DNA of 64,000 nucleotides. It comes from Amphirosellinia nigrospora (lineage: Eukaryota; Ascomycota; Sordariomycetes; Xylariales; Xylariaceae). Location of the stretch: assembly GCA_004123355.1 (NCBI GenBank), contig SCHM01000001.1, positions 4,332,001 to 4,396,000 on the forward strand, in the 5' to 3' direction. Of the stretch, positions 1 to 64,000 are shown piece after piece. The translations under genes and the position numbers were made by a program. The notes under the pieces are model-generated. The model was not told the DNA's origin. It made no database searches and was given only the letters and a program-made list of their open reading frames with translations. Positions within the stretch are counted from its first letter, which is position 1, and the number at the start of each line of letters is the position of its first letter.

Positions 1-3000
1 ACCACTATTAGGTCCTGTTACAATTGCTGTCTTGCCCACGAGGTCGCCAGCAGATATTGTAGTTGTGGAGGGAGGGGCAACTTGTATGGGCGTTACCTTA
101 TCCATTGACCGTGAGAGAATACCAGTCATTGTTTGTGAGAAACAAGAGTGAAAGGCAAACTTGATGCATCAAGTCCAACATCGCTTCCCATGTCTACTTA
201 TGAAAATAGCGCAAGGCTGCTGTCATTATCTAGATCGATATAACCTACGTTGACTAGGTAATGATGAGTCGCTCGGCCACTTGGTTCGCCCTGCTGCGCC
301 TTGTCATGGGTCACGGGTCACGATTTGAGAACCCTTAAGAGAATACGATGTCCTATTCATGCCAAGTGTTGCTCCCTTTGATTGGCTAATTGTTCTGAAT
401 GGCTGAACGGTGCAAAGAATCCTAGCTGGATCTCGCTTATAACCCTGTCTGGTTGGTAGGGCTGCGGGTACAGCTGGCTGCCTATCAAGACGTAACGATT
501 GACTAATTCTTCCATGGAGAACACGCTAGAGTACACTCAGTCTATGCTTATTTATATAGCTGCATCGGCTGGGTATATTTCAGCTCATGACCAGAGGTAT
601 GGGGATAGAGATATACTAAGACAATTCTCTACTCAACCTAACCCGTCAAAACTCATTTAACCGACACCGATAAGTAGAGACGACCGTGCCAGCTTAAGCA
701 ATGGGATTTCGGAGCTGCATTTATCTAACTAATTTGGCGCACATAATGTGTTAATGCTAGTAATGCAATGGATTTGCGAGACCTGTCTGTCATATCATAC
801 CTAAGTATTAACTATGTTACCAGCACACCCTTCACCGGACTAGATACTTATATTGATGCTATGCCATAGGTTATCGAAGCCGTCGAGGGCCACGCTGAGA
901 CTGGATTCCCTAGGCTAGGTATGTGGCATTTAATTGCGGAATATCCCTCGTCATAATGGCAATCAATAGAGGCCGGACACTTCATCAATAGTTCGGGTAC
1001 GTGAGTGAAGGGCCGAGCGAAAGCAATCTCACTAATCTCCGTTAAGGCTCCAATCCGCGTCTATGTGCGCATTTGCGCATCTGATGTTACAATGCTGCCT
1101 GATGCTTGCTGGTTCTGATTGGGGTGCCGTAAGTCCGTTTACCGGCACCATGGGTTGCGACTGTCCGTCCGGGGCTCCCGGATCTAAGGTTCCATCCCCA
1201 CGTCCGGAGGCGGTTATCATCTTCAATGTATATGCAGTATATCTAAGTATTCAGTTTGTTCGAGCAATCATCCCAAGTACGATTCGGTCGCCGTCGCGGT
1301 ATTTCAAGTGCTACCTACATAATGCTGTACAACCCACGATGCGCCCCCGGTCCACCTCCTGACTGCAACGCTGCAAACAGATAGAAAAGCTGTTCAGAGC
1401 ATATCGCGGCACGCCCAAATAAATTATTACATGTCACCGACTTTGGCTTGGGGCTGTAGATGCCCTACGACGGCCCGTGACATACATTCTATCAAGGTGC
1501 TCTTCCGCCGACTTTTAGCTAGTATGATTTGCGGGGGGCGATGTTTTTTCTTTTGTGTTGCTTGGGTTTTCGTCGAGTGCCGCCTTGTCATGTGAGTTCC
1601 GGCCCATTGTCACATCCACCTAGTTTCTTATCTCGATATGATACTATAGATAGTTTCGAGTTCTTTAAGCGAATACAAGCGACATAGACGCCGAAGTACG
1701 ATGCAACTGTGCCCAATATCCAATTGAGGTAGTAACTTCCGTGTTGATACCCGTTGCTGTGCAACACCATAGAAAGTAACGTGGACCCCCACGTTGAAAT
1801 AGTCAACTTCTTTCTGTTAGGTATAGAATCTAGGTAGAGTGCCAATGTTGCAAATGGGAGTTAGGTAGATATCGCAGCAGTTTCATCATCATTACGTTAT
1901 GCAGCCCACCCTTTGAAGTTAACGGCGGCAATACTTATTTTGAGCCTGACAGTTTGCTTGCCTTCCACCGCTCTTAGAGAACGGCAGCTTTCGTGTCACC
2001 CCGTCACCCTCAATTAACTGCCTCCTACCGCCCCAAAGACCTCGTCGCGTATGGCGTTTCAGATACTTTGCAAACGACACCAGCGTCCGCCGTCGGTGAC
2101 ACTACGTTCACCGTCTTGATCTTGGCGCCGGGGAGCCGTCCACGTGGGCTAGTCGCTGTTGATATCCCCGCAGATCGCGCGTTGCCATTACCACTACATC
2201 GCCCGTCTAAACACGCGGAGAAGACGCCGCAAATCGCGTGGCCGGGTGATTCTCCATTCATAGCAGGCGCGGGGTGATACCGACGCACGACCATACTCGG
2301 TACCATGGGTCACGAGTCGCTGCCCGTGTAGAACCCCTTGCTCGCTGTTATGGCTAGTACCCAAAGTAGCCCTAAACAAATGATAATACCCACTTCGGGA
2401 TTGACATATCGTGGCCCTGTTGATGTTTATTTTAACGAGTTGAATAACGGCCAGGTCGCCGGTCCTGGCGCCGTAACCCTGCGGGATTGGTACCTGCAGT
2501 ATAGACAAATAAGGACGGATGCTCATCGGCCACAGGGTATCAACCCAGCTAATAACAACACTGAGTAGGGTAGATGCAGCTCGCCAAGGCTAATATCTAT
2601 GTGATAAAAGCATGTCATGGCCGCATTCGTAGCTTTGGTTGGAACGAGCCGGCGCCGCCCGCTATTAGTCGATTCACGCGGGGCTTCGCGATGGCCAGTC
2701 CCCCTATTCAGGAACGCGAATTACATTCAAGGGAGTTCGGTTATGGGCCACTCTGTGTAATTGAGATCTGTGAATGCCAATAGAAATAGGGGCGTGTTGC
2801 ACGTGGGACATGCCCATTGCGTTTGTAGTGCCGCAGCAATGCAGTCGATATCCTCCAGTTATACTGTCCGAAGCTGTACTGTCCCGGGACAGCCCGAGTA
2901 TAAGTGATGTGGTAACCCAATGATACGGGACCCATACATCTTAGTATAGCTCCGCACGGGATCTATTTGTCCAGGCCCTTTTGTTTTGATGCACAGGGAT

Positions 3001-4141
3001 GACGGTAGGAGCGAGTCGGTTTATCTCTCTTACTTCTTTGAGGCGGATGGTCTAACCCAAAAAAGGAGCGATGAAGCGTTATGGAGAGAGGATGATATCT
3101 TTATGGGTAGCGTTTTACTCAGGTACTATATCGCTACTCGAGAAATCGCATGATTTTGTAGAGAAGACTTGCCTCCTACTGTCATAATGACACTGATTTG
3201 ACATACTCATAGGTCGACTACTTTTTGACCATCTACTGATAATGTTTTTAAGAAAGAGGGTCTGGTTCCTGTCTTCATCCAAATTGAAGAGTTAATGGTG
3301 AATTTCTTGGCTTCCAACTTTACTAAAACTTTCCTAGTAGAGCAAAGGGGGCCGCATATTTCTATGTCCGAAAACAAGTCATTTTCGTGTTTCTCATGTA
3401 ACCTGTGTGCTGGCACAGACTTCGGCTGATTGGAAATCTTCGGATCTTGTCTGAGTTCAAAAAGCCTGCGTTTTTGCTGGAGGCCCCGGAATCATTCTCT
3501 ATTGGGATCACTAGTCAATGTGCTGCTGATGTATATAGCCTGTTAGCTGCGTAACGGCGTACTTGTGATGGTTCCGGCATTGTTATCGAATGAATACATG
3601 TTTCTTATAATGTTCGCCCTGAGAGAAACATGAGATTTCCTTTAATTGGCTTTGATTCGGGTCAACTTCTCAACCTCGCGAGCCCAATGGACAAGCTAAG
3701 ACAGATCCATCTGGAAATATTATTGTCACCACTTGAAGACTTTCTTCTCGGCGTTAGGTCGATTTCTGTGCGACAAACACTATTTCAAGAGATAGGTTGA
3801 CTAAATGAACCCTACCTCTCAAACAATCGATATGACACGACTGAAGTTAACGATTGGATCGTACTACACGCATCTAGCGACGATTGAATGCTCCTGGTTC
3901 GATTTAGCGGAGAAGAGGATATCAGAGTTGTGAGGGGACTGCTTCTGATGTGTTCATTCGGCTGGCGCTACCTTGGTCACCTTGTGTCATAGTATGTAGT
4001 CAAAGGACACCCCAGGTTTTAGGCACGAAGGCGAAGTAGGTTGTATGTTGCGGGATAGTGATACCATTGACGCCAAAGCTTGCCTTGTGGAACTGTCACT
4101 TCAGCATTATGCCACCATACAATTTAAATAAAAAAAGAAAG
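1..4141. other. Gene-free stretch, no recognisable content
   Basis: No reading frame here gives a protein I recognise. Open frames reach only about 110 codons. Around 1993-2568 four short open frames overlap on both strands in somewhat GC-richer sequence, but none has a domain, signal peptide or intron structure I can support. I see no LTR, transposase or reverse transcriptase motif. Treated as intergenic. Confidence 0.5.
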
Positions 4142-4229
4142 ATGGCGTGGCCGCGACGTGCGTGCGAATTAGAGGCACATCCTGCACACAAACTAAGAAT
4201 TTTGATGCGAGGCTATACGCCACTGTAAC

Positions 4230-4471
4230 AAGTTGGACCAGTTATCTTAGGAGGCGCAATTGCAGAGGAACTCGTGGTGTTTGCATTTGTAAATCTACTC
4301 GCCGCCATCGGCGGTACGAATGCTTATGTCGACAAGGTAAACGAGGTACTTAATATGGGGGACGATTGGGCTTCCACAACATGTACCAAAACCCGAACTG
4401 TGATCGCAAGGATAAGCCCTTTTTTTTCTTCTTCTCTCTTTCACAAAAATGCAGTCAGCAATGGTGACTGA
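4230..4471 (+). other. Possible orphan coding exon
   Basis: One frame is open from just after a TAA at 4227 to a TGA at 4469 and reads like real protein: a hydrophobic Ala/Val/Leu-rich segment with the motif EELVVFAFVNLLAAIGG, then polar sequence ending in a Thr/Cys-rich patch (DDWASTTCTK). The same frame continues upstream to an ATG at 4142, broken by the TAA. A CT-rich tract follows at about 4418-4440. I do not recognise the family. It could be a remnant exon, a gene with one bad base, or chance. Confidence 0.25.
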
Positions 4472-5400
4472 TCATGGCCGGGGGTGGAGCGTGGCTGTAG
4501 CATGCATATTGCAGTGTGCGCAGACGTCCAACAGGCCTCGTGACCTCGATAAGCCCAGGCATGTATTTGTGTGCTCGTTGCGCGACTGGTAGATAGACGT
4601 GAAACCCCATGGAAACCCCCACGTGCGCCGCGGTGAAACAGGCCGGAGCCGGCAAGCGAGTCGGGGAAGCGGTGTGGCTCATGGCACGGCGCGTCTCAAC
4701 TTCGCCGTTAGCTCGAGCCCTCCAGGGACGGGGCTACGGCCCAGTGAACCCCTTTTATACAACGGTGTATAGTAGTATGAGCAACACGTTGGAGCAAGGA
4801 CATCCTCACGGCAATTTTACATGATGGGGTCAAGGCTCTCGCTCTCCAGCCCATCTTGGAAGTTCTTTTCGTACGTGCGCCGAAATTCCGACTGTCCGTG
4901 CCATCCTTTCCTGCCGCACCACTCCGTGGCGATGGTATGAATAGGCCTCGACCAATGACGACGGCCACGCTGAAAAGAATTGCACGGCCAAGAACGCCGG
5001 CCAAGCATGATCAAGGAAACCGCAGTACAACAGATAACACATGCAAAGATGCCACCCGTTCTGACCCATGATACCCATGCCACCCCACCGTACCCACCAC
5101 GCTGGCGAAGCATAGGAGATTGACGTAATGTGATGGGCCCATGGCAAGAGCCGCCAAGACCCTGAGCAGACTGAGATCCTGGCACAAGCGAGGGTCAAGG
5201 GGCAGAGATTGCTGGGTACGCCGGGCAGAAAGATGCAGAGACCGCAATGGTTCTCCGTCTTGCCGCTTTGCCGTTCGTAGCGAGGCGACTGCGATTCCGA
5301 CTGTCACCCTCTGTGCGCCATTGTCCAGTCATCGTCCTCATGATAAAACGCCCTCCTCAGTAATCAAGGTGGGATTGTCTTCTGGTTCTCCAAAGCCTTA
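4472..5400. other. GC-richer island with overlapping open frames
   Basis: Three minus-strand frames (about 4708-5004, 4817-5185, 4830-5198) are open together, with Trp/Tyr/Cys-rich hydrophobic sequence near 5000-5100. One frame ends in a plausible acidic tail just before 4817. This could be one short membrane-protein gene broken by an indel, but high GC alone lengthens open frames in every phase. I recognise no family and give no gene call. Confidence 0.25.
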
Positions 5401-7322
5401 TTGCTGATAATGGGGTGCGTCTCGATCAATCAATTCATTGAGTGTACAAGATTGGAGTACAATTACTTTTGCATCTTGCATGAAAAAAATGGTTAATGGT
5501 TGTGGGGCCAATAAGAGGTATGTACTGCCAAAGTACTCGGTTCTCAGACGTGCCGGATGGAGTCTAGCGTCATCGCTGTTTTTGTCCATTAGTTTTGGAT
5601 GTACATCCCAACGTCCAAGGTAGGTAGGTAAGTACTCACAAACTCCGACTTTTTACCTATCCTGTGGAGGAACGTATATCTGTATTTATTTATGGATTTG
5701 TGAGATAAGTGTACACTGGTGTAGGTAGTCTGGAGTAACATTGAATAGAACCTTCAAGGTTGTGTTATAGATATAAAAATGCATGGGCAGGGATGACCCA
5801 CTTGCAAACTTTGAAGATTACCGCTTAGGTGGTTGTTTCCTAGCATTTGGCCTAATAGTGCGTACCTATGTCTTAGGTTAGTTAGTACCCAAGGTTTGGG
5901 TACCTTCAAAGCGTGGCATTTTATTTGGAATCCGAAGCCGTTATCTTCCATTTCATGCAGTATGTGTGTGTATCGGCAAAGTATAATTAAGTAGCTGCAG
6001 CAAAATATACTCGTATGAGGTTACCAGGTAACTACTTAATTCAACTTGTTGACATCGATATGGTAGCTACCGATTAAGCTCTTTGGTGTCATCGGTGTTA
6101 TCTGGTAGAACCGGTCCATAGGCCGTCTCCCATTCTTCCAGAATTACAAACGTATTATTTGATCCTGACCTTACACTCGAGTGTATGCATGGAGGGTGAA
6201 AGGATGCAGTCAATATAGAGGCTCTATTCCGTGTTGGAGATGACGACCTTGCAATTGAGCCTCTAGTGTGTTCATGTTATTGGCCAATTGCTATGCAAGA
6301 GAGATCCGAAAGGCCATCGACTCCCGGAATCCTCCTAAAGCGGCGATGATACCTATCAATGACCTTTGGGGTACGAGTGTATTTGCAAGAACACCGCTGA
6401 CGAAAATGGCCTAGAACTCCACTACGCCCCCAAAGCCCCACCAAACTGCCTCACAGACGGCGCAAAGGCGCCCTGGACAGCGGAGGACCGGGAGCAAGCC
6501 CAGCGTACTTAAGTACCTACCTGTTAGTACTATCAGTGGCAAACTCAAAGCCAGAGGCATCTGGACTTTGTGCTGTAGACCCTGTCATATTTCCACCCAA
6601 GATCCGCAAAGTTGTGCACTACCGCAGCAGTAGGGAGTGTGCTAGGGGTGTGCTAGGCCTGTGTTAGGTACTAGTGTAGCTACAGGTGACGGCTTGCCCA
6701 GGCTGATCGCCAACAGACGTTGAGGTAGATTGATCGATCAACATTAACCTTTCAAGGTTGCGTTTACTTCCTCGTCCTTCAACTACCAAATCGAGTACAT
6801 ATCGAACACATTTCCCCAGTTTTCCTTATTTTTAAACTTTCTTCACCCATCCTCTTCCCCGCTCGACTCGAACAAGTCAGCCTTAACGGCTTCGTGATAC
6901 CACTGCACGGTCCTATGTTCGATTACTCACCGGCGTCATAGAGATTGTCGTGGGTCTCGTCCAGCTATTTACGGCCATACGTATCATATCAGCTACATCC
7001 AACCGGTGTATAGCATTCATTCTTTGTGCTGTACACAGACGTCATCCTCAGCCTCGAACTACTATTAGAATCCTACCAGCCATTCTACCGAGGCTCTGAA
7101 TGCATCCCGATCTTCGTTCTCCGCCAAGTGTGCCCGTAGCCTTAGGAGTCGCAGGCTGAGTCGCAGGCTGTGCCGGGGCACGGAAGTTTGCTCTCATCAG
7201 CGGGAGGAACTTGACTCAGACTTCAACTCTACCTAGGCCAGTGACCTCGCCCAAAGCGCCTGGTCCTGTCTCGGCATCAAGATCTGAATCCCAAAAGGCA
7301 GCCTGAATCCTTCGTAGTCAGG
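5401..7322. other. Intergenic, upstream of the antiporter gene
   Basis: No supported gene. It contains short TAGGTAGGTA-type repeats near 5615-5632 and 6515-6525, and a CT-rich stretch around 6820-6870 of the kind that often precedes fungal transcription starts. The last few hundred bases are probably the promoter and 5' leader of the Na+/H+ antiporter gene. Confidence 0.5.
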
Positions 7323-10300
7323 ATGGCGTGGGATCACTTATCTATCACGAAGCCGCACTTGGTATACATTATCCTCGGCGGCTTCACCTCACTCTTCATG
7401 CTTTGTTCGTCCGTCATCAAGGAACGCCTTTACATTGGTGAAGCAACGGTCGCAACGTTGGTTGGCGTAATCTTTGGGCCTCATGCCGCCAACTTGATCG
7501 ATCCTAACAGTTGGGGAAACACCGACGAAATCACGCTGGAGTTCTCACGAGTTGTTCTGGTCGTACAATGCTTTGCCGTTGGTGTCGAATTGCCAAAGTA
7601 TTACATGGAGAAACACTGGAAATCCGTGGTCTTCTTGCTTTTTCCAGTCATGACATCTGGCTGGCTCATTACCAGTCTCATTATATGGTGGCTATTTCCC
7701 CTCAATTTTTTGGAGAGTCTTGCTGTAGCTGCATGCGTGACAGCTACCGATCCCGTCCTCGCTTCGTCTGTCGTCGGTAAGGGCAAGTTTGCAAAGCGGG
7801 TACCTAAGCATCTGAGAGACCTTCTCTCGGCTGAGTCTGGCTGTAACGATGGCATGGCCTTCCCCTTTATATACCTGGCCCTCTATCTAATCCAAGATAA
7901 CTTGAGTGCCCGAGAGACCACGTTCCATTGGTTCGTTTATACCATTATCTATGAATGTATCTTTGGTGCCTTCTACGGATTCATCATTGGATTTATTGCC
8001 CGGCACGGTATCAAATATGCCGAAAGGCACGACCTCATTGACCGAGAAAGTTTCTTGGTATTTTACTTCGTCCTAGCCCTTTTTTGTGCTGGCTCGGGTA
8101 GCATCTTAGGGGTCGATGATTTACTTGTTGGGTTTGCAGCCGGCGTTGGATTTTCTAATGACGGTTGGTTTCATGAAAAGACGGAGGAGGCCCACGTCTC
8201 CAACGTTATTGACTTGCTGATCAACCTGGCGTATTTCGTCTATCTGGGCACAATCATTCCCTGGGAGATGTACAACAATTTTGACATAGGCCTATCCGCC
8301 TGGAGGCTCTCAGTCATGTCAATCTTCGTCATCCTGTTTCGTCGCATTCCGATTATGCTAGCATTAAAGCCTATCATCCCGGATGTAAAAACTTGGCGCG
8401 AGGCGCTCTTCGCAGGCCATTTTGGCCCTATTGGCGTTGGGGCTATCTTTGTGGCGATACTCGCCCGTGCTGAACTTGAGACGGAACACACGATACCTCT
8501 CGGGATGATTCCACCGGAAGGAACAGAGCATTATCAAGTCATTCTGTTGGTCTGGCCGATCGTAACATTCATGGTCATCTCATCCATACTTATCCACGGC
8601 TCCTCGGTAGCGGTTTTCACACTTGGGAAGCGTATCAATACTCTATCCTTAACCATGTCATACACCACTGCTCCGGAAGATGGACCCGCTTGGATGAGCC
8701 GCTTGCCTCGTATCTCATCACAATCACGATCGCAGGCACGAACCATGTCTGACACTGACTATGATGATCTTAAGTCGCCAGTGTTCCCGCCAGGAACGCT
8801 GCCGCCAACTGGCATTACGGGGCAATTTTTACGGCGCCAACGCGAGGAAGAGAACCCAAGCCGAGCCGGGAGTCGTGCATCATCTCTGGTCAGTCGGCGG
8901 CGCAGAAAGAAGTGGGATGATGGCATCGGTCCAGGTGGGCCGGTCTCCCAGTCTGCTATTTTCCCCCAGAAGCGAAGTGCAAGTGACCAGGCTGAACCGT
9001 TGTCACCTTCTACGGATGAGAAAGTTGATCCGTTTTCCCCTCGCCGAAGTAGCTCCCCTAGCTTACCCGATGGGGCCATGCGGGAAACCATTGATGAAAA
9101 GTCGGGGGGACCACACCTGAAGAGGATAGTAAAGATGCGGAACAACCAAAATTCGAGGTGTATGATGAAGGGGACCATATTATAATCGAAGATGAGGAAG
9201 GGCAGGTCGTAGCTGTCGAACCGACGGAGCACCACGCAAATTTACCTAGTCCGGAAGCTCTGAAAGAAAAGGCCAAGGAAGAGGTACAGAAACCTAGCTG
9301 GACGTACGACTCGTTGAAGAAGGGCCTTGCCAAGTGGCGTGATGAGGAAGCTCAAAAGCGTAAAGATAAACCAAAGAAGAGCGCAAGCACGCGCCGGCAT
9401 TAGCCTATCAATTTGGCAACACGGTAAGCCATATATATCTTGTTAACATCGAGGTTGAGTGCTGATAATCTTTATAGATCATCGTTGAAGACGAACATGG
9501 TGAAGTTGTCAAAAAGTACGATCTTCCTGCTCAGCGTGAAGGTAGAGACTATGTCGCTACGAGTTTGAAGTACATGGGCATAAGTGGACTCGTGAAGCCA
9601 GGGGACAAAGAGTATAGACCTGCAGAATCGTCTCAGGGCGGGTCAACGGCCGCAACGGGACAGAAGCCAAGTCCCGTCAAGCGGCCATCCGCCGTTGGAT
9701 GGACTGGGTTTGGCCGATCAGGAAATGCCGAGCAGAGGAAGAAGGGCGGCGATACCACAGCCGCCAATCAGAGTGAAGATGAGGACCGCGGAATTCGATT
9801 TACCATTGGCGGCGCTGGTAGGCGGATGACCAAGGATGACTTCCTCAAAGAGGTTCAGAAGCTTGAACGATCGAATCGTGAAGTGCCTAACGACTTGACA
9901 AGTCCAAAAGACACAATAGGCACATCCACGGCGGAGCCCCCAACAGCGTCTGGACTGACTGGAAGTCCAGACTTTGCAAATCCACACATCAGTGTCACGC
10001 AAGCTAGCGATAGCACTCATACTACAAGCAAGTCTCCTACTCGGTCTGACACTCCCACTCGTGGGCGAAGTGGACCAAAAGACAATAACGACAAGCCGAG
10101 CGCCGAGCCCCCGAGACTGCTGCGGAGCGCCGACGTCGACTAGCGGCATTTGCAAGTGTGCAAGATGATGACAGCAACGAGACGCCCGCGGAGAGGCGAA
10201 GGAGAGAGGCGGCATTAGGAGTCGCAGGTCCTTCTTCCGAGGAGAGCGACAGCGATGATGATGACACCCCGAGAGTTCCACCTGAAAGACGAGGCATTAG

Positions 10301-10331
10301 GTTTGCTGAGGGTCCAGCGAAAAGGGCCTAA
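7323..10331 (+). CDS. NHA1: Plasma-membrane Na+(K+)/H+ antiporter, NHA1 type
   Basis: Expels Na+ and K+ in exchange for protons at the plasma membrane; monovalent-cation:proton antiporter family. The first 620 codons are unbroken: about a dozen hydrophobic segments to residue ~440, with the family motif ATDP at 141-144 and the ion-binding Asn-Asp pair (SGCND) at 175-176, then a long charged cytoplasmic tail. A 54-bp intron lies at 9424-9477 (gtaagc...ctgat...tag); the exon before it ends in the conserved AYQFGNT and the next starts IIVEDEHGEVV. The tail ends in acidic Ser/Asp repeats and a conserved GIRF block, stop at 10329. Total is about 985 residues, as in yeast Nha1. Three frame breaks fall in the tail: the G run at 9104-9109, somewhere in 9370-9396, and the C run at 10108-10112. 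Each fits one missing base and I read them as sequence errors. Confidence 0.9.
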
Positions 10332-10867
10332 AATGCTTTTTATGTTTTAGGTTGCCACATTGTCGTTACGAAATTACGCTTCCTTCTAATGAAAATGTAT
10401 AGCTTTAGCGATGGTAAATACTCAATTTAGAAGTTTTTGATTGATATATTAGGCTTCTGGTGTATGTATAAACTGATTTCTGTCCGTAAAGAAAGTTCAA
10501 ACAAGGTTAAACAATAAGTATTCCTCTCTGAATTGTCAAACCGGGAACGAAAACGAATGCATACGCAGGCGGGTTGCTGCGTTGATTCCCGTGTCCTAAT
10601 GTTACCATGATGAGGGGGCGGGGCCCCGGGTAGTAACTATGGGCGGGTATATGCATATAACATGTAGGTAACAGGGATGTTCTGTTGGCAGCACATGAAT
10701 TAGCGTCTTGATAAAGCACATGCACAGTTGATGATGAATTTTTTGAGACTTTGTGCCTCCAGCTCGTTGCGACCACTACCAACTCCAACAAAGCTCAGCA
10801 GCCATTCACACAGCACCGGTCGCGCAACAGCATTTCCATCACTAGACCAACAAACCGTGCAGTCACC
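10332..10867. other. Intergenic between antiporter and TOM22
   Basis: The 3' part after the antiporter stop is AT-rich (likely its 3' UTR). The remainder is the TOM22 promoter and leader. No gene seen. Confidence 0.6.
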
Positions 10868-11523
10868 ATGGTTCAGCTTCAAGAAATTGTCGATGAGCAT
10901 TTCCAAGAGGGCCAGGCTGGTCCCGAGGAAGATGATGCCGACTACACAGATACTGGTACGTCACACGATAAACCCCAACCCCAACTCCAACTTCTAGCGT
11001 CTACCCTTCGGTGCTGGGGGACCCGCGTGTTCGTTCTTGCACTTCCACTGGCACAAGTTGCTGACGCCCTTCATTCACAGACTCTGAGATCTCTGAAGAG
11101 TCCGAGTACGACCCCACCGACGAGTCGCTTGCCGAGCGCCTGTATGCCTTGCGCGACATAGTACCTCCACAGGCTCGCGGTTATATAGCCAACACAATCT
11201 CGACAGCCGGGAATACTGTCAAGTCAGTACTTTCGTTTGGCGGCAAGTCGTTATGGGTTATCAGCAGCTCGGCTCTGCTGCTGGGCATCCCGTGGGCGTT
11301 AGCTTGGTCCGAGGAGCAACAGGTGCTTGAGATGGAAAAGGAGATGAAGATGCGCGAGATGGGTGGAGATGTAAGTCTTACCGTCGTATATGGATGCTTT
11401 CCCACGCTGTCACTGACCACCACATTTTTATAGCTTCTTACCGCCGGGACCGGTGCCCAGGAAGGCTCGACAGCACAGCAAATTGGCGCTGCCCTTGGCC
11501 AGGAGGCCAAGCCGGCTTTGTAA
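10868..11523 (+). CDS. TOM22: Mitochondrial import receptor subunit Tom22
   Basis: Central receptor of the TOM complex in the mitochondrial outer membrane. Three exons, 10868-10955, 11081-11370 and 11434-11523, give an unbroken protein of 155 residues. Introns (125 and 63 bp) have gtacgt/gtaagt donors, ctgac branch sites and cag/tag acceptors. The N-terminal cytosolic half is strongly acidic (EEDDADYTDT, then SEISEESEYDPTDESLAERL), as expected for the presequence-binding domain. A single hydrophobic anchor follows (SLWVISSSALLLGIPWALAW, roughly residues 95-115), then a short charged intermembrane tail. Length, acidity and the one anchor all match fungal Tom22. The ATG sits in a good context (caccatgg). 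This is one of the few genes in the window without a frame break. Confidence 0.93.
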
Positions 11524-14500
11524 ATCAGCTTTGTCCGCCGAGCCATTTCTCCATGTCTACTGCACCAGACCTACACACGACGCAATTCAAGAAGAATCCA
11601 CGGATTTGCCCTGTACCTTATACCCCGATCTAATTATTTGCTAACGCAACACCATCGCCACCCCACCGTATCCATCCTGGACCTAACTATGCAATAGAAA
11701 AAGCCGATCATTCCTGGTTTTTGTGTAGTTACGGGTTCTAGGGCTTCTACGAAATCAGGTGGAAAGGAAGTCTCATCTCACCGACTGAGCAGAATGTCTG
11801 CAATCCATCCTTGTACTATATTTGTTGACGATACGAACATAAGTGACGTTTTTTAGAGAGGGGCCTCGGTAGCATCGATGGACTGGCATTGTCCATCATC
11901 ATGAATTGATTCTTGCTATAATGACCCACACCATTGCTCAGTCTTATAGCAGGGCTTATGTGGATAAGCGCATATTGTGCAGTGACACGTCTAAAGGTAA
12001 GTAACTATGGATATTTACTGCTAACAGATACTGACTCTACACATTCCGGGCCGGTATATGGGAACAATAGAATGTGTCACATTACAAAATGTATGACGTG
12101 AGGCCCATTTTGCTCTCTAGCCAACCCCTCTACTGGGAGCTTCCCAATAAAACATCGTCAAGTCTGTTATAGTATTAAGATAGCTAAGATAGTCATGCTA
12201 GGGAGTTTAGTACCGATCTAGCAAAAAACGAGGAAATTTTGAATATGAGATAGGTGACATAAAGTGCTCCTCATAACAATGTGCCGTCGGTCCTTTCAAG
12301 CTAAAATGGCGATATACTCAAGTCTATAGTCCAATCGGCTCCTTTCTCTCCAGTAGTAAAAGGAGCAGGTACTCTAGTGGCAAGCCAAAATACCCCCATA
12401 TCGAACTCGATAGCCTCGAGCGGATCTGTTAAAGTGAGAACGCGATGCTACACTGAATTGTCGTAATTATAAAATTGATAAACGCTATCAATCTTCTCTA
12501 TAGACTCATTACTACTCACCCAATTTATCTAGTCCGTGGAAATAATATTGACTAAAGCTGAGTATATCTTTGTTCTATTTATGTAGGTTCCTGAGCTGTG
12601 ATGATGAGGCCTGAGCCGATGCGGTAAATCATCTGCTGTAAACTTAAGACATCTGGAGACCATGTCTTGCCTTGTCACTCTTATTCTACTACATGACATG
12701 GCTTGCTAGCAACTAGTAGTATCCTAAACTTTTTCAAAAGTATATTGCTAATACTTCGGCGGGCAGCGAATCCAAGGTAATTCGTAGAATTTGTCTTTTC
12801 ATAGCTCTCCAAACCTTCGCGGCCTACGTTCGCCATATGACTTACCACCTTGTCGCGTTTTACTGATCCTTTATTCTGTAACGAGTCTGCAGGGCTCCGA
12901 ACCGACGAGTTAGTTGAAACCTCCCTTTTCCTGCTCCCTACTGGACCCGTCAAGTCTTTCACCGTGTTTATTTCTTCACGAATCGTGTATGCATAGCTGC
13001 ATATTTAGCTACTACATTTAGGCATGTCGATTAGAGTCATGCATGGTGTAGTGAGAAACACTCTGTTTCTTTGTCTCAGTTGCTATTGCGTTATGTCTTT
13101 ATCTTTGTTAGCTGTTTGAACTTGTCAAGTATGATTCTTTTATCCTGGGCGACAGCAAAGCTACAGTGGCTTACGCTTTGGCCGGTTCATGCTGCTGGTG
13201 ATTATTCTTAGATGGCTGGTGATCTCTTCCCTTGATCTTATCTGCAAATCCTGTACTCCGATAGTTTGGTTCTATCAACGTCATGCGGGGTAACCCCGCG
13301 TAACAGTTAGTTAGGGTCTTCGACGAGTGGTTTCAATAGGGATTACTGGAACACCCGACGGGTCTGTGGCGCCAATTAACATACCCAACCCATCGGTGCG
13401 GCATACTATCTTTCGTTACGTAGTAGGTACTTAGTTTTGAGTGGGTTTTACCTCGTATCTGTTTGAAGGCTAATGCCACGATTGGCTAATCTTTCACCTA
13501 TTGAATGCAGCCATTGAGAACACGGCGGTCGACAGCGAGAGCAGCGATGCGAAAATACTCATATACGAGAGAGTTCACATTAGGTCTACTCTGTGACACT
13601 CGCCTTGTCGCTCAGATTCACTCTATCCATATCAGCTTGAACCATCAACGCATGGGCTTGATTCTTCCAAGATTTCTATTTCAGGGTGTTTGATTAAGTG
13701 GTTAGTGAATAGGCATTCATTGTAAAACTATAACAGCCAGGTATTCGGATCCATGTTAATGATCTTAAGGTGGCTGTGTTGTCACTCCATCAACCTATTC
13801 CACAATAACATCAAAGGCTAGCATTCACTTGTTCATATGTGTTGCTGTAGAAAGGTACTTGTTCATCTTCCTCGTGTACAGCACACAGTAATGGCAAAGG
13901 CATAATAATTGATTCTTAATTTGTCTTCATTTAGATAGTGAGTGTTCATCAATGATTTGAATGCACATGGTTTAAGTTGGTACAGATAGGTACATGATAG
14001 GGTCACGTGACCCTACAGGACTGCATGACCCGATAAGATTCTACTTGTTCGAAGCATCAACCATTCACAATCTCAACCTTTTCAAAGTCAGAAATTGTAA
14101 AGCTATTGCCAGGGCTGAATAGAGCCTTCTGTGGTTGAAGCTTTCACGATGAATAGAAAGGAGCAGAACACTCTCTTAGGTAAGCACAGCAAGACCAATC
14201 CCCCGTCGTAACTTGATAGGTAGGCCCTATCCTATCCAAGCCAGTTGCCTCAAGTGAGAGAAGGAGATTGCAAGGCGACAAGACTTGAAGGTAGGGACCA
14301 GTCAACTCTACTACGATGCTATTGGTTTTGGTTTTGGTGAAATATGCTCTCATCGTCGGGGGCGATGGAAGAACCCCCGGGGAGTGGCATAGTGTGCTGG
14401 GCAACGAAACTTGGCCGCCCATGGAGCTATAAATCGCCTCGTGACTTCGATTGCCGTAAAGCATTTGTTTACAACACATCCCATCTCCACTACCAACCAG

Positions 14501-14544
14501 ACGAGCGATAAACGACCACTAGGTTTCAAACCCATACGCTCATA
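11524..14544. other. Long intergenic stretch
   Basis: Three kilobases without a supported gene. Small open frames at 12681-12962 (-) and 13505-13693 (+) lack homology I recognise. The last 500 bases before 14545 are probably the promoter of the small acidic gene; a CACGTGACC site lies at about 14004. No repeats at ends and no transposon motif seen. Confidence 0.5.
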
Positions 14545-14930
14545 ATGGCTGCCCAGCGAAGCGATGACGATGTCGTTTCCAACGAGAGTGAAGAGAATCA
14601 TCTCGTCGCCGGGATCGACGACATGGTCTAGAACGCCCTTGACGCACCCCCGGTGGACCAGAAACCCAGGAAATCAGCAGTGATAGCTCCAATGAACTTG
14701 TCATTCCTTCCAACGATGATCAAAGTGGCCATGGGAGCGGTAGCTCCGATGAACCTGTCATTACTTCCGACGACGATCCAATTGGCCATGGGGATTCAAG
14801 TGACAGAAAAGGCATCGATGATTCTCAGCAACCTTTTGATACCGACAATGGCACTGTGACTGAAACTACTGCCCTTGGTTTAATTTGTTTGTCAACCCCG
14901 TATTTGCAAGCAAGAATGAGTAGGACTTAG
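14545..14930 (+). CDS. Small acidic repeat-containing protein, unknown
   Basis: I do not recognise the family. The start at 14545 gives an acidic N-terminus (MAAQRSDDDVVSNESEENH). After an in-frame TAG at 14629 and a frame change near 14660, the 14700-14930 frame encodes two imperfect copies of a Ser/Asp-rich unit, SSNELVIPSNDDQSGHG and SSDEPVITSDDDPIGHG. The DNA copies are about 57 bp apart and share AGCTCC.ATGAAC, GTCATT and GGCCATGG blocks. The protein ends near 14928. If the TAG was a CAG and one base is missing near 14661, the product is about 128 residues, highly acidic and probably disordered. It could also be a decayed gene. Confidence 0.45.
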
Positions 14931-15111
14931 TGAATGCCCTTCTTGAGCTGAGCTCCGAACCATTGTTCATTGACATGGGCCAGCCACAAGAATGAGCGCA
15001 AAGATAAACCCTTAACGCTCCCTTTCCTCCTTGCCTTTGCATCACATGATCTTGGAGGGCCTATATCGCAACCAACTCAACACGCTTTCTATTAAGACAC
15101 GTTTTGCGAAG

Positions 15112-15826
15112 ATGCCTCCTGCTAATATGCCTAATCTTCTAGACCGGCAACAAAAGATTACGGCCGCGATCCTCACGAGATTCCGCAACATGATGGATGC
15201 CGCCGGCGCGCCACTCCCAGCACCCCCAGCAATTCCGCAGGCGTCCCTGAACATGATGACTATGGACAATGAAGTCTCTGCCCTTGTATGTCATAATTCC
15301 ATAATTCTTGACTGACCATCCATCTCACCAAGGCCTTTACGTTTCCACCATGTTAGCTCGTCTTTACTATCACATTGGCTTTTCTTTATTCACCTCATCA
15401 CAGCTCACCTATTTTCCCCATCGCCTAACATATAATTTGCATTCTATATTCTTCTTCTATTACTGACAGCCATGTTTTGCTTCCACAACATCGAAATGAT
15501 CGAGCGACTAACGCGCCTACCTGTCACAGATCAAAGAGGTCGAGAACCTGCTCGCTCTAAACCGTGAGATCAAGCAACTCTGGATAACCGGCCCGTTGCG
15601 CAAGCCAGGCGACGCCGACGAGAAGAACCTGGAGAAGGTGATTGACGAAAGAGCCGCCGGGGTCTCTAAGCTCTACAACACTCTCGTCGAGCTGCAAAAC
15701 GAGAAGGCCAAGAAGAGTGCAGCCCAGCAGCAGCCCCCAAGCGCTCCCGAGGGATCGCCCGTTGACGTTAAGAAGGAAACGGGCGAGGCCCCTACGAAGC
15801 AAGAGCATCAGGGTGATTCGACTTAG
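15112..15826 (+). CDS. MED22: Mediator complex subunit 22 (Med22/Srb6)
   Basis: Head-module subunit of Mediator, linking activators to RNA polymerase II in the nucleus. Two exons, 15112-15285 and 15530-15826, joined in phase 0 by a 244-bp intron (gtatgt donor, ctaac branch near 15507, cacag acceptor), give about 156 residues. The N-terminus has the helix LLDRQQKITAAILTRFRNMM, followed by a Pro/Ala linker. The second exon opens with the family hallmark (IKEVENLLALNREIKQLWI then GPL). The C-terminus is charged and Gln/Pro-rich. The ATG at 15112 is chosen because upstream codons in the same frame are not family-like; an ATG at 15127 would also work. The intron is long for this genome and could hide a tiny exon. 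Confidence 0.78.
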
Positions 15827-16279
15827 GAAGGTAGAGTTAAGATGGGTACGGCGATGAAATTCGTCTAGATGGAAAATGGCCCGGCCGAAGTGTTTACAGG
15901 ATTTGGAATCGAGAAAGCTAGATACTGGAGCACCGATGTTTTACACGATCGCAGGAGTTGATCGACATATATTTTTCTGAAGAAATTCACTGCGCCGGCG
16001 ATTGTTATGATGTAACGCACGTCCACGGGAAACCCTGTAGCGTCGGGCCTGAGGGCTTTGCGCGCATGTTACACAATGAAGGCGCATATAAGCGTTCGAG
16101 GAACACACCTCAGGTTCTATACCTACATACTGTCTACGCCTGAGGCGAAGCCCTCTATGTAGCTGTGCTATGCATGTAATACATTTATGCCCATTGATAG
16201 GGTATACCGAAGCTCTACGCGGCGTCTGTCTGGTATCTGGCGACATGACTACAACAAGCCTGTCTTCTACAAGGTCTCT
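15827..16279. other. Convergent intergenic between MED22 and PUS1
   Basis: Shared 3' region of two convergent genes. Short open frames here are not supported as genes. Confidence 0.5.
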
Positions 16280-18385
16280 CTAGCCTTCTTCTTTGGTCAC
16301 CACGTCTTCCCCCTCATCGCCAAGCTCAGCCTCGAGTTCTTGTGGTATAGGCTCTCGTGGACCTGCTCTCTGCTGCGCGGCCTCTAGGCCGCCGGCTGTG
16401 ACCCAGAGGAAGTAATCGCTCTTGAACGTGTCAATTTGGTTGAAAAATGAATGAAATCTATCACTCTCGTTAGACGATCTGCTTAACTAGGGCCCATTAG
16501 ATAAAAGAACTAGGGAAATTTGAGCTTACGATTCTCCTTCTCCTCGAGTTCGAATATACGGCGGTAGATATGCTCTTCTTTGAAGGCCAGTATCTCCTTG
16601 TTGTGATTAGAGAAGTTCAGCTCTTCCAGGTTAAGATTCTCAACGGCACGTTTGTTATAGGTGTCAAATACAGGACGCTCCAGAAGCAACCCCAGGCTGG
16701 GTGCTTTGGGAATGCTAATGCGAGCAGACGAGTAGCTCTCCTCAAAGCGCGACATTGGCGTTGCGCACCTCGTAACTAGAACGGCCATGCCAACCATCTT
16801 TCGGATTTGATGCATCATAAAAGACTGCCCATGAACTTTCAGTGAGAGCCACTGGGTGTCGTTAATCTGGATAGGCTCGCGATTCACAACAAACGACTTG
16901 ATCGATCTCTTGGACGCAGGGTCCCCGTGCGACTTTTGTATTGTGTAGTTGTGATAATTTTTTGTGCCGACGTAGTTATCCAAGGCCTGCTGAAGTTGCT
17001 CTAGGCGGTCTGGTGTCACTCGGTACCGTCGTTTAGCTGCAATATATGCAGCTTTGACTTCTTTCAGAGCCTTTTCAACCGGATTCAGTTCCTTCGGCTT
17101 CCGCTCCCCGTTCTGAAGTTCTTCTGCGCCCTCTACTGAAGTCAACTCAGCTGCCACCTTTGTATCATCTGCGTCTCCCGCCGTGGTCGTCTCCGCGGCG
17201 GTAGGCGGTGTACCTTTAATAGGAATGTCTGCTGTTTTAATTGTGTCTTCTTCAGCGGCGACCTCGTCGGTAACTTCGTCGTTATCTTCCTCGCTGGTTT
17301 TAGAGGCGTCCGCTGTAGAAGCAGCGCCGTCCTGCGCGTCCCTATCAGGTGTATGTATACGCCGTTTCACCGCCTCCCGAACACTGGGTTCTAGCCCATC
17401 TAGAATCGGCTGAATGTAATCCTTGTCGACTTGCTCCCAATAGTCCTTAACACCTCCCATGCGCTTTGCATAGTCTTCCTCGAGACCCTTTTCTTTAATT
17501 GATTGTGAGACCTTTCTTGCAAGAAAGCTCTCGGGATGAGGCGGCAATAAGCAATAACTCGGCATAAGATACTCGTACCATCTCGAATCGCAAGATACGT
17601 AGCAGCTAAAGGCGTTATTGGTACGTTGGATGCCCCATACTCGGATTTGCGGAGGTAGGTTTTCGTTGATCTTCTGAACAATATCTGGGTCTTCGATGAT
17701 CAACTTAAGCGAAACCATATTGCCGGCGGCATGGACGCCCTTGTCTGTCCTTGCGCATCGTACGAAGCTCGACTTCTTCGGGTCATCAGCGTTGGCCTTT
17801 GATATGGCGTTAGCAGCGACAAAGGCGCCAAAGAGGTCGCCCTCGATCGTCTTCAGACTATGGTTAATCTGAAGTCCGTGATAACCAGTGCCGGCATAGC
17901 CTATCAGGACAGCAACCTTGCGCTTCGGACGACGCTCCTCGGCTGCAATCTCGGCTTCGGGAAACTGAATGCTCATGTAGCTAGGCTCCGACTTGGCGCC
18001 GCCCCCTTCGGTTTTATCGAATTTTCTACGCTTGCGATCTCGCCAGTCTTCCTGGGGGCCATTCTCGGCGCCTCTGGTGTCACAATCTGGTTAGCAGTGT
18101 TGGCTTTGGTTTCTCAAATAAGAGTGATATGGTTGAGGTCCTAACTTTTGTCCTTGAGGTTGAATTCTCGATTGCGCTTGCCACCTCTTCCGCGACCTGC
18201 CCTGTTCGCACCAGACGGCCTTCCACCCTGTCGCTGACCGTGACCATTGCGATTGGCCGCGTCGTTACCGTTCGAATCCCTGGGCGTTGCGGTGAATTGG
18301 GTGGAAGTTGGCTCGGTAGAAGGTGTCGTGGTAGTCGGGCATCGTCGCGACCTTGGCGGTCGATCGCATTAGTTTCTGCTGCCAT
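16280..18385 (-). CDS. PUS1: tRNA pseudouridine synthase Pus1
   Basis: TruA-family enzyme that converts uridine to pseudouridine at several positions in nuclear tRNAs and snRNA. The main exon (18071-16530) gives 488 continuous codons from an internal Met, with KVAVLIGYAGTGYHGLQIN and the catalytic block RCARTDKGVHAAGN, whose Asp is the nucleophile. A long acidic insert separates this from the C-terminal half (MMHQIRKMVG), as in other fungal Pus1. The N-terminal exon starts at 18385 and ends in a basic Arg/Gly tail (GRGRGGKRNREFNLKDK) before an intron at 18072-18145. The last exon follows a 72-bp intron (16458-16529) and reads FFNQIDTFKSDYFLWVTAGG, then an acidic tail; stop at 16280. Two breaks: one in the unconserved N-terminus, one at the A run 16443-16447. 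Confidence 0.92.
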
Positions 18386-19364
18386 GTTGATGTGTGCGGG
18401 TAGAGACTCGTTCGCATCGTCAACTTGAAAAAGTGTTCTGGATTGATGCAGAAGCTTGGACTGCTTTCCACTGTAATAGCAAGCTTATCGATTGTTATCA
18501 CCCCACCTCCCCACCTCCCCACCTTAATTGGTGCAGATGATTACTAAAGTACCTATGTATGTAAAGTCTGCCGGGTAGGCATCAATCTCCATAGGGTTCT
18601 TCAGCACAGTACACCCTTGCTCTAGATTTCACCTACAAGTTAAATCTGCATGTCAGAGCAAAAGCGATACGGCAGATTAGAACGGTTGGTCAGCTATGTG
18701 TCACATGGCAAACACAGCTGGTTGTAGAGACTGGTATATGAATGTTCGCTGACCATATTGGAAAGCTTATGAGTAGGCCATGCCGCATCCCGACCACGCC
18801 GGACTAACTATAATTAGTGCGTGCTGTTGACTAAAGTTATTATATTCTATGAATCCTCAAGGCATTGAGTCACTGATTTATGAATAAAGCCATAACAGTA
18901 TGTAGGTCCTATAGGCAGGCCACGGCCGTTGCCTTGCTGAGGCTGTTGAGCTGTCCAGCTCCGCCACCACAGAATTGGGGAGTCGAAAGTCAAGTGACTC
19001 ACCAACCAGGGGGATCAGCCAATCAACTTACACGCTGAACGCCGAGTATGCCTTCGGTTCATCCGCACCCATCATTAGCTGTACTCGGCTCTCGGAAATG
19101 TCAATCAAAACCGCCAACGCATTGTTCTAGGCAGTAGATATTCCTATATGTACATCAAATTAATCAAATTATAAGAATACATAATTGCCCCCTCGTTTCT
19201 GGAACCCCTCCTTGCTTTTTTTGTTCGCCGATACACTCATCTACGACCTCGATTTCGTGTTTGCCTGAGGCACCTCCTACGCTTGTCTTGACGAGACGTA
19301 ATATTCAGACCTTAGGCTATATAATCACTTCACACTGATCCTCACATAACACGGATTTTACATC
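18386..19364. other. Divergent promoter region
   Basis: Lies between the divergent PUS1 (-) and the gene at 19365 (+). Three tandem CCCCACCT units sit at 18501-18524, within the probable PUS1 leader. No gene seen. Confidence 0.55.
18501..18524. repeat. Tandem CCCCACCT x3
   Basis: Three perfect copies of an 8-bp unit about 120 bp upstream of the PUS1 start; on the PUS1 strand it reads AGGTGGGG. May be a promoter element or simple repeat. Confidence 0.7.
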
Positions 19365-20385
19365 ATGCACTCATTGTCATCCCCTATAAAGACACCAGGG
19401 CACTTCCGGGCCGGGTTAAGCCCAGTGGTAGGTCGCCGTAAATACCGCCAAAACCCTAGAGCTGGGCGGCCACAAATTGCATACCACGCTCTAAAAGGAA
19501 ATGTTAGTCATCCGAGCCGATTGTCTTCTTGGCTATTTGTAAATTTGAAGTACGATCATTGACAAATGCCTTTGCTTTACAGCATACGGTTCGCGTAGGA
19601 TGGGATCGTGATGAGGGGGAGGAAGGCCGTCGTCTAGCCTTTGATCCTACCGTAACATTACCCGGCGAGCGACGCGTAACTCCGCGTTTAAAGCGGCAAG
19701 AGGCCTTTCGTGCCCCTGAACCTTGGGATATCTCAGATACGGACGTTGTCGTCAACGACGCCGAGCTGTATCGGCTAGGCATACTCTACGATGGCGATGG
19801 TAATGAGCACGTACACGGGTCTGGCTTCTGCTTAGACAACATCACACACAATGAACCCGTATACTCGATTCGTGGAGCCAAACGGGCCAAGAAACCCATC
19901 GCCGCCGATTGCCCCAGAAGCAAGAGCACTTGCAACTCTCGGTCGAGTTACTCTCCACCTATCTCGGCGACGACGCAGCTATCGCGCAATTTTTTACCCC
20001 GGTGGGCGATGAGGAGCCCGCTCAACTGCACCATGGCCACTTTGGTGATATCGATCAACAACAAGACGGCCTGAGACTAAGAAACATCTCGGCTGAGCCC
20101 CTTTCTATTATATACGAACTTGCTGAGAGTTCGACACACTCGCTTTTGCCGACGCCTGCAGAGGCTGACTTTCCTGACTTGATTTCTGACAACGAGGAGG
20201 AGGGATATGAAGAGGCCAAGCAAGACATACCTTGTAATGGTGATTGGGCGTTTGTTTTGGATCCTGATAACGGCGCTGGCCGATTGAATCGGGATACTGA
20301 TGCTGACGCGATTACTGATGATCATGAGGAGACGACGGACTCTACCAGTGGCGCTTGGATTTTTCTTGCTAGGGACGACTCGTAG
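19365..20385 (+). CDS. Conserved-looking fungal protein of unknown function
   Basis: I cannot name this family. Exon 1 (19365-19502) encodes a basic N-terminus (GRRKYRQNPRAGRPQIAYHA); an 80-bp intron (gttagt...ttacag) leads in phase 0 to exon 2 at 19583. Exon 2 reads HTVRVGWDRDEGEEGRR, then an acidic/aromatic block (EPWDISDTDVVVNDAELYRL), and ends in a very acidic C-terminus rich in Glu/Asp with WAFVLDPDNG and WIFLARDDS; stop at 20383. A frame change near 19892-19897 fits one missing base in the AAACCC runs. About 315 residues, no signal peptide or membrane segment, no recognisable catalytic motif. Clean splicing and frame continuity support a real gene. A nuclear or regulatory role is possible from the charge pattern, but that is a guess. 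Confidence 0.6.
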
Positions 20386-21241
20386 CAAGTCCGCATATGA
20401 GATGATATTCTTATCTTTTACCCCGAAAGCCCCGGATCTCGACTTTGAAGTGAAGGTGCCATATTGCCTGGCGACTTCAACGGACTGGTCCTCTTATGCC
20501 TAGCACCAAGCGCCGCTGGACGGGAACGGAGAAACGTGATGTGAACTGTAAAGGAGACTTGTATGATGGGATTAGCAGGGACTTAGCGGGCTGTGTGCTC
20601 GTAGTTCTCTGAAGGACTTCTTGAGCTCGCCCCTTATAACTGCATGTATACATTGAATGATGGTGTTGGAACAGAGTCGGAGTATGGTAAAGTGTCCCCG
20701 CGGACGTCGTCTTTTTATCATCAGCAGCATCGGAGTAGCATCAGCATCAGCATTCTCATTAGCATCTTCGGCGCATTTGGGTAATCAGCCGATGAAGATG
20801 TCTTCGTTTTCAGTTATTTGACAATTTATGAATTTCTCTATCCTTCGATCAAAAGGTCATATACGGTAAATAAAGTTTGCCGCTGATGATCGTCTTCCTC
20901 GACAAATTGACAGTGAAGATTATCTACTTCTACTTATCTTAATTTAAGGCATCCATGATCTAACCTTCTTGTAGGGGGGACAAAAGTTGTATGAGTCCGG
21001 ATAGGCTCGGGTAAGAGTCCTAGCCCTATGGCTTCATTTCATAATTTCCTCACACGTGCCGCCGTCCCCGAGGAAAAGTAATCGTTTTTGTGCTCCTTTC
21101 TGAGACGTTATCCTATGATAGTAAATATACGTCACCGCTGCAATTATCTAGGCTAGTGATATTATCTATCACATCGCGGGACCTTATCTCAGCGAAGCCC
21201 TTGACGACATTTAAACTTGTACTCGCCTTAATAGTGACTAT
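20386..21241. other. Convergent intergenic
   Basis: 3' flanks of two convergent genes. Contains a short ATC/AGC trinucleotide-rich stretch at 20717-20775. No gene seen. Confidence 0.55.
20717..20775. repeat. Imperfect ATCAGC-type trinucleotide repeat
   Basis: Irregular run of ATC, AGC and CATCAGC units in non-coding sequence. Confidence 0.55.
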
Positions 21242-22900
21242 TCAGAAGTTCGTAATATCGACGTTGTGTGCCAGGGCCTCTAGCGATGGCCAAGTGGTTT
21301 TGATCTTCTCTTTTATATCGGCCTTTGGAATACTCACTCCCGCCATGATTTGCTCATAGGTGTTATGGATTACCTTGCCGAACGGAGTATCGGGCCAAAC
21401 ATCAAAGGCGTATATTCATGGAGATAGAATAGAAACCCAAAGTAAACGACCCTTGGCTCAACGCCACCCTGAGCAAGTTCTTGGAAGAGGTCTTGGTGCG
21501 CGGGGCCGCATAGGACATTGATCACGGTTGACACAACCCATGCGTTAATCAGGCGCTCTGGCGAAAACTCTTCCGGATAAAGCGCGGGAGAATTTCAAAA
21601 TGCAACTTGACACCTATTCTGAAAGTCTGATAGATTGATCCGGACTCAAGATATAGTGTGAAAAGGCGGCGGCAAAGCGATGGTACGGGCTGGCGTTTCA
21701 GGACCACAATTTCGAGCCGATACACATCGGATCGCTTCCTTGACCTCATCAAGGGTGGTTTGCGTATCTCAAGTACGGCATAAGCCTCGGCCTGTATGGC
21801 GGCTACTCGTCTCTGAGCTTGACATCGCCGCCAGGCAACAGAAATTTTGGTAGCTTTGATTCATGCCGGCTTAACAATTGTCTGCCAGTTTGTGAAATTC
21901 ACTTCCAAGTCTTCTGGTCGCCTCAGAAACTGATCTGCTTCTAGGCCGACGCCTTTCTTACACTTGGTGCATTGACAACTGAAGAAGTAGTTCTGCTTCA
22001 GATCCGCCTGTCTTACACTGAAGGGATCCGTGGACTTCTACGTATTTGATCAAAATCTCCTCCCCGGCTTTCATAGACCTAAGGGCTCGAATCTCATGCC
22101 TGGGCTGATTGAAAACCAATGACGCATTGGGGTCACAAGAATGATTCGCACTACAAATCAGCGGGTCAAATCCAATGCCAAGGGCGACATGATCGAGCGG
22201 AGATGATAAAACCAAGGCGTTGCTCATAATCTAACCCAGTCAGCGAATGTGTATCCCTTTCGCTCGGTATAACACGCACATTAGACACTAATCCTGTCGA
22301 GATAGACTGGGGGTCTAACCCGTTGATATTTGGCCTCCCGCAATAATGCCAAGCGGCGTGCCCTAGGAGTTGGAAGTCTTCGAATTTCTTCTTGTCTTGT
22401 GCGCCGATTTCGTTCAAGCCGTTTGGATCCCCAGCAGGCCAGACATTCAAAATATCGTGCACATGCACAATTTCGGCCTTGGAATCTGCTTTCAGGCGGC
22501 CTAGGATCTTGATGACCCCACGAACGCTAGGAGGCAGATCTGGTCTATCCTTTGCACCTATGATCTTGCATTCATACTTGTGCTCGCGTTTCCAGGCCCT
22601 GGACTGGCAAGCCTTGGAACAATACCCAACCCGTTGGCATCCGGTACAGCTTTTGATTTCCGTGGAGCCATTTGGGAGGCCCATCGCTGCTGCGCTAGCC
22701 TTTTCCATAGGATTCGCCGCTTCACGATGACAACACCAAGCACAGGTATCGAGCATCCGGTCAATCTCGAGCTCGGTCACAAGCGGTCTGTCCACCGCGA
22801 CGATCGTATCGCCTGGCGAGAAGGCCTTTCGAGCAAACAATCCCCTCCCAGCATTTGGGATCTGGGACTGCTTCACTTCGACACCTTCATTTGTTGCCAT
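21242..22900 (-). CDS. MYND-SET domain protein (SMYD-like)
   Basis: Likely protein-lysine methyltransferase of the fungal SMYD group. The first exon (22900-22280) begins with the split-SET start NAGRGLFARKAFSPGDTI, then a MYND zinc finger (SCTGCQRVGYCSKACQSRAW). A 49-bp intron (22231-22279) leads to the SET core, with CSANHSCDPNASLVF and GEEILIKY, then the cysteine-rich post-SET (NYFFSCQCTKCKKG) in another frame. The C-terminal helical part is readable in pieces to a stop at 21242, including RLFTLYLESGSIYQTFRIG and YFGFLFYLHEY. At least five frame changes and one in-frame TGA (after VKPA) lie between 22030 and 21400, while the first 620 bases are clean. The TGA could be a TGG changed by G to A. 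So this is either a recent pseudogene or a locally poor assembly. Confidence 0.8.
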
Positions 22901-24464
22901 CTTGGCATTTGCTGGATCCTTGACAACAAGAGATGATGGTTTGGATCCTACTCAACGCCCAAATTTGCCGTCGCGTCGCGCTAGCTAAATAATAAGGCGG
23001 GGACTGGAAACCTCAAAAGTGGTGCCTTCGTGTAATTGATTGCCAATTGGGCTACGTTCCATTAAGCGAGCGCCATGCAATACTACATACTTCCTATATA
23101 GATATCTAGCACAACATTGAATCGCGAGTCTATTTAGTTACGATATACTTAATTAATACCTACGTAAGTTCTTGCCTAATTATCGCACTAATTAATGACA
23201 AACAGACTCAGATTTGTTCGAGTCTCCAGCTAGAAAGGGAACGTCTATGCAGCTAGACAAGCCCATAGGAACGACCACATCTATATGTGCCGGTATATCA
23301 TGAGGTCACGATGAGGGGCTCACAAGCACCCGAGCAGGCCCAAGAATCTATCGATCAATACGCTCCCGAATTCCTGGACAAACCCTGTCCGGACAGAGCG
23401 TCCATGTCGGGACTGTCGCTACGGAATGTCGTGTCGTACAACTGATAGACCGATTGGCTCACTAGCACCGTGGATGAGTCTTTAAGTCAGTATCTATTGG
23501 TGTGATATGCCTAGCGGTGATAGTGAATATGGCTTCCGCTACCTTCTATTCCCATTCTAGCAGTCCTCCCGTCCTGGTCGCAAGCTTTCCCCGCAAAGCA
23601 TTCAAAATACCTACCGGCGAATCTGGGCGAAGACCTGGGGTAAGCGCATGCGGGGAAGCCAAATCTCATGGAGTTAGAATGTTAACTTGGTTAGCTTCTT
23701 GGCGACAGGAGGTGAGAACGGACACGCCGAGCTAGCGTAATGTAGATAGCTTCTCAGCTTTTCTCCTCACGTGGAGACACACTTAGCTACTGTGCGCCGT
23801 GGTCTAGACAACATCTTCATAGCTAAGACTAGGTACATTTACACACCACCTTCCTTTCCCCCCTTTTTAATCAACACAACTTGGGAGGTTGGCGCAAGAC
23901 ACTCTCAGGCGTCGACTCTCTAGACATCGTTCTTCTACTTTTATTCGGAATAACACCCAAGTTTAGAGGACCGAACACATTATCGTAATGAGAACACACC
24001 GAAACCATAATTAGGCCATAATCATGCGTAATAGGTTAGGGTAACTGACCCCATTGACAATATAAAAACTTTCCCCTACCCCCATCTATTACCCGGAGAA
24101 GCAACCTGGTGATCGCCAGAACTTGACAAGGGCTTGCCAAGAGGAGCGGGGAAATAATCCTGACCACCCTCAAGCATCTATCTTGCCGTTGTTGATTGGC
24201 CAGATAATACTACATATATACTAAGAACGCCCCGGTTTGTAGAATTGACCAAGGTAAGAGAGGTAGGTAGTGACAATTGCCTAGTCTTAGTAGCAGTGGT
24301 GAGATTATAGAGAGGTGACGCTGCTGTTGAACGTTTCTCGCCCTCAACTTCTTTCCAAGTGCGTCCTCTCCTCACTACGCTTTCAAGCTCCGTGTCGCCT
24401 CAAGATTGAATCTTCTTAAGCGAAGTTCTCCCACTGGTCGTCCGCGACTGCGACAACCGTCATC
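22901..24464. other. Divergent intergenic
   Basis: Promoter side of both the SET gene (-) and the MFS gene (+). AT-rich patches near 23090-23200 and CT-rich leader-like sequence near 23850-24070. No gene seen. Confidence 0.5.
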
Positions 24465-26794
24465 ATGGATAACGACAGTGACAAAGGCACCTATGCTGTT
24501 GACCAGATTGAGAAGGCCCAGCTCGCTGTGCCACACGAAGAGGATGAACTTACTGAGCGCGAAGCAAAAAGGGTCATCCGCCAGATTGATCGCAGATTAC
24601 TTGTTACTATTGGCTTTATGTATTGTGTCAGTCTAATAGACAGAACAAACGTTTCGTTTGCTGCCATTGCTGGACTGGCACAAGATCTTGTCTTAACCGG
24701 CAACCGCTACGTGAGCCCTATACTACCTAGGTTTCTCAAGTTTTTTTTGGCAAAGTCTAACTTGTATGTTTAGTCTATCGTAACGTTGGCTTTCTTCCCT
24801 ACTTACATTGTCTTCCACCCACGGCAACTGTCCTTGTCCGCAAAATCGGCCCTCGCATCCATATCTCATCTATCACCATTGCCTGGGGTGCTATTATGTT
24901 AGGGATGGGGTTCGTGAAAACTTTTGGTCAGTTCACGGCCTTACGAGTTGTAATCGGGATTTTGGAGGCTGGATTCTTCCCAGCGCGGTCTATCTGCTGT
25001 AAGAGACACTCCCTTCACCTCGATTCACCTAGCACGGAGGACATTTCTCGGCCTACGGTTCTATATCGCTGGCACCGAAGAGTTACAACTACATTCAAAA
25101 ACGGCTGAGGTTATTGACTGACTCTTCTGTAGGTCAACATGGTATACTCGATGTACGATCCCAACAGAACACGAAATTAAGAGTAGAGATTTTGGACGCC
25201 GCTAATGTTAATACTAGACGAACTGGGCCAACGTTATGGACTCTTCTATCTTATTTTCAGTGACTTCCGCGTTTTCTGGCCTCCTCGCTTTCGGTTTCAT
25301 CCATCTTGAGGGTGCTGGAGGACTGAGAGGCTGGCGATGGATCTTTATAATTGAAGGTACTTTATTTCCAGAGCGAAAGACCACACTGATGACTTGTAAG
25401 CTGACTATTATCAAGGCATTGTTACCATCCTACTCGGCCCTTGGATATTGGCTACTGGTCGACTTTCCCGACTCTAGCCGCAAGAGTGTGAGTAGTTTTA
25501 ACAGAAGAAAAGCGATAAGGAATATAAAATCAAATGGCATCAGATGTTTCTGCTTCTTAATGATGGCCAATGCGGAATTTGCTAACACCTAGATCGCAGT
25601 GGAAGTTCTTGTCCGAGAGAGAGCGCGCCTGGTCGTTCGGCGCGTGAACTCTGACCGTGGTGATGTCGAGGCTCCCAAGTTCTCACTTAAGAAATACCTC
25701 GGGGCCGGAGCTGACTGGAGACTCTGGTATGTTTAAAGCATTCTGGAAACATGATAGTGATTATTAACGATGTGAATTTTCAGGCTTATGGCTTGGTTTT
25801 TTTCGGTAGTACAACTATGTCTTATGCTCAGGCCTTTTTTCTCCCGTAAGAAATTCCCAGAAATTGCTCCCCTCCCTCCCCCTTTTTGATTTGGTATTTT
25901 AAGGCGTTATATGTCCTTTTCTGGACCAAGACAGTGTCCAGCGGCGGTGACGCGCTCTAAATGGCGATAGCTAACGCTAGCGATTGCAGTATTATCCTCA
26001 ATGAGGAGCTTGGTTACGATGTTGGCACTTCCCAAGCCCTTGTTGCTCCTCCGTACGCTTTTGCTGGGATTTCATGTACGCCGTGGGCCTATTAGGAGAT
26101 CGGTATCGCATGCGTGGTCCCATCGTCGTCATCAACATGGTGGTTGCCCTGTGAGTAATTCTCTAACTTATTTATTTCTGTTGCCTCCTTTTGGAGTATC
26201 TAGTCTCGTTCTCGAGCCGAAACAGCACCCGAAACTTTCGAGACCCTCACCGCTACCTCTAGATCTAGCAATCACTGACGTGAAGTGTTCTAGCATCGGT
26301 TTACCTCTCCTAGGCTGGCATCCAGACCCGAAGATTCGATACCTTGGCTCGTTTTTCTTTGTTGCAGGAGCAAATTCCAATGTGCCTGCGACCTTAGCCT
26401 ACCAGGCCACTAACATCCGCGGACAATGGAAGCGCGCTTTGGGCAGCGCCATAATGGTTGGCTTCGGCGGAATTGGTGGGATTGCTGGAAGTTTAGTGTT
26501 CAGGTAAGTCGGAGACCTGTTCTCGTTGACGAAATACCATCGCTAATGATCCACAGGGCTCAAGATAAACCCGGATACAAACCTGGGCTTTGGGCTTGCA
26601 TTGCCGTTTCTCTTTTGAATATCATCATTGTCAGCATCTGCAGCATATCCTTTTACGTCGACAACAAGAAGGCAGATAGAGGCGAAAAGGAACTAGAAGC
26701 CGAAGACGTAGGTCATTATCCTTCAATTTCAGGAGAGTAAACACTAACCATCGAATAGGAGGGTTTCCAACCGGGATTTCGGTACACGCACTGA
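24465..26794 (+). CDS. MFS transporter, DAL5/allantoate-permease type (anion:cation symporter group)
   Basis: Plasma-membrane uptake carrier for a small organic anion or vitamin-like substrate; which one is not visible. Exon 1 (24465-24710) ends in the TM1 region with the family block IDRRLLVTIGFMYCVSLIDR and TNVSFA. Further exons give RKIGPRI, GILEAGFFP, STWYTR, the loop IHLEGAGGLRGWRWIFIIEG, WLLVDFPDS, a long middle loop, and then TNIRGQWKRALGSA, a DAL5-group signature near TM10-11. The last exon follows an intron after EAED and ends GFQPGFRYTH, stop at 26792. At least eight introns. Frame breaks, mostly at short runs (for example GG at 25631, T run 25797-25803), need about seven single-base corrections to read through, which fits sequence error better than selection-free decay. 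Confidence 0.82.
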
Positions 26795-27323
26795 GATACA
26801 CGTAGGTATTTTGGTTGCACATACATAGTGAATTAAACGAGATATATTGTTATTCTGAAACAACCGGCTGAATGATTACAACTCAATTATTTGTGTTGCG
26901 TGAACTGCCTCTCCAGCATCTTGATCGTAAGGAGAATCTACATCACCACGTTGGTCAAACCAAAGCTACTGGGAACGTACTCCCTGTGCCTATTGATGAC
27001 CAGTTCGTTATCTACGAAATGCCTCGTTACAAAAGTTCAAACCCGATTTGGAAATTGAGTAGAATTATTCTTTTTTATTTATTTAGCTTTTTCAATAGTA
27101 CTTGGGTACTTCATCAATCAAAAAGTGGCTGTTACAGTGAGATTATGCGCTACCAGCCGCTGTAACCTACTAAAAGTAGTGGGAAACATACAATGACGTA
27201 TTAGATATAAGCCCCTTCGCCCTACCTCTACTCAGCATGGTGGCTGAAGATCCATCTTATATTTGAACTTCACACTTCACTTTTCTACTTAGCATCGTCA
27301 AGAAAATTAAAGTTGGAGACACC
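26795..27323. other. Intergenic
   Basis: Between two tandem plus-strand genes. AT-rich; one 97-codon open frame at 26872-27165 has no recognisable content. Confidence 0.55.
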
Positions 27324-29357
27324 ATGGCCTCGGTGTTCCAAAAAGCCGGCGACGCCCTCCGCGGCAAGCCTGGAAACACAAACAGCCAAGAGGAGGGTGC
27401 GTCGTTAAACACAATACTTGAGACGGCCGAGGACCGCGGGGCACTCACGCTGCTGATATGTGACATCACTGAGATTATGCGGAAACGACAGCTTGATACA
27501 TTTGATCCGAACGAAACCGGTCATGAGACGGGCCCTGAAGAATCAGATTTGCTCACCACGAAAGAAGATCAGGGCAAAGAGGACAACCAACAGGTGCCCG
27601 GGGCACCCGTGAAAAACGGGACGCCCAGCTCGCTAAGCGGGAGAAGGAAGTTCAAGAGGAGAGTATGGTAGAGCTCAAAAATGCTTTGCTCAACTTCTTC
27701 GATGACTGGCGCGACAGTGTCATTCTACGAGTCGGAGGCCATTAATTCCAAAAAAACAGCCGAGGACCAATCTCAGCACTCGAAGCTAGAAACTTCTACG
27801 TCAAATACTGAGCTATCGTCGGGCGGACTGGAAACCGATGAGCACACTACCAAGATCGATGAGGTGTTGAGGCAGCTATACCCGCCAGTTAAGACATCTT
27901 TGCGGTCTCTAGATCAATCCAAGAGGATACTGATATTACACTCGATGCTATTACTGATGCTAAGCCTGGAGCATTATAACCGTATTCAAGGACACTCTTG
28001 CTTTACTGTGCGACGTCCTTGGGCTTGTCTATCAAGTCCTGTCAGAAGACGAGGGCCACGTCGCGAAAGGTCTATTGACAGCGGCGAAGCACATGTCGGC
28101 GGATGAAGAAACAAAGCAAAAGGCCGAGGAGAATAGTATGGCCCGAAAATGGAAGATGGGAGCTGCCGGCGTCGCTGGTGCTGCTCTTATCGGCATTACG
28201 GGTGGGTTGGCAGCGCCGTTTCTTGCTGCTGGATAGGAACTGTGCTAGGTGGTATCGGTCTCGGAGCCACTGCTACTGCAGGACTATTGGGGTCGTTAGC
28301 TGGAAGCAGTGTGCTAGTCGGCGGGCTTTTCGGGGCATACGGCGCTCGAATGTCGACCAGGCCATGGAGAAATACACAAGAGATGTCGAAGACTTCGCTT
28401 TTATACCTACGCGCAAGTCAAGCAAAGATGAAGCTTCTCTTCATCGCTTACGAGTTGGGATAGGAATATCTGGTTGGCTGAGCGATGCAAATGATGTCGT
28501 TTTGCCGTGGACAATTCTAGAGCAAAGCCTCGAGACATTTGCTCTGCGTTATGAGGTCGAAGCATTGGAAAGTCTGGGCAATTCTCTACGAACACTGATC
28601 ACCTCACTGGCCTGGAAGTTTGCGAAGAGCGAGATCATTAAACGGACCGTCTTTGCAGCGCTGACGGCAGGTCTTTGGCCGATGTCGTTGACAAATGCTG
28701 GCCGAATCATCGACAATCCCTGGAGTATTGCTAGCCAGCGAGCACAGAAGGCTGGAGAAGTCCTCGCAGATGTTCTAATTCATAAGGCACAGGGTGAGAG
28801 GCCCGTGACTTTAGTCGGGTATTCTCTAGGCGCCAGAGTCATTTATATATGCCTACAACAGCTGGCCAAGCAGAAGGCTTTCGGACTGATTGAAAATGTG
28901 GTACTCCTGGGAGCACCGACGCCTAGCAGTTCTGCTGAATGGCGCCGAATCCGGTCTGTCGTAACGGGTAGGGTTATCAATGCCTACACCAGCAGTGATT
29001 ACATTCTCGCTTTTCTCTACCGAACCAACAGCATCCAATATGGTGTTGCTGGGCTTCAGCCGGTCCTCAACGTGAAGGAGTAGAGAACGTCGACGTAAGC
29101 GACCTCGTTGAAGGGCACACGCTTTACCGGCACGCTACTGCTCCGATTCTGGGACGGCTCGGTTTCGAAGACGTCAATTTTCACGAGCTCAAGCGTGAGG
29201 AGCGATTACTCAAAGAACAGGAGAAGGAGGAAAGCAGAAGCGTGAGGAGGCTGGTAGCATTTACCAACCAGATACTGGCGAGAAGGCGATATTGAAGGAC
29301 AAACAGCTGGGGTCTAATGCGCCGTATGCTGGTGGAAAGGGTCCGACAAATAAATAA
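27324..29357 (+). CDS. DUF726 alpha/beta-hydrolase-fold membrane protein (Mil1/TMCO4-like)
   Basis: Related to yeast Mil1 (YFL034W) and animal TMCO4, membrane-associated proteins with an alpha/beta-hydrolase fold and unclear substrate. The start at 27324 gives an N-terminus with ILETAEDRGALTLLICDITE. A Gly/Ala-rich hydrophobic hairpin follows at about 28160-28340 (GGIGLGATATAGLLGSLAG, then SVLVGGLFGAYGA). The catalytic half is in one long frame: a 'nucleophile elbow' VGYSLGARVIY near 28815, then VVLLGAPTPSSS and the family block GRVINAYTSSDYILAFLYR. After a frame change at about 29080 the tail continues (GHTLYRHATAPILGRLGF) to a Lys/Glu-rich end, stop at 29355. Roughly five frame changes occur in all, several in the hairpin region. 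No intron is needed. The function in fungi is not settled. Confidence 0.8.
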
Positions 29358-30081
29358 TCGATGAGAAATGCAGAGATGGCGTATAGTAACAGCATTACTT
29401 ATCGATTGTTTGCTTTGCTATTATCGAGCTTAAGAACAATATGTTGTGATATAGATACTTTGTTCAGCTAAAACTCGTGGTACATACAGCGCTACTCGGT
29501 GGATATTAGCAGTCTACGTCGCTAATTACGGTGTAGCAACTCAACTAGCTAAAGTATCTATGTTATTAATACCATATTGAAACTTCTGTAGTAGTATTGT
29601 GAGTATACATCAATTAACGAATGCTTGTACTTTTGACACTTTACTCAGTTATAGAGACATGATGTGAAGGTGTTATGATGCGTTTGCTGTAGATGAAGAT
29701 CGCTGAGCTGGGTGTGGCGATCCTTCCTGAAACACTAATTAACTAGACAGGTAGTTAGACTAGAGCCTGCTTCATGGCGCAGTCTAGAGATCCAGGTCAT
29801 AGCTGACGCCACACATCCTTCTCCCTGGGTAAGTAGGTAGGTAGTATTTGACAAAGTTTCCTTCAGGCTTGCTGAGTTTCCTCGACTGAACCTCATTCAA
29901 TCGCCTCGTCGCTGGAGCTGCCATCCCTTTAATCCAATGCGATTTGATTGCGCTGCTTCGACTTGCACGCCATCACCATCCTCGCTGGCTTGTGCGCTGT
30001 GGCCCGATTGAAAGCTGTGTGACGAATAGCGTCGTATCCTACCCATCAGCTTCCCTATCTCCCGTCTAGATATCGGATTTC
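29358..30081. other. Intergenic
   Basis: AT-rich 3' flank, then a promoter with GTAGGTAGGTAG-type repeats near 29830-29845. No gene seen. Confidence 0.55.
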
Positions 30082-30691
30082 ATGATGCCGTCGCCAATGG
30101 CGAAAGCCACCCTCGCGTCGGCCGCCCTCTCGAGCGCATCGAACATCCTCGCACAGCTCCTCGAAGCCTACCGCGACGCGCGACCGTTCGCCTTCGACCT
30201 GGCCATGTTCTTGCGCTTCGTGACCTTGGCCTTCTTGACCTCGCCGCCCAACTACATGTGGCAGCAGCTCCTCGAGCGCACTTTTCCGGCATACGAGCGC
30301 AAGCGACCCAGCCCCGGCAGCGACAGCCCGCGCGATCTCGAGAAGCAGATGACGGACAAGCCCGAAGCTGGCGCCGGGCCCGGACCGAAACCTAAGCTCA
30401 ATCTCAAGAACACCTTTTCCAAGTGGTTCATCGACTGCATTACGCTCGGCGCCATCTTCAACACGGTCGCCTTCTTCATCCTCATGGGCATCCTCAAGAG
30501 ACAGCCGGTCGACGTCATTGCGCACAATGTCCGCACCGAGACGATCCCTCTCATCATTGCCGGCTATAAGATCTGGCCGTTTGCCTCCATCGTCAGCTTC
30601 AGCTTCATACCCGTGGAGCGCAGGATCGTCTTTCTCAACTTTGTAGGCTTACTCTGGGGAATATATGAGCTTGGTTGCTTCGCGGGTGTAG
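30082..30691 (+). CDS. Mpv17/PMP22 family membrane protein
   Basis: Small integral membrane protein of mitochondria or peroxisomes (family of Mpv17, yeast Sym1 and peroxisomal Pmp22); exact role not known here. Start at 30082 (Met-Met; 30085 also possible). Features in order: an N-terminal helix with ASNILAQLLEAYR, a segment LRFVTLAFLTSPPNYMWQQL, a Pro/Gly-rich charged linker, then the conserved core NTFSKWFIDCITLGAIFNTV, YKIWPFASIVSFSFIPVERR and FVGLLWGIY. The family end (SLVASRV, stop 30689) is in a second frame directly after WGIY; the switch lies in the short AT repeat at 30660-30666. Read straight, the frame would instead run to 30729 with an unrelated tail. About 200 residues, intronless, with very GC-rich codons compared with its neighbours. 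Confidence 0.82.
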
Positions 30692-31377
30692 ATCAACCCA
30701 GGGGGAATTTGGGAGGTGCACGAAGATGAGCGGAATGGCTGGGATTGCGAACCGTGTAGGAAGCGATCGCGGCACGAATTATAGAGCCACTCCGTAACTC
30801 TCCTAGACGGAAAGGAGAAGTCGAACTGTTAATACATCTATTCTTCGACGTCCATACACTTCTCACTTCTCTCCACGACCTCGCTCCGACGTTGCGGATT
30901 GTAGGGATTTCTATAAAGCACGTGAAAGAGTAAACATATTTCCCTGAATATCCATGCTAGTCTGCAGTCCTGGAGCTTATTCAGTCGAGTTTCTACTGTA
31001 GGTTGTCAATTTATTTCGAGCTTACTAAGTCCTATGTCGCCGCTACAGGTAGTCTTAATTTCTTAATGTTTCGAGTCTCGAACATGGCAAACATCCGGCA
31101 GACCAAACCTAAGATTTCTAAAACAATGCTGCCTGCCTAAGCTCGTCTAGACCTATCAAGCTACCTACTACTAACAAGATTTCATACTCATTCTCCTTTT
31201 TCATTAAGTGATTTCGAAAGCTTATCTTGGGGGCATTGCGTTGCAGTTTTCTGATTATACACCAAATATGCTATGATAGTCATAAAATTTGGTTCTGTTA
31301 TTAGTAGCCTTATCAGGGCGATTTCGTTTCCTAGATGGACTCTACAAACCCAAAGCTAGCATGACAAAGTTCTGCGA
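30692..31377. other. Convergent intergenic
   Basis: 3' flanks of two convergent genes, AT-rich toward 31300. No gene seen. Confidence 0.55.
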
Positions 31378-34300
31378 TTATACCACGATGTCTTGGCAGT
31401 CTTGTTCACATATCTCCACCAGCTTCCCCATCAAGTTTCCATTATCACTAAGGTGCTCAGATAATGCATCCGTAGATGCTCGCTTAATATCTTGAAGTTC
31501 GTATTCACCCGAGTACTTCACAAGGTCCGTGTAGCATGAGCTAACCGAATTCTCAGAAGTAGTATCGCTGTATGAAGCACCGGGGAAATTCTCGCTTGTA
31601 GTGCTTATCGGGCTGGGAGGCTCGTCCGGAATCGGATCGCCATGATTCTCGATGCCCCAGGACTCCCACCAGTCGATGAGATCTCCAACCTCGTCAAACT
31701 CTTCTTCCTGCTGGCTTTCGTAATTGTCCGAATACCAGTCGTACGCGGTTCTGTTGGGGCCACTTTGTGTTCGGGAGAATCTCGCCCCGCCGTAACGTTC
31801 GCCTCTGGCCTGGGCATGAGATCTAATTTGTGTAGCCGAATGGGCCCGTGTCGAAACGAAGTTGCCGGCGCACACGCTGTCGATTGCAGGAAAACACTCT
31901 CCAGCTCGGGGAAATTGTCCACTCCAAATGTGACGACCGACGACACTTCCGAGATGGGCTCGAGGGTGCACAATCTACGCTTCTTTTCGGGACGACAGCG
32001 TTGCCTCGCTTGCATGTAGTAGTTGCGGGAATGGTAGCTAGTTGCCCTTGGCCGTCGTAATCTTGGACCCTGTACTATGTCGCTTCCTTTCCTGTCCTCC
32101 GGTTGGATAATCTCTTCGACTTTGGCCCTAAACATGTCTGACAATAGACTTCGTACGGACCGTGTTCGGCGAGGCTTGACACCTTTATCACCATGTATTT
32201 CGTTCCCGGAGCTTCGTGCGACCGTGAATTGCCACCAAGACTACCGAGTCTTTTGCTCAAGCTCCTTTTGATGGCGGTGATTGGGCGATGCTCGTCGGCT
32301 GCTATGGTGATACTCGTCGTTAATCGATATTGCAGTTTGCTCGATGACCACCTCTGTGGCAATATTCGCCTGCTTCGTGTTTCACCGGTCTGCTGCGAGA
32401 ATTGAAGACCTCGATGGTCTCTATGGAGGGACTGCTGGCTCCAAGATTCAAAATCAGATCTTCGGCTCCCATCATATAGACGTATGGCTCCGGGTTTGAG
32501 ACAGCGATAACCATGCCGCACAGTTTTGTACCTCTAGCGACCCAGGTACCAGACACCCCACGCGCTGTTTATATACTTAGTCAGTATAGGTCTCATACGT
32601 GCTCCGGTGTACATACCGAGAGGAGCCGCCGTTTTCAGCTTCCGTAGCTTGAGCATTCTCCCACCCATAGCAAGGCAGGTAGATCCGGACAGTAGACACC
32701 CATCCAGTGGCAAGTTCGCTTGGCAGATAATGCTAACGCGCCTTGTGTAAGCATGTCATTGCTCATGTGCGTTGTAATATCCATAGACTCCTCCGATCGC
32801 ACTCCCATTGGGCGATACTTGTTGTTTAATGGCCGAGAACTAGCATCCTGCACTGACTCTAATCGTATCATTGAATGATCTGTCTGACTTCCGGTATCAT
32901 GATGTAGTTGCACTAGTTGGCGCAAGCTTTTCTCGGTTGCCATCGAAGCCCCAAGAAAACTTAGAACCCCCTGATGCGTAACATTTCTCCAGCGTGATAC
33001 GACTCCGGGGTCTCGATAACCTTCGCCAAAGTTGCTGTCGTCTGATAATTTCGCGTTATTCAAGCTCGGAGTATAAGGCTCCAGACGCTCTGTGTATAGG
33101 CCCTCCTGGCCATCAAACAAACTATCACTATCAAAGTCGTCTTCGTCGTCGTCATCACTGCTTTCAGTACTCTGGCATTCCCATTCGAGCGCTGAATTCG
33201 TCATCCAAAGCTGCTTGTGCCACCACTGTAACACATATAATCAGTAATCTTTATCTCAACGGTGGCTCATGCGTATTGCAGAAGGATAGAAGCTCTTTCT
33301 TGCTCATAATAAGAGTAGGTACTTCTGTACTCTTGGAAATAGCCACATTGACGAGGATAAACTGAGAGAATCTTACCGGATGATCCAATATTCCATGGGC
33401 AGTTGAGACGCCAAACTGAGAAGATCTGAGCGTATTCGTGGTCGTCACAAGGCCACCGATTCGGCTGAAATGGTGCGAGTAAGTATCCCCGTCTTTGATT
33501 GTCGCGCAGCAGAGCAGTCCACAAGAAGTAGAATCCATAAAGGAGTCTTCGACGTGGATGTAGAGCGTGGTACCATCCCCAAGACGATACCCATTAGTAA
33601 GGTCTAGCTTGTTTATATCGACCTCCCCTTCAGCTATCGAGGGCACTGGAACACGGCCTTCGTGGATTTCCACCGGTAGAGTAGGCCATGTAATTTCATC
33701 CATCGCTGCCCTAATCTCCTTGCATGCCCAAGTGCTGGCACAGATGAGCCAGATACTAGGATTAATGGCAACGTGTTGAGCATCGCGGCGTGGCCGACAG
33801 ACATTCGTAGCTCAAACGAGATATCAATAGTGAGGTCCCGTGGGGGAATACAGAGCACTTCTGCGTCGCTTGGACTCTCTCTTGACGCCTTTACGATAGA
33901 TCTGCATGACAACCTCGCTTAGGTCTGTCTTGAGCCTATCCAAGTCCGTCTTTTCCCATTGCTCCACCACGTCTCTAGGTAATTCAACGTCATCGCGAGC
34001 TAGGTAGACTATCAAGTTGTTTTTCAATCGTTTGTACGGTTGAACAAACTGACTATCGATGAGATACGTTATTCCGCAGGTCGTGAAATTCCCGATGTCG
34101 AGGTTGCATCGGTGTTCGTACTAATCACCGAGGGATACGAATTTCTGCTAAATAGAGAGGCGGATGTGAGGGAAACTTGAGAATCGGACTGCAGCGATGA
34201 GGCCTGATGAGGAGAGGGCGCGGTATTGTCATGGCTACGGCTGAGTAGTTGTGCGCTTCGAGTTATTGAGTAGAGGGAATTGTGATCAGGATTAAGTGTG

Positions 34301-34474
34301 TTTGATGAAAGGTTTTTGACAGCCTTCTCGGTACCATTCTGCCGTCTTCTCCACGAGTTTACAGGTTGCTGGAGTATGTTTTCCAAGTTTGTGACCGTGA
34401 TAAGGTTTCGCTCGCAGGGGTTGTTGGGTCCCGTTAGAGCTAAACCCAACCGCTTCCGAGAACCCTGGCGCCAT
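31378..34474 (-). CDS. Large fungal protein with a trypsin-fold-like domain, catalytic Ser motif altered
   Basis: Function unknown. The N-terminus (ATG at 34474) is Ser/Thr-rich and low-complexity. Next comes a helical block with VVEQWEKTDLDRLKTDLSEV and, across frames, LICASTWACKEIRAAM. The middle resembles a chymotrypsin-like fold: a strand block ending SRIGGLVTT, then FGVSTAHGILDH, where the TAH looks like the catalytic-His motif. An acidic Asp/Glu run follows (near 33150). The Ser region begins an exon at 32564 and reads RGVSGTWVARGTKLCGMVIA; the usual GDSG is GVSG, so the Asp before the Ser is Val. The C-terminus (31378-31970) is acidic and aromatic. There are several introns and frame changes, so exact structure is uncertain. 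A related gene lies divergently at 34923. It may be an inactive protease-like scaffold; this rests on motif reading only. Confidence 0.55.
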
Positions 34475-34922
34475 GATTGGCGTCGCTACTCAGTACAGGG
34501 CATTTCAAAAACCACCGCATCGATGGTTAAGTGATAATTGAAATCGAAGGAAATAAAACATAAATGAATCATGGCTGGTTTCTAACATCATAGAATTCGT
34601 AGATAGTGAATTACCAGGTACTATTACGAGTATCTGCCTGGACAGCTGAAGGAAGCGGGGTTACGAGTGAGGGAACCTACTTATTGACTAGGGGCTGCGC
34701 CTACGTGACATCGAGCTGAAAAATATTACTCTATTTAGACGTGGATTCCCGTCCTTTTTCGTTTACTACTATGTATATCATATCGCTTGACACTAGGTGT
34801 CCATTAAGCTCAGCCACAGTCTGGGGGATCAAGAGGTAGCCGACTGGTGTCCTCGTAAATCATTTTCAATTCTTAACATACGTTAGCTACCGACCTCAAT
34901 TATCTACATACGATACGATATC
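34475..34922. other. Shared divergent promoter
   Basis: About 450 bp between two divergent genes. AT-rich, with CT-containing stretches near 34750. No gene seen. Its size suggests the two genes could be co-regulated. Confidence 0.55.
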
Positions 34923-36171
34923 ATGCTAAGAGAAGACTTTGTTCAGACGTGCCGCCAAATATGGCCCAACTTGATAAAGGAAGAATATTGTCATAAGACC
35001 TATGCGAGTGTCTTTAGGTATTTTGATACTCAGACAAGAATCACCACTAGTTTCAATGGGAGTGGCAAGGAACTCGGTTCCTTAGACCTATTGACTACAA
35101 TCGACAATTTTATATCGAATCGGGATGCACTGTCTGATAAAAATAAATGTATCGCCTCTACCAGAGCCCAATTGCCAGAGCCGATATCGGAATCAGTCAT
35201 CATAAGTCATGGCGAACGAGCATTACGTATGATGCTGAGCTTGGATATCAGAATTGACTCGAGCGAAAGAATTGGCTCACGGGCTCGATCATCTACCATC
35301 GACTGGGGGACAATATTTCGCTTGCCGATGCAATTGAGAGCCATTTCGTTAGTGACGGGCATAATACGAGGGGCATGATCACCGGCAGGATTGATCCGTC
35401 CCTTTCATTAGCCTACCTCTGCAATTATAGAGGATTCAAGGTGTTCTGGACGTCAAATATCAGAGAACATCTAAGTATTAGTTGGAAGTCGAAGATTATA
35501 ACCGTCTATGAACACAAAATATTCCTTTGGAATCATCTGCGCAACTCGAAGACCCCGATTATCCCACAGCCAATTCTGGAAGAGGCTATCGATACTCTTA
35601 ATTTGCTCTTCCCCAACGACCGACGGACGACGACGTTTTTGGTACAGAACGGAAAAGACTTCCAAGGCTTAGGTTATTGCTCTCGGCCAAGAGATCTATG
35701 TCTGGACCTGGGGAATTTCAATGTCTGGAGAGACCGGATTGCCGAATTGGTCGAAATCATGAATGAGGAGCCGAAGGGGTTCAAACAGTTAGCCCTCGAG
35801 AAAGGCGGAAGAAACTTTTTGCCCTTCGTCACATTCTGGGTTGCCATCGCAGTTGCGTTGCTAGCGCTTCTGAACATCCCATTCACAGTTATCTCCATGA
35901 TTTATACGATTAAACAGTATGACCTTGCATTGGCACAAGCGGTAAGTTAGGATCAAGATCATTCTCTCCCGGCCCTGGTATCAAGAGAAATGGGAGAGGT
36001 CTCCTGTTCTAGCCGGTGTCGTGCTTCAGATACGTCATTGTCTCCGAAGATACCTTCCTCTCCCTTTTATCTTGTCCCGCGTTTCGTCGAGTATGAATTA
36101 CTAACATCTGAATTTCGTAGTGCGCAGAGCCGAATGCGGGATTCTTTGCCCCGGTACTGCTCCCAGGGTGA
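34923..36171 (+). CDS. Fungal protein with C-terminal membrane anchor, unknown function
   Basis: I know this type only as fungal hypothetical proteins. The first frame (34923-35300) is mainly helical and charged, ending RSSTIDWG. A frame change at the five-G run 35305-35309 (one G short) leads to DNISLADAIESHF, then a Trp/aromatic block FKVFWTSNIREHLSISWKSK, EEAIDTLNLLFPNDRR and CLDLGNFNVWRDRIAELVEI. A hydrophobic segment near the end (FWVAIAVALLALLNIPFTVI) is a probable tail anchor, followed by YDLALAQA. An intron at 35942-36120 (gtaagt...cgtag) adds a last exon CAEPNAGFFAPVLLPG with a stop at 36169. About 395 residues. Most of the protein would face the cytosol. It is divergent from the protease-like gene across a 450-bp promoter. 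Confidence 0.6.
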
Positions 36172-36554
36172 TGTTTCAACTTCAATTCAGAAGCCGCAAT
36201 TTCATCATAAACGATATATGACTATTGCCTCTTTTACAGCAAGAAAAACATGTACTTTACATGTATCGCAGCCTGCGCTAGTGTCGTGCTAAGAAATAAG
36301 ACACCATTTGCGGGGTCTATACTTCCAGATATAGTAAATGGAGACAAGTGAACTGCTCGGAATTTTCCGTAGCGCTATCGGGGGTGACGGCTGGCTACCT
36401 AGCGGCTTTCTAAGTGGCATGGCATCTACATTCAAAATACCTACCTAACCCCACCTCGTCTGTCACAATCCATCTCTTCACCTAATTTTCTTCTTCCAGT
36501 GTTGAGACCCAACTCTAGATTCATATCCGATTCTGCCTACAGATATCTAACAAG
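36172..36554. other. Intergenic, promoter of the P1B-ATPase gene
   Basis: 383 bp with a CT-rich leader before 36555. No gene seen. Confidence 0.55.
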
Positions 36555-39500
36555 ATGGGTGCCGATTGCTGTGGCGGTAAAAAGACGCTTCAGCTTCCAG
36601 AGGCTGGAGCGGCCCAGGCGTCCTGCCATAATCCGCCCGTGACTGGTTGTGCTCGGCAGACTGACTGTTGTACTCCAAACAATGAAAAGTGTAACGGTGC
36701 GGCCACTACCCGTATCTGCAAACATGTGTTCTCGTGCTCCATACTAATTGAATTCACGATGTAGAGGAGTGTCTCAAGTCCGTTGCTGCTACACTATGTG
36801 CCGAGGGCGTTGGTTGTCATACGGCTGGCCACAATGGCCGTACGTCCACTCTACCGAGCCACTTCCAATGTATGGCTACTAATCGACCTCAGATGGGATT
36901 GGCGATGGTTCCGACGGGTCCCAGCCTTCAGCTTGTGATGCTCATCTTCAGATGGCTTTTGCGCAGTATCAGTCTTTTTTGGACAACGTTCGGTGTATCT
37001 GTCGCAGCATGATTGAGCGTGGTTACAAGTCCTGCTGCAAACCCTCGGAGATAGGGACCGAGGCTCAAGCACCGAATGCCGTTGTTCCGAGCCAAACTGC
37101 TTGTAATCTTAGCAAGGAAGATTGCTGTGGTGTTCCAGCTAGCGGGATAGCTGGTGGAAAGGCGGACTGTTGCTCAAACGGTGACATCAAAGGCCAACGC
37201 CAATGTTCCGCTGGTGTGACTGGTAAATCCAAGTCTATCCAATGTTGTGATAGCGAGAGGGTATTTGAGAGCCGTCGCAGTGGAGAAGAAGATTGCTGTG
37301 ACAACAAGATGGAACCGGGAGGTCTCTGTGTCAAGAAAGGACTGGATACTTGTTGCGGTAGCAGCACCAAGTCGGAGGCTAGAGACACCTGCAATGCTGG
37401 CTGTTGCGACGACAAGAAGGTATTTGATAATTGCTGTGCCGTCAAAATGAAGCCAGAGGATCTTTTTGTGAAGCATCGGCTTGACGATTGTGATGACACC
37501 AGGTTGGGACCTAAAGACAGCTGCAGCGGTGGGTGTTGCGGCGATCAGGGAATACCTAGCTGCACTAGTGATGGCGGCCTCCTTGAGAACACTCGTGATG
37601 AGTGCTGCGACGGCAGAGCTGGCTACATACCGGGATCACGTTCCAGCACGAAGAAGAAGTGCCAACCCGCTCCACCAGTTGGCAACAGCAACGACGAGAT
37701 CGACGTTGAGAGAGGCAACGAAACGACTGTCCGTATCAGCGTTACTGGCATGACCTGTAATGGCTGTAGCGACAACTTGGCACGGAATCTCGCAACTAAT
37801 GGGGTCCGTAACAGTGAGTACATCTAAAAGCATATCCTTTTTAACCCGGGCAATAACAGCATCGCGAGTCTTCTATTTTGCCTTGTGTAGTTAAGAAGGA
37901 CTCAAATTTTATGGAGGGATTGGTATTCTTATTAGGAGACAGTTTTACTAACGTGTATTATAGTTTGCGTCAATTACCTACAAGGTCATGCGGACTTTAC
38001 TATCGACCCTGCTCTTGATTTAGATACAATTCTCGTTAAAACACGAGAGGCTACGGGTTTTCAGATTACTACGATGGGCGGTGACGAATCAATCACTGTC
38101 CTAACTCCAGGCTCCAAGGCCTCTACGGCGCTTACTCAAATCGACTTTGATGGTGTTGAGGATATTGTGATTCTCAACAAGACTGCTGTCCGTGTCCATT
38201 ACAATCCTGCAATTATCGGCGCCCGAGAACTCTTTCACAAGATTGGGCACTTATCGGTTGAACTGGCACCACCTCAAAATGACCAACAGCTTGCTTCAGG
38301 GCGTAAGCGATTCATCATCCTTCTGGTCGAGACTATGACTTCCTTTGCGTTTACAATTCCCGTACTTGTTCTAGCTTGGGGTGATACCCATGTAAAAGAA
38401 ACACCAAGGCAATCGTCTCGCTGGTCCTTGGTAGCTTGGTTCAGTTTCTCGCCGTACCAGTATTTTACAAGCCAGCCCTCAGGTCCCTGATTCGATACGG
38501 AGTTCTCGAACTCGACATGTTAGTCGTGGTTGCCATCACAGTTGCATACGTATACTCTATTGTCGCTTTTGGGTATCTTATGTCAGGCAAGCCTTTAGAG
38601 ACGGCTTCATTCTTCGAGACTAGCTCGCTTCTCATCTCATTGATCATGCTAGGTCGTCTCGTTGCTAGCTATGCCCGCATTCGAGCCGTCTCAGCCGTGT
38701 CGGTACGTTCTTTGCAAGTTAGTACTGCTATCCTTGTCGAAAATGGAGCAGATCACGAGATTGATGCTCGGCTTCTACAATTCGGTGATATCTTCAAAGT
38801 CACACCCCATAGTCGAATTCCAACAGATGGGATTGTCATATCTGGAGTCAGCGACGTTGATGAATCTATGGTCACTGGAGAGAGTCTTCCAGTAACTAAA
38901 CAACCTGGCGAATCTCTCATCGCTGGTACTACTAATGGCTCCGGCATCCTGACTGTACGGCTGACTCGGCTACCTGGCAAGAACACTATCACAGACATAG
39001 CTAAACTTGTAGAAGATGCCAGTAGTTCGAGGCCAAGAGTCCAGGAAATTGCTGACAGGGTGGCAAGCTGGTTCTTACCTACAGTGCTCACAATAGCCCT
39101 GGTAGTTTTTATAATATGGACTATTGTTGGTATTAAAGTGAGGAACCAGTCGGGTGGCGAGTCCGTTGCTACTGCCATTACATACACAGTTGCAGTACTT
39201 GCCATTTCTTGCCCGTGTGGTATAGGTCTAGCTGCTCCTCTGGCTCTTGTTGTGGCTAACGGTATTGCTGCGCGTGGGGGCGTGATTGTGAAATCAGCTG
39301 AGTGTACTGAACGCTCAAGAAAAGTTACAGACGTGGTTTTTGACAAAACTGGTACACTTACCGAGTCCAATCTCGATGTTGTTGTTGAAGAGTTATTCGA
39401 GAACAATTCAGCGGATGTTCGCAGTATCACAATGGCACTTATCAGCGACAGCGAACATCCAGTCTCAGCAGCGATCGCAAAACACCTGGGCCCTGACACC

Positions 39501-40264
39501 CAACCTTCCCATTAGTTACCAACATTCAAAGCTTCCCTGGGAAAGGCGTTGAGGGTTCTATGTCCGGCCTCGTAGTTCGTGCCGGGCATGCTAGCTGGAC
39601 TGGCAGCGAGGCCCTGCCAGAAATTCTGAAGATGCTAGATGATAGCATGACCATCTTGACGGTGACACGGGGCTCAAGCCCCATTGCTGCTTATGGTCTG
39701 CGCACAAGACTTCGAATTGATGCCATTGCAACCGTTGCAAAACTCCGCGAAGACGGTATTAGTATCCACCTTGTATCCGGGGACCAGAACAAAGCTGTGC
39801 AGGCGGTTGCGGCGGCTGTCGGTATCGACCGGGCGAACGTTGTCTCGCAGCGAACGCCTAAGGAGAAGCAGGATTATGTTGCTGCACTTATGTCCCAACC
39901 GGGCAAAGTGGTGATGTTTTGTGGTGACGGGACGAACGACGCTGTGGCTGTGGCACAGGCCGATATTGGTGTGCAACTTAGCGACAGCATCACTAGCGAA
40001 GTCACGCGAAGTGCTGCTGATGTTGTGCTGCTCTCAGGGCTTAGTGGCATCCCCTTCCTTATTGAAATCAGCCAAGCTGCTTTTGCTCGTATCGCATTCA
40101 ACTTCGTCTGGTCGGTTATCTATAATGTCTTTGCTATTCTCCTCGCGGCTGGCGCCTTCGTTCGGGTTCGCATTGCGCCTGCTTATGCGGGCGCCGGTGA
40201 GCTTGTGAGCATTTTGCCAATCATTATTGCTTCTCTAACGATGCTTTTACTACATCGAGTTTGA
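36555..40264 (+). CDS. Heavy-metal P1B-type ATPase with Cys-rich N-terminus (PCA1/CrpA-like)
   Basis: ATP-driven exporter of soft metals (Cu or Cd) in the group of yeast Pca1 and fungal CrpA. The N-terminus starts MGADCCGGKK. Small introns at about 36723-36774 and 36840-36891 precede a cytosolic region with about twelve Cys-Cys pairs (DCCG, DCCS, QCCD, ECCD and others, 36565-37610). One metal-binding domain follows (GMTCNGCSDNL), split by an intron at 37814-37963. Then come the membrane helices, TGES, the ion-path motif SCPCGIGLAAP, the phosphorylation site DKTGTLTES, SEHPVSAAIAKHL, GDGTNDAVAVAQADIGVQL and the end AGELVSILPII. All core motifs are intact. Frame changes at the A run 38399-38401 and the C run 39499-39501 each fit one missing base. 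About 1,100 residues. Metal choice cannot be decided by eye: CPC occurs in both Cu and Cd pumps. Confidence 0.9.
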
Positions 40265-40564
40265 ACGCTATAATCTTGGGCAGTATTACCATGGCTTCTT
40301 GGACGGATTGCTGTCAACTCTAATGAGGGTTCTAAAGTCCTGGTGGTACCAAAATAAGTCTCGCTATAATTATCTACCAAGGAACCAAATATTGCGCGAC
40401 AGGAGAACATCTCTTGTTATATGTACCTGTTAACAAGCTATTTACTGTAGTCTAATGCTCAACAGCCTAGGCACTGTTGGTTCCATAACGTTTACCGTAA
40501 CCTATGCTCGTGTGTGCTCTAAGACCAGTCCGCATTATATACGGTCTACAACACCCAGAATTAG
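40265..40564. other. Convergent intergenic
   Basis: About 300 bp between convergent genes; no feature seen. Confidence 0.55.
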
Positions 40565-43500
40565 CTATCGCTTTTCAATCGTCACCTGTAAAGGCTTCAA
40601 AAACCCCAACATTCTTTCTGAGTCAAAGAAAATCTTGTTGTCCGAAAGATGTCAAAACAAGAAAAATGGTACTTACGTGCGAACCACCAGCGCATCGATA
40701 CCAACCGTTTCCGATAGAGTGCCAGGCGAAGCCCTGTACACATAGCGAAGCCATTTTCTTTTCAACTTCGCTTCTGCCTTCTTGCGCTTGTCCTCCTCCT
40801 CTTTTGCCTTGCGCTTGGTCTCTTCCTTTTCCTTCTTCCTCTTTTCCTTCCTCCTTTCGCTTTTTCTCTTCCTTCTTCCGCTTCTTCTCTTCTTCCTTCT
40901 TCCACTTCTTCTCTTCCTCTTTCTTTCGCTTTTCCTCTTCCATTTTCTTCCAAAATTTCTCGATTTCTTCTCTCCGCTTTGCTATCTCTTGGAGTTTTCT
41001 GTCTTTATTTATGAGTGTATGCCCCACTTACGAATGTCTTGAGAGGAGGTAATGCTTAGATCCGTGAAGGCGTCGTCTAACTGCCGCTGCTTCTTGTTTC
41101 TTTGGGTTGATGACTGATCTACTGATGCTTCACTCCACTTTCTTTTCGGTCTATTACTAGTCGCTGGCGCCTTCTCTATCATCTGCAGTTTTGGTTCAGA
41201 GCCTGTCATCGTTTCTGATGCTGTTTGATATTGAAGCGGCATTGGCGGATAAACGCCATTGTAGGCTTGCTTTGGGAGTTGTATCAACGTTCGACGCATG
41301 GCTTCCATTTTACTCAAAACTGTTGCTTCGTTGATATAGAATACGGGGCCAGCCTGTTCTTCGATTAGTGCGTCGCGTTTGATGTCTCTGCTCAAGTTCT
41401 CAATCGAACGGCCGTTCGCCCAGTTACTCAATTTCACAAGCGACTGCATTGCCTCGACAACTTCACTTGAACTACCATCCGTCAAACCCGTGGTGCGAAA
41501 CCCATCTTCGTTCAGCTTGAGGCTCAAGAGCTCCATCGAGGCCTTCGGCTGTAAATGGGGGAAATGCAGTCGCCCAGGGACCCTTGAGGCTAAACCCGGA
41601 TTTTGGTTCAGCATCTGTATGATCGGATCTTCGTAACCCGCGAAGATGACGACGAGGTGATTCATGAATTTATCCTCGGTGAGGCAGTTCGTAATCTCGT
41701 CAATGGCCTCTTTTCCGTATTGGGTAGTGCTATTGAGTCGATATGCCTCGTCGATGAACAACACCTTCCCTAGAGATGCCTCAAATTGTTTTCGCACCTT
41801 GGGACCTGTCTGCCCAAGGTATTGTCCGATAAGCTCAGTTGCGGATATGACATTGACTTCATGCTTGCAAGAAGACCAGAGCGTTGTAGTATAGTTTCCC
41901 ATATTTTGGCCATACTAGTTTTACCAGTGCCTATATGCCCCAGTTAGCAGCGCCAAGTCTCAACGCACATCGCCACCGGAGATGCTTACCTGGCGGTCCT
42001 GTGAATGTAAAAGTCATATCGAATATCTTGTGGCTAGGAATGTTCCTCTCCCTTCCTCTTATGATTCTCTTGGGCCACAACCTGACTTCTGCTTTCACTT
42101 CCTCGCAGCCGACGACACCCTCGAAAAGTTTCTCTACATCAATACAAGCGTTGGAGATGCGCTGATATTCCGGATCAATATCACTAGGTTGTAGATGGAC
42201 TGGTTGGCCAAACTGAGAAGAGTCATCCCGAACCCGCTCTAAGTAACGCCTCTGAGCCGCATCAAGAATAATGTCAACTTCGCCAGCATTTCCAAAATTG
42301 AGTTTATGTCGCTGCCTTTCCAGTATTTCCATCGCGATATCTTCAACATCTTTACCTGCGTTCAAACCGCGTCTTTTGAGATTTGTTTCCAAATATCTTG
42401 TAGCTGCTCAGCGCTGTAGTCCTTGAACACAAATGCCGTCTCCAGAGGAAACCGACGTTTGAATCCCGGGTTCGTATCCTGGTACATTTCTACCATCTTG
42501 TCCTTGTAGCCAAGCAGTAAGATACACCGATCTTCCCCAGGTTGACTGTGTATGGCTCCAACCAAAGTATCAATGATATTGGACCTATAAGAGTCCGCCT
42601 GGCCACCAACTCCATTGGTGTTGAACTTACTACCAAATCCGTACGCCTCATCGATGATCAAAACTTTTCCTTTCGTAGAATCGAGAATCTCCTTAGTTTT
42701 AGCCTCGCTCCCACCAAGGTGGCCTGAAATGAAATCTGCCGGTGTTCTCGTAACGACTTCGTCGTTGCTAAGTCCCAGCTCGACGAGTATCTGTCCGTAT
42801 AGTTGAGCGACTGTCGTCTTGCCGGTGCCCGGGTTACCGAGGAATACTTTGTGCAGTGATGTTTGCAATAGTGGAAGATCCATCAGTTCACGCATACGGT
42901 TGTGGAGGACCTCCTTGATCATGCCACGTAGGGCAATTTTGACTTCTGTTAAGCCAATCATCCCGTCTAACTTGTCTAAGGCGTCGCTTTTGAAATTTTC
43001 TCCATAACCTGGGCCAAGCAAGTCACCTTCGGTGAAGGCATGGTGGTCAACGGAATTCCAGCCATTGTTCTCGCCCAGTCTATGCATCAAGCGCGACTTT
43101 ATCTGGGCTACCGTGCTCTCGACAGCCCATGCATTACCAGAGTCTCCTACACCGCCGGCTCGAAGAATTCGTCGGGCGACTACTTTCAAGAGAAACTCTC
43201 TATCTTGTGGTTGCTGCTGACAGATCGGGAACTTCATGGATGGGTTGATTCGCGCACGAATCTGAGCCTGCAACATGTGTAGTATCTCGCCCTCGTTGTA
43301 GCCTCTGAGTTCACATGTGTGGCCTATTCGGTCACGGATCGTCTTGTTATGTCCATAAAATCTTTCCATGTCCTCTTTATACCCTGCAAATATGAAAACG
43401 ACCTTCTCCTCGGGTTCCTCATAGACTCAATAATACGATTGAGAACATCTACGCCACCACCGGTATGTGCAGTTACAAGTTGATGGACGTCGTCGATGAA

Positions 43501-43937
43501 CAAGGCACCTACGCCGGCTTGGGTTATCTCGTTTATCAGTGTTTCGATTGCTGGAATCCCCTTTGAAGCGAGAGAAGAGCCGCTGTTCTCTTTGTATGTC
43601 CACTCGTGGTCCGGGCCGAAGACTTCGAGTAGGGCGAGGAATCTCGCGTACAATCTAGCAACAGTTGTTTTCCCTGGGCCCCTCTGTTAGCTCTATGAAA
43701 TACTCATGTTTGGATCCAATCCGAACCTGTTCCAGGACCGCCTAGAAATACGGCGCTGAGTAGCTCATCGCCGGTGTTGTGCACTGTCTGACCGGGCTTA
43801 ATCTCGTACCAAATATTCAGAAATAGTTCTTTGGCTCTCTGAAGCCCGATCATATCCATAAGTTCATCGAGAACTGCATTCTGGTGTCCGAGTTTCTTCT
43901 CGTCTTGCCATTTCTGTTTAGGCTGTTTGTTGTTCAT
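40565..43937 (-). CDS. Triple-AAA ATPase, CbxX/CfqX (SpoVK-like) type
   Basis: Large ATPase with three AAA modules of the CbxX/CfqX group (related to Rubisco-activase-like CbbX and bacillar SpoVK); the fungal substrate is unknown. Module 1: Walker A GGPGTGKTTVARLYARF (spliced over the intron 43674-43726), Walker B ALFIDDVHQL. Module 2: FLGNPGTGKTTVAQLYGQIL and KVLIIDEAYGFG. Module 3: TGPPGTGKTSMAKI (spliced over the intron 41931-41989) and KVLFIDEAYRL. A Lys/Glu-rich coiled coil (about 40960-40760) follows, then a cysteine motif (CVQGFAWHS, GWYRCAGGSH) and a last exon of a few residues after an intron at 40586-40676. Both Walker motifs are present in all modules, so it should be an active ATPase. 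Frame changes occur near 43420, 41830 and 41010. About 1,020 residues; no signal peptide. Confidence 0.85.
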
Positions 43938-44609
43938 GTTCCTGAGTGTAAGTCACTGTCTGTAGTTTTTATCAATGTTCAGGATTTTTGAGTTTGATTA
44001 CAGACTGTCGGAAGCATTTTCAAAAGCCGGGGCGAGAGTAGAATATATATTCGGGCCATCCGCTTTCTATATAGTTCTGCTTCTGATGGTTGAATCTGTT
44101 GTATGCCTCTTGATCGTGAAAGAATCTGCTAGATAGTATAACTCGCTACATTGACTAACTCACTTAAATTCGAATTCATTCCACTTAATGGTCGACTTGA
44201 TTGCTGGGAACTTAGTACCCGAACTAATAGCCACACCCGAGAATTTGGCTTGACCAAGCTAACGGGCGTATAGGGTGTATAGACTCGTATCTCGTAGAGC
44301 TCATAACTTATCCGAATACCGTGGAAAGTATGGCTATCTAGGTTCTCCTTTTAGTTCGCTGCATCTTTAAAGCTCACAAGGACCGCGGTTCAGAGGAAGG
44401 TTAACATTGCACTTATGCTAAGAGATAAACATATGTCCTTTAAAACAAGCCCAGACGTGGTATTAAATTTCCAAATTGTTACAGAGCCAAATCCTTACAC
44501 AGGCGCTAGCCGTTAGCAACGCCAACGCCAACGCCAACCGCTATAGCACTATGTCATCAATACCCAGTTTGAGTTTCCTAAATCACCAAACGCCAGCATT
44601 TCCTAAAAC
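43938..44609. other. Intergenic
   Basis: Promoter of the AAA gene and 3' flank of ATG17. Contains a (GCCAAC)n run at about 44514-44541. No gene seen. Confidence 0.55.
44514..44541. repeat. Short (GCCAAC)n tandem repeat
   Basis: About four copies of a 6-bp unit just downstream of the ATG17 stop. Confidence 0.6.
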
Positions 44610-46247
44610 CTACTGTCTATTATCCGTGAGGTGGTGACGCCGTCTCGCACCCTCGACGACACTCTTCTCTAGGATCGGGGTGCCGCCGGATGCTCGGGGA
44701 TCCGGCCGACTATCTGTGGATGGCACGACATCCCATCTCAAGATAGGATCGTCCATGCCCGGCCATAGATCTGTGGGCAAATGATCTGCAACCTCTTGGC
44801 GGAACGTGTCTCGCTGCCTACGATCCATATCAATGATCTTCTCAACGTTGTCTTTCGCACTTCTCCAAATGCTCAGGATCTTCTCTTCGACTGTTCTCCG
44901 TCGTTCGACTTCAAGAATGAGATGGTCATATGTGCCCGCATATTTCTCATAGAAAGTCCTCAACTCTTCCATCTCGGAAATCTTATCGTGTATTGTGTCC
45001 TGCTCCTCTACCCATCTGTCTCGAAACTCATTTTCAGCAGATACATAACTCTGGATTCTAGTACTAATGTCCTCCAGCGCGCGGAATGCATCTAGTGTAC
45101 CAAGATATCCCGATTTCACCTCAGTTGTCTGCTCGTCTAGATTGCTAAAGTCTGCTTCCACTGAGTGAAGACGTTCGTTTAGTTCTTGAACTACATCTTC
45201 TACTTCAGAAGAGTCCTGCACAAGCACTTCAAGCATCTGCGCCCTATCTTCAGGCGATAATGGCTGCAAATCAGGCATATGCGATCCTTGGTCAGGTATA
45301 ACGCCCGATATAGATACATCATCGCCTTCCTGGGATTGAGTCGCCTCGGCAGCTTTGATCCTAGCGAGGGCTGAGCCGCCTTCAGTCGTCCGTACTGCAG
45401 TGACGCATAGGTCAAAATGTTGCGTCAGAGACGTGAGGAGCTCAGCCATAGCATGCGAATTGTCAATCATAGCAGACAGGAGGTGTAAAAGCGGAGGTCC
45501 ACTCGACGAGGCGGCTGGAGATGTGGGTGAGGGGACAGAGGACATGATGGCTTTGAGATTACGCAAGTCGGCTTCGAACTGGAGAAGGTCTCTATCGAAA
45601 GATTGCTGTGTCGTCTGGAAAGACCCGGGTTAGTGATATGCAAAGCAACCTCAACCGAATATGCTCTCAATCCTCTCAAAACCGTGCATGGTGTGATGCG
45701 AAAAGGGACACAAGGGGGCACAAGGGTATCATTGCTTACCTGGAGCGCCTGGATATTTTCCTTCAGGGCCTCCCTCATCCGGTCCACCTGAGCCTCGTCA
45801 ACGAAGTCGAGTAAGCTCCGCTTCTCTTCGCCGGAGGGCGGAATGCACTGTTCACCGCGCGGCCACGTAGAATGTTCATGGTGTCCTCCAGCCGTCCATT
45901 AGTCGCATCCAAGGCCTTGATGACTTGCTTGAACTCCCGCTTGCCATTGTCATAGGTGCGCGTCAAGCCCTTGCGCACACGCAGAAGCAACCGCATCTGT
46001 TCCCGATGCCACGACGGAGAAACTGGGTCTGTGCCGAGAGGATGACTGACTCCTCGTGGGCTTGGCGGGCGGCGTGGACGAGGTCGTTTGCACGCAGGAC
46101 GAGCCTCATGGACGAGAGTGAGCGCTTGGCATCGAGCAGGTGCTGGACGAGGGTCTCAACAGGAACGGAGTCGGGGTAGGAGGATGGCACGTGAAGAGAG
46201 GTTGGACGCGACGCTGAATGCGACGAGGTCGGGCTTATTGAAGCCAT
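44610..46247 (-). CDS. ATG17: Autophagy scaffold protein Atg17
   Basis: Scaffold of the Atg1 kinase complex at the pre-autophagosomal structure; forms a crescent-shaped helical dimer. Start at 46247; an N-terminal Ser/Pro tail leads to the conserved block [20 protein letters not shown], then [20 protein letters not shown]. Two frame changes (CCC at 46002-46004 and CC at 45831-45832 on the plus strand; each fits one missing G of the gene) link to [19 protein letters not shown] and [21 protein letters not shown] 125-bp intron (45615-45739, gtaagc...ccag) precedes the long exon starting [20 protein letters not shown], mostly coiled-coil, ending near the family block [11 protein letters not shown] and a basic tail. 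About 504 residues, the usual size for filamentous fungi. No membrane segment. Confidence 0.9.
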
Positions 46248-46983
46248 GACGTTAGAGGCGGGATATCGAGATGAGGCGGTCGGTCGTAGGCACGTAGATT
46301 AACTATAATTATGGTCGCGAGGGCAGCTCGGCGCTGAGAGGGTGCCATCTACATCTAACATTCTAGTCGCTAGTGTACGCATGGAATTAGGAGAGTGTGG
46401 CGTGGCGACTTAGATGAAGACTGGGGATGGAGAGGAAGAGAGGAAGAGAGGTGAAGAAGAATGAAGGAGCCAATACGGGAACTACCGGTAAGGTGGTAGG
46501 CAAATAGGTGAGGTTCTGTTGGCACTGACGTTAGACATTCTGGATAGCTCTGAGCTAGAAGCTTTTAGTGGATACCTTCATTGTCACTTACAAGGGTAAA
46601 TAGGCTGGACCCGGGTGCCCGAGCAGGCCCCGGGGCGCAAGGCGTGCACTTAGGCAGACTAGTGCACTGCAGATCCCCACGTTGTCTCACAGTTAGTTGC
46701 CTCACATTGCCTTAGGCAGCCTTAGGTACTGGCCGGGCTCAGTGACGGGGCCAACCTCCCTCCTGGGATTAATTAGGTGATCCGACCCTAGAGGCCCTAG
46801 TTCTAACCCCTATTATTGGTTACCGAAGTGGCCCGCATACTGTAGCAGGTACACTTGGAGCCTCCTAAACTCAATACCGAATACTATACTTGTGTATACC
46901 TAGATCCATCTATAAACAGCGGCGCTTGGTTCTTTCTCCAGCGCGACGATGAACTGTGGTTGAAAGAAGCGTGTCGGAGACAC
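46248..46983. other. Divergent promoter between ATG17 and the flavokinase gene
   Basis: A purine-rich tract on the plus strand at about 46421-46480 is a CT-rich tract on the ATG17 strand, typical of fungal transcription starts. Several GCCTTAGGCA-like stretches at 46650-46730. No gene supported; an open frame at 46855-47061 overlaps the next gene in another frame. Confidence 0.55.
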
Positions 46984-48975
46984 AATGAACAAGATACCTC
47001 GGAAGCCTGTAGCCCAACCAGCTATCAAGCCTCCGCCACAGCCTCCGCCGCAGTCTTATGATCTTCTTGATGACTTGATAGATGACTACCTCGAGCCACC
47101 TCCTAAGTTGATTAGAACAGTATCAGCAGTAGACATCGTCAGCCAGCCCAAATAAGGCCAAAACCCCTAGATCGGGATTCGCTGTCGCCTGCGCTTCGGG
47201 GGCAAAAATCAACACCTGCATTAGTCTCACCATCTACACTCTCCGCCGTTTCTTCGCCTTCAGAGCCCGTCGCTATTATTTCGTCTAGCTCGAGATGGAA
47301 GACAGTTGTGGATGAGACTGTTGTAAGTAACTCTCGACGTTATCTCCGTGTCTATGGTAATTTCTGGAGCATCGAAGCCATATTTCTAGTGACGACAACA
47401 CCCTAATCGCTACTCACAATTCCAAAGTATTCAAGGGCAGGTTCGGAATAGTGATGACTAACGCCGGGAGTTGCAGTACTTCGCAGGAGGCTTAATTTCT
47501 CACCCTTTTGAATCCACCAAACACTATAGCATACTTCGTCATTCATCCGCAATAGTGTACTACAAGGGCCCTTCAACCAATGTCACAATTAGTGTGTTCG
47601 CAGACTCTACACTGCCCCCAGACAGATCATATTGGATCCAGAGGAAAGGGTTCTCCGGAAATATGGGCATGGCCGCGAGCGCTCTAATGAGAAGTATGCT
47701 TTCTGATATTGTTTATTTCTAGTTATTATAAAAATGCTGTTCACACGGGCTCACGCATCACTTTCCATGAGCTCGCAATCCCAATAGCAATTTAATTATT
47801 GCTATAATCTGTAATTGCTAACACTTATACTCGTATAGCAACGTCCAACTGGATCGATGTCACACCGTCTGTTGAAGCATTAGCGTCCAGTATCCCTGAA
47901 GGCGATGAGCGAGCGTGGCAAAGGGACATTAAAAAGTTCTTAAAAAAGGCTTCTAAGGATCATCATTCTTCTAAGCATGTATTACGAGAAACATGTGTCC
48001 TTCGTATTCCGGTCGCGGCCGCAGATGGTTATCTGCGAATAGTAATGTGTTCTGGACAACGCTCTAAGAAATCACTTTGCCCCTCCCCGACCTTTCGGCT
48101 CGCCAGCACCTCTTCCGATGTTGTGTTCTTCGCGGCGCTAGTCTAGCTACTTTGCCTCTTGAACTTGGACTCAAGGCAGCATCTGTGGTCGGCAATCTAT
48201 ATGTTCAAAGAGTTGTTGGTCCAGCTCAGGCCGTTGTCCAGAGCAAAATGCAAAACATACAGCCAGCATTCGTAAGAAACCACCCTGAAAGATTAGCTTT
48301 GGCGCAATCTAGCATTAGCGAGCAATTTGGAAATCTGAAGGAACTTCGATGCTACAAGAGATGTTACATATAGTCCTTTCCACGAAAGAGACACTCGATG
48401 AACCGCCGGACATTATAGGTAGCGATTCGGCCCCGAGAAACCATTTCCGATCACGTTTGATGGGAAAGTTGTTCCTGGGACAGGCCAAAGCCGAAATTGG
48501 TTGGAACGCCAACAGCAAATCTGTGCAATGTTGCCGAAGACGTGTTGCTCCGTCTCAATGGTATCTATATTGGCTGGGCCGCAATTGATCAGAGTAAGCC
48601 AGATAGGCACTCGACGGCTGGCGCGAAGCCATCATCACTATCGGCACATCACCCTTGCCGCCCCCAGGGTCGTTCCGCGGAAAATCGCTACGGGTGCATC
48701 TTGTATGCGACTTTGGGGAGAGTACAACTTTTTTCAATGCGAAATTGAAAGTTATTGTCATGGCGTTCCTGAGGCCTACTCCGAAGCCGGCTCGTTCACA
48801 GCTACCCATTGACATTCTTGCGACAATTTCTCGCGACAAAGAGAATTGCGATCGCAAGCTTGAGCCGCGAAATGTGGCAACACGATGTTTTCTTGGAAAT
48901 ATTATCGCCGAGAAGGGCCAGAGAACTATAACAGATAGGTACATTGGTCTACGGTCTCAAATGCAGGCATGTTGA
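46984..48975 (+). CDS. Large protein with C-terminal riboflavin kinase domain (Fmn1-like)
   Basis: Likely flavokinase, making FMN from riboflavin and ATP, or a paralogue with another role. Exons: 46984-47322, 47477-47693, 47839-48975. The N-terminus is Pro-rich (KPPPQPPPQSYDLL) and then Ser/Thr-rich. Exon 2 gives the fungal block YFAGGLISHPFESTKHYSIL and RKGFSGNMG. Exon 3 starts TSNWIDVTPSVE, then ERAWQRDIKKFLKKASK and VMCSGQRSKKSLCPSPTFR, a hydrophobic stretch (LATLPLELGLKAASVVG), and the kinase domain: FDGKVVPGTGQ, GTPTANL (the PTAN nucleotide/Mg motif), LRLNGIYIGWA and NAKLKVIVMAFLRP. About 560 residues against roughly 220 for yeast Fmn1, so the kinase is a C-terminal module. About five frame changes. 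FMN supply may serve local flavoenzymes, but that is only context. Confidence 0.8.
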
Positions 48976-50628
48976 TAGCTTTCCTATACATCGGGCAGGT
49001 ATTCGTACTGATAGAGCTGAGGCCAAAGACGAGGCTTATGGCCAAGGTGGCTTTTATATACGAAGATAAGAACTACTGCCTAGGCAGTTTAAGTTTACGG
49101 TCGCCTACCTACCTCTTCAAGACTTGCTACAGCCTCGGAGTTCTTAACCAGGACTCCCTCCGAGGCTGAGACACTGCATATTGTGTGTATAATGATACGA
49201 GTTCAACTATTTATGAAGCTTCACACCTCCGCTGCTTACGCGTTTATTTCTTTTCTCGTGGTGCATTTCGGTTAGAGGGCCGTGTCGCGTGGCACGTACG
49301 TCGCTAGCAACCTGCCCCTGAGTTGAAACGGTGTGGTTTGTAGCACCTTATTAGGTCGCATGATCCAAACGGTGACAATCCCGAGTTTCTTAGTTGGTCG
49401 GGAATGATTCAAAAATACTTCTGTTCGTCAATTACAAGAATGCAACGACAGTTGCGAACTCAGTTTGTCTAGTACAGCCATACAGTATACTAATCATATG
49501 CGAGCGTTCCTCGTAAGCTTGCACCCTCATTTTCGGGTGTAGAATAGACACGAGTCAAACGATAGCTGATCTGTTTAATTTTGCACGCTGGCAGGAGAGC
49601 TAGATACACGACTCGATCGCTTGTCAATCGGACCGTTCCGACTTTAGCGAACTGGGTGTAACTCCGACGTGCGGGCACGCCAAAAATGGGAGGCTAGAAT
49701 ACTTGGTATACATAACTATTAATAGCAAGACTTACGACTTAAGCATGGGTTATGCCTGTAGTTAAGCAGGTATCTCTCAGCACGTTAAAGTCCCAAGAAG
49801 GATCTATAATATGAACGAATCGCCGAAGAGCTGTAGCAGATAAACTTATACCCCAGGAGGCACCGCGTTGCTACTGCGACCGGAGAAAATTCTGCTTCCT
49901 TATAAATTGTTGCCAAAGGGCTAGATGAGCCCAAACCCAACGCCTGGAGATGAGAAGAAAAAAACGAATAGAGATATGTGGTTGTTACTATGAATAGCTA
50001 ACCAGGCTCACGGATATAGGCAGAAACGTGGCCAGTAGTTTGGAAGGCCTTCCGTCTCCAAAAATGGATTGCACTCGCCTTAGCAGTGGAACATTGGATC
50101 CCACGTATTAATTGCTGTTTCTAGATTTCGACTAAGATCTTCGGATCATTGAGGTTGGCGCTTGGTTAATTGGGCTCTGCGCTGAAACAGAGTCCCCGAG
50201 TAAGTTGCAATTAGTCCAACGTAGCACAACGGCACAACAGTAAGATGTCGCCCGGATGAACAAACAAGTTCGCAACTGGTGGCCTGTTTACAATGCGGAA
50301 CAACTATATTCGGTGACAGGTAGGACAGAACGACAAATGACGTCGGCTAAGAAAGATGAGCCCATGTTACGGGAGGTGGTGGTACTGATTCCATTTAGCC
50401 TGCGAGCACAACCTCCTCCGTGTCTCCCTTTCGGAGAGCCAAAGGATGGGCAGTCGACTCGCAACCAAGAAGTGCGGATTATTATAAAGAGAAGAAAGCA
50501 ACAAGCGTCTGGAGGTCGGCAACGGCAATGAATTATCAGAAAAGCAGAATAGAAGCCAATTCACTCATTTGTCAAACGCTTACAGCCAATTCCGCCCATC
50601 AGCATAATCCCCCATCCCATCACATACA
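48976..50628. other. Intergenic
   Basis: 1.65 kb without a supported gene. A TATAAA box lies at 50483-50488, 141 bp before the next start. An open frame at 50256-50531 has no recognisable content. Confidence 0.5.
50483..50488 (+). promoter_or_regulatory. TATA box of the small secreted protein gene
   Basis: TATAAA followed by purine-rich sequence, 141 bp upstream of the ATG at 50629. Position is suitable for a fungal core promoter; the assignment is by distance only. Confidence 0.45.
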
Positions 50629-50910
50629 ATGTTCCGCCGATTCCTCCTCGTTTTCCTCTCACTCGTCGCGCTGGGCGTCAGCACGCCTGTCGGCTTGAAC
50701 CGCCCCAGAGCCGCCGCCATGTGCGCGAGGCTAGAAGGCATCTACGATGTCTGCGATACTATGCACTCGTTCCTGAGGTGCAGAGGCAATCGACCCATGA
50801 TGGCCTTCGACTGCGCGCAAGAGCCTGATCACTACTGCCTGATTCTAAATGACAAGGGCAGCTGCAACGGTCTGCTTCCGCCGCCTATGAACAATACTAC
50901 TCCTCACTAA
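50629..50910 (+). CDS. Small secreted cysteine-rich protein
   Basis: Intact, intronless gene of 93 residues. The start has a classic signal peptide (MFRRFLLVFLSLVALGVSTP), probably cut after VST or nearby. The mature part of about 70 residues has six cysteines in the pattern C-x10-C-x8-C-x10-C-x8-C-x10-C with the motif HSFLRCRGNRPMMAFDCA, suggesting three disulfides. The tail is Pro/Asn-rich with a possible N-glycosylation site (NNTT). I do not recognise a named family; small secreted proteins with similar spacing are common in filamentous fungi and many act outside the cell. No catalytic motif is visible. A TATA box lies upstream. Confidence 0.75.
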   Translation: MFRRFLLVFLSLVALGVSTPVGLNRPRAAAMCARLEGIYDVCDTMHSFLRCRGNRPMMAFDCAQEPDHYCLILNDKGSCNGLLPPPMNNTTPH

Positions 50911-52347
50911 GGCGCTTCTTGTCGGATTGGATGGCCTGGGATTTTATTATTTGTTTATCCGAACACCGACGGGGATATTTCGCAGCATGTCAAGCGAGAA
51001 TCAAGGCGTCGGGGCTTGAGGAACAAGATGGGTAAAACGTTTTACGATATCTATTGTTACTGGTAAATGCTTTGGAGCCTGGGCGGACTTGGGGGTTTAC
51101 ATTTACTTGGCGCTACAATGCGAACGCGCGACGGAAAAGTTGGAGACTGTATTCAACAAATAGAATTATGAACTTATTTCGGAGTCTACCTTGGGCGCTA
51201 CATGGTACCTCATAGCTTGGATATTCTCTGGCAGCTAGGAGAGTGGCAGTGTGGTTATCTCAATAATAGTCTGTTCGGGATAGAGCTGGACTTTGAACTC
51301 ATTCCTTGAAAGTCTCTTCGCCTCCATCAAGCACCAAAAATACCCACGTGATCTCAGAGGAATTGTGCGATTAATTCTTAAATAGAATGGAAAGAGTTCG
51401 CCTTGATAATGCCAATAGGCGCGATGATTATGACTAGGTACTTACGTAGGGGATGCGCTGAGAAACGGAAGTACACAGAGGAGAGCAATGATGTACTTGT
51501 ATATTGGAATATTAATTCACCTTCAAGAAAAGAAGGCAAAAAAAAAAAAGGAGCTTTGATACTGCCTCTTTTGAGAAGGTAGTCCGAGTTCTGGTTCTGG
51601 GACCGTGACCCTTGGCGATGTAACTTAGTGGCGTATGTTGCTTTTCAAGATCTCGCTAGATTCGTAGGAAGGGAAGGATGGCGCGTAATATTTCTTTTTA
51701 GTCTGTATGATAGTTAGCGTATAGTATCCTTCTAACTACCTACTCTTACCGGATCCCAAGATATACAAGTCGTATCTTTATTTGATAGCTATCTATTATA
51801 ACCAACCCAGCTTGAGAGTTGTAAACCATCTACATACTTAATAACTACAGTAGCCTGACGGATTTCTGAGAGCGACAGGGATATGTACAGATAAAAACCA
51901 ATCCTTTAGCATCCTTGCGTGCGTGCGGAATTATTGCCCCTCATTGGTACAAGCCGTGTAGCTTGAGATCCAGGCCCCAGGTTGTCCGGAGGCTCGACAG
52001 GGGTGATAAAGATCATTCGGCACATCTGTACAAGTCCCCTGACCGATTCACACCAACTTCCTAGAACAGCTTGGTAGAATGGAGACATCGTGACAGCGGC
52101 CGCGCTAACATCTGGTGCCCCTTTGTTTCTCCACTCTCAAGTAAACATCACAAGGGTATGCTTAAGAGTATGGATAGCCAACATGTGGATGCATCGTTGC
52201 ATTGAGGATTCCTTACCATGGGTTGTTATATTTATATATATACTGGTCATTGATCCGGGGCAGATTTCTATCTCGCTCAGTTGCTCTGTTGGGCATAGAG
52301 CTACTACGGTACAATTCATCCCTCATATACTGTAGCTTGTAGAAAAG
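50911..52347. other. Intergenic
   Basis: 1.4 kb without a supported gene. Includes an A run at about 51540-51550. Probably the 3' flank of the secreted protein gene and the promoter of the next gene. Confidence 0.5.
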
Positions 52348-53948
52348 ATGCGGACAACCATTTTGGGTTTTCTCACTTTCAACGTGGCACTTGTAAGATC
52401 GTGGTTCCTTGATATAGAGTGATGCTAACTCATCCAGGCCACGCCGATTGTACAACACCAGACAGTGCCTCAGCCAGCATCCCCTCAGTGTCACCTAATT
52501 TCACGGCCTCTTCAGCGCCTTCTAATCAGACGGCCCTTGTTACAGATGGCATCTCAAGCTGCGGCACTACCTGGATGGCAATCCCCGATGTAGCAATTGG
52601 GGCCGGTACCGATCTACGGAAGGGGTTCACCTCAGCTGTGAACCAATTCTGCGATCTGGCCAACGGGAAACTGTGGCGAGCCAAGGTTATTTGTCCATGG
52701 CTACAGAGGTTTTCCTAAACGCGGGATGAATCCATGACTTACGGTCTTGGGTTACGTGTATTGTGAGTAAACTCCAGGTTTGAAGTAAGTCATGACTCCT
52801 AACACTCGATAGTTGAGATCCATAACAAGCTTAGTTCACCCATACTGTTGATGGTAAGTTGGCCGATTTGCTAGTTATAGCTCAAGCACTGACATCGAAT
52901 AGCTGCTTCTTGTAAGACATATCTCGCAACGCTTTCTGCGTCGGGTGGCCAATGCTTCGGCACCACGAATATGGACACGAAAGGAGGGACGTATCAAGTT
53001 GGGACGAACGGCGTCAGTTACCACGCACTCGGTACACCGTTCCGCCCAATCAGGATGCCCTCAACAAGCTCCTTGCCACTACCGTGTTGACGGCCCAGAG
53101 TGTCAACAAAGGATCCGGTGCTCCACTCAACCCGTGCCTTGGATTCGCTGAACAGCGTCCTACCAGTTTCGTGTCATGCCAATGACTATGATCACGACAT
53201 CCCGGTGTTTAGGCTTTGAGCGCGGGCTGGCATTGGCATGGAGGCGGATGTCTGGCTCTTCCAAGGAGACGTCATCATCGGGCATCTTCTTCCCACACTA
53301 GGCAGAACTCTCCGCGCGCAGTATGTTAATCCTCTGAAGGCGATCATCGACCACAACGGAGGGTCCGTGTACAAATCTCGGCCGGGCCAAACGCTTGTTT
53401 TACTCGTCGACTTCAAGACCAGCGACACAGGTACGCTAGACGCTGTTGTTACAGCACTGGATCCGCTACGCCAGGCGGATATCTAAGCAGGCTAGAAGGT
53501 GGCGCGTTTGTTAAAAAGGCCATCACAGTTGTGGCCAGTGGCAGCGCGCCCTTCGATCGAATCTCCACGGGCGACGGTGTACCTCAACGCGATATCTTCT
53601 ACGATGCGAATCTCGGCGCTCTCAGCGGGGCGACTTATACATCGCAAAACTCTTACGTCGCCTCGGCGGATTTCCAGGATGTGGTGGGAGATGCCCAGAC
53701 ACCAACTTTGACTACTGCTCAGATGAATACGATCACCTCCCAAGTGAGCCAGGCTCATGCGAAAGGGCTGGTTGCTCGATACTGTGAGTTTCAAGCATAC
53801 TCTTCCTGTTGTTTTTGGTTATCTAACGTCTTCGGCTATAGGGAATTTGCCCGGTGAATACCTATGGGAGTCATTGAAAGCGCTGGGGGTCGATTTACTC
53901 AATGCCGACGATTTATCTAATACTGCCAGACTACCACGGATACAATAG
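52348..53948 (+). CDS. Secreted protein: unnamed Cys domain joined to an AIM6-like PLC-fold phosphodiesterase
   Basis: Exon 1 (52348-52392) encodes a signal peptide (MRTTILGFLTFNVAL), spliced by a 45-bp intron to ATPIVQHQTVPQP. The next part has SSCGTTWMAIPDVAIGAG, a 41-bp exon with FEIHNKLSSPILLM (52813-52853, flanked by 50- and 49-bp introns) and CFGTTNMDTKGGTYQVGTNG, then SYHALG. I cannot name this domain. About 40 residues later comes a TIM-barrel phosphodiesterase like AIM6: HANDYDHDIPVF (metal-binding His/Asn/Asp), MEADVWLFQGDVIIGH, GQTLVLLVDFKTSDTG, QRDIFYDANLG and, across a 58-bp intron (53784-53841), RYWNLPGEYLWESLKALGVD then LLNADDL. Stop at 53946. Several single-base breaks. The two parts may be one gene or two; no stop-plus-promoter gap is visible between them. 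Confidence 0.6.
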
Positions 53949-54734
53949 GTAGTAGGTAGGGTATAACGAGAACACGATTGAGGCAATTTCGCAAGCTTGA
54001 ATGAATATAAACATAAATTTTTATTTGGAGAATGGTGGGCAAGTTGTTATGTTTATGGTCTAAGTGGAAGGCCCTATTGAAATAGTTAAGCAGCATGACT
54101 TTCCTATGTGCTCAATAATCATGAAGTAAGCATTTTAGAACTTGTAAAATCTCATCATGTTGATTGGTGATCCCTAAGTACTTATGTAACCTACCTAGCA
54201 TGATGCGGGGTTCAGCCACTGTCTATAGAACTACTATGTCAGTAAGGCACCGCCTAGGTTAGTCTATATTAAGTTTAGCCCACCCGTAGCTTAAGATATA
54301 GTTGCTTGCCTAGTCATTCCATTCTCGGCCGAGCAGGTGTCATTGATTATAAATGAGCAGTGAAGTTTTACCATGAAGCCGACACAATTATTTTGGGAAA
54401 CGCAAGATGTCAGATGGAGACGTAGAAGTTAGTGTTGGAGACAATGCTGTGGAGCGCCTTCTTCTAGATTCTTCGAACAAGCTGCATCGCAACTTAGTAA
54501 TGGAGCTAGTGGTCCGGTTGCGCAGAATTGCCTAAACGGTACTGTATTGTTGTCTTCCATTGCTTTTTTCTCTCTTTTCCCTCCAGCTGGAAGTTTGTGG
54601 GTACGGCGACCTGCAGGTCGGGGAGTAACGCTGAGTGCTGGTTGTGTATAGATAAGACACTTGGAGACCGGGAAAAACAAATAGGACAGCAGAATCTTGT
54701 ACTTCTCTTTTCCGCCCACAAACGAAACCCGCAA
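53949..54734. other. Intergenic
   Basis: 3' flank with TAGGTAGTAGGTAGG repeats at 53948-53962, AT-rich to 54380, then the promoter of the MFS gene. No gene seen. Confidence 0.5.
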
Positions 54735-56466
54735 ATGGCCTCTCCATCATCGCTTATGGCGAAGCCTCTCAAGGCTGTCTCCCCTCACGTCGACGTCGAA
54801 TCTCGGAAGAGACTAGTGGCGATGGAGATGTCACAGACATTGGAAGAGATGTGCTCGAGCGACGCTTACGGCTAAAAGTCGACCTACGACTATGCACCAT
54901 CGCAGGCATATTATGCTCGCTGAACTTGCTGGATTCGGTGTTATCAGCTCGGCCGCCGTGACATCGTTGCCCAAGGACTTGGGACTGACGGGGAATCGCT
55001 TTAGCATCGCCATCTTCATCTTCACCATCAGTTCCATTGCCTTTCAGCTACCATCGACGCTAGCCGTGCGCACTTTTGGTCCGCGACTATGGTTCTCCTT
55101 CATAACTTTCTCATTCGGCATCATCACAATGGCCACCGCTTTCATCCAGACCTGGCAGCAGATGATTGCTTTACGCGTTCTGCTCGGCGCTGCCATGAGT
55201 GGGATTTATCCCGGGTTGACATACCTAATTTCGACGTGGTATCCTCGCCGAGAACAGCAGACACGTTTCGCATTCCTGCAAATTGGCGAGGTCGTCATTT
55301 TGGCGACAGGTGGAATCGTCAATTTCGGGCTTAACCAATTGAACGGCCGGGCGGTCTCGCTGGTTGGCGATTACATGTTTTTAGTGCAAGGTCTCATCTC
55401 GATCGTGATCGGCCTGATCACTTACGTTTGGATGGTCGACTTTCCGGAAAATTCCATAAATCCTTCTGGTTCCTGACAGCCAAAGAACAAGAGCTTGCCG
55501 TTTGCCCGTATAAATGCGGATCGCAAAGACGTCGAGATTGAAGAGTTCGCTTGGTCCAAAGTTTTTGGTGCGTATTTTCTCGGAGCCATCTTATTATTTG
55601 GCAGCTTTCGGAGCACAATATTCACTTCTTCGGATGAAAGAACGTCTAGAAGCTTCTGAAACCCGTATTAATCCCGCTCTAGATGGCGATAGCTGACTCC
55701 ATATGTTGCAGTCCATGCTAAGGATCCGAAGATCTTACGGTTTTGCGGTTATGTTTTTTCTGCTCAACCTCGTCTCTACGAGCTTATCGTATTTTTGCCT
55801 CAAATTTTACAAAACGGAATTAGGCGTGAGTGAAATCATTACAATTTCCCCCTTTTTCTTTATTCTTTTGTTCGTTGCTATTCCACTTCGATAAGCGTTA
55901 TCTATTGTCAGGTATTTCTATAAATACTAACTTCGATGTGTATATTAAGTTTAGCGAAAATCAAGCGATTCTTTCTCAACGCTCCGCCATACTACTATGC
56001 TGTGATACCGGTACTCCTCTCCTCCATCGTAGGAGACAAGTTCCGCGTCAGGGGGCCAGTCATTGTTTTCACTGTGTTACCCTGATTGTCGGCTTTAGTT
56101 TGCTAGGGTTTTGCCAGCCAGGACGCCGTGCGATATCTTGGCACCTTCCTGGCACGGGCGCCTATGTTTCGAACTGGGCTGCCTTGTCTGCGTATCAGGC
56201 AAATAACAACTGGGCAATGGAAGCGTGCCTTCACCGCAGCCACGGTTACGGCTCTGAATGGGGCCGGTGGTATTGCCGGCAGCTTCATTGTTCGATCTGA
56301 GGAGGCACCTCGTTACCCCACGGCTATATACGTGTCCATCGGTTCACACATCTTAATGATAGCCATCGTGGCGTTGTTCTCCGTGTATTTCCACTTCGCC
56401 AACAAGCTAGCTGCGAGTGGCAAGAAGGTACTCGAGGGAGTTGAGGGGTTTAGATACACCCTTTAA
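54735..56466 (+). CDS. MFS transporter, DAL5-type, second copy
   Basis: Plasma-membrane carrier of the same broad group as the gene at 24465. Start at 54735; a hydrophilic N-terminus leads, across frame changes, to VLERRLRLKVDLRLCTIAGI and LLDS (TM1). One frame then runs 54892-55476: SSAAVTSLPKDLGLTGNRFS, RVLLGAAMSGIYPGLTYLIS, TWYPRREQQTRFAF and VWMVDFPENS, giving TM2-TM6. An intron near 55664-55710 precedes the middle loop (VHAKDPKILRF) and TM7, and another near 55830-55960 precedes APPYYYAVIPVLLSSIVGDK. The end has TTGQWKRAFTAATVTALNG and AGGIAGSFIVR, closing in VEGFRYTL at 56464. Frame breaks include GG at 54937-54938 and the T run at 55792-55796. Convergent with the ferric reductase gene. 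Substrate not visible. Confidence 0.82.
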
Positions 56467-56658
56467 TTCATTATTGACAAACCTATATACCAATAGAACT
56501 CTAACCGCATTACTATAGACATAGGTACTCAGTGCTCTTCTTTCTATCGCTATGCTCAAATATAATAGTACCAGCAACCAAAAAATCCCGGCTTTAAGTG
56601 TCAGAGTACCATGTTCACTGGCGCGTACTTACGTAGAAAGACTCGCACATCATGAGCA

Positions 56659-58567
56659 TTACCAGCCAAACTTCTCTACACGCAAATCAATATCTATACC
56701 AGACCGAAGCTGATGCGCGCAGGCATTTCTCACGGTCCTATTAAGCCCATCTGGCCCTGATACTACCACGCCGATATCAGTGATATAGGCGCTGGCAACC
56801 TCCGAGACGTATCTAGCAACATCGGGTCTACCCGCTTCGACGGTAGGCTGAGGAATAGTAATATGGACACCAGCTTGCCGCAGTTTATCTAAGCGATCTG
56901 TAGATAACCATGATCGCTGAGATCTAGAATGAATAACCCACATGAAATGGATTTGTCGCTTCCCTGGGTGTACTACCGCCAGATCCCAGAGAAGGGGGAA
57001 CACAACCGCCAGGCCGGACCCGCCGGCGATGATTATGGCTGACTTGCTCGCCCGAAGCGCATTAATGGGGTCTTGTGATCCATAAGGTCCGTCTACTCTA
57101 ACGGAAATAGTAGAGTTGAGTTGTGCATGTATGAGTAACTCCGACGTGAATCCAGAATAAGCTCGGATTAAGAGGTCGAACTGCGCTGACAGGTCGCCAT
57201 GGCTCGGAGCTGCGGATGCGATTGTAAACGGATGTGCTTGCAATGCGTTACTTCCGCCAAATTTGGGGATCGATATGAAGACGTGGTCAGCAGGATGCCA
57301 TCCGTATAGAATGTTGCGGCCAAAAGACCGCCGAAGCATCTTCTGCCTCTCTACTCGCGGTATAGCCCAATTGGCCGACAGTAACACCGTGTCGCCGTCT
57401 TCAAGAACCTTGATGTTAGCAGCGATAACGGCCGACTTCAAGCCTATCCTCCACACAATCCGATCCAAGACGAAGATCACGAGCGACGCCAGGACGTACG
57501 GTCGGCTTGTGGAGAAGTGCAGCCAGAGAAAAAGGAGCGCCGCGATTTGCAAGAGGACATGAGAAGCGAGAAACAACTCATACCACCTCTGACGGAAACT
57601 CGCAAGCGACGTGAAGTAGAGAAACTCATATGACACGAATGCGCCTATCCCAAGAAGTATCAAGGGATGCGTGAAATATTCCCAGAGGCTTCGAGTTGCC
57701 AGCCATTCGGGTTCAAGGTACAGCCTCCAAATCAACATGCCCGCGAAATGCACGAGGGCCTCGAGGCACATCAACTCGCCCACTCGGCGGTGGTATATAT
57801 TAAGCGCCTCATACGAACGGCCCGTGAGTAGTTTCAGGGGCTGATTCTTGGCCGCCAGGAGATACAAGAGTGGCAGGTTCACTATGAATACGTATCCTGC
57901 GCGGTCGGCGAATGCGAAAAAATAGCGCAGCTCAAGGGGGAGCTTGAAGAGATGGATAAAGCCGTTGAGGCCGTAATATCCGATCACGAAGAGCGATGTT
58001 GCGTTCGAGGGTAGCGAGCGGTTGATCAATGGTATCGGGCGCGGCTGGTACATCAGCCATGAATGAATAATAGCAAATATGCTAGTTTCGATCGGCTTGG
58101 GCGGCCAGTCCTGTCGGACCCCAAGCAGCGGCTGCCGTTCAGCATCGGCATATGCATCCTTGGGATAGGTGGCTCGCGACGATAGTGAGCCCTCCAGAGT
58201 GCTACTAGAAGAGGAATCGGCGCTATGTTCACTATCCTCGGCTGCCCCGGGAACTGTATCGCCGCCATCGCCTATACGGACTCTCTCGATCGCTAGTCTT
58301 TTATGACTCCTTCTAATGCTTTGATAAATATATGATATGGCAAAAAAATAGAATAATTAGAAGAACTAAGTTATACGAAGCGACGATGGTGCGACCGTCA
58401 AGGATATACTGGATTAAATCCCGTAAATACTCTAATTTCTCAGGATCATCCAAGGGTAACTCGGGAGCTGTTGTAACTCGGAGGGGAGATGCAAGTTGGG
58501 ACGTCCTGAGGCTTTGGCGAAAGACATCGCGTGCCCATTCTCTATCGCCAATGCTAAGTCCTGGCAT
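56659..58567 (-). CDS. Ferric/cupric reductase (FRE family, NOX-like)
   Basis: Plasma-membrane flavocytochrome that moves electrons from NADPH through FAD and two hemes to reduce Fe(III) or Cu(II) outside the cell. ATG at 58567; N-terminus DREWARDVFRQSLRTSQLAS, a first hydrophobic segment, then a frame change at the seven-A run 58342-58348 (one base too many) and a Ser-rich charged loop. The rest is 464 unbroken codons from an internal Met at 58053. The heme histidines are at positions 88, 102, 165 and 179 of that block: two pairs, each spaced 14. Then FAD site HPFTIAS, NADPH-side GGSGLAVVFPLLWDL, GVVVSGPDGLNRTVR and the terminal VEKFGW. About 635 residues and no intron. Divergent from the DUF218 gene and convergent with the MFS gene. 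Iron regulation is likely by family; I saw no clear GATA-factor site. Confidence 0.9.
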
Positions 58568-58900
58568 GATTGCGACACGACGAACGGGCTCGCTTAGTCT
58601 GTCCACCTTCAGGGCTTTAGAAGAGAAAGTCTAACGGAGGGCCTCGAGGATCTTATCAGATTGATAGCCGGGATACCTGGTCCCTGTGGATCATCTCCGT
58701 GGGGCAACGCGTATCTTTTTGCTCTCTGTGCGTTTCTAGAGGCCGACCAAAGCAGTCGGGCCCATTTGGTCAGATCATGGGCCGATTGCGCGAGACCAAA
58801 TCAACTATCAACTCCGACCTTCACGGACGTTATCACCTGTGTACGGCAGTGTGCCGCGGTTGACAGGGGTCGGTGAATTAGGCCCCTAACCACCTATCTA
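58568..58900. other. Shared divergent promoter
   Basis: 333 bp between the ferric reductase (-) and DUF218 (+) genes; no further feature identified. Confidence 0.5.
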
Positions 58901-59567
58901 ATGTCAGCAGGCGTTGTAGCAATGCCAGATGTACAGCAGGATGCTGAGACACTCTACGATATCACCAGCTACACGCGAACATTGAGCAAAAGGCAGATGC
59001 CGTTTTCTGCCTGTGCAGCCTCGACACGCGCGTGGCGGAGCGGGCCGCTCAATTATTTCTTGACGGCTACGGCGACTACCTCATTTTCTCTGGGGGTCGG
59101 GCAAGCTGACCCACGGCCGCTTCGACAAGCCCGAAGCCGAAGTCTTCGCAGATATCGCCCGTGGAATGGGTATACCTGCGGCGAAGCTTATAGTTGAGCC
59201 TCGATCGACCAACACTGGCGAGAATGTGCGCTATACGTACGCCCTCCTTCAAGAAAAACAGCTATCTTTGCGCTCGTTCATCCTCGTCCAAAAACCCTAC
59301 ATGGAACGCAGAACATACGCAACATTTAAAAAGCAGTGGCCCGACCAAACCACCGAGATCCTCGTGACATCACCACGGTTGAGCTGGAAGGAGTATCCGA
59401 ATAGGGAAAATCCAATAGATTTGGTCATTAATATAGCAGTTGGTGACCTAATTCGAATACGAGATTACCCAGCGAAAGGTTTCCAGATCCACCAGGACAT
59501 CCCAGACGAGGTTTGGGCAGCAGCGCAGCGATTGATTCAGAGAGGATACAACAGTCACTTGCCATAG
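58901..59567 (+). CDS. DUF218 (YdcF/SanA-like) protein
   Basis: Rossmann-like fold domain found in bacterial YdcF and SanA and in fungal proteins; substrate unknown. Start at 58901 gives VVAMPDVQQDAETLYD; after frame changes it reads YHQLHANIEQKADAVFCLCS, DTRVAERAAQLFLDGYGDYL, IFSGG, then KLTHGRFDKPEAEVFADIAR. From 59166 one frame is unbroken: GIPAAKLIVEPRSTNTGENV, the family core (Glu-x-x-Ser/Thr, Thr-x-Glu-Asn), FILVQKPYMERRTYATFKKQ and a charged C-terminus to 59567. About 222 residues, no signal peptide seen and no intron. At least three single-base breaks in the first 260 bases. Convergent with the FAD monooxygenase gene. Confidence 0.8.
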
Positions 59568-59618
59568 CTCATATTTTATATTGTTTTCTCTACGCGCCGC
59601 AATAGATGGCATTGTTGT

Positions 59619-61934
59619 CTACCCTCGCTTGTCGCGACCGTCGCCCGTCTCTTGCGCCAAATAATCGAATTTGCTTATCGTCTCTGCCATTACATCAACG
59701 TTCCACATGAACTCGCGGGATTCTCTGTCGCTCCATTGATCCGGATTTGCCGTGCCCATCCCTCGGCTCGCAGCTCGAATGGCATCATCTCTTTTTCTTT
59801 GTTCCTCGCCGTCTGGTAGATGCAAGGTGTGGCCCGTGGTCTTCGCACTAGCCTGGATCCATTCGCTGCGATCCTTCCTGATCAACTGGTATAACTCCAG
59901 AGCCAGCTCGATCTGGTCCGTGCAAGTGAAAGCCATAGCTAGCACTGCAGCGTCTTCTATCGCATTGGCTGCTCCTTGCGCGACATATGGAAGCATATAA
60001 TCTAAGGGAAACAGAAGTTAGTTTATCCTGTATACGACAGATGTTTTAGGTAGTTTAGGAAGGACATGTCGTCGTATTAAGTGCCAAATGAAAGGGTGAC
60101 TGGGTAATATTCAAAGGGACTTACGGCATGCATCACCAGCGAGAGCTATTCTACCCTTCGTCCATGTCGGAAGAGGAAACATGTTGTTCATGGGGGTTTC
60201 CAAGAACCCAGTGCTAGGCACATGGCTGATCAAAGTCTGGACTAGGGGACACCACTCACGGTAATTCAACGATCTTCTCTTTCCTTCCGTGTGTTGTCCA
60301 AGATGTCTTTTGCGCTTTCTTACCGTCGGCGACGCGGATAATAACCACATTGTACAAAGTGTTGTTTCTCAGGGATAGGCCATGATATGACCACCAGGGC
60401 CCAAATACCGCAGACCTCGATTCTTATTAAGAAGATTCATTACTTTTTCGTCGTGCTTGACCAGTTCTCTAGGTAGCAGAAATCGATATGCTGACTCTCC
60501 ACTACAATTTGAAGTCAGCTCCCATCCTTCTAGGCGCAGCCCAAGAAAATGCATTTATAAAACGAAATAGCATCAAGGCATGATAGGGATAATATAGACG
60601 CGAGAGTTGCTTACACGGGGGCAAGCTGATCGACGTGACCACTAGCAGCAGCCATTCGCCGTCTGACCATTGAGTTCATTCCATCAGCTGCGAGGATCAA
60701 GTCCGCTGACATCCAAGTATCTTTCCCATGGTAGCGTACAAGAATTCGCCTAGCACAGCGTTAGCTTTTCTCGACCGAACCTTTCCTCGAAGATTGCCCA
60801 GAGCGATACAGGAGCCAACACGATATCAAGGTCTGGCAGACATATAGAGTAGGGCCACATACTAGAGCGAATAATGTTAGTCTTTCTTTCTCACGAAGAC
60901 GCTCTCGCGATCCGTTGTGTGATTAGAAAATCATCACAGATAAGAAGATGGATGCTGTACCGGTAGAAATTGCTGATCAACATCAATAACCTCATGGTCT
61001 TTCAAGACCTTACATCCAGATACTATCGCGGCGTCTAACAGTACGCGTTGTAGATCAGCCCTATGAATTACCGCGAGTGGTGCGCCGAAATGGTCCTCAA
61101 CATCCGGGACTAAGGGGATGGACCCTAATTCTTCATCATTCTTCCACCGTCTAAGTCGGGTTAGTAAACTTTCCACCGAAATAGTAGCCAGCGGGAAATC
61201 TTGTAGTTTGCCTCATGTGTACATACCTTAAACTAATTTTCTCTAACACCGTAGCATGTTTCATGATTTCGTCAAGCAAATCGAACCTGCGTAGGATTCG
61301 GGCACAATTCGGAGAAAGTTGGATTCCTGCTCCAACTTCTGCGATGTCCATTCTTTTTTCAAGGATCACTTTAACATTAGGGTCAGCCCGTTCGTTTCCA
61401 AATTGAAATCCTATATAAGGGCTACGGGTAGGTCCTGAATGCCCGATTCGCGAATCTCGTCGCAACGAGTCTTTCTGCTTCTTAAAGTGTCATAATAGGA
61501 GGGAATGACACTTACTGCAATACTCAACGTCAGCAATCGCTATTTCAATAGTTTCATCCCGAAAGTGTAAAAGGGTTCAAGTACAATTTCAATTCCGGAA
61601 CAGCACTTTGGTTAATGAAAGAAGGAATAAAATGAAGCTCCAGATTACGTACCCAACATCATGTCCTGTTTTCCGCATACACTGGAACACTTAGGGTTAG
61701 TTACCGCTATTTGGAGGGTGATCGTGAGGGAATGGAGAGCTTCTAGACACTCCATTATCTCTAGAAAGTAAATCTCATGCTCCTAAAGCTGCTAAAAACA
61801 AGAGGGAAATAACTCTAGGAGTTACGTACGAGGCCAATAGCAAGCCCACCAATACCCCCGCCGACCACAATGACCGAGAGCGATCTCACTGCTCGCCGTT
61901 CCGAGAAGACCGAGTCGTCATACTGTCTATCCAT
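59619..61934 (-). CDS. FAD-dependent monooxygenase, salicylate-hydroxylase-like (group A)
   Basis: NAD(P)H- and FAD-dependent aromatic or related hydroxylase. ATG at 61934; the first exon carries the Rossmann fingerprint SVIVVGGGIGGLAIGL, ending at an intron with a gtacgt donor. Small exons give RKTGHDV and ILEKRMDIAEVGAGIQLSPN, with CARILRRFDLLDEI. A following exon reads FGAPLAVIHRADLQRVLLDA (the DG-type loop region). Later exons give GFLETPMNNMFPLPTWTKGR and the second FAD motif IALAGDAC, spliced to MLPYVAQGAANAIEDAAVLA. The C-terminus is charged, stop at 59619. At least six introns, several with nearby frame changes, so exon ends are approximate. The three flavoenzyme motifs (GxGxxG, DG, GD) are all visible. 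The true substrate cannot be read. It lies next to DUF218, ferric reductase and MFS genes. Confidence 0.85.
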
Positions 61935-64000
61935 TTTTGTATATAATCTTCACACTTGTTGGCCTGAACATAGAAACAACTCAGAAGTTGGGAGGGTGTT
62001 TTTCTTTGTCTGCAGCAAGCATTTGTATCTAATGAGATTCTAATGAGATACTATAGGCATAATTGTCTAAGAAGTGTTACTTGGTAAGGCTAACTGCCCA
62101 GACTGACAAAGAGAAGCAAGGCAGTATGTAAGCAGGGCGACGAGCTTACGAAACAATCCTACGGGGCCAATTATCCCGCACGTGCTATTCCCCTTACGTT
62201 CCCATAGAGACACAATTTTATACTTCAATGGGTCGTTAGTTGGCGAAATAGGTAAAGAAGCTGCAGCCCTACGAGTCACAGGATCGCACGTTACATCCCG
62301 ACCCGTAGCTGAGGGATCCTCGCCCCAAATATTCGGCCGAAACTCCCTGCAGAACACTTTCCAAGGTTGTAGATTTGGAGAACTGTAACACCCCGATCCC
62401 TGTAGTCTATTGTATGATTGGCTGCCGTGTTCAGCTGTTCAATAGCAATCAATCGAGAGGGATAATCAAGCCGCTGTGGAGGGAGGAGATGCTCACGTAC
62501 TTCAACTTGTGGCTAGCGTTGTGTTATCTCAATTAATTAGCAAGTTTATTGGACGAGGGATATATTAACCAATATACAAAGAGGCTCCCTACATAAACAT
62601 TTTCGTTATTATTTTTGCACCGAGTGAGTTAAATGACGTGGTGGAAGTAGAAGAGTCAACTCTCGTCATACTAGCCAGCCACGTCATGAGCTATTAAATT
62701 GTTCGTAGCGCATCATGCCTGTGTCAATCACAGCATTTAAATATCAATGCCATGGATATCGACTAGTCTAGTTTGGAAATGGCAACAAGGTTCGGCGATC
62801 CCATCTTCGAGATATGGGAGGTTCGCCCAGCTGACTCCAATATTACCCATAAATAGGACGCCATGCAGCCTATCACCTAATCCAGGAAGCAAGCGCTGAA
62901 ACTCTTCTTCGGTTCTGCATAAGGCATTCTTGACCGGTCGCGACCCGTTTTCTTACGTCTGATATTGATCTGACTAAGGTTGAGTGGATGTTAGCTGATA
63001 TTTACTTTCCGCAGCTCCGGCTGCTGAATTCTCATAAGATTAGCGTTAGGATCTGGTCAAACATTACCATCTCTTTCAAATATACTACCGTACGTGTGCA
63101 AAAGTGTAAACTTGGGAATCTCTCTCTAGCATTAGTAACGTGTTCATCGTAGTAAGTATATTTAAACCACAAACACAACAATAATATACGTAATTAGCCA
63201 ACAAACGTAGTTCAATCTTGGGGCCATCAAGCTCTTGTCACTCGCAGTATGCGTAAAAACAATTATGGTTATGCAAATAGTTATATCCAAGTGTATTCAT
63301 TATAGTAGAGATGATATCGTAGTATCCGTAAACTGATCGTGATCCGTATTTATAGTAAACCATCTAAAGTATTACAAAACAACTTACGTTCTCTCGAAGG
63401 TGAGGCTAAATTTAAGTTTCAGAGCGTCGAGCCAATAAACTTGTCTCGGATCTAATCAAGCGGCGATCGAGTAGCCCAGGAAAATAAATCTCAGTTTTTC
63501 TAGATATTATCTAAGAAGGATGGTAATGGTCGAATACCATATCAGACAAGCCGCCGCGCATACTTGCATGGAGATTATATCACACCTTCGTCTATAATAG
63601 GTTGTCTTAGTTATGTTTTCCCTTGGATAGAACTGATAACTGTAACACGTACAGGTGTATCCGAGGGCATAAACAACATTGTGGAGTTATCGGAAAGCTA
63701 CATTTGTTCCATAGAACCCGCGTATCACGTAGGATGAATATATATATATATATATATGAGTTGAAAGATATTTATAGAAGGGATATCACCCTTATGGCCA
63801 TCTCTAAATTATTCTGCTGCAGATTTTAATACCCTATAGCGATATAGAGATAAACATTCAAGGATGTGAGAGCATGTAACAAACTACACTACAACTGCAG
63901 CAAAGGCTTAGAATAAATGCAAGTTAACTAATAATCATCTATGGAGCTAAAAGTAAAGATATATCTTCTGTATCTTGAGATGGGGAAATTCCTTCCCCTT
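61935..64000. other. AT-rich region without a recognised gene
   Basis: About 2 kb with no supported gene. A minus-strand open frame at 62067-62357 has no recognisable domain. AT content rises toward the end, with a (TA)n run at 63738-63757. Confidence 0.5.
63738..63757. repeat. (TA)n microsatellite
   Basis: About ten TA units in AT-rich non-coding sequence. Confidence 0.85.

Follow-up and report, generated by a model that had tools for sequence, protein, structure and literature searches.

Single-Base Frame Breaks in Conserved Genes of an Amphirosellinia nigrospora Assembly Most Likely Reflect Residual Consensus Errors

Genes and Frame Breaks in the Window

The window, that is, the whole stretch of 64,000 bases analysed here, spans contig C1 from base 4332001 to base 4396000 in a 48.1 Mb assembly of Amphirosellinia nigrospora consisting of 11 contigs. 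Its genes are listed in Table 1, together with nine short runs of a single base at which an initial annotation had placed one-base frame breaks caused by base-calling error. All nine runs are present in the sequence. Frames were followed with a gene model that allows both introns and one-base shifts. Its training set comprised the window and 11 further loci from 8 contigs, and posteriors were taken from it. A call required a posterior mass of at least 0.7 for a sequence one base short and at least 0.6 for one base long, and the prior of the final model favoured short over long by 2.7 to 1. The coding sequence of the window, about 30.8 kb, gave 21 one-base-short and 2 one-base-long calls, which is more than chance. 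For each listed run, the posterior of a one-base-short break within 40 bases was recorded. By this measure four of the nine sites (9104, 10108, 38399, and 39499) are supported, 16443 moderately and 35305 weakly so, and those at 25797, 55792, and 58342 are not.

Table 1. Genes and single-base runs in the window, with results of the frame-tracking gene model and of Pfam searches.
Feature	Position	Strand	Result
NHA1-type alkali cation/H+ antiporter gene	7323..10331	+	Breaks near 9074-9116, 9364-9403, and 10089-10143 (last by model only); intron 9424-9477
PUS1 (tRNA pseudouridine synthase)	16280..18385	-	Catalytic part unbroken; doubtful break in tail after intron
MFS-like gene with many predicted introns	24465..26794	+	MFS_1 match weak (E 5.7e-4, below cut-off)
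DUF726 gene	27324..29357	+	Three frames; split in two by model; breaks near 28236 and 28358-28418, no room for intron
Open frames around the 35305 run	34887..36292	+	No assigned family; posterior 0.38
PCA1-type P1B metal ATPase gene (model bounds)	36555..40264	+	Breaks near 38401 and 39497-39515; call masses 0.82, 0.84
AAA ATPase gene with AAA_lid_6	40575..43937	-	Breaks near 42375 and 43420; call masses 0.97, 0.89
ATG17	44506..46247	-	Breaks near 45849 and 46005; call masses 0.98, 0.98
MFS transporter gene	54913..56466	+	Intron at 55826; MFS_1 E 3.4e-21 in frame running through 55792
Ferric reductase gene	56659..58567	-	Ferric_reduct, FAD_binding_8, and NAD_binding_6 share one frame
DUF218 gene	58777..59567	+	Calls near 58973 and 59090; masses 0.95, 0.99
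G run	9104-9109		Posterior short 0.98
C run	10108-10112		Posterior short 0.95
A run	16443-16447		Posterior short 0.63, long 0.10
T run	25797-25803		Posterior short 0.09
G run	35305-35309		Posterior short 0.38
A run	38399-38401		Posterior short 0.81
C run	39499-39501		Posterior short 0.84
T run	55792-55796		Posterior short 0.00
A run	58342-58348		Posterior short 0.02, long 0.06

Two genes show breaks at places where an intron does not fit. Pfam searches in the window were made on chosen stretches and strands, each frame being searched separately with X in place of stops. In the NHA1-type gene, Na_H_Exchanger and positions 1-129 of Nha1_C are matched in one frame, positions 142-237 in the next frame, and positions 228-424 in the third, and inspection of the coordinates by hand showed that intron room is absent at both junctions between the Nha1_C pieces. 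The three calls in this gene have masses of 0.99, 0.99, and 0.95. Thus, the claimed break at 9104 is borne out by a change of frame in the Pfam match as well as by the gene model, and a further one near 9364-9403, seen by both methods, had been overlooked. At 10108 the model is the sole support, because the Nha1_C match in the preceding frame is drawn on to 10206, beyond the stop of that frame. The DUF726 gene, whose breaks had also gone unlisted, gives the same picture: profile pieces 4-35, 35-94, and 74-312 lie in three frames and meet or overlap. Further calls were made in it at 27610, 27935, 28327, 29071, and 29233.

In the PCA1-type ATPase gene, matches to HMA_PCA1, E1-E2_ATPase, and Hydrolase are spread over three frames, and the posteriors support the two breaks proposed there, at 38399 and 39499. 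The AAA gene is matched by AAA in two frames and by AAA_lid_6 in the third, and ATG17 by two pieces of ATG17_like in different frames, 128-355 and, below the cut-off, 41-99. For these three genes, the multi-frame matches taken alone may also be compatible with an intron. DUF218 was matched with an E-value of 1.5e-14 in one of the two frames searched. The calls in the AAA, ATG17, and DUF218 genes all lie outside the sites listed initially.

Other proposed breaks fared less well. PUS1 had been described as broken; its catalytic part lies in one open frame of 526 amino acids, of which two stretches match PDB 7r9f (E 9.7e-106) and which also matches PseudoU_synth_1 in Pfam, so the claim is reduced to the moderate posterior in the tail, at 16443. 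Searched against the PDB, this tail returned 4 chains (best E 0.49), none of them from PUS1. In the MFS transporter gene, the MFS_1 frame passes unbroken through the T run at 55792, and the model starts its intron only behind it. The long break proposed at 58342 in the ferric reductase gene is likewise disfavoured by the model, which prefers an intron with its donor at 58376; this site may be such an intron or a break within a membrane segment. The MFS-like gene has calls at 24819 (mass 0.75) and 26068 (mass 0.70), and the break claimed at 25797 is not recovered. Around the run at 35305, none of the three plus-strand frames gave a Pfam match.

Behaviour of the Gene Model

The balance between introns and breaks depends on the prior. 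In a first version with a low break prior, several breaks were replaced by weak introns, and no break was called at all with a prior of 1e-6. That version placed introns in the PCA1-type ATPase gene where breaks are now called, and took the two DUF218 sites as a single long break; it was superseded by posteriors under higher priors. In break-free simulated sequence, the final model made one false short call in 82 kb of coding sequence. Among planted breaks, 53/123 at random places and 41/97 in runs were recovered, with 2 false short calls in each set, and these figures are a best case since the sequence was simulated from the very model under test. As a control, 50 kb of E. coli K-12 gave 7 calls (4 short, 3 long). 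Six of them fall at a gene-gene junction or within about 20 bases of one, and the other lies inside a gene near its end. Most of the control calls concern genes that overlap or adjoin, an arrangement for which the model has no representation.

Breaks Elsewhere in the Assembly

The breaks are not confined to the window. The 11 other loci on 8 contigs gave 32 short calls in 53.1 kb of coding sequence, ranging from 0 to 7 per locus, the locus on C8 having none. These loci are what remained of 14 drawn, after three AT-rich ones, L008 (GC 0.36), L009, and L012 (both GC 0.11 to 0.12), had been kept out of the model. Ten Hsp70-family loci, with which the other ten of 20 overlap, gave 11 short calls in 22.6 kb. 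The overall rate is similar in the window, the 11 loci, and the Hsp70-family loci, and hence the phenomenon is not local.

Chaperone genes were also scanned by profiles without the gene model. In 25.1 kb of sequence aligned to the profiles, a total in which overlaps enter twice, Hsp70 and Cpn60/CCT matches change frame at 16 junctions with fewer than 40 extra bases, in 11 of 20 loci, one junction being borderline with 38 extra bases; 8 other junctions have intron room and one stays in frame. Hsp70 contributes 7 breaks (5/10 loci) and Cpn60/CCT contributes 9 (6/10 loci), and they occur on C1, C4, C5, C6, C7, and C8. Some of the loci are divergent family members, and three of the nine Cpn60 breaks fall in a single locus where the pieces overlap and contain stops. 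The chaperone break rate is 0.64 per kb. CCT subunits are presumably essential, and loss of a chaperonin gene should be lethal. Thus, a living fungus should not carry such breaks.

Direction, Run Length, and Rate

Losses of one base dominate. Short calls outnumber long ones by 64 to 7 under the prior and thresholds given above, by 21 to 4 with equal priors, and by 12 to 4 among the chaperone breaks, where no prior enters. The raw rate is 64 calls in 106.4 kb, or 0.60 per kb, and becomes about 1.4 per kb when corrected for the recall of 53/123.

It had been claimed that most breaks sit at short runs. A run of at least 4 lies inside the placement interval in 55% of the 64 calls against 46% of random coding places, a value matched by 99 of 1000 random sets, and the posterior mass on such runs is 0.096 against 0.052, matched by none of 1000. 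Calibration on planted breaks puts the share of breaks at runs of at least 4 at about 25% (95% range 2 to 51%). Posterior mass is thus enriched at such runs, but the count of calls does not clearly exceed chance, and the claimed majority finds weak support. A/T runs reach 19 in an AT-rich block, so that long runs are not simply shortened.

Ribosomal DNA provides a comparison outside protein-coding genes. Over 1752 to 2490 matched bases, with masked stretches excluded, three rDNA copies are free of substitutions. They differ by one base at each of three runs of G or C and by one 4-base gap; four further gap columns in the alignment are merely the end of a locus.

Origin of the Breaks

It is very probable that residual one-base errors in the consensus of a long-read assembly explain the breaks and that the genes of the fungus are intact. 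Incomplete correction would have left errors, mostly lost bases, in all parts of the genome, with some 0.6 to 1.4 of them in each kb of coding sequence, and the genes that appear broken would be whole in the living organism. The platform was presumably nanopore or something similar, and the cause is proposed on the same footing. The base-calling explanation given initially is thus upheld by the similar rate elsewhere, by the breaks in chaperone families, and by rDNA copies that differ in run length without substitutions. The modest homopolymer share of about 25% is below what we would expect of typical nanopore error and counts against it, as do the interval count at runs, the A/T runs that reach 19, and the 4-base gap between rDNA copies. 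Part of the listed breaks could instead be ordinary short introns or intron boundaries that were misread, a possible but rather unlikely reading that is compatible with consensus error elsewhere. It would account for the intact frame at 55792 with its intron from 55826, for the intron favoured at 58342, and for the catalytic frame of PUS1, which is open throughout; however, it fails where profile matches meet directly, as in NHA1, DUF726, and the 16 chaperone-family junctions.

Several adjacent genes are broken, as would be seen if the mutations were real and the region were decaying. However, breaks are about as frequent on other contigs, they reach chaperonin genes whose loss is presumed lethal, and rDNA copies vary in run length without substitutions, so that true loss of function is very improbable. 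Genome-wide programmed ribosomal frameshifting is known in Euplotes, and breaks that lie within conserved genes with one direction dominant recall that system. However, slippery XXXYYYZ heptamers, counted on either strand and in any heptamer frame, show no enrichment, occurring in 10 of the 64 intervals where 8.9 (sd 2.8) would be expected, both directions of shift occur, and rDNA, although untranslated, has length differences of one base that point to sequence error. Frameshifting of this kind is extremely improbable here, and scarcely any credence can be given to a version in which all base counts are correct and the fungus changes frame during translation at a great number of sites that share no fixed slippery sequence.

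Under the preferred explanation of consensus error, the breaks are most likely neither novel nor a real feature of the genome, but a known kind of assembly artefact. In the portion of the literature considered, work on filamentous ascomycetes names small frame-breaking indels as the chief limit on the accuracy of nanopore sequencing, reduced at high coverage; at lower coverage, indels persist in and outside homopolymers (PMC9453082). The indels of those assemblies fall in single-copy conserved genes, more often at low coverage (PMC9453082). The present assembly resembles them, and differs in that only an estimated quarter of its breaks lie at runs of at least 4 and in that its platform is a presumed one. 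As far as the description of Kastor goes, the long-read cases it treats are also similar, with read-error frameshifts lending genes the look of pseudogenes, but that tool compares with curated sequences, unlike the approach used here (PMC12007338). For many genes, including those of chaperone families, this assembly would yield wrong gene models, false claims of gene loss, and incorrect counts of pseudogenes. Annotators should take this as a quality warning, and correction with accurate reads is needed ahead of annotation.

Other Features of the Assembly

Contig C10 carries eukaryotic rDNA, and the ITS appears Xylariales-like. Three 5.8S rRNA genes lie near the low end of C10 (C10:104-58492), with 104 bases between the contig end and the first of them, which suggests that C10 stops inside an rDNA array. 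The rDNA copies L016, L017, and L018 also differ by one 4-base gap, which may be real. The AT-rich loci L009 (C6:500001-510000) and L012 (C7:1500001-1510000) have a G+C content of 11 to 12% against about 48% in the window, and we would guess that they are possibly RIP-degraded or centromeric DNA. Finally, 48 consecutive C stand at L007:9607-9654 (C5, about 509607-509654) in otherwise ordinary surroundings, possibly another assembly artefact.
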